DNA of 64,000 nucleotides from Hanleya hanleyi. Taxonomy: Eukaryota; Mollusca; Polyplacophora; Lepidopleurida; Hanleyidae. Location: contig JAVTVY010025085.1 of the NCBI GenBank assembly GCA_036873755.1, positions 1 to 64,000 of the forward strand. Direction: 5' to 3'. The notes beneath the pieces are model-generated. The model worked only from the letters and a program-made list of their open reading frames with translations. It was not told the origin of the DNA and searched no databases. A program made the translations under genes and the position numbers. Positions 1-64,000 of the stretch are shown one piece after another (the first letter of the stretch is position 1; each line of letters opens with the position of its first letter).

Positions 1-1242
1 AGCCATAATTAATATACATACATTATTGTTCAGAGTCAGGTTATTTCTCCCATTATTCTGCCTTCTATGCATCACCTCACGCCATATGGAATTGGAAAGT
101 TGCTGCTCATTATTTCGTTTACAACTCACATATTCTACCCGATGGCATGCTCGCATGGGGACAAAAGACATTCTGACATTTTCAGGTACCGGTTTACCTC
201 AACATTCCCATTGAAAAGACACAATTCTATGTCGATAACAGTGCGGGAAAATGATAATAATAATAATAATAATATAACCAGACACTATTTTAAATTACCT
301 CCCATTGGCAGGAGGCTGGAATTCAAAAGTGATTGGAAAAAATTCAATCGGGGAGTCGACATAAAATAGACAGACTTTCTCCTATGTATCATATTTCGTA
401 AATGCTAACACTCGCAAACAGTTATTGTAACATTTAAATGGCATCAATCTTTTCTCACGGATCATCAGTGAATTGATATATTCTTGCCGGCATCTTTTAT
501 ATGGCGACATGAAGATCTAACCCTAACCGTAAGATTACAACTTCTTTCGCTCGGACTCCCAAAATGAAATAAAAAATGTCACAATGGTGAAAGAACAGGT
601 TTGTTCACAAATAGAATAATACACTAGCTGTGTTGTCAAGTGTTCGAGCTGGCAGTGTCGTGGATGTTTTAATCCTCCACCGAAAATACAGCAAAGAAAA
701 TACAAGAGTAAGAGAGTAAGAAACTTTATTTAGCGTCGGTATAATATACAAACCAGAAAACACTAGCTCTGAACGACGAGCTATTGACCGACAAACAAAT
801 GTATAATAACAATGAAAATGTAGGAATATATAAAAATGCAATGAACTTTTTAATCAAATATTTTCATTACGTAATATTTGTTATTCTTATTTAATCATAT
901 TTAATTATTGAATTATTATTTCAGTGTCATCACACAATTGTTATATCACTGTAATTCCCCATATATTTACAATAATTTGAAGAGGGAGGGCTTGAATAAA
1001 TTACATTTACCTGTGCTCTGAGTGAGCTATTGATCGACTAACTAATATATAATTACAGTAAATATAATGCATTTTCATTGAATTTCCATATCACAGTATT
1101 TCTTTGTTTTCTTTTTAATTGTTTTTAATTTGCATCTAAGCATTAATTAACATATCTTTCCAATCACACACATAATTACCACTAATTTTGAGTTAAGAAT
1201 GAGTGGGTGAGTTGGACTTTTCCCAACAGTTCTAACACTCTA
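1..1242. other. AT-rich non-coding stretch with a short (AAT)n tract and a weak internal duplication
   Basis: I recognise no gene here. An AAT/ATA microsatellite lies at about 252-274. The segment at about 760-822, with the words GAGCTATTGACCGAC and ACAATGAAAATG, recurs in diverged form at about 1,011-1,075 (GAGCTATTGATCGAC), suggesting an old direct duplication about 250 bp apart. The short open frames show no recognisable domain. Confidence 0.5.
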
Positions 1243-1404
1243 TTAAGGCTTGCAAATTGCGCATCTGCACGATTCGCCTCCCCATGTGCGAATCAATCTA
1301 TGGAACTCATTTTTGTCGGAGGCCGTCCGATATTCATTCGGGAAACTATTCCATATTCGGCTGGCCTCGTACCGAAATGAGTTCTTTCTTACCTTAACTA
1401 GCGG
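1243..1404 (-). pseudogene. C-terminal relic of a non-LTR (CR1/L2-like) retrotransposon ORF2
   Basis: Read on the minus strand from 1,404 to a TAA at 1,243-1,245, this gives 53 residues without a stop. They include NSFRYEASRIWNSFPNEY, then a Phe-His-Arg-Leu-Ile-Arg-Thr-Trp block, and end in a Trp-Gly-Gly-Glu-Ser-Cys-Arg-Cys-Ala-Ile-Cys motif. The FRYEA-x-x-x-WNS-x-P signature followed by W-x(4)-C-x-C-x-x-C is the usual extreme C-terminus of CR1/L2-type reverse transcriptase ORFs in invertebrates. That family identification is from memory of the family, not a database search. Upstream in the same frame there are stops at once, and the RT catalytic core (YADD region) is absent, so this is a 5'-truncated dead copy. 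Any 3'UTR would lie at about 1,000-1,242. It is not part of the long-unit array that begins at about 1.94 kb. Confidence 0.72.
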
Positions 1405-1939
1405 TTATTTCTATTAAAACAAATGTTAACGCAGCGAGAGGTGGAAATGTCACCTCTGTTTCTGAGGATTATGTTTCAGAATGTGAATTCACGCGATAAA
1501 CCATGCAATCAAACTTATTTATTAAAGCACGAAAGAAGTTGTAATATTGTGCCTGTTTACGGAGCATGGACGTATCTAGTTCGGTTGCTCAAATTTGAAA
1601 GAGAATTTTCATAAAAATCCCGAATGATTGGCGAAATCCATTTTCTTTCGATTTATTGATCGCTTTTCACTAGAGAATTTTGTTCTCTTAAGAAAAACGA
1701 TTTCGCAAATCAGTCGAGAATCCTTCGAGAATTGTTCTCAGTGAAGAAAAGCGATTAAAAACCGATCGAAAGTAGTGCCGCTTTTGTCTTTGGCTAGCTC
1801 ATGCATGTGCCCTTCCCCACTGATAGAGCCATAATGCATGAATTCTCAGAAGTGTCCGTTATTATAGATAGAACATGTATGAAAACAAAATATAATGCCG
1901 ACGATATTCCCTGTTTGGCTTTAAATAGTCCACACCGGA
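1405..1939. other. Non-coding spacer with an imperfect inverted repeat
   Basis: There is no gene signal. The segment at about 1,641-1,680 (CTTTCGATTTATTGATCGC) is roughly complementary to about 1,730-1,772 (GCGATTAAAAACCGATCG), and GAGAATT / GTTCTC words lie between them, so the whole can fold into an imperfect hairpin of about 130 nt. A 63-codon open frame at 1,423-1,614 has no recognisable content. Confidence 0.4.
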
Positions 1940-2795
1940 GACTCTTCGAACAATGATTTGAGTTTGTGAATTTATGTTAGGGTAGGATGATTGTTCAGGT
2001 TAAGGTGAAGTATTGGAAATTTGTTATCACTGCCAGTGGTTCTATTCCGGATAACGCGAATGAGACTGGTCACGATTCCTCTCAGTATACCAGTGTAATC
2101 GTCAAAGTGAGTGTTTGAACACCATGATAGCAATGTTATCCGGCACGTCTCGTTATTCCAGTGCATTGAACCCAGTAGTTTTAAGAGTACATCCAGCATT
2201 CCCTATATTACCCTCGTGTAATATTGAAGCCACATTAAATACACAAATGTGTGGCTTCTAGCTCTGAACAATAGTCATTGGGGAATAAACATTCCCTGAA
2301 ACTCATGTTAAATATCGTGGTAATTGTATTACAGTGAAAAGCCTAAATTTACATCAGCCACTATCTGCGTCACCCTCTGTGACTGCTTATGTGAACTAAC
2401 AAAGTGACAACACGTAGGCCCATTATAGTCTTATCACTGAATCTTCTCGAAACAGAACGAATTGCTCTTGATTCCTTATCTCAAATTGTCCGAAATAACG
2501 ATGTCCTCCGTCATATTTAGCAAGATTTGATAGAGAAAAGGTAAGCGAAGCCATCAATTTCAGCTTTCTAGACACAGTGGTAAACGAAATTATTTTGTGA
2601 TTGTTGATTCCCAGTCCGGTCTATCGAGTCTGTCGAACAAACTGAACTATGTGAAAAAAGCCCAACCTATTTCGATTTATCCCAGCCAAATTATAATTCT
2701 AAAAAAATGGCTTTGATATCGATATTATAATATTAGGATTTAACTTTGGCAATTCTTGTGTTCATGTATCTTGTCGGACGATTCGACTATTAATA

Positions 2796-3516
2796 CACTG
2801 TTATAAATCACGCCGTAAATTCACAGTTAAAAGTACTGGCAGAAAAGGTGCTAGTACATTCAACTGTAAAATTACGTCGCATCGTATTTTACAACTACCG
2901 CTTTTTAACAGGCTTTTAACTGTAAAATGTTGCACCGTAATTTATAATTACCGTTTATTTACAGGCATTCAACTGTAAATTAGATTGCATGTAATGTACA
3001 ATTACCTTTTTTTAACACCATTCAAACTGGCACCCTTGTCTACAATTATCGGTTCGGCGGCAACGTAGGTCAATGGAAGGCCGAAATGGCCATTGCTCTT
3101 TCGCGTAGATCAGCTCTTCGTGTTTACATAATCACTAAGGAATCTGTGGAATTATTACACGAATAGTGGGACACAACCGCAAGTCAGATAAAACCAAACC
3201 CGAACCGTATTATAGACCGAAAATTAAAGTTAGGCGCTGCGTTCGTCCCAGGCCGTGTTCTGATAATGCTCTGAATGTTGTATCGTACAACGCAGGTGTG
3301 GGATGTTTCCTGCAAATGAGCGTTTCGTGTGCAAAGATATCAACCTCCTTTCAGAAGAAATTGGAATTTTATGTTACGTGTGTGCGACGTTTACCCATTC
3401 CAGTTGATGTCAACTGAAATATCACAGTTCAATGTACAAATTAATGTGTTTACGATCAAATGGACTGTAAACTCCAACATACATTAACTGTGAAATAACG
3501 GTAATTTATAACAGTG
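2796..3516. mobile_element. 721-bp Tc1/mariner-like MITE (TA target duplication)
   Basis: The ends are inverted: CACTGTTATAAAT at 2,796 and its complement ATTTATAACAGTG ending at 3,516. Each is flanked by TA (2,794-2,795; 3,517-3,518). The similarity extends inward (CGTAAATTCACAGTT against AACTGTGAAATAACGG). The left flank contains three subterminal copies of AACTGTAAA at 2,862, 2,918 and 2,971, spaced 53-56 bp. Copies B1 and C run through the equivalent position without this sequence, which supports insertion. No transposase is present and the internal open frame (3,166-3,417) has no recognisable domain. Assignment to Tc1/mariner rests on the TA duplication and the CACTGT start. Confidence 0.8.
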
Positions 3517-4951
3517 TACGTTCATTGATGCAATTTCACTTTAGCTCGTACGTACTTTTAAATTATCTGCTTTTATGAATATGTCCTATTATTACCATAC
3601 ACCTTTAGATTCACTATTCCGACGCCATATACGAAACGAAATATATGTTTGTGTTCTCCAATAACCAAATATTTTCAGATCTCAAAATTGTAGAGGCCGA
3701 TGTGACGGTTGAATCGGCGACAGGCCTCATTTTTCCATACCATGTTGCATGCGTATGGGAAGTCAACCGATTGGCATCGTTATAGGAGACTTTTGCAGCA
3801 AAGGTAGTTCCCAATTTGAACCACCCTTTTTTTAATTATTGGTTAATGTTTAGGAAACATAAATGTATGAAATATATTCAATGCAATGCAATGTCAATAA
3901 TCGAAATACCTGTTTCATACGAAAATTAGCATCAATTCCAAATAGGTATGAAATGACAAATTAAAGAGTTCTGGTGTAAGAGAAACGGTGGTCCCTCAGA
4001 TGTGAGTGTCCGCTTGCTATGATTTAACCCAGCCCAGACACTGACATCTGGAAAGGTTCACGTGGATATCCGCTTTATGTCAAATATAACAGGCTTAATA
4101 CTGGTCAAAGGGAACCACCCTTTATTTCGCATCGGCATAAAGGGAAACGATATCGTGGTGTTCTTACATAAATACCGATCGCTGATTGGCATCCTTTGTC
4201 TAAATTAATTGAGCAGAGAGACAGCTGTTGGGGCTAGGAAAAAAATATTGAGAGCTGAGATAATAATAATTTATTTATTTACGGCTCACTTCCCGAGAAT
4301 GTCGAACTACATTCACATAATCTAAGGCAAGCCCGCGATTTGACAACGGATTTTTGTAGATACGTACTTTAGGATACCATTGATATCAAGCATGGTAATT
4401 TGCCTGAATGAGTTTTGACTGTATGTGAGAGACCAATACAGCGTAGCCAGCTGTGACAAAATACCTGTGGACATTACGAGAGATGTTAATGTAACCATGA
4501 TCACCGATATAATTTTTTCTGTGTAATCGGACAAAACTCTCATTTCAAAAGTTTAATCCAATTTGGAGAATATCCCGGTGTGTAATTACTTCTAAAACCT
4601 CGACATTCTGATACATCGGGTCATTAGGGGATTTCGCGTTGATTATTGTTGATGACAAGCGATATTTCAGCACTAGTTGTTGATTGTTTGATTGACTAAG
4701 CGGAGGGGTTTACTGTTCATTTATACTGGTTTGCATTAATAATCATCGAACGTACTTATGACTTCCCCTGAACTCTCCATTGTGTTACTTCAATTAACGC
4801 TGTGGCGATAGATTCAATCGTGGTGTTGAAACCATGTGGCACTCGAGGAAGAAAGAAAATATCTGTGTCTCCCCGTAGTTCCTCTTCTCACTTCAATGCA
4901 TTCGTATGGCTAAAACTTTGTCCTTGATAAACGTCTGGGGTGCCAGTTTAA

Positions 4952-5245
4952 CCCTATCAGACCGGGATCCTGGATGGGTCATTATTCTGATCACCCTACA
5001 CAATTTCCTGAACTATCTTCGGAACTGCAAAGATTTAGAGCTGACACGCTATCTTTGTAGATTTGCATAGGACCGTGGGTAAATTCAAAATTGCAGCGAT
5101 GTGGGGTACCACAAAAGTGATGTAATCGCCATTTTTCTTTGAACTTCCTGCTGTTTCTGACAGAAAAAGTTCCTGTTAGCCCACATGGTCTCCATCTTAA
5201 ATTTACCTATGATCCTCTACTCGGATGATAAGCTTTCAACTCCGG
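4952..5245. mobile_element. TTAA-flanked (piggyBac-like) MITE, incomplete copy in A
   Basis: It starts CCCTATCAGACCGGG immediately after TTAA (4,948-4,951). The interior shares GGTAAATTCAAAATTGCAGC and TGTGGGGTACC with the copies at 32.5 and 35.9 kb, then has the inverted counterpart CCCACATGGTCTCCATC, so both arms are represented. The right TIR is not seen. The sequence passes back into long-unit sequence near 5,245, and the long-unit segment corresponding to about 10,640-11,660 is missing, so insertion was accompanied or followed by a deletion. Confidence 0.6.
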
Positions 5246-8200
5246 TCATTTTGAAATTTGCATAGCATACCCAAGATAGCTTTAACATAAATGTGACATG
5301 AACGAAAGAAGAAACTTATCTTTTCTTCCTCCGAGTAATCTCTTACATATACGGCATGACATTTTACCATGATGACAAAGGTTTCTGATGACTTTCATCA
5401 TTATCACAACTATTATCCGTTTTCCGCGACAAAGAAGTGGGACATGAAAGGCGAAAAAAAAGTTCATGACAGATTCATGACAGATTTTCACCTTGTAATT
5501 ACAATTTCCCATTAAAGCGAGAAATGTTCTCTAACATTTTCTGCCTCGTTTTTTTAGCAATGCAAAATATTATTCTGACGTGTAAAATGTGGCTTATATG
5601 GATATGAAAGGTTAATTATTTCCTGGTCTTAATACGGATCCTCAATGTACGTGTTACGTAATTTCTGTTGCACCAAGATGGTCATGGCGTGGTGCTTATG
5701 GGTAAATAAGGATAATCTGGAATAAGAGACAGCGTGATGATCAATCTCTGATGTCGAAAAAAGGCTTATTCTAAACCAGTTCGTACATAAAAAAACTAAC
5801 GAAGTTCATGCTTCGTGTACCGTCTTCCTCCTCGGCTAATATTCCATCCCATAACTCTAATTAGTTTCTTGGATTCCAAGCTGACATGTTTGAAACCGCT
5901 ATAATTAAAAGCTGACTACGCTGCGCAGACACTTCCATTTAGTGTTGAAAACTGTTCTGTCGATGCTCAATCAATATGACAGTAGTGTTCTAATTGATAT
6001 TCCCAAAACTCCAAAGTGTAAAGCCTCACTTTTTTAACTAATTCTTACAGTCGAATCTGACGTAAACTTATGAGGAATAAATTGAAGTAGGTCAACAAAT
6101 AGATTATTTCAACACCGGTTACGAGAATAATTTCTCTCGTTAGAGGTGAATCCCACATGAAACAGAGACAGTTCACACTCGCTAACAAATAGGGTTCCTT
6201 GATACGGTTTGGGGAAAATGTTTCTGTGCATTCTTCTATTGTGGCATAGTTACTAGTCTAAAATACTGTGTTTAAAGAAGCACATATTTTCTTGATAGTA
6301 ACTAGTTTCATAATCAGCGAATAAGTATGTTGATTCGGGCTCCTTCATCCGTGCTTTCATCTATGCTATTTCATGGCTAATTGGTGTGCTACTCTGTGAA
6401 CACTTGTTCATTTGGAAGCAAAAGGAGCTGAAAATCAACTGGACAGGAACTATATACATTTGCCAAAATAGCAAATTCACTGTCTTAATGTTTTCAGTAA
6501 TAGTTAACAATTCGTATTGAGAATAATTATCGAAAGAAGCTTGCACTTGATGTCATCTTAGCAAAAAGATATTTAATGCACTCCCGCGGTTCCATTACGA
6601 ACTATCTCATGCGCGGAGTAGTTCTAATCCGTGTAATTAGCCAACGGACATTTCGTACGAATGGAAGATTTATTATCCTTGCGTTAGCATAAAATGGCAT
6701 GTATAATCGAACAGGTCGAACAGAGCAGAAAATTGCGGACCGGCAACATTACCGTCAAAGCCGTGTCTATGTTCTTTTATTTAATGACGGACATTCCAAA
6801 AATTATATTGCAAAAAATGTGCAATTTTACGGAGATTTATACTTTATTCTGGATTTGGCATCCACAGCTCATTCCAATCGATAGAACGTCTGCGTGACAA
6901 CACAGAATATTATAAACTGTTGATACACCGGATTTATTGACATATTAAATAAATAAGCCGTCTACAAGCCGTCACGTCTACGTGAGGCATGTCTTCGCGC
7001 TTCATTTTCGATGCAGTACAGTATGTATAGGTGCATCCTTCCTTCGTGTAAGCACCGCTTGGCAGCTCCGTCTGTCAGCGGAGAAGAGAATAGTGTATAA
7101 AAGAGAAATCTAATGTGAACACAAAATTCAAATGCGCGCATTATAATGGATTTATCTGTATAGTCTAATGTAACAGAAAACTTCACGAGATTCTCTTGTA
7201 GATGTGAGCCGTTCTAAACAAATGCACTTACAAGCAAAATTCCAAGATTGACAACCATGTATATAGTTCAAGAAACATATCGGTTTCGGAACAAACAACC
7301 CTACGAATGTTGTGTGCACACAAATGTTGAACACTGCTCATGGTCTGAAGAACATGGATTTGTAAATATTTAACAGGAGGAGTGAGCCACTGGGGTATCA
7401 AGACAGACGGCCATAGTGAAAGCCTTTGGGGGAGAAGGCTTTTGCAGCACGATGTAGACGATTACTTGTTTTCTGTTGATTCAATTTACTTACACGAACG
7501 TAGGCGGAAAAGTGGGCGACAAACACGAGATGGAAAAGAATATGTACAATTTGATGGTGTGGAGAATAGAGGGAGACTTGTGTTAAAAAACATTTCAGGG
7601 AATAATTCAAATTCGCTTAAAAAATAGTTGATTTTTCCTAATCTTTATTTCGTCCTCTGATACAGCGTTCTGATGTGCCAAATGTCCAAATCAATTAAAC
7701 ATTCATGATTCGTTGACATCTGCTACTGTTCCTGTTCAGCGTCGCCATGAATCATTTTTAAAACACTGCTTTAGTTCTGTACATTCATGTCAACTTTGGT
7801 TGTTTTTCAGCTCAAGGCGAAGTATGTTATCGCTACCAATGGTTGGGTCACAGATGAAGCGAATGAGCCTCTGGTCACGATCTCCTCTCAGTGAATCATT
7901 ATAGTCGCAAAAGTTCTCTACTTAGACATGTTTTATCGAAACATATCACGCCGATGCTAATGGGTGCATCTCGTTCTTTCATTGAATTTATCCCTGTGAT
8001 TGATCGAGTATGTCCAGTATCCGTTGCATTGCTTCCCGTGTAAGACTGAAGCCGCACTGTTAAGTTATAACAAACGTTAAGTTAAACTCTCGCATAATGG
8101 ACACAGATGTCGCTTTTAGCTTCCCTCCCGCTATTATTGTACAACACTGGAAAACATTCATTTATGAAAGCCTTTATCTGCGTCACCTCTCCGTCATTGT

Positions 8201-8840
8201 TTGATCGGGCTGACCATGTCACAGCACGTAAGCCCCTTATAGTTTTGCCTCTCAATCTTCGGAATAGGAAAAAATTGTCTCACCTCAAGTTCCACGCGGT
8301 GCATTGCTTAAAAATGTCTGAAAATAGCGATTCTCTTTTATAATTACCAGGTAATTTTTAGAGAGAATAGAAAAACGAAATTCGATCAAATTAGCTCTCC
8401 AAACCCAAAAGTAACAGAAATGCTCTTGTCTGGTCGAGTTAACCAAGATGATATTCTCTGGAGCAATCTCAGCTATTTGGAAAAATATCACAGGATCCAT
8501 TTTGCTTCAGAGGAAATATAATTCCAAAACAACTGGATCTGATATCGGCCTAATACTATTACCATACCAGGATTCAGCTTGTTTTGCAATTCTTATTTCA
8601 TGTCTCTTTGCAAAATATTCAATCACGAATAAGCTCAATTTAGCTAAATCAATTTGCTAATACGCACTTTAAAACATTCTACTTTCGGGAATAGTTCTGA
8701 GTGTAAGCATACACCTATACCGACAATATGCCAAAGTCATATACCAAAGAGAAGCCATATTTTTGCCAGACTTGTTGTTCTCTAATAGCCAAGTATATTT
8801 CGGCTGTCGCTGCTCGAGGTGTATCCCAATCAACGTTGTT

Positions 8841-9893
8841 GTTAATCTACTGGCAGAAATCGACGGCCTGCATCATTTCTTCATACTATTTTAAAAAGTA
8901 TAGGAAAATAAACATTTTACAGCAAACGTATTTCCATCAAACGTCTTGATAAATTTATAGGCCGGGAAAATAAAAATGTAGCACATGTTTTAATATACAG
9001 GAAATGAATCGTAAAACTTAGAAACCTGAAATAAGCTCTCGAGCATGGAGAAATCTGGAACGGATCCAGAAAAACGTATCTTCGGAGATAATGATAAATA
9101 ATTCATTTATTTATTAGTTCAGTGTTTTTCAAAAGACATTCATATTATCCTCGACAAATTCGCGATTGAGCAAAGAATATTAAATTTTGTTGTTAATCTA
9201 CTGCCAGAAATCGACGGCCTGCATCATTTCTTCATACTACTTTAAAAAGTATAGGAAAATAAACATTTTACAGCAAACGTATTTCCATCAAACGTCTTGA
9301 TAAATTTATAGGCCGGGAAAATAAAAATGTAGCACATGTTTTAATATACAGGAAATGAATCGTAAAACTTAGAAACCTGAAATAAGCTCTCGAGCATGGA
9401 GAAATCTGGAACGGATCCAGAAAAACGTATCTTCGGAGATAATGATAAATAATTCATTTATTTATTAGTTCAGTGTTTTTCAAAAGACATTCATATTATC
9501 CTCGACAAATTCGCGATTGAGCAAAGAATATTAAATTTTGTTGTTAATCTACTGCCAGAAATCGACGGCCTGCATCATTTCTTCATACTACTTTAAAAAG
9601 TATAGGAAAATAAACATTTTACAGCAAACGTATTTCCATCAAACGTCTTGATAAATTTATAGGCCGGGAAAATAAAAATGTAGCACATGTTTTAATATAC
9701 AGGAAATGAATCGTAAAACTTAGAAACCTGAAATAAGCTCTCGAGCATGGAGAAATCTGGAACGGATCCAGAAAAACGTATCTTCGGAGATAATGATAAA
9801 TAATTCATTTATTTATTAGTTCAGTGTTTTTCAAAAGACATTCATATTATCCTCGACAAATTCGCGATTGAGCAAAGAATATTAAATTTTGTA
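8841..9893 (+). repeat. Three tandem copies of a 351-bp segment
   Basis: The anchor GTTAATCTACTG occurs at 8,841, 9,192 and 9,543, exactly 351 bp apart. Copies 2 and 3 appear identical by eye. Copy 1 differs at only a few bases (TGGCAG for TGCCAG, and ATACTATTTT for ATACTACTTT). After copy 3 the sequence continues TTTTGTAGATTGAT, as in the single copy of unit C (20,190). The junction has TTGT/TTGTTGTTAATC microhomology. This is a very recent expansion inside the long unit, or an assembly artefact. Confidence 0.93.
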
Positions 9894-10346
9894 GATTGAT
9901 ACTTAAGAAAACCTGATCTCAAAGACGGGTCATTGCGCTAATGAGTTCTGAATGTACATGAGATGGAGCATACATCCCCAATAGACAGCAAACATAATTT
10001 TTTATTAAATATGAATAGTCCTATGAAGTCATCTTAATGTACCCATGTTCACCAATCAATCTTCCCAGAATCAGACAGAAGAGTCTATGTAAATTACTGC
10101 TTAAGCCCTGACATTCTAATGACTAGAAACATTATCCCAATATCCGCGGCATATTAGTATCTTCAACTTACATAATATTGTTTATGACAAGCGATATTCT
10201 AGTACAAACTGATTTTTTGATTGTTTGGTTAAACTGCAAAAAAAACGGATTGACTTTTCAAGTATTATTGTCGAGTAATAATCATCTGACGAACTTTTGA
10301 ATTCCTCCAAAATATGCAATGGGTTTCATTCATCAGCCCTTAATGT

Positions 10347-10584
10347 AGGGTCCGGTGCATCACGTTGGACACAGCGGTCTCCGTCAGATCACCGAAGTTA
10401 AGCAACGTCGAGCTCGGTCAATACTTGGATGAGTGACGGGTGCTGTACTGGCTGGGTTGATCAGTATCCAGGATAATAGGAAGTGGACACTCTCGTGTTC
10501 TGGCACATATAGGCACCGTCGTGATATGACTGAAAAAATGTCGAAAAAGACGTTAAATCCTACTCCTTCACTCACTCACTCACC
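10347..10584 (+). mobile_element. 5S rRNA-derived SINE, copy in B1
   Basis: Positions about 10,347-10,447 resemble 5S rRNA: CACGTTGGACACAGCGG, CGTCAGATCACCGAAG, an A-box-like AGTTAAGCAACGTCGAGCT at 10,396, the intermediate-element-like ACTTGGATGAGTGAC, then GGGTGCTGTA. About 15 nt corresponding to the 5S C-box region between GTGAC and GGGTGCTG is missing. A SINE body follows (ATCCAGGATAATAGGAAG, GATATGACTGAAAAAATG, GACGTTAAATCC), then an (ACTC)n tail at 10,562-10,583. It is flanked by CCCTTAATGTAGG on the left and CCTTATGATGGTAGG on the right, a probable target duplication. The architecture fits the SINE3 (5S-headed) class. It would be transcribed by Pol III if the promoter still works, which the C-box loss makes doubtful. 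The tail sequence resembles mollusc SINE tails (from memory). Confidence 0.82.
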
Positions 10585-12639
10585 CCTTACATGCCTTATG
10601 ATGGTAGGTTTAATCGATGTGATGGAAGCATGTGGCACTCGAGGCTTAAGAAACAGTTGAGCTTTACCTGTAACTTATTGTACCCTGCTGATTCTTTTTC
10701 ACTTGTTTATTTCCATAATAGCCACAACTTTGCCCTTGGGACCCTCGTCTTATGTGGAAACGATATGCATAACTGCGATTGACTGAATGACTACATTCTT
10801 GTGACGGGGAAATTCCAAATTTTCTAGTTGATATTATAAACATTTAAAACAACATAACGGTTGTGTTTCATGGTTGACTACAGAATCGGCTAGAGCAGAC
10901 GAAATGTCCACATTTATTTCTAACGTAAATTGATTTAGAAACACTGATGTAGCTCCAAACAGACTGGTTGAAAGTTACAGAATAAGCTAACTACTGACAA
11001 AGCCGTTGAATGGACTTCACGGGACATTCCCATTCCGTCCAATTTGAATAAATACACCTCTAAGTAATTTGTAGCAAAACTACTCTGACCTATCAAGTGA
11101 GTCTACTTTCCGAAAAGTCAAACTCTACCAAATTCAAATGACAGATGGTCCAAATTAGAGCTCTGCGAAAAGCAGTAAAGAGGGATTATTACAATGTTTA
11201 CATTTCTGAGTATCTATTTCTGGATAGTGATAATCCAGAAGGTATACATATCGACTATTATTATTTCTTATATCATGTGACTGAAACATGACGATATCAT
11301 TCAATGCCAAAGAATGTGCCTGGTTATTGGTAATTGTTGGATAAAATCTTTCAAGCCAGATCGCTGGCATTCATAATAAATAAAGAGTTGGGATTTATAA
11401 TGGACAAAGACTGTCTACTAAATGTCCAATCTGACACATGTACCTTTCTAGGCATTACTCGATCAAAATTGTACATTGGCCTTAGTGTGACTTCGCTAAC
11501 ACGCATGCTTCGGTTGATGTTAACTGATTTCTACATTCGTTTCTCTCATTCAGATTTTACGTAAGGGAAATGCCCGGATGCGATCACAAGTAAAATTAAT
11601 ACTTATATGATACGCTGACATTAATCCGGAGTTATAGTCAACAGTTTCAGATAGGGTAGGTAATCAAGTCTGGTTATTTGAAGATTTAAATAGCATAACC
11701 TAAGAATGACAGGAGCGAAGGAAGAAACATTTATTTTAACTCCAAGATATCGCTTACATGTACGTCCTGGCCCTTTATCACGATCAGCGAGGTTTCTGGT
11801 GATTTCCGGCTGCACCCCAATTATTATCCTTTTTCCAAGAACAAATGTGGACATCAAGGCGAAAGGGAAGATCGCGACACATTTTCGCTTTTTGAGCACA
11901 GTCTCCCGTCAACTGCTTGCTAATATTGGTTGCTTAGGTTACGTAATAATGCAATATGATCTGAAGTGGTAAAAAATAGTCGATGGCGATATGAAAGGAT
12001 ACTGATTTCCTGAGATTTTACAGATTTTCACTGCATGAGTTATGAGGTTTATGTTGCACTTCTACAACAGATGCTAATGGAAAGGTGCTCATGGATACTC
12101 CAGAAAAAGATAATTTATAGTGATCAATTTGCGATGTCAAAAAACAAGTTGCTTAGCATTCGTGTACATTGGAAATTTCATAGTGTTGTCTGAAACCCTA
12201 ACGGCGGGTTGTTCGAAATGCATTCTTTACGTATTTGTTTGTTTCCTTGTAACAGAGCCGCATGATACAATTTATGGAGACTAATTACTCCCCTAACTCT
12301 AATCAGTTCTTGAGATGGCACGTTTTCATGCTTGGAACATATATAATTAAAAACTGATTACTGTGGTCAGAAATAATTCCCAATCCATGTTCAAACAACT
12401 GGACTTCCTTTTGTCTATCAGTTTGCCAGTCGAGTTGCTGAAACGCCACACGGTAGAGTATCACTTCTTGTAACTAATTTTCACAGATTAAATCTCTGAT
12501 AAACCGTCACTTTGCAAGAAAATTATGGTTAAATTATTTATCAGGAGGTTCGCGTCTTAAATACGGCGTTTAAATAATTATTCAAATTTTTGATAGTAAC
12601 GAGTTTGGCGGTCACCGAATGGAAATGCTGGGTCGAAGG

Positions 12640-15509
12640 GAAAGGAAAAGATCACGACAGGTTTTCACCTTTTCGATTTCTCACGATTTCGAAAGCGAGG
12701 ACTGTTCTATAACATTTGCTGCCTCGGTTTTTTAGCAATGCAAAATATTCTGACGTGTAAAAAAGTGGATTATATGGATATGAAAGGCTAATGATTTCCT
12801 GGTCTTAATACATATCCTCAATGTACGTGTTACGTAATTTCTGTTGCACAAAGATGGTCATGGCGTGGTGCTTATGGGTAAATAAGGATAATCTGGAATA
12901 AGAGACAGCGTGATGATCAATCTCTGATGTCCAAAAGAGGCTTATTCTAAACCAGGTCGTACTAAACAACTAACGAAGTTCATTCTTCGTGTACTGTCTT
13001 CCTCCTGGCTAATATGTCATCCCATAACTCTAATCAGTTTCTTGAATTCCAAGCTAACATGTTTGAAACAGTTCTAATTAAAAGCTGACTACGCTGTATA
13101 GACACTTCCATTTAGTGTTGAAAACCGATCTCTCGATGCTCAATCAATATGACAGTAGTGTTCTAATTGATATTCACAAAACTCCAGAGCTTAAAGTGTC
13201 ACTTTTTAAACTAATTGTCACAGTCGAATCTGACGTAAAATTATGAGGAATAAATTGAAGTATGTCAACGAATATATTATTTCGACACCGGTTACGCGAA
13301 TAATTTCTCTCATTAGAGGTGAATCCCACATGAAACAGAGACTGTTCACACTCACTAACAAATAGCGCTCCTTGATACCGTTTGGGCAAAATGTTTTTGT
13401 CCATTCTTCTATTGTGGCATACAGTACCGACCAGATTAAAGGTTCTAACTAACGCATTAGAGATTAAATTCGAGCACGTTACGATTCACAGCATGCCCGT
13501 TAGTAACCTGCTAACGCGGCCTTAGAATGCGTTAGGAGAGCGTTACAAGCAGGTTAGCTGTGAACAATGAGTGCGTTCGATCGCTAATTTAACTGTCTCG
13601 TGGGCTCTTCGAGCGCGTTACGTTGAACAATAGTTGCGTTAGAAATTTTTAACAACCCCTCACCTCGTCGACAACGCCTATTATATATGAATGCGTATAT
13701 ACGGTATATATGCATTTGGAAATAAACATAACCTTAACAAAATATATATATATATATTAACTTAATAGATTTTAATTCACGGAATGACAATCAACGTTCA
13801 TTTCTGACCGTCGGATGTTGAGGTAATCAACTTATCCTTCCGGTTAGATTTTGTTTAGTGAATTTATTATCTATTTGTACTTGAGGTAATATTGAGTAAC
13901 ATTGAAATACATATGGTCATGTCATTATGTAGGAGTTAAGGCAATTAAAAGTACTTGTTTGAGGCGAAATTGTTGTGACGTATTTTTTTTTAGTTAGAAA
14001 TGGTGATCGCAGAACGAATATAGACAAACCCGACATTATGAGATATCTTGATGTTTCGGATACTACCAGTAATTCTAGTACGGAGGCAATTAGTTTTAGT
14101 GTCGATGCAATCAAATTTATTAGCATGTCATCGCCATTGAAACGAATATATCAAACTAATTAATTATATCATTTCCTATCTTCCGGTTTACGTAGATGTA
14201 TGCCTAATTTGTTTGGCTGGTCATATTCGTCCCGCGAGTGCGTTAGGTCGGACAAAGCGCACGTTAGTGTAACCATCATGTCAATTTCTCCGAGGGCGTT
14301 AGGTTGAACAAAGAGCACGTTACTGACCCCCGCTGTCGCGTCTGGTAGCTGCTCGACCTGCTCATTGTCCGAGCGCGTTACGTAGAATAAAGAGAACGTT
14401 AGCAGACCGTTAGACGTACGTTAGCACTTTTCGAGCGCGTTTCGTTGCGTGTTAAGCCTCCCACTGAGCGCATTAATTTGAAGCGCGTTAGTCCGTTAGA
14501 TGAGCTCGTTAGGCGAACCTTTAATCTGGTCGGTACTATAGTTATCACTCTTTAATATTGTGTTTAAATAAGCACACATTTTCTTAATAGTAACTAGTAA
14601 TCAGCGAACAAGTATGTTGAGTCGGGTTCCTTCATCCGTGCTTTCGAGACAGCTATTTCATGGCTAATTGGTGTGCCACTCTGTGAACGCTTGTTCATTT
14701 GAAAGCACCAGGAACTGAAAATCAACTGGACAGGAACTATATACATTTACCAAAATAGCAAAGTCACTGTCTTAATGTTTCCATTAATAGTGATCAATTC
14801 GTATTGAGAATAATTATCGAAAGAAGCTTGCACTTAATGTCATAGTAGCAAAAATATATTTAATGCTCTCTCGCGATTCCATTACGAGTTCCCTCATGCG
14901 CGGAGTAGTTCTAATCCGTGTAATTAACCAATTGACATATCGTACGAATGGAAGATTTATTATCCTTGCGTTAGCATAAAATAGCATACATGATCAAACA
15001 GGTCGAACAGAGCAGAAAATTGTACAGGTGCAACCTTTTCTTTGTCTAAGCACCGCTTGACAGCTCTTTCTGTAAGCGGAACAGAGAACAGGTTGTAGAA
15101 GAGAAATCCAACTAGCATTCCATTCCACAGTCCATTCAAGATAAAATGACCGGCCGTTCTAGTCTCATCAGATATATTATTTTTCTATTACCTCTATTTC
15201 AATCTTTGGCCGACCATAAGCAATACAAATTCAATACGATTACAGTGATTCGAATGACGTAACAGCATTTATTGTCTAATGCGAACACAAAATTCAAATG
15301 AGGCATTATATCGGGTTTACCTGTATAGTCTGATGTAACAGAAAACTTCACGGGATTCTCTTGTCGATGTGAGTCGTTCTAAGCAAATGCATTTAAAGCG
15401 CAATTATAAGATTACAAGATGTAGTTCAAGAAACGAACCACCCTAAAAATGTTGTGTGTGCACAAATGTTGAGCAATGCTCATGGTTTAAAGAACATGGA
15501 TTTGTAAAC
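12640..15509 (+). repeat. Long unit, copy B2 (3' part only)
   Basis: It is nearly identical in order and sequence to copy A 5,460-7,370, for example AATCTGGAATAAGAGACAGC at 12,891 and 5,711, and CGTACGAATGGAAGATTTAT at 14,941 and 6,654. It starts abruptly after B1 and ends at GGATTTGTAAAC before the Harbinger-like element. It contains the 1,117-bp TA-flanked element (13,422-14,538) and retains about 100 bp at 15,140-15,260 that copy A lacks. Confidence 0.8.
13422..14538. mobile_element. 1,117-bp non-autonomous DNA element, TA-flanked, with GCGTTA subterminal repeats
   Basis: Inverted ends of 24 bp match at 23 positions: CAGTACCGACCAGATTAAAG at 13,422, and the complement CTTTAATCTGGTCGGTACT at 14,519-14,537. 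Both sides are flanked by TA (13,420-13,421; 14,539-14,540). The equivalent site in copy A (6,244-6,256, GTGGCATAGTTAC) has a single TA and no insert, which proves the ends. The 200-300 bp next to each end carries about twenty variants of GCGTTAGG / GCGTTACG in both orientations, while the centre (13,690-14,210) is AT-rich with a (TA)n run near 13,743. The TA duplication and CAGT start suggest a pogo or Tc1/mariner relative. No transposase ORF is present. Confidence 0.87.
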
Positions 15510-15512
15510 TAA

Positions 15513-17418
15513 GGGGTCACGTCCAATCGTTCGAGACGGTTTCTCGATTAAAACCGATAAATATCTCGTCTCGAAGGGTTCCGGTTTGCTCCCGATTTTC
15601 TCTCGAAGCACAAGTCCATCTCGATCCACCTCGAAATAACTCGACTTGCTTCGAAAGTGGATTCGAGATGCCTTCAGTCGGAAGTCCATTCGGAAGGTGT
15701 GCTCTATAAATATATAATTCTCTGTGGCAGTGAGGTTAACCTCGGCGAGGACATATACATTAAAACACGGATAATGAATCAGATTGAACAAGATTCATTT
15801 AATGTTATTTTGTTTTCCCCTCTAGGGATTTGTAGCCGCATACTTGCTCTGACAGCGGAAGTTCTTTGCATGTTATGTATGGAAAGAAAGAAACATCATC
15901 AATTGAAATTGCATAAGCAGGCTCATTAGTGTTCAGTGTAACATATTTCGAACCTTTTTTAGAATTTGAATCACTATATGAGATACGCCCAGGAACTGCG
16001 CAATGAAATAAATTGTGCAAATCTGAAATAAAATTCCATATGTTCGCCTGAAAGTATATCAGATTCAGAGATCTTTATTGACAATAATGTAGAATCTTGA
16101 CTTGAAAATTATGGTACCACGTTTTGCTAGAGATTTCCCCTGTTTTCAGAAATGCAGGAGCATTGAAGACCAGGGGAGCAGCAGTTAATTCACTGGAAAT
16201 CGGAGAATCTAAACATAAACGCTCGATCAATATGTTTGATCATTCCCTATCAGCCTTTCACACAGACAAAATGCGGCATCGTCGATAGTAAAATGTATGG
16301 AAAGCGCAATTTTAGAAGAGTGTGTCCGTTGGTCTAAAGACTGATTGCACTCTGAATTGACCGGTAATTACTTTCATCATCTGATTAATTTGTTAGACAC
16401 ATGAAATCAGGAAAAAATAATTGAATGTGAGTATATGTTCCCGTTTCTTTGTTTGTTGTTTTTCTTTCTTTTAAAGATATTAACCCCTCTCTCTTCGCTG
16501 GTGTTTCAAATCGACGGGTTTTTTCTCAGACCGACTGCTGTGCGCATTATCGACACCTCTAGTTCCGATTTTCAGAATTTTCGCTCACCTGCAGGCAAGC
16601 TTATATCAGAAATAAACTGTGTTGATATAATCTCCTTATTTGAACTATATCACAAGAGAGTAAATCACAGAAAACGGAATCGGCAATGAATAATAGAATA
16701 ACTTTATGTTAGCTCCACAGCAATAAATCAGATCTTTAGATAACAACTTGTGCTATATACCCGGTACACCGACTTCTAATTGTCTATCAAAGAAAGTTAA
16801 CATAACTTAAAATTTTCGGTAGAACCGATTAAAGTTTGGGTCGAAATGACTTTATATAACAATATTATCATTATTATTCAGATGATATCTAGTTGACGTG
16901 TCATTTATTCCACGTCAGATATTACTGTCGATATGAGAGCGTGTTGTTCAATTATATTGATCAATTTATATGGATAAATGACACGTTTTCTGTCAGTTTG
17001 ATTCAGTAAACATCAGGACAAATCGATCAAACGATTAAATCGATTCAACGTGCAATAGCATGGGAAAATTGTTTAAAAAACAGCTGTCGGGATTCTATCT
17101 TTAGCTGCGATATGCGTATACGACGAGCGCTCCCAAAATATTCTACACGCGTAAAATTGTGATCGCCTGAGAAGCAAAGAAACGGTCAAATTAACGGCAA
17201 AGGCACACGGATATATGGAAACCGGGACCCCCTTCGAGATTACCGATCAAATACGTATCCATCTCGAAAACCGGAACGTTTCGATCGAGATAGAACCGGG
17301 AGCAAACCGGGAGACGTCGCCAGGGGTCCCGGTTCTGCCCTCCCGGTTTCAGCCGAGAAATTTATCGATCCATCTCGAAGGCATCGAGAAAGTGCCTCGA
17401 TTAATTGGACGTGACCCC
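15513..17418. mobile_element. 1,906-bp PIF/Harbinger-like non-autonomous element (TAA target duplication)
   Basis: Perfect 15-bp inverted ends (GGGGTCACGTCCAAT and complement) are flanked by TAA (15,510-15,512 and 17,419-17,421). Weaker complementarity continues inward (TTTCTCGAT blocks). A 3-bp TWA duplication and a G-run start fit PIF/Harbinger; that is inference from family features. Both subterminal zones (15,530-15,700 and 17,215-17,410) are dense in CTCGA/TCGAG words, and the 1.5-kb centre is AT-rich. The frames covering the ends (15,480-15,791 minus; 17,215-17,421 plus) are low-complexity translations of these repeats and not genes. There is no DDE transposase, and the Myb-like partner ORF of autonomous Harbingers is absent. 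Confidence 0.82.
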
Positions 17419-19111
17419 TAAATGAAACTTTTCTACAGAATACGCAGCATGCAGTGATAGTACTAAGCAAATACGACACTTAAGACACTTAACCATTGAT
17501 AAAATATGTATCAAGAGAAGTGAGCCACTGGGTCAGGATAGACGGCCAAAGTGGAAGCCTTTGGGGAAAAAGGCTTTTGCAGCACGATGTAGACGATTAC
17601 TTGTTTTCTGTTGATTCAATTTACTTACACGAACGTAGGCGAAAAAGTGGGCGACAAACACGAGATGGAAAAGAATGTGTGCAATTTGATGGTGTGAAGA
17701 ATAGAGGGAACTTTTCAGGGAATAATTCAAAATCGCGTAACAAATAGTTGACTTTCCTGATCGTTTATTTCGTCCTCTGGTACAGCGTTCTGATCTTCCA
17801 AGTGTCCAAATCAATTAAACATTCATGATTCCTTGACATCTGCTACTGTTCCAGTTCACCGTCGCCATGAATCATTTTTAAAACACTGCTTTAGTTCTGT
17901 ACATTCATGTTAGATGTGATTGCTTTTCAGCTCAAGGCGAGGTGTGTTATCGTTACCACTGGTTGTGCCACAGATTAAGCGAATGATCCTCTGGTCACGA
18001 TCCCTGTCAGTGAATCACTATAATCGCAACTTTTCTCCGTTTATACATGATTTATCGAAACCTATCACGCCAATGCTAATGAGTGCATCTCGTTCTTTCC
18101 TTGAATTGATCCCTGTGGTTGATCGAGTATGTCCAGTATCCGTTGCATTGTTTCCCGTGTAAGACTGAAGCCGCACTGTTAAGTTATAACAAATGTTTAG
18201 TTCAACTCTCGCATAATGGACACAGGTGTCGCTTTTAGCTTCCCTCCGGCTATTATTGTACAACATTGGAAAACATTTATTTGTGTCAGCCTTTATCTGC
18301 GTCACCTCTCCGTGTTTGTTTGATCGGACTGACCATTCCACCGCACGTTAGCCCCTGATAGCTTTGCCACTCAATCTTCGGAATAGGAAAATTGCTCTCA
18401 CCTGAAATTCTACGCGATGCATTGCTTAAAAATGTCTGAAGATAACGATTCTCTTTACAATTACCAGGTAATTTTTAGAGAGAATAGAAAGAAATTCGAT
18501 CAAGTTAGCTCTCCAGACCCAAAAGTAACAGAAATGCTGAATGGTGGATGATGCTCTAGTCTGGTCGAGTTAACCAAGATGATATTCTCTGGAGCAATCT
18601 CAGCTATTTGGAAAAATATCACAGGATCCATTTTGCCTCTGAGGAAATATAATCTCAGAACAACTGGATCTGATATCGGTCTAATACTATTACTACACCA
18701 GGATTCAACTTGTTTTGCAATTCTTATTTCGTGTTTCTTTGCGAAATATTCGATCAAGAATTAGCTAAATCAATTTGCTAATACGCACTTTAAAACACTC
18801 TACTTTCGGGAATAATTCTTATATTCTTAATTCTTATTCTTACACCTATACCGACAATATGCCACAGTCATATACCAAAGAGAAGCCATATTTTTGCCAG
18901 ACTTGTGGTTCTCTAATAGCCAAGTACCTTTCGGCTGTCGCTGTTTCAGGTGTATCCCAATCAAAGTTGTTGTTTGTGTACTAGCAGATATCCACGTCAT
19001 GCACCATTTCTTCACACTACTTTAAAATAGTATAGGAAGATAAAAATATTACAGCGAACGTATTTCCAACAAACTTCTTGATAAATGTATAGGCCGCGAA
19101 GATACAAATTG

Positions 19112-19977
19112 TGATATATCGATTCTTAGCCACCATACTTGTCCCAGCAATTTTATTATATTAACGTTTTCCTTGAGTGAAAATTCATGATTTCATAAGC
19201 TTTTCTTACTGTCCCTTGTTATCGGTATATGCTGTACGTTGTATGTTATATTCGAGGCTGACAGTTTAACATGAGGGAATTGTTTTCGATTCTGAATACT
19301 GTTTTGGTAATATAAACATCCTATTTCAATGACCCTTTAGGTCAGCTATTGTGAACACAACTATTTGTGAGAAACAGTTATGTAATTTCAAATTAACAGG
19401 ATAACATAGAAACTGCTTGTGTAAGGGTAATGAATTAACTTTGGTTTTGACGGCTGAATTTATGTAATGCGACAGATTCGTGGTCTGCTTGTCATAATTG
19501 CACCGAATTTATAAGGACATTTATGTTGGGTTAAATTGACATTGTAACGTATAGCATTGTATATAATGGAATGAACGGCACATACAGACAGGCCAAAACC
19601 ATCAGGTCTCACAGAGGCTCATGTCTCCAATGATAGATATTTCTATCTCCAGGTCTGAAAATGACTGTTTACGGAATGGTATGATGTTGATGAAGTTATG
19701 CTAGTGTGCCTGCCAAATGTTGCCAATCATCCCTAAGTTAGGTGGAATGAATTTAAAATAAATCGGCTTAATATTCAACGGGCATGAACTTCGTTTTGTT
19801 GTATCCTGTCTCATTTAATGAGGCTATCAAGTCTTCGAGAAATCTCAGAAGCCGGACCTTGGAATCTATTATTCTATAAGTTTTATGAAGACCATCCCCT
19901 GAGTCTGAGACGACTTCGCGTTACAACATCTTTAAGATCACGCGCGCAAGCCCTGTCGTCTTGAAGACCGCAAATTG
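19112..19977. mobile_element. 866-bp insertion in copy C, family unknown
   Basis: Copy B1 reads directly through the equivalent site (8,980). The insert is bounded by CAAATTG at 19,105-19,111 and again at 19,971-19,977, a possible 7-bp target duplication. I see no terminal inverted repeat, no poly-A and no coding domain inside. Near its 3' end it has a GC-richer patch (CACGCGCGCAAGCCCTG) and GTCGTCTTGAAGAC, a short palindrome. Confidence 0.5.
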
Positions 19978-20657
19978 CATAAAATGTATCACATGTATTA
20001 ATATACAGGAAATGAATAGTAAAACCCAGAAACCTGAAATGAGCTCTCGTGCATGGAGAAATCTGGAACTGATCCAGAAAAACATATCTTCGGAGATAAT
20101 GATAAATAATTCATTTGTTTATTAGTTCAGTGATTTTCAAAAGATTTCATATTATCCTCAACAAATTCGCGATTGAGCAAAGAATATTAAATTTTGTAAA
20201 TTGATACTTAGGAAAACCTGATCTCAAAGACGGGTCATTGCGCTAATGAGTTCTGAATGTACATGGGATGGAGCATACATCCCCATTAGACAGCAAAAAT
20301 ATTTTTTTATTAAATATGAATGGCCCTATGAAGTCATCTTAATGCAACCATGACCACCAATCAATCTTCCCAGAATCAGACAGAAGCGTCTATCTAATTG
20401 TGTAATTACTGCTTAAGCCCTGACATTCTAATGACTAGAAACATTATCCCAATATCCACGGCATATTAGTATCTTCAACTTACATAATATTGTTTATGTC
20501 AAGCGATATTCTAGTACAAACTGATTTGTTGATTGTTTGGTTAAGTTGCAAAAAAACGGATTGACTTTTCAAGTATTATTGTCCAGTAATAATCATTTGA
20601 CGAACTTTTGAATTCCTCCAAAATATGCAATGGATTTCATTCATCAGCCCTTATTGT

Positions 20658-20895
20658 GGGGTCCGGTGCATCACGTTGGACACAGCGGTTCTCGTCAGAT
20701 CACCGGAGTTATGCAGCGTTGAGCTCAGGCAATACTTGGATGAGTGACGGGTGCTGTACTGGCTGGGTTGATCAGTATCCAGGATAATAGGAAGTGGACA
20801 CTCTCGTGTTCTGGCACATAAAGGCACCGTCTTGATATGACTGAAAAAAATGTCGAGAAAGACGTTAAATCCTACTCCTTCACTCACTCACTCAC
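20658..20895 (+). mobile_element. 5S rRNA-derived SINE, copy in C (duplicated with the unit)
   Basis: It sits at the same position in the long unit as the B1 SINE. 5S-like words are CACGTTGGACACAGCGG, TTCTCGTCAGATCACCGGAG and ACTTGGATGAGTGAC. The A-box is more decayed than in B1 (GTTATGCAGCGTTGAGCTC). It has the same C-box deletion, body and (ACTC)n tail. Flanks are CCCTTATTGTGG and CCCTTATGATGG, a 10/12 match. B1 has nine extra bases (ACATGCCTT) before the right flank. Because the position is shared, one insertion predates the B1/C duplication. Confidence 0.82.
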
Positions 20896-23210
20896 CCCTT
20901 ATGATGGTAGGTTTAATCGAGGTGATGGAACCATGTGGCACTCGAGGCTTAAGAAACAGTCGAGCTTTACCTGTAAATTGTTGTACCCTGTAGGTTCTTT
21001 TTCACTTTATTATTTTCATAATAGCCACAACTTTGCCCTTGGGACCCCCGCCATATGTGCGAGCGATATGCATAGCAGCGATTGACTGAATGACTACATT
21101 CTTGTGACGGGGAAATTCCAAATGTTCTAGTTGATATTATAATCATTTAAAACAACATAACTGTTGCATTTCATGGTTGACTACAAAATCGGCTAGAGCA
21201 GACGAAATGTCCACATTTATTTCTAACGTAAATTGATTTAGAAACACTGATGTAGCTGCAAACAGACTGGTTGAAAAGCACAGAATAATCTAACTACTGA
21301 CAAAGCCGTTAAATGGATTTCACGGGACATTCTCATTTCGTCCAATTTGAATAAATACACCTCTAAGTAATTTGTAGCAAAAATACTCTGACCTATCAAG
21401 TGAGTCGGACTTTGTCTACTTTCCGAAAAGTCAAACTCTACCAAATTCAAATGACAGATGGTCCAAATTAGATCTCTGCGAAAATAAGTAAAGAGGGATT
21501 ATTACAATGTTTACATTTCTGAGTATCTATTTCTGGATAGTGATAATCCAGAAGGTATATATATCGACTTTTATTATTTCTTATATCATGTGACTGAAAC
21601 ATGACGATATCATTCAATGCGAAAGAATGTGCCTGGTTATTGGTAATTGTTGGATAAAATCTTTCAAGCCAGATCGCTGGCATTCATAATAAATAAAGAG
21701 TTGGGATTTGTAATGGACAAAGACTGACCACTAAATGTCCAATTTGACACTTGTACCTTTCTATGCATTACTCGATCAAAATTGTACATTGGCCTTAGTG
21801 TGACTTCGCTAACACGCATGCTTCGGTTGATGTTAGCTGATTTCTACATTCGACCATTCATATTTTACGTAAGGGAAATGCGGAGATGCGATCACAAGGA
21901 AAATTAATACTTATATGATACGCTAACATTAATCCGGAGTTATAGTCAACAGTTTCTGTTAGGGTAGGTAATCAAGTCTGGTTATTTGAAGATTCAAATA
22001 GCATAACATATGAATGACAGGAGCGAAGGAAGAAACATTTATTTTTACTCCAAGCTATCGTTTACATGCACGTCATTGTCCTTTACCATGCCGAGCGAAG
22101 TTTCTAATGATTTCCGTTCCAACTTCTATTATTATCTGTTTTCCAAGAAAAATTATGGCCATGAAAGACGAAAGGGGAGATCGGGACAGATTTTTGCTTT
22201 TTGACCACAGTTTCCCGTCAAAATCAGAACTTTTGGGTTATATTTATCGCCTGGGTTACGTAACTATGCAAAATGATCTGAAGTGGCAAAAAATAGTCGA
22301 TGGAGATATGAAAAGATAATGATTTCCTGGGCTTATTACAGATTTTCACTCCATGAGTTTATGCTGCACTTCCACAAAAGACGCCAATGGAAAGGTGCTC
22401 AAGAGTAATTAAAGGATACTCTCGAAAAAATACTGTAGAGTGATCAATGTCGAAAAAATCGTTGCTTAGCTTTCGTGCACGATGGAAATTTCACAGCGTT
22501 GGTCTGAAACCCTAGCGGGGGGTTCTTCGAAATGCATTCTTTACGTATTTTTTTTTCGTTTTCTCGTAACATAACCGAATGATACACTTTTAGGAAGACT
22601 AATTCCTCCCCTAACTCTAATCAGTTCCGTAGATGGCAACCTGTTATGTTTGAAACATATACAATAAATAACTGATTACTGTGGTCAGAAATGATTCCCA
22701 ATCAGTGTTCAAACTGGTCTTTCTTTGGTCTACCAATGTGCCAGTAGAGTTCTAATTTACATCGCTAAAACCCCACACGGTATAGTGTCACTTTTTATAG
22801 GTAATTCTCACAGATAGAATCTCTGGTAAAAATATGATTTAATTAATTATAAGGAGGTTCGCGTCTGTGTTTAAATAATTATACCAATTTTTAATATTAA
22901 CGAGTTTCACTGTCAGCGAATGGAACTCCTGGGCCTGTCTCAGTTCCAGCTTCCCTGGTCTGCTACACTCTGAGCACTCGTTCATTTGGAAGCACTAGGA
23001 TCAATAAATAAATTAGACATGAACTATACACATTTGCCAGAATAGCAACTCGTGATCAGTGTCTTACTTCTGCCACCAAAAGTGGTACCTTCGTCTTGAG
23101 AATAATTATCGGGAGTACTGGGCATTTGAAGCCATTTACCAAATGGATATATATTGCTTTGTCGTGGTTCCGTCACGAACTGCCTCGTGTACGCCTTTGG
23201 TACCTCATTT

Positions 23211-23605
23211 TGTTTTATAGGAATTTTCTTGATTTTTATTATATCCTTTATTAAGTTTCCACCTGTTTTGTCTTAACTATTATTATATTTCACACATTTG
23301 GCTAGACAGAGCTTTAAGACCTGTTGAATATTACTCACTCATACTTTTGTTTCATGCTTTTTTTTTTTGTTTTTATACATACTTGCCACGTTTCACTTGA
23401 TACCGGATGATCCTTTACCATCGAAAATCCTACAAGTGATTACTAAGTAACACTGATATTCCCCCTCCAAAACAAATAAAGAAGCTACCTGGACCTCTTT
23501 TGGATGTAATCGAACTATAGGAACAAAAGAGTTAAATTGGTTTTATCATTATTTTATTGTATTATGGTTAAGCATAAGTTGGTAACACGGGTATATACAT
23601 TGCTT
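23211..23605. other. AT-rich spacer between copies C and E
   Basis: There is no gene and no repeat I can match elsewhere in the window. It has T-rich runs (for example 23,357-23,372). Long-unit homology resumes near 23,610. Confidence 0.4.
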
Positions 23606-26423
23606 ATTGAGCTATTTATGGTGTAATACGCCGCTAAATAATCTGTGCAAAAACCACTCAGACCTATGATACCAATCCGAATTTATCTACTTTGCTAAAT
23701 GTCGACGAGATTGTAGGAGTGTGGATAAGTAAAACTCTTCCACTATATTGGCTCTCGCTCTATTGAAAATAAACATCGGATAGTCCATCTTTAGTATCAC
23801 GTCTTATTATGCGATACGATACTTAGAAAGATTATTAAAATTTTGACTTTGTTCGGCATCTATTTCTGGGTAGATGTAAGAAAATCCAGAAGTTCGTACA
23901 TGTCTCGCATGCTAGTAATTGTTAGATCATGTGAAAAAAAAGTGACGATCTCAATAAATGTGAAAAACATGCGCCTAGGACCGTATGGCTATCATATAAT
24001 ACAGGACCTTCATGGCACTGATAGGAACAGTCACAATCGAAGTGTGATTAAATTATATGATTCTTAAAAAACGACTTGGAAATCCAATCGGATTGAGGAA
24101 GCGATAGGGAATAGACTGTATTAATAAATAGAACATTAAATTGTGTTTATATATTTATATCTTATGCCGGTGTGGAGGCTATTAGAGTCCGATGGCTAAG
24201 AGTATCCGGCCCCTATATTCTAACCCAGTTAGGACACTTCTCTCCACATTGAGGACAAGTGTCCATCCTTGGTTGCAGTAGGAAAGAATATGAAAAGGGA
24301 CACTAAGCACCAGGACATTCTTATCCGTCACACCAGCTTGGATATTGGTTCGTGTAGTTGATTAAGAATGACCGTTGGCATTTTAATAGGCATTGACGGA
24401 CTATTGTAATGTCTAATGTGATGCGTGTACCTGGCTAGGCAGTGCTCGACTGAAATAATTTGTACACTGGCCATCAAGTGAACTTATTATAATGCACACG
24501 TCCTTCGCATGATGCTTTCGCATGAACTTATTTTCTACATTCGACTCTCCCACTCAGAATATATGCGGGAATACGATATTTAAATCTATCCATGACCACA
24601 AATCAAAATAATACTCGTATGATTAGCTATAATTAATAATTAATTAATCCAGCCAACCATTTCAGATAGGGAAAGCATTCATCTCGGGTCATTTGGAGAT
24701 AAGCCTAGCATAAGGAAGAGGGGAACAGCAAAGACAAACAAATTATTTTCTTTACTCCAGGCTATCGCTTACACGTACGTTCTGGCCTCCTTTTCTTCAA
24801 GCTGAGAGAGGTTGCTTGAGATTTCCGTTTTTTCTCCAATTATTATCCGTGTTCAGAGAAAAAATGTGGGACATGAAAGACGAAACGAAAGATCACGACA
24901 GATTTTCGCTCTTTGATCACAATTTCCCGTCAAGGCCAGATCTATTGGAGAACAGTTGTTGCCTCGGTTACGTAAAAAATGCAAAATAATCTGAAGTTGT
25001 AAAAAGCAGCTCGGGGATAAGAATGGACAAAGATTTCCTTGTCTTAGTATGGATTCATACTGCATGCGTGATTACGTTTACATTGCACTATCACTCGAAA
25101 TGCTCATGGCGTGGTGCTCAGGCGTAATTCACGTCGTGTGGATAGTCCAGGAAAGGAGACAGTGCGGTGATCGATACGTGATGTCGAAAATGCTCTTCTT
25201 ATCATTCGTCTACATTTAGAAGTTCATACTAACTTTGTTCTGGAAACCTAACGTTGGGCGCTTTTTACATGCTACATGCTTCGCTATCATTTTCTCCATG
25301 GCACAGACGAACGATACCTATGACTATTTCCTGAAGATTATTAGATGTCAAGATAACTATCTTCAGAGATAATTACCTATTCCATATTCCCCATTTCTTT
25401 TTCCTGTGAAGCCTGATCTATCAGTGTTCTATCAGTATGACACTGTAGTGTCCACATTATAATGCAGAAACTCCACACCAGAAGGTGTATACATTTTTTG
25501 TCAAATTCTGAGTTTGAAACTGTGGTGGAATTATGAGGAATTAATTGAAAGTTTGCCAGTGAATATATTTCGACACCGCTTACGAGAATAAAACCGTATA
25601 GACATGCATTTCCCATAAAACAATGCATATGCAAAGGCAATGACGAATAGCGACCCATGATACAACGTTTGGGTTAATTTTTTAGCGCATTTTTAGCGCA
25701 TCCCTCTATTGTGGTATAATTTATTACCTACCTGTCAGTTTGTGGACAAATGTAATTTATTTTGATTGGATCGCATTTAAGTGATATCGAATCTTTAATA
25801 CTGTGTAGACCATTTCTTAACCCTATCTGACCTGGGCGATTTGTGACCTGTCCAGGTTCGGCTAGCCCATTTTGCACCCCCACCCCAATAAATATTGTTC
25901 TTGCTCCTTGAGCTAGGAAGCTGAAACTTAACACACTATACCCTTGGATCAAACTCTAGTGGAAAATGATAAAACAACCCAGATGGTCAAAGTGTCGTCA
26001 CTTTAAAAAACGAGAGATCCTGAAGGATCTTGGCGCTCACCATTGTCCGATAATTGTAAGCTAATGACTAGAAGATCTTTTTGTCCATTGTTACTAAGAA
26101 AAAAACGATTGATTTGTAATTTTGTTTACAGAATTTCGAATCTGAGCGAAAAAGATCGGAAAAGGGACACTGAAAAACACCAAGATATAATCTAAGTTTC
26201 AGGAGTTTCAAGATTTCTAGAAACTGTACTTATGTCGGTTGTTATAATACAAGAGAAATGAGCAAAGTTAGTCTGAAAGTGAAAGTACATGTACGGAGGA
26301 TCCTTCACCTTTGTTTTGTAGTATTTTTTTTTTATTTTTTTTTTGCACGTGTCATCATTGGGTACTGAAAGCGAGGACCAATCTCTTTGACACTTTGGCA
26401 TGAGCTATGAAACATACTTAAGA

Positions 26424-28300
26424 GAAATCGCGATAACAAGGTTTCATGGAGAAATCCAAGATGGCTGCCTGGTGGCCATATTGGATTTTCGAATCCGACT
26501 AGAAAAGGTATCTTGCACAACTAGACCCCAAGGGGAACCTGTGTACCAAATTTGAGAAAGATCCAATCAGTAGTTCCTGAGAAATCGCGATAACAAGATT
26601 TCATGGGGAAATCCAAGATGGCTGCCCGGTGGCCATATTGGATTTTCGAATCGGACCAAAAGGGGTATCTTGCGCAACTAGACCCGAAGGGGAACCTGTG
26701 TACCAAATTTGAGAAAGATCCATGCAGTAGTTCCTGAGAAATCGCGATAACAAGGTTTCATGGGGAAATCCAAGATGGCTGCCCGGTGGCCATATTGGAT
26801 TTTCGAATCGGACCAAAAAAGGTATTTTGCACAACTAGACCCGAAGGGGAACCTGTGTACCAAATTTGAGAAAGATCCATGAAGTAGTTCCTGAGAAATC
26901 GCGATAACAATATTCATGGGGAAATCCAAGATGGATGCCCGGTGGCCATATTGGATTTTCGAATCGGACCAAAAAGGTATCTTGCACAACTAGACCGCAA
27001 GGGGAACCTGTGTACAAAATTTGAGAAAGATCCATTCAGTAGTTCCTGAGAAATCGTGATAACAAGATTTCATGGGGAAATCCAAGATGGCTGCCTTGTG
27101 GCCATATTGGATTTTCGATTCGGACCGAAAAAGGTATCTTGCACAACTGGACCCTAAGGGGAACCTGTGTATCAAATTTGAGAAAGATCCATGCAGTACT
27201 TCCTGAGAAATGACGATAACAAAGTTCATGGCGAAATCCAAGATGGCTGCCTGGTGGCCATATTGGATTTTCGAATCGGCCCAGAAAAGGTATCCTGCAC
27301 AACTAGACCCCAAGGGGAACCTGTGCACCAAATTTGAGAGAGAACCATGCAGTAGTTCCTGAGAAATCGCGATAACAAGGTTTTATGGGGAAATCCAAGA
27401 TGGCTGCCTGGTGGCCATATTGGATTTTCGAATCCGACTAGAAAAGGTATCTTGCACAACTAGACCCCAAGGGGAACCTGTGTACCAAATTTGAGAAAGA
27501 TCCATTCAGTAGTTCCTGAGAAATCGTGATAAGATTTCATGGGGAAATCCAAGATGGCTGCCCGGTGGCCATATTGGATTTTCGAATCGGACCAAAGAAG
27601 GTATCTTGCGCAACTAGACCCCAAGGGGAACCTGTGTACCAAATTTGAGAAAGATCCATGCAGTAGTTCCTGAGAAATCGCGATAACAAGGTTTCATGGG
27701 GAAATCCAAGATGGCTGCCTGGTGGCCATATTGGATTTTCGAATCGGACTAGAAAAGGTATCTTGCACAACTAGACCCCAAGGGGAACCTGTGTACCAAA
27801 TTTGAGAAAGATCCATGCAGTAGTTCCTGAGAAATCGCGATAACAAGATTTCATGGAGAAATCCAAGATGGCTGCCCGGTGGCCATATTGGATTTTCGAA
27901 TCGGACCAAAAAAGGTATTTTGCACAACTAGACCCGAAGGGGAACCTGTGTACCAAATTTGAGAAAGATCCATGAAGTAGTTCCTGAGAAATCGCGATAA
28001 CAATATTCATGGGGAAATCCAAGATGGATGCCCGGTGGCCATATTGGATTTTCGAATCGGACCAAAAAAGGTATCTTGCACAACTAGACCCCAAGGGGAA
28101 CCTGTGCACCAAATTTGAGAAAGATATATGCAGTAGTTCCTCAGAAATCACGATAAGAAGGTTTCATGGGGAAATCCAAGATGGCTACCTGGTGGCCATA
28201 TTGGATTTTCGAATCGTACCAAAAAAGGTATCTTGCACAACTAGACCCCAAGGGGAACCTGTGTACCAAATTTGAGAAAGATCCATGCAGTAGTTCCTGA
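26424..28300 (+). repeat. 157-bp tandem satellite array, about 12 units
   Basis: The anchor GAAATCGCGATAAC (and variants) starts at 26,424, 26,581, 26,738, 26,895, 27,050, 27,207, 27,363, 27,520, 27,674, 27,831, 27,988, 28,144 and 28,301. The spacing is 154-157 bp. Each unit contains a near-perfect inverted pair, AATCCAAGATGGC and GCCATATTGGATT, separated by 9 nt. Many overlapping open frames on the minus strand are by-products: 157 is not a multiple of three, so frames cycle through the units. They are not protein evidence. Confidence 0.95.
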
Positions 28301-28404
28301 GAAATCGCGATAACAAGAATTGTTTACGGACGGACTGACGGACTGACTGACTGATGGACTGACGGACCACGGACGACGGACCACGGACGAAAAGTGATTT
28401 GAAC

Positions 28405-28430
28405 AGCCCACCATCTGATGATGGTGGGCT
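28405..28430. repeat. Perfect 11-bp-stem hairpin near the 3' end of the HINE-type element
   Basis: AGCCCACCATC, loop TGAT, GATGGTGGGCT. A 3'-proximal hairpin is characteristic of Helitron/Helentron derivatives. The sequence after it (ATTAAGAC) is not a canonical Helitron CTRR end, which fits Helentron-type better than Helitron proper. Confidence 0.85.
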
Positions 28431-28544
28431 ATTAAGACAATTTTTGGACGAGATTTTATTTACTGATGTGTTTTCTCTGCAAAAACTGCATGATGAATGA
28501 AAAATGTGATTTGAAATAAAATAGCTTTTGTTTAACTAGGAAAC

Positions 28545-28690
28545 TAGCCTATGTTTATGTATACAATGATTGTCTTTTTGAATCTGGTGCTAATGCTGTT
28601 ATATGGAATAAGTCTTTGGGTTACGGACGCGGATATTCTTTAATGGACGGCGGCTGAATTATGAATGACGGACCAGACGATTGTAATTTG
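28545..28690 (+). repeat. Interspersed repeat of about 145 bp, inverted copy at 45,125-45,275
   Basis: GAAACTAGCCTATGTTTATG, TGGTGCTAATGCTG and GCGGATATTCTTTAATGGAC recur as reverse complement at 45.1-45.3 kb. The matching block ends in a GACGG-rich stretch (GACGGCGGCTGAATT...GACGGACCAGACG). That suggests a second, short HINE-like tail, though no hairpin is seen. Confidence 0.6.
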
Positions 28691-29910
28691 CCCACTTTTC
28701 TTCGTAGAAACACAGAAATTTTGCAAAAATGACGAAAACATCACTTTTCTCGTATCCCACATGGTCGCCATTTTGGATTTACTCATGATCCTCTGCTCGG
28801 GGGCAATGCAAATCGCCTCAAAATGACCCCAATATAATCAACCACAAGGTCCCATAGTATCAGCTCTCACGTTTTTGTCGTTCCTGAAAGTTTTGTAGGG
28901 TTAAATCATGTGTTGATAGTAACTAGCTGCACTGTCAATGAGCAGTGTAGGTAGGTTGATTTCCTTCTAACCTCTCAACACACCTACCGCCAAAGCCCTG
29001 TCGAAAATAAGAATTCGTTGTCTTAATTCTATCGCTAAAACTGATAAATTCTTATCGGTAATAATTATCCGAAGAAGCGGGCATTTCAACCCACATTACA
29101 GCAAATATGTGAAATTGCTCTGTCGTGATTCCATTACGAACTCCTTCATGTATGGAGTAGACTTAATCCCTATAATTAACCAATTTATATATCTTACGAG
29201 TGGAAGTTTTATATGTTTATTATCCTTGATTACTGGATGTGAGCATAAGGAAGTATATTAGATCAAACAGGTCGAACTGAGCAGGACATGGCGGGCAAGC
29301 AAACCAACCTTCAAAGCACCGTCCATTTTTCTAAGATACCATCACAAGCATTTCCAAAGATCTTACTACAAATATCGCTGCAGTATTTTACGAGGTTTTA
29401 TATTTTATCTACAATTTGACGGCTATAACTCATTACTAGATAGAAATTGATAGAAAATAAATAGTTTCATTAACAAGCGCTTTAAAGGAATTGTCAAGAA
29501 TTATGATGGTTACACTGAAAGCAAATAAACCACTCTCTACTAAAGCTGCTGGTCCGTCACGTATGACTGATTTTTATTGCAGCATCTTGATCTCACAATG
29601 ATTAGCACTGCTCCTATATAAGGCATTATCTGCAAGACAAGACTGGGAGGTATTTTACAGGTCACTTACATAAAAATCAACCCACCCACTCAGCACTGAT
29701 TGTCTTTAAATTGAAAGCATCCATACCCAGGATTTATTGACATACTAAAGAGTTGAATTCTGTTTGAGACAAGTCGTCAATATGGTATTGATGAGTGCCT
29801 TATTTTTGCGCGTGAGCACGGATTTGGCAGTTACCTCTGTGAGTGGAACAGATGATGACCGAGTCTGAAACAGAAATCCAACTAAATTTCCATCCCACCG
29901 TCTCTCCAAG

Positions 29911-32059
29911 ATTTTGTTCGAACATTCTACTCTCACCGGACATATACGTATTTCTGTTAAATCATCCTTCGCTTTGTAATGCTCGTATAATAAATCAAAG
30001 TTTGTTAACATTTCTCCAAAAATAAAGGCTTTCGTTCAACGATATGATACAAGAACATATCGTTGAACATCCATTCGTCCACAAAAGGTTTAATGTACCA
30101 ACTGTTATTACATGCGTTAAATCGTCCTCGTGCATTTTTTTTTCTGAAACAATCATCAAGTCAAGATTTTCTTGTCCCTGTAAACCAACAATGATAAAAT
30201 GATATCTATCCAGACGTTGTAAATGTATTTAATAGGAATGCAATGATATATCGTCCAGTTTGGCAATAATTATTTTAAAAGTAATCTGGTATTCAAGTGA
30301 GAGTAAATCCTACCAATTACAGTTTCTTTAAATGTCCATTTAGGAAACGAAGTTTTCTTGCAACCCTCTATGAGCAACTTTTGTATTCATTCACGTTCAA
30401 TAAAATTAAATTTTTGCAGTAACGGTTGGATTATCAGAATGTCCACTTTTTATATCCGGTATAATTTTAATCATAGTGCAATCGAACCAAATGCAATTTA
30501 TGTGAGGGAAGTCATCTATGACAACAACATGATCAGGACTACATTTTTCTATATCCACAAAGGTCACGTACGTTTGAGATGTCGTGCATAGTACCCAATA
30601 TACAGTAGACATTCTCGAGATTTATTCAGGTTTTCAGAATAAGACGACTGAATCGTCCAAGGAAATCAGCTTCTAAATATGTTCGACTTATAATCACTAG
30701 CAATGTGTCTTATAAGAAAATGTCAGACCGACATCGCTACAATTGCACGCACACAGAATACCACACGGAATGAACGCGATGATGTGGGCATACAATTTTA
30801 CCGATAATTAGTTGAAATTAATCAAAGGCTCAAAAACTGATACGGCTTTCCCCGATTTCCTGTCGCTGATGTTCAACTCTCGAGCCGAATATAACGAAAG
30901 CGTCGTGTATCATGCGATAGTAACAGTTAAGATATCTTTTACTTCCCTGAGCTCAAGATTCCACTCCGAGATTTCGTAATAACGGGCGAATCATAGAACT
31001 ATTTTTGATATCAATAATATTCGGAAGACAACGCAAAACGCTATATATAGGATTCCCGAGGTATGTAAGTTGAGACGGCGTCTGGCCACTAAACAACAGC
31101 CAAATGACTCCACAGGAAAGTCTCGAGTTACCTTTTGTTTTGGGATCGCGCGATATTCATATCTGGTTTATTCTTCTCCAATAATGCATCAGTGGAGAAC
31201 CGTCAATCAACACGAATATCCCAGTGAAGTTCCGAAGCTATCCATTATCATATCCTAGGTCGACCAATGATCAATTTAAGTGGTTTCCTTAAGATGCAAA
31301 CAACCTGAATCTAAATAACAGTATTATGTTAAAGTGTTACCAGAAGAAAAGCTAAATGAAAAATTTTGCTCTCAGGTTTTTCATTGAACAAAAACATTAT
31401 TTTGCTGAGCAAATCATGTGGCAGAATCTTAGAATACCAAACTTGGGACGCAATTTGTTATACTGCATACGCACGGGTATCGCAACTATATTTGTCAAAA
31501 AATGAGAGCAATTGAGGAGAAAATACGCTTTATGTTAAATAGAGAAATTTATCAAAATTGATTGCTACTTTACGATTTTTTTTGTTAAAATTAAAATACA
31601 TTTTACAGAGTAAAGCTCAACGATTTTACAATTCCCTTTACATGCACGCGTAACCAGGGATACAGGGATATTTTTGCAGTTTTCTTCCATAAATTATAGA
31701 TAAATATACTGACTGCATATTTTCAAAATCATCACATGAACAAAACCTAGTCACTGTGATGATTTGTATCCCAGCCACGCTTTTATTGCTGTGTTCATGT
31801 GGACATGTTGAATGGTACAAACACACGACCCCTAGCACCGCCTTAGGCAGTATCAGATACAAATATTAAAAAGTTATGAAGTACTAGCCCTACCAAGTTA
31901 TTGAATTAAAATGATTATCTATGTGACCGATAGATGAAAAAACTACCCAAACGAGGGTGAAAACCTCCAAATTATCTAAAAAATGCTAGCGGATCTCTAT
32001 AAAAAAATGCCCCTGTCGATTTCGATTTGTGTAAGGCGAGTCTTCATGAGTCTGGCGTC
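29911..32059. other. Non-coding stretch with a 13-bp-stem hairpin and a block shared with 40.0 kb
   Basis: There is no gene I recognise. A hairpin lies at 30,034-30,068 (GTTCAACGATATG, 9-nt loop, CATATCGTTGAAC). The block 31,465-31,562 (CGGGTATCGCAACTATATTTG, GAGAGCAATTGAGG, CGCTTTATGTTAAATAGAG) is a diverged copy of 40,043-40,139. Open frames of 60-80 codons (30,358-30,591; 31,070-31,258; 31,638-31,862 minus) match no family. Confidence 0.45.
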
Positions 32060-32400
32060 AAACTATAAACTTTAGCATTTGTATATGTGTTTTCAAATAC
32101 AACCAGACTCAATATGATTTCTTTTGACAGTTTTTGACAGATTCGAAAACATGTTAATGAAAACAGAAATCAAAAATAGTTTGCCACCGTTTGCTACAAT
32201 AATTCCCTCGGCTCGAATCTGTGGCAAAATTATGAAGAATATATTATGTATGTCAAGAGATATTTTATTTCGACATCTTCTATGAGAACGATTTCTCCGT
32301 TTAGACGTAAATCCCATATGAAATAGTGAGGTTCTCTCTCACTTGCACTTAGCATTTTCTGTGCATTCGGCTATCGTGTCACAATTATTAGTCAACTGTG
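32060..32400 (+). repeat. Long-unit fragment F
   Basis: 32,100-32,400 matches the 13,200-13,430 block of B2 and 25,500-25,690 of E: TTTCGACATCTTCTATGAGAACG, GTAAATCCCATATGAAATAG, and GTGCATTCGGCTATCGTG. The TTAA MITE at 32,473 follows about 70 bp later, near the place where E carries its own TTAA MITE. Confidence 0.65.
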
Positions 32401-32472
32401 ATGTTGTGGAGAATTGTAATTGTTATCAATGTTATTGATAAGGCTGTGCGCATCTTAAGTACTTTGTTTTAA

Positions 32473-33029
32473 CCCTACCTGACCTGAGCGGGGCACTTTC
32501 CGCCCCCACCCCCTCTTGGTTTTTTGCTCCTATCTCCGGAACGACAAATAATGAGAGCTGCAACTTCATGATTTTTTAGCTTATCATATTGGGGTGATTT
32601 TGTGCCTATTTGCATGACTCCCTGAGCAGAGGATCCTGGGTAAATTCAAAATAGCGGCCATGGGGGGTACCAGAAAGGTGCTGTTTTCGTCATATTTCTT
32701 CAAAATTTTTGCTTTTCTGTATGGAAAAGTGCATAAAACCTATCTTATTTTATACGAGAATATTATTTACTAATTTATCACATAGCTTTTGCGAATAAAA
32801 CACATCAATAAAAAATCGCCCCAAAAATACCATTTTTGAGAATGACGTCAATGTGACGTCATCATGGTAGCCATCTTAGTTTTTTAAAATTTTCTATTAG
32901 AGCTTGAGACATAGTGTGGTAAGTTTCAGTAATCATTAATAGTCATTAATAGGCAGAGTGAAAAGGGCAGAGGAGGCACTTGCAACCCCCAGGCTGCAGT
33001 GCACCGCAAATCGCCCAGGTCACATAGGT
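32473..33029. mobile_element. TTAA-flanked piggyBac-like MITE, 557 bp, full-length
   Basis: It starts CCCTACCTGACCTGAGCG after TTAA (32,469-32,472) and ends CGCCCAGGTCACATAGGT before TTAA (33,030-33,033). Internal landmarks shared with the 35.9-kb copy are GATTTTTTAGCTTATCATATTGGGG, CAGAGGATCCTGGGTAAATTC, GGGGTACCAGAAA, and paired TGACGTCA-like sites at 32,841-32,864. The terminal similarity and TTAA duplication suggest piggyBac ancestry (Kolobok also uses TTAA). No transposase. Confidence 0.82.
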
Positions 33030-33033
33030 TTAA

Positions 33034-34549
33034 ATTGATTCTGATTTCTATAATTTTTATATACGTGTACGTATGTTGGACGTTCGCCTTTCCCTCTGTT
33101 TGGCCTTTCCGGGGTATCGTAAGCGAGCTGCATATCCGGGAATAGAGATGACGCCTCAGACGTACAGCCTATCGGGTACACGTGTTTGATCCTGTTGTTG
33201 CAATATTACTCAATCGAAAACGTAGTTATTAATAACGAAACGACATTTTAACATTGTAATTTATTATACAATTATGCAAAAAGCACATATGTGTAGGTCT
33301 ATATTAACTTGGATTTAATAAAATATCCTTCAATGTAATTAAAACCTTGGGCGCTAAATGTGTTTTTACAAAATAAAGAGATCAAAATATGTAATTGCTT
33401 ATTACTGCAAATATACGCATTGCGTTAATTATGATCCTAACATGCTGAGACGGGGTTGTAATTTCATAATTATATCAGTCATTGGGATAAACTTGGGTAT
33501 TCGGTACAATGATCTGCAATTATTTTCAGCTACATGACTTTGTATGAAAATATTTTTTTAGAAATCATTACAATTTTGTCTGCTCATAATAAACCAAGAA
33601 CGAACATTAACCTGTATGTTTTTGTCAAGTCAGCGTCACTGTCGTTTGGATTTATTAGTCAGAATTGAAGTCTCTCCAAACTGATAAAACTATCCTTCTA
33701 TCCCTTATGTAAACAACCATGCTCTGAGCTTCACACAGACACATTCCTACAATTTGTTGGGAATTTATCCTACAGTATAGAGACCAGGGTAGGATGCAGC
33801 TCAATGGACAATATTATATTATACTTCTCGAAGTGGAAAAGAGTGAAAAAGAGCGTCACCTGTAACTGTACTACAGCTGGAATATGATCGGCAATATACA
33901 TCTTTGTGCTAGATGGTCAACTAGGAAGGTTCCGAAATAGATGTAAATTCGAATGTATGTTACAGCCTCAGATTCTCTGATAAATCAATATACTAATGGG
34001 GTTGAGACAATATAGGTAAGGGACTACGATTCTGTTCTTTATTTTGTATAACATGTTAATTAATATCGTTTCAAAAAAGAACATATCCGTACAAACAGGA
34101 TTATCCAGTTTAGTACACGATTTATATCGAAACATGTGTTATCTGTATGCTACTTACATATAACACATTATCACAGAAAATCAGGAAACGGTGAGAAAAT
34201 CTCTTATGTGGGGACTTGCTGTATGGCTGATTACACAATCCTCCCACATAAGTTGCACTTTGAACAGAAAGGAAATTAAGCACCGGTTACTGGCATACTT
34301 GAAACTGGGTAGAAACATTTACATGGCTGAAACAAGGGCTGTGACAGATTACAGGCAGCTTCAGGCAGGTTTCAGTAGCAGAGAAACTCTACTTTTCGCC
34401 CAGAGACGCTCATGCTCTTTAGAACATATGGGTTAGGAAGATTAGTGGAACCTTTCAAAAGATTGTTTCAACTAGCATGCAGTTGTAGTATTGAACGAGT
34501 AGAGAACTGAACCATTTACAAAATAATCCGACGGAAGATTATCAACCTG
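33034..34549. other. AT-rich spacer, no recognised feature
   Basis: I see nothing I can name. One frame of 81 codons (34,191-34,436, plus strand, hydrophobic N-terminus) lacks homologues I recognise and has no visible splice context. Confidence 0.35.
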
Positions 34550-35296
34550 TAAATATTCGGTGAGCCATGATTGTACTTGAATAGACTGCGATAGTAGAAG
34601 CCTTTGAGGAAAAGACCTATGTGACATGAAGTAGACGATTACCCGTTATCTGGCGATTCAAATTACTCACACGAACGTATGTGGCAATTACATTGATGAA
34701 AAAGTGGAAGGCAAACACGAGATGGAGAAGCAATCAATAACTATATATTAGTATACATGTATGTACAGTTTCATACCTTAGAGAACAGAGAGATTTATAA
34801 CACATAACTCAACGTCGTCTTCCAAACAGTTATCTTTACCAATCGTTTGTTTCGTTCTCCTAGAGCGTATTATGTTCCAGGTGTCCAGATCAATTGAAGA
34901 TTTATGATTTCTTGGAACTCGCTACTGTTAGATTACTGATTTACTGTTACATTTTTAAAATATTGCTTGAAGTTTGTGCATGTTTCTTAGGATTGGTTGC
35001 CTTACAGCTCAAGGCGAGGTATATTATCTCTACCAGATGACACCAGATGACGCGAATAAGCCTCTTGTCGCGGTTTCTCTCAGTATATCAGTTTGATCGC
35101 GACTGCAAACGTGATTTATTGAAACCCATCACACCAATGCTAATCGGAGCCCCTCTTTCTTCCAGTGATTGATCCCATTAGTTGTTCGTGTACGTCCAGC
35201 ATTCCCTCTGTCGTTGTATGTTCAGACGGAGCATGCGACAACACGTAAGCCCCTCATATTCTTCCCACTCAATCCTCGGAATGGGACACATTGCTT

Positions 35297-35600
35297 TAAA
35301 GCAGTTCGCAGATCGACTGATTCAAAGCAGGGTTTTAAAAATGATTCATGAAATCCCAAAATCGATTGAGAATGATAATTATTTTGTAAGCGAGTTTGAG
35401 TTATTCCCTGAAGTGTTTTCAACGCAAACATCTCTCCATTCTCCACAGCATCAAATTTTACATATACTAGTATTTAGGCACTGATTGCTTCTCTACCTTG
35501 TGGTTGTCTTCCACATATCCGTTCTTTCCATTTGACTCACCAGACAACAGGTAATCGCTTACATTCAAGCCACAGAGCTCTTTCTCGCCCTTAGACTTCC
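35297..35600 (-). repeat. Inverted copy of the long-unit head block inside D
   Basis: 35,297-35,357 is almost exactly the reverse complement of 36,411-36,472 (for example GCAGTTCGCAGATCGACTGA against TCAGTCGATCTGCGAACTGC). Further right, the complement of 35,400-35,560 reads through CTGTGGAGAATGGAGAG and GTAAGCGATTACCTGTTGTCTGG, which is the B1 7,460-7,610 block. About 300 bp of unit head is therefore flipped relative to its neighbours. Confidence 0.82.
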
Positions 35601-35856
35601 GTTACCGAAACCTATCCTGACTCCTGGAATATTTACAGGCTATCTAATCATTCGGGTGGGAAATTACGTTAATGCGTCAGAACCGTAATCGTTTAGTACT
35701 AATATAACATGTTGGGTTACCCAAGCTTTAGCGAAGTTGTATGTGACGTTCCAAATCCATATGTCACAATGATCTTGAGCAGAGTTTCTTTCCGATTCAG
35801 TTGTGTTTCATGACAAATGGTCCTCAGACAGATAACTTTGCACCAAACTGTTTCAA

Positions 35857-36396
35857 CCCTATCTGGCCTGGGGGGGGGGGGGCATTATGGCCCCCCTAAC
35901 AAACTTTCTGCGCTACCTCCGGAACGACGAAAAATAGAGTGCTGAAACTTCGGGACTTTATAGTTTATCATATTGGGGTCATTTTGAGCCCATTTGCATA
36001 ACCCCCTGGGCAGAGGATCATGGGTAAATTCAAGATGGCGGCCACGTGGGGTACCAGAAAAGTGATGTTTTTTGTCACATTTCTTCAAAATTTCTGCTTT
36101 TTCGCGATGAAAAGTGAGCAACAAATATTTTATTTCACATCACATTAATATTTACTAATGTATCATGCAGTTTTTGCGGAGAAGTACGACCGAAAAATGT
36201 CGTTTTTGAAAATGACGTCATCAAAGCGGCCATCTTGGATTTTTTTACATTTTCTGGTAGAACTTGACCCAAGGGTATAGTGTGGTGAGTTTCAGCCCCC
36301 TAGCTCAAGGGATAAGAAAAAAAATTAAGGGGGGAGGGCTATTTCGCCCCCTCCCCCGGGCCTGGACAGGTCCCAAAAAGCCCAGGCCAGATAGGG
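35857..36396. mobile_element. TTAA-type piggyBac-like MITE, 540 bp, best-preserved TIRs
   Basis: The inverted ends are CCCTATCTGGCCTGGG at 35,857 and its complement CCCAGGCCAGATAGGG ending at 36,396. The right flank is TTAA (36,397-36,400); the left is TCAA (35,853-35,856), one mutation away. The interior has a poly-G/poly-C pair next to each TIR, AAGATGGCGGCCACGTGGGG at 36,032, and AATGACGTCATC at 36,210. It lies exactly at the right edge of the inverted block in copy D. Confidence 0.88.
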
Positions 36397-38984
36397 TTAA
36401 GCTATGTTTCGGGATTTCATGAATAATTTTTAAAACCCTGCTTTGAATCAGTCGATCTGCGAACTGCTTCAAGCTATGTTTGGATGCTTTTCAGCTCAAG
36501 GTGAGACCTATCTGTACCAGTGGTTGAATCCCAGATGGCAAGAATGAACCTATGGTCACAATCTCCTCTCAGTCTATCTGATTAATCGCGAATGTTCTCC
36601 CTTTAAATATAATTTATTGAAACCCATCACACTCGATGCTAATTGAAGCACCTCGTTCTTCCAGTAAATTGATCCCAGTAGTCGTTCGAGGCCTGCATTC
36701 CCTTATAGTCTTGCCTCTCAATCATCGGAATAGGAAAAGTGTTTCCTGGTAAGGTCTCGTCCAATTTAGCGCATTCTCTTGCCTCCAAATGTCCCAAAAA
36801 TAATTCACACCGAATTATTAGCTCCTACGCAGTGTCAAACTCTCTGCTTTGGGAGGAATAGGTCTTAGTTTAAGCATACAACTAATCCGACAATACCCTA
36901 ACGTCATATACTAGACAGAAGATATATTTTGGTCAAACTTGAGGTTTTCCAATACCCATGTATCTTCTGTCTGCTCAAGGTGTATCCCAGCAATGTTGTG
37001 TCAGTGTACTGACAGGAATTCGAAGACATGTCTCGTGCCTCCATATTAAATATGTATAGGAAGCCATTCAACTGGCATCGATATCTAAGGTACCTTAGTG
37101 CGGAATTATTTCCAACAAACGTCTTACTAAATTTGTAAGCGGGGATCTGTAAAACTCGAATGCATCAAATTTATTAATATATGGAAACAAAATATTCTTC
37201 CCGGAAAATTGGCATAAGCTCTCGAGGATGGAAAAAACTGCATGTGACCAAACAAATAAATCTAACGGCGGAGATATTTATGTATTTATCAATTCATCTG
37301 CTTTTTCAAATAAATTCAGATTTTCCTCGACAAATGCGCGATTTAGCAACGAAAATTTAATTGTGTAGATTGAAAATAAGGGAAACCAGATCGCAAAGAT
37401 GCACTAATGAGTTCTGGATGTACACAGAAGATTCATATAGCCAAATCAGACGTCAAAATATCCTTTTTTGAAAATGCAGATATCCAATGATCACCAACCG
37501 GTCAAAAGCTTCTTTCAAACTATTGGAGCCTCTTCAGTTGTGCAACTACTTGACATTCTACTTGACTTTCTAATGACTCGAAATATTATTCCGATATTCA
37601 CGGCACAACAATTTGTACCTACTTTATTTAAACGGATTTTTTTTATGACAATCGAAACCCCAATACAAACTCTAGGTTTGATTGTTTGATGTAATGCGTT
37701 ATATTCATAAAACATTGAGTAGTTAGATGGTGTTGGAACTATATGGCAATCGAGGCTGAATGAAGAGTAGAGCTGTTCAGGTATTACTAACCTTTTAACA
37801 TTGCAGCTTCTTCGCTCACCTGATTCCTTTCGTAGGAGCTACATTTTTGCCTTTACAACCACATTCACCAGTGGTCTTCTGACGTATACAATATACCTTC
37901 CAACGATTAGCTGATGGGTTACATTCTTGTGGCGGTATGGTAAAACTTCTGATCTAAGGCAACGCAACATCCGTGGGAGAATTCAATATTTAAAACAATA
38001 TAATAGCTGTGTTTCAATACGCTGCGTGTATATGAAAGATTGAAAAATCGGCTATAGGAGGCAGAATTTCAAGATTCGTTTTGAGAGTGAATTGTTTTAG
38101 AAACAAAGACACGCTATGAGGATATATGTAGATATCTACTATTTGTTAGATCATGCGAAAACACGCGGCGATCTCAATCACTGTGAACACATGTGTTCGG
38201 GTTTAGCATTAGTTCTAATAGTTGGATACCCGCTTTCAAGCAAAGTCGTTGGCGTGCATAGTGGACAAAAACTGACTAATTATTGTCCAATCTAACGCTT
38301 GTACCTGTCTAGGTAATACTCGACCAAAATTGTACATTGGCCGCCAGTGACTTCATTAACGCACCTTCTTAGGTTGGTGTTAACTGATTTTCTACATTCG
38401 ACTCTGCCACTCTCAATTTATGTAATTGATATCGGGAAATGCGATATTTGAATCTATCCATGACTACAATAATCACATGATAATCTACTGTTAATCCTGA
38501 CTTATAGCCAACAGTTTCCGATAGGGTAAGCATTCAACTAAAGTCATTTGGAGATCTACATAGCATACCCTAAGAGGGACAGGAACGAAAGAAGGAACAT
38601 TTATTTCTTCCTTCAAGCTATAGCTTAAATGTCCGTCATGGCCTTTTACCATGCTGGGAGAGTTTTCTAGTGATTTCCGGCTCCACTCCAATTATCATCC
38701 GTTTTCCAAGAAAACAATTTACATGAAAAGCGAAAGGGAAGATCACGACAGATTTCCGCTTTTTTATCATAGTTTCCCGTCAAGACCAGAATTGTTCGAT
38801 AGCATTTGGTGCCTCGGTTACGTAAAACTGTAAAATAATCTGAAGTGGTAAAAAGTAGCCGATGAGGATTTGACAGGATAATTAGTTCCTGGTCTTAGCA
38901 CGGATTCACACTGCGTGATTCATGGAGTTTGTGCACCTTCACTACAGATCACACCAGATCATGGCGGGGTTCTCATGGGTACGT

Positions 38985-39123
38985 GAGTTAGGGGTTAACG
39001 TCGCGTTCAGCGCTGTTTCAGCCATATAGCGACGATATAACGTTATGATTAGCTGGACACGTGTGACTATCCATGTACTGTCATCATGAAGAGTAAATTA
39101 ATCTTCCCCTCGTTGCTCAACAA
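38985..39123 (-). mobile_element. SINE 3'-end remnant in copy D
   Basis: On the minus strand this reads CGTCGCTATATGGCTGAAAC, then GCGACGTTAACCCCTAACTC. It parallels the 5S SINE tail (GATATGACTGAAAAA...GACGTTAAATCC...ACTC). Copies B1 and E lack this insert at the equivalent point. The head portion has no recognisable tRNA or 5S sequence, so the promoter type is unknown. Confidence 0.5.
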
Positions 39124-39720
39124 AGGATAGACCAGTTAAGGTGATAGTGTGGAGATCAAACCGTCATGTCGATAAACCTCTTATCATTCGTGTACATTCA
39201 GAAGTTCATACAAACGTTGTTCTTTCCTTTCGAAATAAGTGCTCCACATATTCTTTTCCTCGTGGTACAGCAGAACGATATATGTGATGCGACTATATCC
39301 TGATCTAAGTTCCTCATATGCCAAGAATATTCACTTCAGAAATGATTACAAATTAGTGGGAAAAAAACTGGTCTCGCGGTGGTCTAACATTACCACAGTG
39401 TAGTGTTCTAATTTATATTACCAAACTCCAAACCGCAAGCTGTCACTGTTTTTATGAGTAATTCTTACATTTCGAATCTGTGGTAGACTTATGAGAAATA
39501 CATTGAATGTTTGCCATCGAATATGTTAATTCGACGCCATTTACGAGAATAGAGTTGTAATAATATACCCTTCAGACGTAAATCTTATAGGATACAGTGA
39601 ATGTCCATACGCAATAATAAATATAGTCCCACGATATAACGTTTGCCTTAATATATCCAGTTTTATGCAATCGTTGTATAATGAATGTCATTTCGGTACA
39701 ACTGTTATTTCGCGGAGAAA

Positions 39721-42350
39721 TATAATTTATTTTTTATTGCTAACTAGGACCTCATCTTAAATTCTTTGTTTATGGAAGTAGACCAGTAATAGTAGACTGG
39801 ATTGGATTGAGAGCGCGTCAACAGATATCGTCAATCGACCAACACGGCTCCAGGAAGCTCTACGTCCAACATGACTGCATAAGCACTACGGGCAACTGTC
39901 GACAAATACAACTACAAATCACTACTCGGATATTTTACAAATTATGTTCTCGTGTTTTGCATAGCAAATTTTCTTCGTAGAGCATATGACAGAAATTGGG
40001 AGAGAATTTTAGCACTTCTAAAAACGTAGCGTGTGCTATGCCTGCAAACACGCGGGTATCGCCACCAAAAATGTCAAAAATAAGAGCAATTAAAAATAAT
40101 CGCTTTATGTTGAACAGAGTAGGTTTATCAATATCAATTTTCATTTTAGGAGTAATTACCTGGCGCATTGAACATGTTGTCTTCGATATCATCTCAATAT
40201 CCATAACAATTCGATTAAAATTTATCTCTTTACGTTTCGGTCTCTTCGATCAGTGCTATTTTCGGCTGAACAGCATATGCCAACTTTCTTTACACTTTTC
40301 CTAAATCGATGAAAACTGTATTTATTCGTGGTAACGATGTGTCCTTGTCCGAAATTTAATGAAGTGAATAGGCATCAATATCGTTTTTATTATTAAAGTG
40401 CAATATTAGTTTGCAACAGGGCTGTTTGTCTGCGATTTTAGCGAGAGGAAAACAAAAGTTTCATCTAATTTTCACACGCAGATTCGATTACATCTAATTA
40501 CAGGTGACCAGTATCGACCACATGAAGAAATTTCGCACTTTGCATGGCACTAACAGCTCTACACTGACGGGATATACGAAGCCTTTCCCACACTCTGTTG
40601 GATATTTAAAAATATTGGGTCAGATATATTGTTCCATGATGTGCATAAAGGAAGTTCAGCCATAACCGCAAATATCCGTTTAATCGGTCAACTGGTTATC
40701 GGCATCCTGTGCTAATGGCTCTGTGTGGGTTAATAGATACGAGGATGGTAGTGCCAGCAACCAGCTATATATTCGCCGCAACCCATAAAAACTTGAAGTG
40801 CTCCTGGACTTTGATCAATTTTTCTCGGGTGCACTATTTGATAGATAAAACGGCAGTTGTTAAGGACAGCTGCTAAAACCTTTTCGACGCTACCTGCTAA
40901 GTCTAGCAACTCCATATCTAACGTAGTTTGGCGATAAATTTGTACCGGTATTGCCTCACTGAAATTTATTGACCTTTCTCATTATTAATAATGATTACAT
41001 GTCTGTTGGCTCTTTGCATTATCACACTATTTTGATTATCTCAACAATGGATTTTCTTTATAGACACTTCGTTGCATTATAGGCTTTCCTCTAGTTACAA
41101 AACGTTAAAAAGGTATTAGAAGGTGAATGTGCTTTTCTGATAACCACATATGTAATATTTGAATTTAACTGGAGAGGTTTGTGAACATTGTCTTCAAATT
41201 TCCTCGCTAATACCTTCTGTGCCTCCCAGCATTTTTTTCTTTTTTTTTGACTTTTAGATCCATAGAATATAGCATTCAAACTTTTTACGTCATGGAAATA
41301 ATGTTATGATAGTTCTAAGTTCGCCCACTAATTCAGTTAATACGTGGGTATCTCTGGACATCTAAGCTAACATTCCATTTTAAAACCCTATTTTCGGTAT
41401 CAATAAATATTTTTACCGTTTTTTTTCACCAAACTCTGAAATTTATTGTGAATTTTTATATTAAGCGAAAAACAGTGTGTCGAATACGAAAGACTATGAG
41501 AGATAATGGACCCTTAAATTTTCTATTTAAATTTGTTAAGAGAAATCCTGTAATTTGATTGATGAGGTGAAAGGTGAACGACCATCCAGCCGATTATTAA
41601 ATGCATGTGGTCGTCCATTCCTTATCATATCCATTCCTATTTCATTAGCTTGGCGTGTTAGTCGGTGTGTTCGCGTGATCGCCCTGTATGGAAGAACAAT
41701 ACACTCATTTTAGTACAAATAAGATTTCCGATATAGGACGACACAGAGCATACAGGTGAAATGAGCTGGTTATCGGCAACCACAAAGGAAGAAGTTTCGC
41801 GAGCAATCTCCCGTAATATCATTGTCCACAAATAAGTTGCGTGCTCGCATAAATAAACACAATCGTAATCAATCTGAATCATGTAATGTTGATGAACTCC
41901 GATGGGGTTTTTATCGATATCAATTATTTTATTGACTTCAGTCTCTATGGCTAAAGACCTTCAGAATCGTTGCTAATTTTCTTTACAGTTTCTGGTGTGT
42001 AAGGGACCACACCTAGCTATCGTATCCATGTCAATATATCATCAAACAGGCGCGTGCTGCGTACATAGTCCTACATGGGGTGTCTTATCTTCCATATTCA
42101 GGGTTATTTTAAACTAGGTGGCTTTGATAGATCGATTCATCGGATAAAGATGAAACTGGTTCCTTTTAACTTATTCTCTCTTCTTTTTCCAATGGAATAA
42201 CCGGACACAATTGCGTTCTCCTTATAGATTACATCACACAGAAATATATGAAATGAAGAGAAGATTGTCTTTCATAATTGGATTCATTTCGAATCTGGGT
42301 TCGTATAGCTATAACCAAAGAACTGACTGAAAAATTGGGCTTACATGTGG
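39721..42350. other. Non-coding stretch; two unassigned minus-strand frames
   Basis: 40,043-40,139 repeats 31,465-31,562. Two stop-free minus-strand stretches with less AT-biased codons are visible. One is 40,730-40,915 (61 codons, ending HPRIY, preceded on that strand by a possible CAG/TAG acceptor). The other is 41,658-41,882 (74 codons, cysteine-rich). I recognise neither. They could be chance, exons or relics of a repeat-encoded protein. Confidence 0.3.
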
Positions 42351-42352
42351 AG

Positions 42353-43020
42353 CCACCTGGTGGCAACATCCTAAATTTGACATACATGTACCATGCCAAG
42401 AGATGTTGCCTGGGATTGCGTTTCGCTCACTTGCATTTACAGGTGGCGCCACGTGGTGGTAAAATCCGAATTTGGTTTCCGGGTATTAACTTGAGAAGCG
42501 CTCATCGGATTCTTCTCAAATTTAGTATGAATATACCGTGACATAAGATATCGCTTGAGATTGCGTTTCAACCACTTGCTCCTACGGGTGGCACCACCTG
42601 GTGTCAAAATCTAAATTGGTTTCCGGGCAATAACTTGAGGGCTCTCCGCGGATTCTTCTCGAATTTGATGTGCAGATACCATGCCAGGAGATGTCCCTTG
42701 GATTGTATATCATCCGCTTCTGCCTACAGGTGGCGTTACCTGATGGAAAAATTCGAAATTTGTTCCGGGCAGTAATTTGACGACTGCTCATCGGATTGCG
42801 CTCAAATTTGATATTCATATGCCATAAGATGTCGCTGGCGATTGTGTTCTGCCCTCTTGCACCTACAGGTGATGAGACTTGGTGGCAAAGTCAAAATTTG
42901 GTTTCCGGGAAATAGGTTGAGGACGACTTTAGATTCGTGTCAAATCTTGTTTAATATGATATGAGATGTCGCTAGGGGTTGCATCTCGCCCACTTGTGCC
43001 TACACGTGACGCCACCTGAT
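42353..43020 (+). repeat. Diverged tandem repeat, 137-145-bp units
   Basis: The anchor CCACCTGGTGGCAAAATC (variants) occurs at 42,353, 42,449, 42,594, 42,736, 42,875 and 43,012. After a short first interval of 96 bp, the spacing is 145, 142, 139 and 137. Each unit also has GGTTTCCGGG, a TTGAG...CTCATCGGATT block and CATGCCAnGAGATGTCGC. Units are about 70-80% similar, so the array is old. The frames across it are by-products. Confidence 0.82.
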
Positions 43021-43446
43021 GGCAAAATCTAAACTCGGTGATTACGAGGTTAGCATGTAAGCATGCTTGCAAATATATATAACAAAGAATCCCCACCACC
43101 CACATACCAGCCCATACCTCAAACAGTAACTCTCATTAGGTATGGCAAGCACAGTGGCGTGAAAAGATGATTTGACCTGGAGGATGTCCACAAATGCCAT
43201 CATAGTAATATGCGACAAAAGCCTACACGTGACGCCACCTGATGGCAAAATCTAAACTCGGTGATTTCGGGGTTAGCATGTAAGCATGCTTGCAAATATA
43301 TATAACAAAGAATCCCCATCACCCACATACCAGCCCATACCTCAAACAGTAACTCTCATTAGGTATGGCAAGCACAGTGGCGTGGAAAGATGATTTGACC
43401 TGGAGGATGTCCACAAATGCCATCATAGTAATATGCGACAAAAGCG
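43000..43446 (+). repeat. Two nearly identical 223-bp tandem copies
   Basis: The block beginning GCCTACACGTGACGCCACC runs from about 43,000 to 43,222 and is repeated to about 43,446 with very few differences (GATTACGAGG against GATTTCGGGG; GTGAAAAG against GTGGAAAG). The first part of each copy is the last 137-145-bp unit. The rest (GTTAGCATGTAAGCATGC..., GGTATGGCAAGCACAGTGGC) is new, so a unit plus flank was recently duplicated. Confidence 0.92.
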
Positions 43447-45124
43447 CGTCAGGCAAGAGGGTCCGGTGGCATCCCCAACCTCTCGAAACAAATTGAATTT
43501 TGGAGTCCCTATGCGGTGATCTGGAGCATTTTCAGAGGTTTCTTTCAAATACTTATTGGACCACTTTTATATTTATAAACACGTCTTGAGAGATACATTT
43601 GTTGACAGACAAGTTGTCAATGAATAAGCCGCATAAATATTGTACCTGGAGCTTGAAGTAGTGAAATACTAGCAGTATTTACATAATTTCCATGTTTCAC
43701 TGCGTGAAAACTATATCAGAGCAGCAATCAATGTTTAGTCGATCTCAGAATCTGAGGAAGCAGAAAGACCCTCCCGCTTCCAACGCAGGAGCACTTGCCT
43801 CATGTATATCCCATATATCCCACCAACAACACTCTCAAAACTATCACTGCCATTTCTGCCGGTGACCTATCATCTGCTGGCTGCTTGTTGGTTGCAAAGT
43901 ATTTTTATGCAATTGTTGTAAAAATGCATAGATCACCGGCAGCAGAAGCCTGGCTAGTCCGACAAACAGCCACTACAAAAAAATGAATAATATTATTTTG
44001 TTTGGAATGTAATTACATTCAATACAAATCAGTATAGCTTGAGAGGCTGAGTGTCGGATTAGAGTCTGGTCAACTTTGACTGTTGAATCTGCCAATTTAT
44101 AGAATGTTTGCCAATATTCTGTCTATGCTGATCAAGAGAAACACTCATTTTGAGGAGTGTGTATTCACATATTCAACGGCCAAATTTCAAGAGTTTAAAT
44201 CTGGCAGCTACATTATACCTGATACCAGGTAACATAAAGCAAGATAATCAACTCCAAGATTGTCATCGCCAAAACCTTCAACTCCAAGATTTTCTACTCC
44301 AAGATATTCAACTCTCAACATTTCACAGCTCAAGACAAATGTGAATTTTAGAATAAAATTCTCAATTCAACTAGAGAGAAAAGGAACAAAATGTGTAGTC
44401 TTCGTACAGCGTTCAAATAATTTATTCAAAAAAGGCATGCACCCTCGATTCAGAAAAAAATGATCAGATGATACATAGGAATCTAGGAAAGAAGTATCTG
44501 TTTTTCTTCTCCAAGTAAATCACAACAACTCAGTCATCAGCAATACAGGAAATTATGGAACATAGCCGAAATTCTCGCAGAACGATTCGTAAAAAATTAT
44601 CCGATAAATTAAAGTTAATTATGTCACGCCTAGACTGTAATTTTATAGACTTGATATAATCGGTAGAGTCTATACACACGCTATGATTTGTAATTTGTGA
44701 TACGTTTATGCATTAAAGAATCCTGTATAACGTATCTAAAATTTAGCAGTTAGTTTGCTGTTCTCCAGCTTTTCATACTTGGAAAATATGGCGACATCTC
44801 GGTGAAATTTATATACTTTGTTTCCCTGTCACACATTGATAGCAATAACTCGCTGGTCGTTTGCTCGTTGACAGTTTGGATGAGCACTGTACGACATTGA
44901 CAATAGAGTATGACGAATCACCACGAAAAAAATAGATACATGCAAAACATGATTCCATTTAAACTTGGCCTAAAGATATTGGTAGGACAATATTATCACG
45001 ATTAATCACTTGGAGTATCACGATCTCCACAGTTCAGAAAATAACAATCATAAATATCAGTTGTCGAATGTTCAAAAACACGATCGATGCTGAGATAAAT
45101 GTAGATTTTCATTATGCACGACCG
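43447..45124. other. Non-coding stretch with minor simple repeats
   Basis: At about 44,249-44,340 short imperfect repeats of CAACTCCAAGATT / CTACTCCAAGATA occur. A 14-bp palindrome AATGTAATTACATT lies near 44,008. Nothing else is recognised. Confidence 0.4.
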
Positions 45125-45275
45125 AATACAAGCGTCTAGTCCGTCATTCAGTCGTCGTCCATTAAAGAATATCCGCGTCCATAATCCAAAGACCTATTCC
45201 ATATCCATACAGCAGTATTAGCACCAAATTCAAAATGACAATCATAGTATACATAAACATAGGCTAGTTTCCTGC
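45125..45275 (-). repeat. Inverted copy of the repeat at 28,545-28,690
   Basis: GTCCATTAAAGAATATCCGC and CATAAACATAGGCTAGTTTC are the reverse complements of words in the 28.5-kb block. Here the block stands outside any TTAA MITE, which shows that it is an independent interspersed repeat. Confidence 0.65.
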
Positions 45276-45489
45276 AAGACAGAAGTGGTCAACAGTTTTC
45301 AATGATGCCGACTTTTCTGATGCCGACCTGAATCACTCAGGTATTGTGCAGATGTCATGGAGGGACCTCTCAAGTGTAGTGCACACGTCAAATCGACAGG
45401 GCGCTGGCATAGTACGGGTTGATGAAGTCAACCCGACAAAAACCTGTCCATGTACTAGAAGTTGAGGTCACTAGCTTATTGAGGTTATA

Positions 45490-45600
45490 CCCGCGTTTCT
45501 ATACGTATTTGGAAATATAACCAGACTCGACACTGATATCACTTGACTGTCCCTAGTTTGGAAAAGATGTTAACACTATTTGGTCTGGTCAGCATGTCCC
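45490..45600 (+). repeat. Long-unit-like fragment G
   Basis: ATTTGGAAATATAACCAGACTCGA followed by TTTGGAAAAGATGTTAA parallels 32,090-32,160 in fragment F (TTTTCAAATACAACCAGACTC, TTCGAAAACATGTTAA). It is a short, diverged match. Confidence 0.4.
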
Positions 45601-48520
45601 TCATACCAAACTTTTCACCGCAGAACTGGAAGGAAGAGAAGAAGATATCTGAAACGTTCTGAGGTTTTTTTTCTGAATTTTGAGGGCGTCAACTTCAAAC
45701 TGCATAACCCTGGGTGCAGATGATCATGGGAACGGTCTTCAGAAAGTCCTATAATCGGTCTTTTCTGTACATTGCTCAGCATTTTTTCTTGCCTAAAATG
45801 GTAACAATCGGAAAATGAGTAAAAAAAATGACAAAAAATGGTTGAGGAAAACGTGTATGAATTGATCTGCCACAACATTTCATTGAATATTTTGAATTTT
45901 TACTTTGATTTATAAAGCTATTTAGAACATGGGTAAAACTTCTCCAGAATTTGAGTCTGAAGGTTCACTCTCTTTCAAGTTTTTGCACTTTTTGCCATGC
46001 TGTCTTAATATATTCATAACATGTTTGTATACTACGAAGAAGGTTATTCAATATTCAGGTGAATTTGTTAGATTTAGTTCTCTAGAAAAATAGTGATCAC
46101 TGAAAATTTTCCCAGATTTTACCAAAAACCTCAACATAAATATTTTGTAGTCGAAAACATAAAAAATACACATGTCACTCGCGTAATTATTGGCTCAGAA
46201 TTTACCCATACCATTTATTGTTTTTTGTTTTGCCTTTAGTGGGTTATTTCGCTTTACAATGCAAATAGACCTGTCATCCAAAGCTTTGAACTAGGGCTTG
46301 TCAGTACAAATCCAGGAAAATCACATCGTACGTTTCTTGTAAGCTTGAAATCTGTATGTTATGAAAATTCCTCGTAGACATGCAATTAATATGTTTGATA
46401 TCCAATATAGGGCAAACAAAATTGCACTTTCTAGAAGTTTTGTCCCACAAGTTAGATGGCTGGTCACGCGTCAGTCAAAAAATTATTATCCATTTCCTGA
46501 GAGAAATCCATAGGTCATTTTCAGAAAGTCAATATTTGGCCATGGCTGTTTAGAACAGCAGGGATTCAGATCGCAGTATTTCGCCAACAGTGCCGTTCTG
46601 TGAATCTTTAGGTTCGAAGACAGCTGCAGCAAATATATATTATTTTTAATCTTGAATTCGCCAAGTTTACATAGATCTACTAGGTTTGCTTTCATATCCG
46701 GACTAACACAGGTGTGGGGTTGCGTCCATGCAATGCAGTACAATGATTTGTATTGTTATGTTGTGATGCTTATATCCAATGATTCCTAGTATAAAAGCTG
46801 GAATTATTTCGAAAATCAGTTTGTCGCTCTTGAATACAGCTTTAGCATTATAACTTCGACATTAGAGGATGACATGTGTTCAAGATACCTTTCCAATTGT
46901 GTTCTGTCCTCAAGCAGATATGATCACTCGGGGAGCACCCAGTACCTATTACAGTGTCCAGTAAATCAAAGTGCCACATATTATATACATTGCTTGTGTG
47001 GTCAGATTTCTGGATTCCATCTTCGTTTTCCCGACGCCATCCTCACAATTGTGGCATTAGACTGGTGGACATTGGCACAGAGGTTCATCCTCTGTATATG
47101 CATGTAGCCATTTAGAGCTACAGTGATTTTGAATTATATGTTAGCAAGGTGCGGATTAAGAGTTTTGTCCTCGTCGGGTCTTAAACACTACCGCCCTGAA
47201 TAAGAACTCGCACTCCATCAATATTTTCCCAAATTTACTCTGAGCCGGTGACACAACTCATCAATGTCGAGCAGGTGTGATTGCAAGCTATCAATATATC
47301 ATTTGATATCCGAGGTGTGTATATAACTCCGCTTAAGTTGGTGCTGGAGGTCGTATGGTTAGTCCAGTGATGCCAGGGGTGTCCACATGAAATCATACAA
47401 TAAAAGCGCAGCCGATGACACAACTCATCAATTTGGAGCAGGTGTGATTGCAAAGCGTAGTTGAGATGCAGAACATCGCGGGAATCACGTTTGCTTGTTT
47501 CTTTGGGAGCAGCAAAAATATCGGATCGATCTAACACTTGGATCGATTTAACATATAAATCTGTTGCATTGGCAATAGGACGAATCCTGTTGGATTTCTA
47601 TATGAAAAACGGTATAGGATTACCTAGTAGTTATTGCTTCTCTGTCCTATAAAATTTTCTGATGAGGTGCCTTCGAAATTCATGCCAAAATGACTTTCTA
47701 GATTATTCCTATATGCTTGTCTCAAGAACCATTCGTTAAAACAGCGTAGTTAGTAAGTCCATCCATGTCTGTTACATCATGAGTAAAATTGCAATAGAAT
47801 TAGTTTTTCTCAAGATAGCAATGGGTCCTTTTTATTTTCGGTCACTGAACGCAGTCTATAAACTTCCTCCAAATTGGTACGATTCAATTCAATCAATCTG
47901 TGACAAAATATGAAAGAATTTATTTCCTCATTTCACTTGGGATACATTGTTCTTTGGATAATCGACCAGGCAAAGTAGACGGCATGTGCACGTACATCCT
48001 TCAGTATGCCTCCCCGGCAAAGTGGGCCATTGATGGTTTAATTTTCTTTGAATTTATTTAAAGATGTAATCAACCTCAAAATCGATGGATTTTGTCAACT
48101 CTCTCCTGTGCATTTTTCAGCGATGAAGTTTGCTGAAGCATCATAGGTATTATATTTTATGATAGTGGGGTCTCCATGTACAGCGAATGTAAGAATATAC
48201 TGTCAGAGCAATTTGAAACGCTTTCCGTTTCGACGAGTGTTCTGTCGCGCCATTGAATAGGGTCTGTACGCGGAGATGAAAATGACGTCACTGCGTGACG
48301 TTTGACTGGCTGATTACATCTTTAATAAATGCACTGAAGCACAGAAGTAATATGGGATACGTTTACCAATCAAAAGGCATAAAATGCTGCCATATAAACA
48401 AAAATGTCTACCTGACAATTTCCTAACATTTCCTGTATGTTTCAGAATGATAACATATGTATTATACCCACACAAATCCCCAGTGATTGAACTTTGACTG
48501 ACAAAATGAAACCAATGGAA
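45601..48520. other. Non-coding stretch with a weak 167-bp duplication
   Basis: GACACAACTCATCAAT...GAGCAGGTGTGATTGCAA occurs at 47,250 and again at 47,417. At 45,690-45,740 TGCATAACCCTGGGTGCAGATGATCATGGG resembles a decayed TTAA-MITE core. The patch at 48,180-48,310 is less AT-rich and contains TGACGTCACTGCGTGACGT (48,285). I cannot attach a gene to it. Confidence 0.4.
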
Positions 48521-48524
48521 TGGC

Positions 48525-48845
48525 CGATTTGGGTGTACCGTAGCTTGGGTGGGGGGAGGGGGGTGGAGGGGGCGGAAAGAGCGCCCCTCCTGTATATTTT
48601 CGCTATCGCTAAGGCTAGAGAGCTGAAACTTACCACATTAGCATTTTTGGACGATTTGTTTTGCAAAATTTGCATGATAAATTAGCAAATACTATTCTGA
48701 TATGAAATAAAATAGGTTTTACCGACTTTTCCGTACAGAAAAGCAAACATTTTGAAGAAATATGACGAAAACATCACTTTTCCTGGTACCCCAAATGGAC
48801 GCAATTTTAAATTTACCTATAATGCTCATGCTACAGAAGCTTAGT
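48525..48845. mobile_element. TTAA MITE family, internal fragment
   Basis: G-rich run at 48,549; CTAAGGCTAGAGAGCTGAAACTTACCACA; GATATGAAATAAAATAGGTTTT; GACGAAAACATCACTTTTCC; then CCAAATGGACGCAATTTTAAATTTACC. These are in the order seen in the other family members. No clean TIR or TTAA was found at either end. Confidence 0.6.
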
Positions 48846-51247
48846 AATTCCCTCCCGTTCCATTACCCCTGTGTAGCGCAATGGACCAATGTTCTTTCAT
48901 TACACTTCAAGCCTTATAAAGATAACCTATCGTGTTCTACCGCTAAATAGATAACAAAAAATATCGGGATAAAAGTAGCAGCTTAACTTTTAATCAGATA
49001 TTGACAATCCTCTAGTTCAATCATGATATAATCGCGTTGTATTGATCGGATCAGAGTAGCATGTGGAATAATGGACTAATAACATATTTTAGAGGCAAGG
49101 ACGCGTGACAATCATAGACAGCGAGTGGATTATGAAATCCAAATATAGACAACCATGTTCCATCCAGTAAAATAAATAATTCACAATTGCAAGGTTTTAC
49201 GTACTGAAGCTGGATCAAGGCTATTTATTATGATCTCTGATCTCTTCTCTCTTGTACCAACAGAGAAGGTAGTTGAATATTTCTTCCTGTTATGCCTGCT
49301 CGGGTCTCAGTGCAAATAGTGACACGAGAGATACTGACGTGGGGTAGGATGCGGGTGGCATAAATTGTTACACGATTAGCACTTTATAAGCGCATATTGT
49401 TTTATGATCATCTCTAAAATAAATATCTTCACAAAATAGACGAGTGTTTACATCTTTTTTTTATATTACCTTGATATTTGTGTCGGAATTTTCCCGGTTG
49501 TGACCGCCATCTTTGATTTTCTGCATCGACAAGATCGCTGCGATCTCGCCAGGGCAGGAAAATCGACAGTAAAACGTAATTGTTTGTAACAAACTTAAAG
49601 TCAAATAAAATATAAAAAATATTTTATATATTCACCATCATACTCGATTGTCCTTTTCTTATTTATATATCGGCGATAAACACGTCCCGTCTGGAATTTC
49701 ACCCCGTCTGCGCTGATCCCGTCTGGGCTTTATCCACTGCATCCACTGCTGGCCGTGTGCAAAAGCTCTACAATCGGGTTCCATTATATATGCATGGGCT
49801 AGCTCGTGATTGGCTAATACCTGCAAGCGGTAGTCGGACATGTGAAGCAGACAGGAAATCCCTATCTAATACTTCCACAGATGAATCTGGCGATGGTAAT
49901 ATTTATCTAGTGCTTTATGGGGTATGCCATTTTGTGCAAATCTGTAAGGAACATGTTCGCCTCCATTTGGAAATAGGTTAGCAGTGAAAATCAAATCAAA
50001 TCAGAGTAAAATGTAACAAGGAAAGGAAATTCACATCCGCATTCTTCATAGGCAACACATATACCGATCTCGACCCTTTGGAGCGCCAGGTGGCAAGTAA
50101 CTGATTGCAGGGCTCGGTGGAACATATTAAAACATATGCGGCTGGGATGTACCTGATATCGGCCTCTGGTGACGAAGGATATTTCGTGGTCTTTCCGTTG
50201 AGACCTATTTCTTTGCTACATTTTCCTTCGACAGCTTCAAGCTAACCACAGATTTTTTTTTATCATCTGCCAAATGTCTAATATAATATTTCTAGTGCAA
50301 TGTTAAGACATATTTGCTAATTTGGTCAAAATGCAGTAGAAGGTAATCCTGGTCTCCGTATAAGAGAAAATTTCTCCGTTGAAATATGGACCCAATAAAA
50401 TATTGATTACCAATGACCAACAAAAAACAGAGTTTTTCTATATTTCGAACAATGATTTCGACTATTTGTTGTGTGCAGAACGCGATATAACCTCGCCTAT
50501 TTGCAAAGCACAATGGGCATATAAGGTCAACACAATTCTGTGCAAGTTGAGAATTTTGTCTTTCGACAGTTTTCCGATATTTCCATGGCTAAGAAAATTT
50601 ATTTTACCTCAAATAATAGTGACCTAATATAGTAACAAGTTTTCGTTTGGTGTGTAATCTTAGATATAGTATTAGAGTGATTGGTAATTATAAAGACTCG
50701 GGATGGATCTCTCGGTTAGTACCGGATCACTTAAATTGTGCTGTCTTTAACATCGTGAGAAATGTAATGGAACAAAATTTGGATACATTGGACATTTTAT
50801 TAACTAAATGTTTGGGCTAGTGGAGTGTTTTGATAACGACACATAATCTGCCATTTAAGTAGATTTCTACTAGGAAATCTCTGTTTCTCTGAGATAAAAT
50901 GTGTCACATGCTATTGATATTGAGCTTAGTAACTATTTTGTTGATGTTATAAGAACAAATGTATCACTAAATGCCATACACTGACTGAGATACAGGCGAT
51001 GAAGATGCCAGCGTTGAACAATATAGTTTGTACTGTATTGCAAAACATACATTGGTCATTCATTTCAATGGGCTTCCTAATTTTTGTATCTCGATTTTAT
51101 CGATATTTTATCATATAGATTTCACCGAGTATTTACTTTGAATATCTCTAGCTTTATATCCTCATTGATATTGAACATATTTAGGCTTGAACTCACACCG
51201 AGCTAAATACCTCTGCTGATCCGTAATAGCCCTCTGTTGTCTGTATC
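48846..51247. other. Non-coding stretch, nothing recognised
   Basis: AT-rich, no repeat match found by eye. The frame at 50,379-50,627 (82 codons) has no recognised domain. A tRNA A-box-like word occurs at 48,874 but there is no B-box. Confidence 0.35.
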
Positions 51248-51800
51248 CTGGGGCCGATTTCATGAAACCTCACTTGACTTGACTTTTTCAAGGGCGATTT
51301 TCGCACTTGACCAAGTGCACTTCAAAAAAATCTCAAGTTGTGTTTCACCAAACGTTTTTGGCCGCACTTGGTCAAGTGATGTTTGAAGTGACCTTTTTGG
51401 AAGTGTTTTGTGCGGTTTGGTAATAAATAGTACCCCCGCAGAATCAAGTGTATGTTCAAAATACTTGATGCACCGGAGCCGATCAGTAGAATTCCAGGAG
51501 TCAAATAAATATCTTTGTGCCATTTTCGGATCTATGAGATGAAGGAGGATGCCCATACATGCGTTATGGTGCATGGACACATGAAAAAAACTTATTTTTC
51601 GACACCATCTCCCTTCATATTGGTCATTTCAAGTACGTTTTTATTTCAAGTGCGGTTTTCAATGGAGGTCCGACCACACTTCAACTCAAGTGTGCGATTT
51701 CAGGTTCAAGTGAACTTTCATGAAAAGCAAAAACTTAAGTCAAGGAAGGTTTTCAAGTGCGAAAATTAACTCAAGTGAGGTTTCATGAAATCGGCCCCAG
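51248..51800. mobile_element. 553-bp MITE with 30-bp perfect inverted ends
   Basis: The left end CTGGGGCCGATTTCATGAAA (first 20 of 30 bases, 51,248-51,277) is perfectly complementary to 51,771-51,800. The interior repeats TCAAGTG/CACTTGA words many times in both orientations (for example 51,275, 51,306, 51,365, 51,648, 51,685, 51,706, 51,753). A clear target duplication is not visible, so the superfamily is uncertain. GGGGCC-type ends occur in several DNA-transposon groups. The minus-strand frame at 51,260-51,580 is a by-product of the repeats. Confidence 0.85.
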
Positions 51801-53983
51801 ACCTCCAGGCAAGATACGACAGTTTCTATCAAATAAGAACTCACAAGTAATGAATTTCTTATTCAGTTGAGGCTTTTCAATCATCTATTCAGACATTCCA
51901 AGTTTAAGTAAGACTTTAGTTGGCAATAATATTCCACGGCTGGTGAATTAACTTCATCCCTAAGACTTATGAAGAGAACAATATATTTTTATTGTTTCTC
52001 ACATATTGTATTCGACGATTTTAATACAACGAGTGGTAATAACACATTTATGTTGGACACTCATAGTGTGCAATATAAACTGGCCAAGACAAACCTTAAC
52101 GGAAACGAGTAGCCTTTTGGCTGCAACATAATACAATTACCTTTGCCATGCTATCACAACTATCGGAAAGACCTATTAAATAATGTTGCGGTCTGTACCG
52201 ATACCGGCATACTACGGCGACATGTTAGACATTGTCGTTGAACGTTTTTTTTCTTCAGATATACACAGATTAAACTGATATATAGCATATAATTCAAATC
52301 AGTAACGCTGGTTAGAATCTTAAAGACATCATAGGCTATTTCTTTCATTCTTTTAATATATCAGAATGAAAAGTTTGCTTCAGGTACCTATATGAATCAT
52401 GATAAACTATGGACGAGGGGTTTCGTCAAATATGAATCGCAAGGCTCTTTTTTTTTCTTGCCTAGGCATATGCTCTCTTCCACGGACCTTAATCAAACAC
52501 AAAGACGAAGGTACAATAAATAAACCTGATCGTGCAATATATTTAAATTGATCATCCTGAATTCATAATCCATAAATGTGGTAAATGTGACACTCAGGGA
52601 AATTTCATCCATTTTTGACCAGTAGAAATCACAGACTTTTGTCCCCAACAACGCGTTCGTTGTTGTAATTTCCACCAAAGAGGGAACAAGAACACTATGC
52701 CTTAGAATCAGGGAAGAAAACGCACGCATGTTTATAGCCGCTTGCGTTATTCGCGATCCTGATGCTATCAATGGGTCAGAGCTGTGCAGAGCGTCAAGAC
52801 GGCTTACATATTTTACGCGATTCCAACTACATGTAGTCCATGACGGAATCACGAAACATTCGTGACGGGATCCCGAGTGCGTATTTCAGTCTTTTCAGTA
52901 AAAGAGTTTTATTAATTACACATGTTCTACAAAACATATTTCTAGGATGAATGTATGACTTCTAATTCTAACATGACAGTGTAACTAACGTCACAGGACC
53001 TACGAAGTATGGTTTGATATCATTTAAGTGTGTACCTTGACCTAACACATGTTTTCGCCAACTTCGAGGTTTCCAGGTCACCTAATTAGATCAGGTTTGG
53101 CAGTAATGGGCATCCAGAAGGTCACACAACAAATACCATCAAAGCTTGTTGAACTGGAGAGAGAGGGAGAGAATTAAGGTTTAACGTCTGTATAAATAGA
53201 TTGACGTGCCGCGGAGTCTTATGACGACAGGCTCAAACTCAATATGATGAGATATATTTGTTATATTTTTATTCAATTCAAAGCATTTTTAAAGAAATTT
53301 CCCGTATTCTTTTGTGAAAAATGAGATCACCCGTATATTTAGTCAATATCATACTTTTGTCCTGGACTTAATTTTTTTCTTCTTTTCTATGTATTGTACT
53401 ACGTGTAGAAAAAAGGAATTGTGAGTCTCCTTCTGGTGAATTTCCAGCGACCCATATACTATAACAAGGAGGATTTGGATAATCACTGTGAACAAGCTTC
53501 TATAACGAAGACACAAAAACTCATCAACATCATGCTCCGCTTTATTAAGAGATAATTTGTCATAGCCGATGATTCCATAAATGTCGGTGGTGTGCCGTCT
53601 GACTCCTATTGATAATTTACTCAATCGTCAATATCTAGAGCTTCAAGATCTATCCCCCAAATCGATGACGACTGATGTTAAGCATTCTTTCCGTCTGGAC
53701 TTGCCGTTTTTTTATCCTCAGTCCTGGTCCAGTGTAGTTCGGACATCATAATTCGTCTTCTGCTTGTCAATTTATATCGATAGCCTGCGGCCGTTATCAG
53801 TGGTTATTGACCATCATCCCGCATTCGTCGTCGAGAATAATGCAAAATCACTAAGGCCAAATACCATTTATAGGCGGTTGTTTATATAATCGCCTTGTTT
53901 TTAGTTGCAAGATCAACATCAGATGGGTTAGGGTTAAGACAGAGGAAGAATATATTAAGGAGAACGTGAGGCATATGAATTAA
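51801..53983. other. Non-coding stretch with one 119-codon unassigned frame
   Basis: The minus-strand frame at 52,493-52,852 is the longest open stretch outside tandem repeats. It has no recognised domain and its 5' end sits by a GTGACGGAATC word. 53,160-53,235 read on the minus strand contains GACGTTAAACCTTAATTCTC, the same tail as the LINE at 57.5 kb, preceded by CGCGGCACGTC. It may be a 3' retroelement stub. Confidence 0.35.
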
Positions 53984-54295
53984 CCCTATCTGGCCTAGGC
54001 TTGTTGGGACCTAAGGGAAGGGGGGCCGAAATGGCCCCCCGCTAATTACTTTTCTTACCCCTTGAGCTAGGGAGCTGAAACTTACCACACCATACCTTTG
54101 GGTCAGGCTCTACCAGAAAATGTAAAAATATCAAAGATGATCGTCTTGATGACGTCATTTTCAAAAACGACATTCTTGGAGCGTTTTTATGGTCAGATTG
54201 TTTTCGATTTTTTTATTTTTGCATTTTTTTACGCAAAGACTGCGTGATAAATTAGTGTATATTAATGTTATGTGAAATAAAATAGTTCTGCCTTG
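53984..54295 (+). mobile_element. TTAA MITE family, left half only
   Basis: CCCTATCTGGCCTAGGCTTG follows TTAA (53,980-53,983). Then come a G/C-rich run, CCTTGAGCTAGGGAGCTGAAACTTACCACACC, GATGACGTCATTTTCAAAAACGAC and GTGAAATAAAATAG. Homology stops near 54,290 and the right TIR is missing. Confidence 0.75.
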
Positions 54296-55923
54296 TATCC
54301 GCTGCCACTGCCGCCCCCATTCCTATAGGTGCATTAGTTAATCTGGGAATGTGAACTCGTTCCAATATCTACTCAAAACACAAACAGAAAACGTCGCAGA
54401 AAGACATCTGGAGTCTTTGTTACAAAACACAAAATTTTACAAAATCTCTCTGAATATCTACCTAGGACGTGTGCAATAAAAGTCAGGCTGAAATGAATAT
54501 ACCCTCTTGGTAGCCCGTTTACCCCTGGGTGTCGATTCGCTGGCACCAGACTCATTATAACCATAACGAGATAAGCTGCATGATATCAATAATGTATTCG
54601 TTTCCTTTAAATATATTTGTGCTGGAAATATTAACCAGGGTTGAAGTTTCTTCTCCGTACGCCAGCGATCACATAACAGATCCTATTGTACATTGTCCAT
54701 ACCTTGCTAACTGCCATAATGCTGCAGTCAAACTGGAGGTGAAATTGGACGCTATTTTGACCATCTCAGTGGGATAATGTTTCTTGGAGAATACAATTCC
54801 TACTTCATCGTTTCTAGGCTGGAAAACATGATTTTATAGCACATATTTTTTTTATTTACATTATGAAATACTCAATGTTCTGTCTCATAGAAGATCTGAG
54901 CGGAATATCTCCGAAATTCCCTTGCGAGCTTTCTATTTTTGCTCCCTCAGCTGATCAAATGAAGACTAGGTACGACCTCAAATGCGAGTCCCAAAGAGTC
55001 TATAAAATGTCCGCAACGATCGTTTAAGGAAACTGCGAAGCATCTAAATGACCTTGCAAGATTGGGACCGTGGCATATTGTCTGGTTTATTATCTGAGTT
55101 CCCGAAAGACCAGGCACGGACAAATATACATAAAATATACTTCAAAACTTGATAGACGTCATAAACATTGAACGCTTTTCTCGAGTCCGCCGCGTAAATG
55201 ATATGCACTGAAATGAATGGTATATACGGCATAAGATATTTCTTCTCCAAAATTTCTTTGCGAGCTCCCTGTTTTTAAGACGAAGGCAAGACGAAAGCAA
55301 TATGAGTCGCAAAGCCACGTCTATAAATTCTCTGAAGTGACCATTTAATGCTGTTGCGAAAGATCTAAACGACCCTTCAAGATTGACACGGTGGCATATT
55401 GTCTGGTTTATGGCCTGTGTTCCCATCTTTTTTTATTTTATTTTTTTATTCTTTTTTTCATACACATATGGAATTGGTTCCAACTGTCATACGAAATAGG
55501 TCTTTCGATTATTGACGAGGGAATTCGTTTAGGACGACGCTGAATATTGAAAGTTGGATCTGACTCTTGCCCGAAATACCAGGCACGGCCAAATATAACA
55601 TAAAAAAAATCAATCAGCCGGACCTCATGAAGATCGGACTTTTTTTTGGAATTCCGCCAAGTAAAATGATATGAAGTGAAGTGAAAGATATTCATCGCAT
55701 ACGATCCTCTGACCGGCAATAACTAATTGCCAAGAGGCATATTTTTCATACGAAGTAGGCTACCATCTGCAAATTGTCCGGTAGTCAGTCAGTGAGTCTA
55801 TTCGAGACCTTTCGTCCGCAAAATAAGGAGAACCGTTGACATTAGAATGTGTTTTGTTTTTTTGCATGAAGATGCATTAGGGGACTGTTACTAGCAAGTT
55901 CTGAGCTAACCTACTTTTGATGA

Positions 55924-55984
55924 ACATTTTTGGTGATTTTTGATGAAAATAACTGGTATTTTTTGATGAAAATCACTGGTGATT
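55924..55984 (+). repeat. Short tandem repeat, about 28 bp
   Basis: TTTTTGATGAAAATAACTGGT, TTTTTTGATGAAAATCACTGGT and a preceding partial ATTTTTGGTG: two to three copies. Confidence 0.75.
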
Positions 55985-56189
55985 CTAATTTGGGCTGTGC
56001 CCATCTTAATATAGGCAGGATTTCAACTTGGGGCGGGGGGATTTCCAAGAGCTCAGTGCGCGTCGGAGTCCTAATGCCTACCCTACTGCGTAGGTCCTGT
56101 GACGTTAATCACACTGCCATGTATATTAACATTTCTACCTATTTTGGATATCTGAAGCATTTATAGGAAGTATTTATATATAGGGAGGA

Positions 56190-56395
56190 TATGATACCAA
56201 AAACCAAAATTGTATTTTCGCACAAGATATTAGGAAGTTTGGATAATCTTTTCGTGTGACACAAATTTGACACCTGAATCCAAAAGTGTATTTTCGCATA
56301 TTATATTAGGAAGTTTGACGGACTTTTTTGTAGGAAAAATATGACACGTGGAACAAAAATTGTATTTTCACACAGGATATCAGAAAGTTCGAAAA
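56190..56395 (+). repeat. Diverged tandem repeat, about 75 bp, nearly three copies
   Basis: TGTATTTTCGCAC (variants) followed by ATATTAGGAAGTTTG occurs at 56,211, 56,287 and 56,361, spaced 76 and 74 bp. A clause like GACACnTGnAnCAAAAnT precedes the second and third. Confidence 0.75.
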
Positions 56396-57142
56396 TTTGA
56401 AACTACTGAGTTGGATTTTGGTTTGTGATGCCATATTTTTGTGACAAGAGAATATCTTCCATATAAATGTCGCAGAAATACCAAAATAACCCATAAAATA
56501 ATCACATTTTGATAAATCATAAATTCATTCTTTGTCAGCTGACCATCGTAAATTTTCAGCATGCTGATACTTCATTAGGATTGTAAAACAGCTCTATTAC
56601 CGTCACCGACGAAGAGAGTTTTTCCCACGTAAACATCACATATCCTTCAGGGAAAATACCTGTGATTTGTTTGGAGTATTCACGAGAGGTTATCCAACAA
56701 AGCCTGCATTTACAGGTAGGAGAATATTCAGATCAGTTCAGAAAAGAATAAGGCTCTAATATTTTTCTCAACATTGTCATTAACAGTTAATTTTCCACTA
56801 TTTGACAGGAAATACCAATCTAATCGTTGGGTTCAAGTGCACTTCTAATTTTTTAACGAGAAGTTGTGTCACTAATTTCTGTCGACGGAATTCGAGAAAT
56901 GCCCTTTTATAATATGACTAGGTTTAATCAGTAAGATATTGGAATAACTACAAACAATGATACTGAATGTTCAAAGAGTGAATTATTGCATGAGATTACA
57001 TAAACGGAACGGTTCGGAGCACCCAGACATCCCGTTTAAATACAGGACTTCCTAGGCTCTCACTTATCCGATTATTGCTTTATGTCGGGGGAAAAATGCT
57101 CAGTATTAGCTTATTCGTAAATTATCGCTACAAATAGTTCGA

Positions 57143-57515
57143 AAACGTTATGATCAAGTCATGATCAGGCGATGTATAATCGGCTATACCGATTAAAACA
57201 CGAACCTTTAATAAAAAAGGGACCAGCCCCGAGGTGTATTCCATGCCACGAAGATCTCACAGTGAAACATATTCTGATCGACTGTATAGATTTTAAGAGA
57301 TTATTTTTATCAAGCAGATACTTTTCAATTCGGTAAAAGAAGACCGTATTTTAGGTTATTTGAGAGAAATCAGTTTGTTGTATAAGTTTTAATGTATGAA
57401 CATGATTTTGGTGTGTTGTGTTGTTTACTTCTGGATTGCTGGGTTGTTGACTTGTTTTTGTTGGAATACTTAGAAATTTGTTTGATCGTCGACGCGACGT
57501 TAAACCTTAATTATA
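57143..57515 (+). pseudogene. 3' end of a non-LTR retrotransposon ORF2 (zinc-knuckle tail), frameshifted
   Basis: 57,202-57,347 translates to EPLIKKGPAPRCIPCHEDLT, then VKHILIDCIDFKRLFLSSRY. This is the Cys-x-x-Cys ... LTVxHILxxC zinc-knuckle-like motif found near the C-terminus of RNase-H-bearing LINE ORF2 proteins (Jockey/I-like groups). Just upstream another frame gives IGYT, and LKHEP follows after a shift, matching the usual 'RLRIGHTRLTHE' region. Downstream, after a second 1-nt shift, ILGYLREISLLYKF ends at TAA 57,390-57,392, again the family's normal C-terminus. At least two frameshifts make it dead. The 3'UTR ends about 57,515 in GACGTTAAACCTTAATT. It lies between blocks x and y of the second array, which are adjacent in the other copies, so it is an insertion. 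The RT domain is missing (5' truncation). Confidence 0.75.
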
Positions 57516-57885
57516 TCTCTGCCTTTAATATCAGAGTGTTCCTGAGTGTTCCTAAGTTCATCGGCAACTCTTTCCATTAGTGTCGATACTCCTTAATTAA
57601 ATATTATGGTAAATATTGCTTATATGGCATGGCAATTATATTGGTCATAGTTAATACTTTAGGTTCTGTCTCGTTGAAAGTATGGCTGAAAGATCTTTTC
57701 TTAAATTTCCTTGTGACTTTTTGGTTGACATGGTACATTCTCAAATATGAGTCTCAATCTCACGTCTATACACTTTCTGCAACGACAGTTTTGTCACTAA
57801 AGTCTATCCATTTTAATTAGTCATCTACTTTGGAGCTTATCTAAAATCAAAGTTAAATCTACATTTTCTTTTTTACAACGTGAAT

Positions 57886-58362
57886 AACAAACTGAACTCT
57901 ACAAAATGGCTACCAATTCTCCGTGATATCGGTAATATATCTTGCTTGAAATAACTTTATAAACCATAAACTTTTTATCTCCATATAAACCTCTATTCAG
58001 TTGGTTTAGGTACCGAGCCTCAATTACATAAGGAGACGTAATAACATATTCATACTCATTGGTACAAAGGTCGTTAATGCCGTGTAAGGTAACAACAGGC
58101 GGTCCGTCGGAATGTTGCTTATATTCCATGACCAATGAAATTGCTGAATGATAAACCACACACACCTATATGACCGTACGAGGCGTTGTTGACCTGTGTG
58201 CTACTGAACACGAATACGTCATGACTCTCTATGTAATTCAGACCCGGTACATGAAACAACTGTACTGGATTCTATATGGAGAGACTTACAAAGTTATTTC
58301 AAGCGTGATATTTTGTCGATATCACGGAGTAATGGTGGTCATTTTGTAGAGATCCGTTTGTT
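57886..58362. mobile_element. Foldback element, 73-bp arms about 330 bp apart
   Basis: 57,886-57,958 (CTACAAAATGGCTACCAATT, TCCGTGATATCGG, CTTGAAATAACTTT) is about 80% complementary to 58,290-58,362 (AAAGTTATTTCAAG, CGATATCACGGA, GGTGGTCATTTTGTAG). No coding content. It sits between two units of the second array and is probably a decayed MITE. Confidence 0.75.
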
Positions 58363-58590
58363 CTAAACAAAGCAAAAAAAATTTATGCAGAGTAACTATT
58401 GCTTTTTGACAAGCTCCAAAGCAGACGACTAATTAAAAAAACAGACTATAATTTCTATTGATGGGAAGCGACAAGGTGAAAGATCCCTTTATAAGTGTGA
58501 TTTTTTTAAATCAGTCATGTTTGGGGATATAATTTAAGCAGGGACATTGAATGGTCAACGTGCTAATTATTTGAAGATTTTGCATAATAA

Positions 58591-58628
58591 ATGAACGTTT
58601 CCGGGTGTTTCCGGGTGTTTCCGGGTGT
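58591..58628 (+). repeat. 10-bp tandem repeat TTTCCGGGTG, three copies
   Basis: Three consecutive TTTCCGGGTG copies, then TGCCCGG, within block x of the second array. The other x copies have a single version (CGGTTCGGAGC, ACAAGGGAGC), so this is a local slippage event. Confidence 0.8.
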
Positions 58629-59272
58629 GCCCGGACATCTCCCTTAAATACAGAATACCCTAAGCTCCCATTTTTTCCGAATATTGCTTTATATCGGGCA
58701 AAAAACGCCCATTGAAATATATAGGTTTTTCGCATATCAGATTATTGCTTAGTGATGTTCACCGGCAACGTTTTCCATACCATCGCTACCCCTTAATTAA
58801 ATATCTTGGTATATATTGCTGAGAAGAAATGAAAGCACATATTGGTCAATGTTAATACTTAAAGTTCTGTCTCTGGCAGGTTTGGCTGGAAGGCTTTCTA
58901 TGAAATTCATTTGCTAACTTTCTATGTTTGATTCATAACCTGATCAGATGAAGGCCAGATACCATCTCAAAATTGAGTTCCCATTCCACGTGTGTAAATT
59001 GTCTGCAAACATCGCTTAAAGCTACTGTAAAACATCTGAACGGTCTTGCAAGATTGAAACGGTGGCATATTGTCTGGTTTATGGTCTGTGTTCCCGAAAG
59101 GTCAGGCACTGCCAAATATAGTATAAAACAGCATCAACAGGCCAGACGTCATAAACATCGAACTCAAGTCAGGAATTAAGTCGTGTAAAATGATATGAAC
59201 TGAAATAAATGCTATTTTCGACATAAGATCCACTGGAGGGCAACGAATAATTGCCACACGATGCATATTATA

Positions 59273-59391
59273 CAATTATGTGATTCCAAAGAGATGAAAA
59301 TGATGTGTTATGGACCAGAGAAAATCAAGTGAATATTGGTTTTCTCTGGTCCATAACACATCGTATTCACCGAATTGGAATCACATAATTG
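59273..59391. repeat. Long hairpin, 52-nt arms with 15-nt loop
   Basis: 59,302-59,324 (GATGTGTTATGGACCAGAG...) pairs perfectly over 23 bp with 59,340-59,362. 59,273-59,289 (CAATTATGTGATTCCAA) pairs perfectly over 17 bp with 59,375-59,391. A 12-nt internal bulge lies on each side. It could be a foldback MITE or a miRNA-precursor-like hairpin; the former is more likely in this setting. Confidence 0.88.
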
Positions 59392-59591
59392 TTTTATTAT
59401 ATGAAACAATCGAAATACGTTTGAATTTGCATTGGCTGGATGAAATATATATGGGGAAAGATGATTATTCTGAACTTTTTCATTAGATATATCTCCCCAT
59501 CACGCGTGTTGGAACGGGACGTCAGCAGCACAACGGGTGTTCGAAATGACGCCATTCGCGCGACCGGCTTCGGAGGTGATGTCAACAAAAG

Positions 59592-59617
59592 TTATATTCA
59601 CCGGTCGGTGAATATAA
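59592..59617. repeat. 26-bp palindrome
   Basis: TTATATTCACC, GGTC, GGTGAATATAA: an 11-bp perfect stem. A third copy of AGGTGAATATA follows at 59,632. It lies in a GC-richer patch (59,500-59,590) containing CGCGCGACCGGC. Confidence 0.75.
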
Positions 59618-60700
59618 TATAACATTCTGGTAGGTGAATATAGCTTTTTGTGAGATATCACATGACCGCCAATGGACCAATCACACGGGATATTCGCCAC
59701 CAGTCATATAATAATCTACAATCAACATTACTGGCGATGAAGATTCGATTTTTATTGCTTTTTTACTATTTTATTTTTTATAAGAGCGATCACTCAGTTT
59801 TTTTTAATAATCACGCGAGTTAGCCCCGAAAAGCTGCATTTATATAGAAGAGAACATTCAGATCAACACTGTCATTAAAAGTCAATTTTCGGCTAGATCT
59901 ATTTGACGTAAACTAGAAATCTAAACTTTGGTTTCAGTTCACCTGTGATATTTTATCGTGAAGCTCGGTCACTAATTTCTATTATTGTGAAAGGCCCCTT
60001 CTTCTTAGAGCAGTATATATTCTGACATACTATAGGCAAAGAAATAGGATGATTACAATCTGAATTCGACGAACAATAACTGAACGTTTACAAGGGAGCC
60101 CAGACATCCCTTCTAAACAATATGATCAAATAATATTGCTTTATATTATATACTGCGCAGTAAACTATATCTGTTTGTTGATAACTATCGCTATCGTTCG
60201 ATGAAATCAGATTGTTGATTGCTGGCTTTCACCGGCAACTTTTTCCATACCATCGATATTCCCTGATTAAATATTATGGTAAATATCGCTGATAAGAAAG
60301 GACATATTGGTCTCCGAAATATCCTTGAGAACTTTCTCTGTTTAATCCATTAGCAGATGAAGGCAAGGTACCGTTTCAAATTTATGTCCCAATACCACGT
60401 CTATAAATTCCCTGCAACGATCGTTTAAGGCCACAGTAAAGCATATGAACGACCATTGCCTATCCTTTCAAGATTGAAACGGTGGCAGAATGTCTGGTTT
60501 ATGGTCTGAGATCCTGACAGGCCAGGCACGGCCAAATATAATATAAAACAACATCAACCTACCAGGCATGACAAAACATCGAACGCTTCTCTGGAATTCC
60601 GCCACATAAAATGATATGAACTGAAATGAAAGGCATAAGATGAATATTTTCTCCGAAGAATATTCTGTAAATGAAGCTTTCTGGCGTTGCAGTCCCGAAT

Positions 60701-61189
60701 TCGTTTTTACTGAATGGGGAAATTTTTCTTACCTACTTCTACATTTTTTCCTTTCTCCAATATTGACAGCAGGAACGCAATAAGTTAGAAATTAATAATC
60801 TGATGAGAGGTAAAATAGCGCTGTCACTTACACTTTCATGGTCGCCATTTTGAATTTAACCATGATCATGAATTCCACAAAAAAACGGACATCGCTAAAA
60901 ACAGCCCTTTTTCGCATAAAATTCACTCCATATTCTTTCGTATACTATATATTAGCATGCTGTTTTTTCTATTCGCTTCCTATGATCTCCGGGGACACGA
61001 AAATAACAGCGAAGATTTGTTCTAATCTCGAAATATTTTTCCAGCAATTTTTAAACCTGAAGAACTCAAGAAATTCGAAATTGTCAAAGAAGTAAAGTTG
61101 CATTTTATTGAAAACTATACTATTTTGAAACATCTGTAGAAAAGATATGCATCTGACGGGAACTGTATACCTTGCTAAAAATAAGAGTT
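60701..61189. other. Non-coding stretch with a short TTAA-MITE-like scrap
   Basis: 60,836-60,868 (TCATGGTCGCCATTTTGAATTTAACCATGATC) resembles the inverted core of the TTAA family. Otherwise nothing is recognised. Confidence 0.35.
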
Positions 61190-61700
61190 CAGAGTTTTAA
61201 TTTTATAAGTAGAAGAGATAAATTCACCCTAGGAATATTTTTTTGGAAAAAATGTGTAATTAATAAAGCCCTTTACCCTGATTTCATCACGATTGTTTTG
61301 GTGATTCCGTCGTCGACTAGGTTTAACCCCTGTGATGATCCCATCGCGTTTTTCTCACGAGGGAAAAAAATCTGATCATCCTTGGGTACTGTATGTTGGC
61401 AAGAGGTGTCATATAAGAATAATCAGATTGAAACAGAGCAGCAAAAAATAGACAAGCAACACTAGTCAAGAGTCATGTCAGTTTCAGGTGATTCCGTCAC
61501 GAACATTTCGAGGCATGATTTACTGAAATTGCTGGATCATCTGTAGATTTTTCATGGATCCGTAAACAGATGTCATATAGAATAGCAAACTAAACATAAA
61601 ACTACATCGATATGACCACGGAACTTCCGAGTACATGGCTTTGAATAAAAAACGTCTTTCCAACCGTGATTCCGTCACGGTGGACGGTGGAATTCATGTG
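61190..61700 (+). repeat. Diverged tandem repeat, about 185 bp
   Basis: GTGATTCCGTC(A/G) occurs at 61,301, 61,489 and 61,668. Between them the matching words GATCATC and TGTCATATA(A)GAATA recur (61,374 and 61,418; 61,535 and 61,571). Similarity is low, about 2.5 units. Confidence 0.5.
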
Positions 61701-64000
61701 ATGCTCTGTTTGGGGGTTATGCAGAAAAGTATATATTACACTTAAAAGGGACCATCGCCTTTAGTGAGATGTGACCACCCGACATTAATCACCGGAAACA
61801 TTCTTAGCCCTGACACCGGCACCTGTTAAATGAGCGATATTATCAGAAGGTAATTTCCTGTTTTCCATACTCCTATTATCACGTTTATGAATTTGTCTAG
61901 GACGTTAGCCAGTGATTCAGAGACGCCGGAAAGCGTATGGATGGCCAAAGTACATCATGTATGTTTAACGCATGGCGTGTTCGTATAGTTCATTTTCTGA
62001 GCAACGGAAAATCTAAACCCTGACTTAGTGTTAATTTTCTAAAGATAAGCCGCAAAATCCAGGCCGGAAATAACGTAGTCGGGAATATTGCCGTAAACTT
62101 CGCTTAATTCACAAACGGCAATTTGGCATCTCGCCACATGGACAAACAGAAGATATATATGGCATACCTCTCTGGTTAATTCAGCATCGTCCATACCACT
62201 GTCACATAAATTGTCTATGGACTGACAATTTTGAGAGGTCTAAATATACATTTTCGTTTCAGTTTTTTTGTGATGTCAAGTGAATAAAATCAATCTTCTG
62301 TTTTTATTATAATCTCACGTCCCTTGAGATCCAGGAAACTACTATTTATTGGGGGGGTGAACAATTTAGACCGATATGTTTGTGAGATATTTCGTCTCAC
62401 TTAATCCTTTATATCGAGACCGGCATTTACTTGAATCGGGCCCATGGGAGTCTTGCAATACATTTCATACAAATCACGAGGATTGAAAGTCCTAGGAAGG
62501 GTAATTTACCAACCTTATATATGTTGGAAATCCCCAACGATAACAATTATTAGTTATAAGTGCGTTCAAAAGTTTAAGTCCTAAAATTTGAGTTAGGCAA
62601 CTGTTCCACGAACGGCTGCGTCCTATAATGACGTCGCATCTTTATGCCTGATCAAGATGGGTGTTTTTCAATGTTTGCTTTCAAGCTGAACACATACATG
62701 CAATCACTAGACAAGGACACGGTTTGAAATCTGTTCTGTCGAAAAAGTGGCATTTTCAAATCGGAACGATAATCTCTCGAAGTTGAACGCGAATTAATAT
62801 TTTCTTGATCTTTTTTGTATTAACTTAAGTGTTAATTATTCTTTCTGGCCGTTACTCTATTGCTAAGTGCGATACTGTTTTCTCTGAAATGAATATTATG
62901 ATTCCATCATAATGGCTGATATAACAAGTGACTGAGATTGAACTCCCAACAGGACAGTGGTGTTGATAACATTGTCATACCAACGGTTCAATATGTATAC
63001 AAAATTAGCAATAGATTGCTGACTATTACATATTACCACTGTTTCAAAATTAACGCTATTGTATAATTTTTCCCCTTTACTTGCATGAAAATAACGAATG
63101 TTTTACCCAAAATGCACAGTTAATTACCGAAGGCACATCTATGAAGAAGTGTTGAACCAATGCAGCGAGAGTTGCCACAAAATAATTGTATTATCTGAAC
63201 TGAAATACATGGCATGAAATCGCACTTGCATCAACAGCATGTGAGTTACCTTACCATACCTCATCAACGGTTTAGTCTTGATAAAATACATGTCATTTGT
63301 TCTGGAGAAGGATCATTAGGTTCTGGGACACAGCTCGCTGTTTTCTACATTAGTTGTTGTTCCTCCCTCTAAAAACTCATATGCTCATAAAATAAACACG
63401 CATCGAATAGTGCACGTTCACGTATTTAAAGGGATAATGCTGTAATATCAATATCTCAGCCTATATTTGGGAAATTATACATTCATTTTTTAAGTTTTAA
63501 ATCAGATAGTTCTCATTTGTAGGAGTAAAGATACTGCAAATGAAATCTATCTAATTATCTTGGATCACACCTATGACAGAATTGGTCTCATTTACATATG
63601 AGGATTTCTGTGAATTTCCTCCAACTTTGACCTTTTTTGTTTTATTTCAAAATATATACTTCGATAAGGTTGTAAACAAACATCATGAAATACCTGTTTG
63701 AGAGTCCGTTTAAATGGGGGAAAAATGTACAAAATTAAGTTCTGAGGGCTTCAAACTTTGAAATTTGGGTCATAGAAATAATTACCTATTTCTCTCTGTA
63801 AGATTGTTTGAGGATCATTCCATGATCAATGAGTCAAGCTATAGCTTCCATAGCATGGTAACACTAGCAACTGACGATCAACTGACGGCACAGGCAATTG
63901 GTGAATATCAGTCATGGTAACTTCAACTGTAAAGGGAGATTGGTGTGCGGGAGAGAATATTGAATATTACATAATGTTTCAGTTATGGTAGACAATTGTA
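61701..64000. other. AT-rich stretch, nothing recognised
   Basis: No open frame of note, no tandem repeat, no inverted ends and no RNA gene detected by eye. A G-run of seven lies near 62,352. Confidence 0.4.

Follow-up and report, generated by a model that had tools for sequence, protein, structure and literature searches.

A decayed head-to-tail array on a Hanleya hanleyi contig, very probably the relic of serial local duplication of gene-free DNA

The window, that is the whole 64,000-nucleotide stretch analysed here, corresponds to bases 1-64000 of a 100,872-bp contig (JAVTVY010025085.1) of Hanleya hanleyi, in an assembly (GCA_036873755.1) that was searched over its 2.48 Gb. Direct repeats span 1.9-39.8 kb of the window in a self-comparison. 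The repeated unit, of ~5.8 kb (copies A and B1 are offset by 5813 bp, 1941 vs 7754, by blastn), is laid out as a head, a mid block, a tail and a spacer of ~1.1 kb, and its copies keep a constant block order and a direct orientation, with the one exception of an inverted piece within copy D. Four block profiles (head, mid, tail and spacer) were used, which the copies that served for building them match by construction. The copies are the following:

1941-6258, plus strand: old copy A, with head, mid and tail (blastn; profiles, A being among the sequences that build them)
6246-7363, plus strand: spacer between A and B1 (spacer profile)
7364 to ~12635, plus strand: copy B1, its 5' edge being a deletion scar
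8836-9892, plus strand: 351-bp piece triplicated within B1, its copies >99% alike (blastn, TRF)
~12636-13421, plus strand: B2, a second copy of A's tail (blastn, 88% to 5419-6248; profiles; junction alignments)
14538-15508, plus strand: second copy of the A/B1 spacer (blastn, in pieces of 87%, 62% and 81%)
17420-22870, plus strand: copy C, ~88% to B1
22865-23193, plus strand: spacer copy 3' of C (blastn; spacer profile)
23808-25806, plus strand: old copy E, the end of the mid block and the entire tail (blastn; tail profile)
28902-30100, plus strand: spacer copy after E (blastn; spacer profile)
32164-32424, plus strand: fragment F, the end of a tail (blastn, 66% to A, E 5e-17; tail profile)
34443-39769, plus strand: old copy D (blastn; profiles)
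35311-35738, inverted: head piece within D (profiles)
36405-36798: repeated head piece within D

The head-to-tail repeats are confirmed as real. Self-blastn of the window gives 117 off-diagonal matches at E<=1e-4, a list from which those lying wholly within a 157-bp minisatellite are left out, while ten Markov-shuffled windows give no match each under identical settings and the reversed window gives one. The reversed window likewise has no match to the four block profiles at E<=0.01, and three at E<=10. The partial copies A, B1, B2, C, E and D, proposed in a preliminary description of this DNA to share one block order, are all recovered by this comparison, which adds fragment F. An old 65% match between 31351-31581 and 39929-40157 lies outside the unit blocks, upstream of F and downstream of D respectively; it is possibly a part of the unit that the other copies have lost.

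The spacer profile also matches 61151-61552 (E 4e-23), 76640-77040 and 99052-99463. The match at 61.2 kb was considered as an extra copy of the array and rejected, as it is located inside a ~0.8-kb repeat (60866-61684) that recurs on many contigs with identical start and end points (40 of 2430 candidates scored). We infer that these three matches do not extend the array, and that the A/B1 spacer probably holds an old relative of this dispersed repeat.

Two pairs had been described as close, B1 with C and the 3' part of A with B2, and this is borne out by differences of 0.054-0.176 by block in the first and at 0.076 of sites in the second. The tail of A and B2, the A spacer and the B2 spacer, and B1 and C are moreover collinear, with an identical succession in both halves; therefore, ~5.46-12.6 kb was duplicated as a whole. 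This block of ~7.2 kb (~6.5 kb when the additional 351-bp copies are discounted, since C has no counterpart of the B1 triplet by blastn and TRF) took in the tail of A, the spacer and B1, and yielded B2 and C. The duplication junction lies at ~12603-12640, where the profile ends overlap and the junction alignments place it, and it couples the start of the spacer to the middle of the tail, so that it does not keep to the register of the older units. The preliminary view of a locus repeatedly duplicated over time is thus correct as regards the old copies; the two close pairs, however, belong to a single duplicated block.

As a single block was duplicated, the A/B1 and B2/C joints go back to a single one that was copied along with it. 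The head and tail that they share were correctly observed, but this sharing does not independently show where the unit ends. Between the end of the spacer and the motif GTGAGCC, C contains ~75-100 bp that are absent from B1 and that have a matching stretch in D. The apparent head at the 5' edge of B1 is thus the scar of a ~75-100 bp deletion. In C, the sequence runs on past the presumed ends of the unit. The continuity is weaker in D, where the spacer end before the matching stretch is given by a short alignment match alone, the spacer profile finding none. The transposon at 15512-17419, whose inverted ends measure 16 bp, is also located at this point in C.

This bears on the possibility, raised in the preliminary description, of an unclassified large transposable element with several side-by-side insertions. 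It could account for several diverged copies of a kilobase unit and for a retroelement-like relic within the unit, but what had been taken for its head is the scar of a deletion and what had been taken for its tail the site of an insertion, and its copies are direct, collinear and joined by a copied spacer. Genome searches with the parts of the array, which left out 20641-20999, copies A and B1 and the tail of E, weigh further against it. The head of C is found at four places including the query, all on the contig of the array (4 of 4 candidates scored), and its mid-tail part at ten, of which six, including the query, are on this contig (8 of 8 candidates scored) and the remaining four are matches of 55-66 bp on four other contigs. 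Searched against the assembly, the head and mid-tail of C are thus confined to one contig save for a 55-66 bp relic, and dispersed copies sharing uniform ends are not found. Neither is a transposase, reverse transcriptase or similar protein recognised by Pfam at its cut-off among the 31 ORFs listed individually, the ~120-bp retroelement-like relic being all that is seen. Taken together, these results make a large element very improbable. They support instead local amplification of a non-coding locus, which had been listed as another option: copies are direct, collinear and adjacent, bar the one inverted piece in D, and the head and mid-tail of C are restricted to one locus.

The other queries do reach other contigs, through short sub-segments. 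The spacer after E is found at 39 places, of which three are on the contig of the array and 35 elsewhere, all of these in query 577-812; one further short match elsewhere, in query 95-162, is the only dispersed match over the part of the spacer query that resembles 60866-61684. Two queries are swamped by repeats and do not establish that their own sequence is confined: 19110-20640, for the first half of the mid block, has 41 of its 45 places on other contigs, all in query 1-885 (40 of 2591 candidates scored), and the tail of D has 36 of its 44, all in 741-897 (40 of 2408 candidates scored). Genome searches show that such dispersed repeats sit within single copies, and the insertions and relics recognised in the array are the following:

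10351-10453, plus strand: 5S-rRNA-like stretch in B1 (Rfam 5S), with a twin in C at 20662-20764
11121-11243, plus strand: relic in B1 whose peptide resembles fragments found on other contigs, with a twin in C at 21434-21556
13419-14537, no strand: DNA transposon insertion with 23-bp perfect terminal inverted repeats (inverted repeat and flanks; dispersed genome copies)
15512-17419, no strand: DNA transposon insertion separating the spacer from copy C, its terminal inverted repeats 16 bp long
19110-19982, no strand: dispersed ~870-bp element, present in C and absent from B1 (blastn alignment)
26422-28318, no strand: 157-bp minisatellite of ~12 copies, located after the tail of E and before the spacer that follows (TRF)
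~29481-29716: dispersed repeat in the spacer after E (genome search)
35855-36398: element within D with 18-bp inverted ends, AACCCTATCTGGCCTGGG
~38983-39116: dispersed ~135-bp element in D (genome search)

The empty site of the 13419-14537 element is present in A, near 6246, and the left part of the 15512-17419 element is also found on two other contigs. The element at 35855-36398, which we assume might be a piggyBac-type MITE, has relatives at ~32465-33067, 25809-26058 and 53946-54290. The 157-bp minisatellite carries an internal inverted repeat; its pattern, that of an inverted-end element and that of the 5S-like stretch each give no match in viral contigs. The two 5S-like stretches score 37.5 and 32.3 bits, below the Rfam gathering score of 38, and in the blastn alignments with A and with D the stretch falls between pieces, as expected of a 5S-derived SINE inserted before the ~7.2 kb duplication, which is how it may be read. 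We take the family names, non-autonomous DNA transposon and 5S-derived SINE, to be the appropriate ones; these families explain the insertions in single copies, not the unit itself.

The relic at 11121-11243 is of another kind. Its encoded peptide resembles those encoded on other contigs and at 93.7 kb on the contig of the array (tblastn against the contig, E 3.7e-5 to 4.8e-4), and at the DNA level it accounts for the 55-66 bp matches on the four other contigs. The ~120-bp peptide-coding stretch presumably resembles the end of a retroelement protein, although a protein search with the retroelement-like fragment found no homologue and Pfam gave nothing relevant on a related piece.

The divergence between copies indicates that the duplicated block has had a more complex history than a single event. 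B1 and C differ at 0.093 and 0.095 of sites in two parts of the head, 0.054 in the mid block and 0.176 in the tail; within the duplicated pair, the start of the spacer differs at 0.174 (69 sites) and its other pieces at 0.117 and 0.134. Since the parts of the duplicated pair are so unequally diverged (0.054-0.176), one duplication alone is an insufficient explanation. The B1/C difference changes sharply at 11738, from 5.4% on the left to 17.7% on the right, with a changepoint likelihood ratio of 95.6 compared to a maximum of 14.8 in 300 permutations. Conversion of the B1 or C tail by D, E or A was considered and is ruled out by even match counts: at the tail sites where B1 and C differ, the two are matched about equally by D (62/56), E (60/55) and A (55/58). 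From these alignments, the plainest reading would be one duplication followed by gene conversion renewing the mid block; neighbouring copies have probably exchanged sequence, leaving the step at 11738, and a second exchange between copies is possible.

The other pairs are old. Identity among the old copies is ~60-70%, and K2P distances in the tail block are 0.38-0.61 for the old pairs among A, B1, C, B2, D and E, and 0.45-0.97 to the short fragment F, which covers only the end of this seven-row alignment. In tail-block trees, B1 pairs with C, and A with B2 (support of 100 for both), F joins A/B2 (97), and D joins E, with a support of 83 that becomes 90 when F is included. The transition/transversion ratio is 0.7-1.0 and the CpG observed/expected ratio 0.94.

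These ages have to be set against the macrosatellite option of the preliminary description, in which a kilobase-unit array would vary in copy number and be homogenised by unequal exchange. The length of the unit, within one to several kb, its tandem, head-to-tail order and the conversion-like step at 11738 fit with it, as does a ~15.5 kb repeat farther along the contig, 98% alike over the parts searched. Homogenised copies are a criterion of macrosatellites, and many near-identical copies are not what is seen here: the ~six partial copies are interrupted by other DNA, and the old ones have a K2P of at least 0.38. The macrosatellites D4Z4 (3.3 kb) and DXZ4 (3 kb), as described in PMC8122249, resemble the array by their kilobase, head-to-tail units, whereas its copies are few, strongly diverged and interrupted. 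The macrosatellite option thus stands for unit length and order but not for copy number and likeness, and we consider it improbable.

We then turn to function. The preliminary description had seen no recognisable gene or transposase, and a Pfam scan of the 100 longest ORFs of the array (minisatellite left out) and of 66 outside it agrees with this, as none of the 31 of these 166 ORFs that are listed individually reaches the cut-off. The best E among the 166, 0.00067, is that of a SprT-like match among the 66 non-array ORFs, and the ORF at 55145-55432 (minus strand) has an E of 0.00099 with 19.4 bits, vs a cut-off of 27. Tandem gene clusters can leave landscapes of this type, and a decayed protein-coding cluster, with its exons past recognition, might be suggested by the ORFs of at least 90 aa, 44 in the window vs 21-39 in ten shuffles. 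The longest ORF, however, has 130 aa, compared to 118-197 aa in the same number of shuffles, and codon-like conservation between the copies is not found: in 43 gap-free segments of at least 90 columns, mismatches show no codon periodicity beyond chance, with a chi-square maximum of 4.75 when ~7.5 is expected for the maximum. Together with the Pfam result, this makes a gene cluster an unlikely origin.

A functional non-coding locus in several copies, such as a lncRNA, a piRNA cluster or a regulatory array, could be favoured by the uneven decay between C and D, which differ less in the first part of the tail (0.256) than in its second part (0.391), the head (0.306) or the mid block (0.337). This unevenness could reflect constraint or an old exchange. 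Among 132 windows, no conserved RNA fold is conspicuous; in the list of the 12 most extreme ones, the z-scores come mostly from near-zero energies, and the largest energy is -14.8 vs -7.4 (z = -2.9). Rfam has no match at gathering score in the window and, at E<=1 in 1-40000, nothing beyond the two 5S-like stretches; ARAGORN finds no tRNA in the window. Such a function is accordingly given little credence.

Repeats also occur farther along the contig. A second, separate tandem array, in part far younger, starts at 54485, goes through 64000 and continues to 83.9 kb, with an offset of ~15.5 kb: 54485-57112 is 71% identical to 70303-72782, 57681-58648 is 86% identical to 72751-73682, and 58642-68351 is 94% identical to 74140-83913, counting gaps. 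In genome searches, 58650-60860 and 60700-62260 are 98% identical to their copies. The former is found at 105 places, six of them on the contig of the array and 99 elsewhere, all of the latter in query 601-1074, which corresponds to a dispersed repeat of ~450 bp (40 of 865 candidates scored). The 98% pair is either a real young duplication or a false one, resulting from two assembled haplotypes. TRF also finds small tandem repeats, with units of 143 and 223 bp, at 42349-43445. A CTCF-core-like motif occurs at 42349 and 42445, with one mismatch each (0.10 expected; two or more in one of 100 shuffles); we take the matched motif to be the CTCF core. Downstream of the window, a GIY-YIG-like ORF (L009 7420-7776, minus strand; E 0.0014, 19.3 bits, cut-off 22.6) and a QRICH1-like ORF (L012 2408-2779, plus strand; E 0.0012, 19.4 bits, cut-off 30.8) are perhaps genes of mobile elements.

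All in all, we consider it highly probable that the array is the relic of serial local tandem, or segmental, duplication of gene-free DNA. Old transposon relics would have been part of the gene-free unit before it was locally duplicated; the duplications could be due to template switching, or to exchange in a shifted register, within non-coding DNA; neighbouring copies would subsequently swap sequence through gene conversion, and the copies, free of strong constraint, would decay. Most likely, the array as such does nothing, and the mechanism to be considered is the duplication process. Its likeness to known local tandem duplication with decay lies in the direct adjacent copies at one locus, the out-of-register breakpoint, the exchange between neighbours and the later transposon insertions; the difference is that no gene is found in its copies. 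The array is an ordinary, known kind of feature, neither a transposon nor a classic macrosatellite. A decayed local duplication can nevertheless pass for a new element when the raw sequence alone is read, and the two can be told apart by asking whether the copies all lie at one place and whether similarity extends past the presumed ends.

A more tentative reading, possible rather than probable, sees in the contig a duplication hot spot of long standing, where neighbouring non-coding stretches within 100 kb have been tandemly duplicated repeatedly, with exchange between them. The identities might then form an age series, from the first array (~60-70%) through B1/C (~88%) to the ~15.5 kb repeat that extends past the end of the window (98%), an ordering that is just as tentative. 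If this were true, one locus would document tandem duplications from their beginning to their end in DNA without a visible gene, and the contig would be a natural series in which duplication, conversion and decay could be measured in gene-free DNA.
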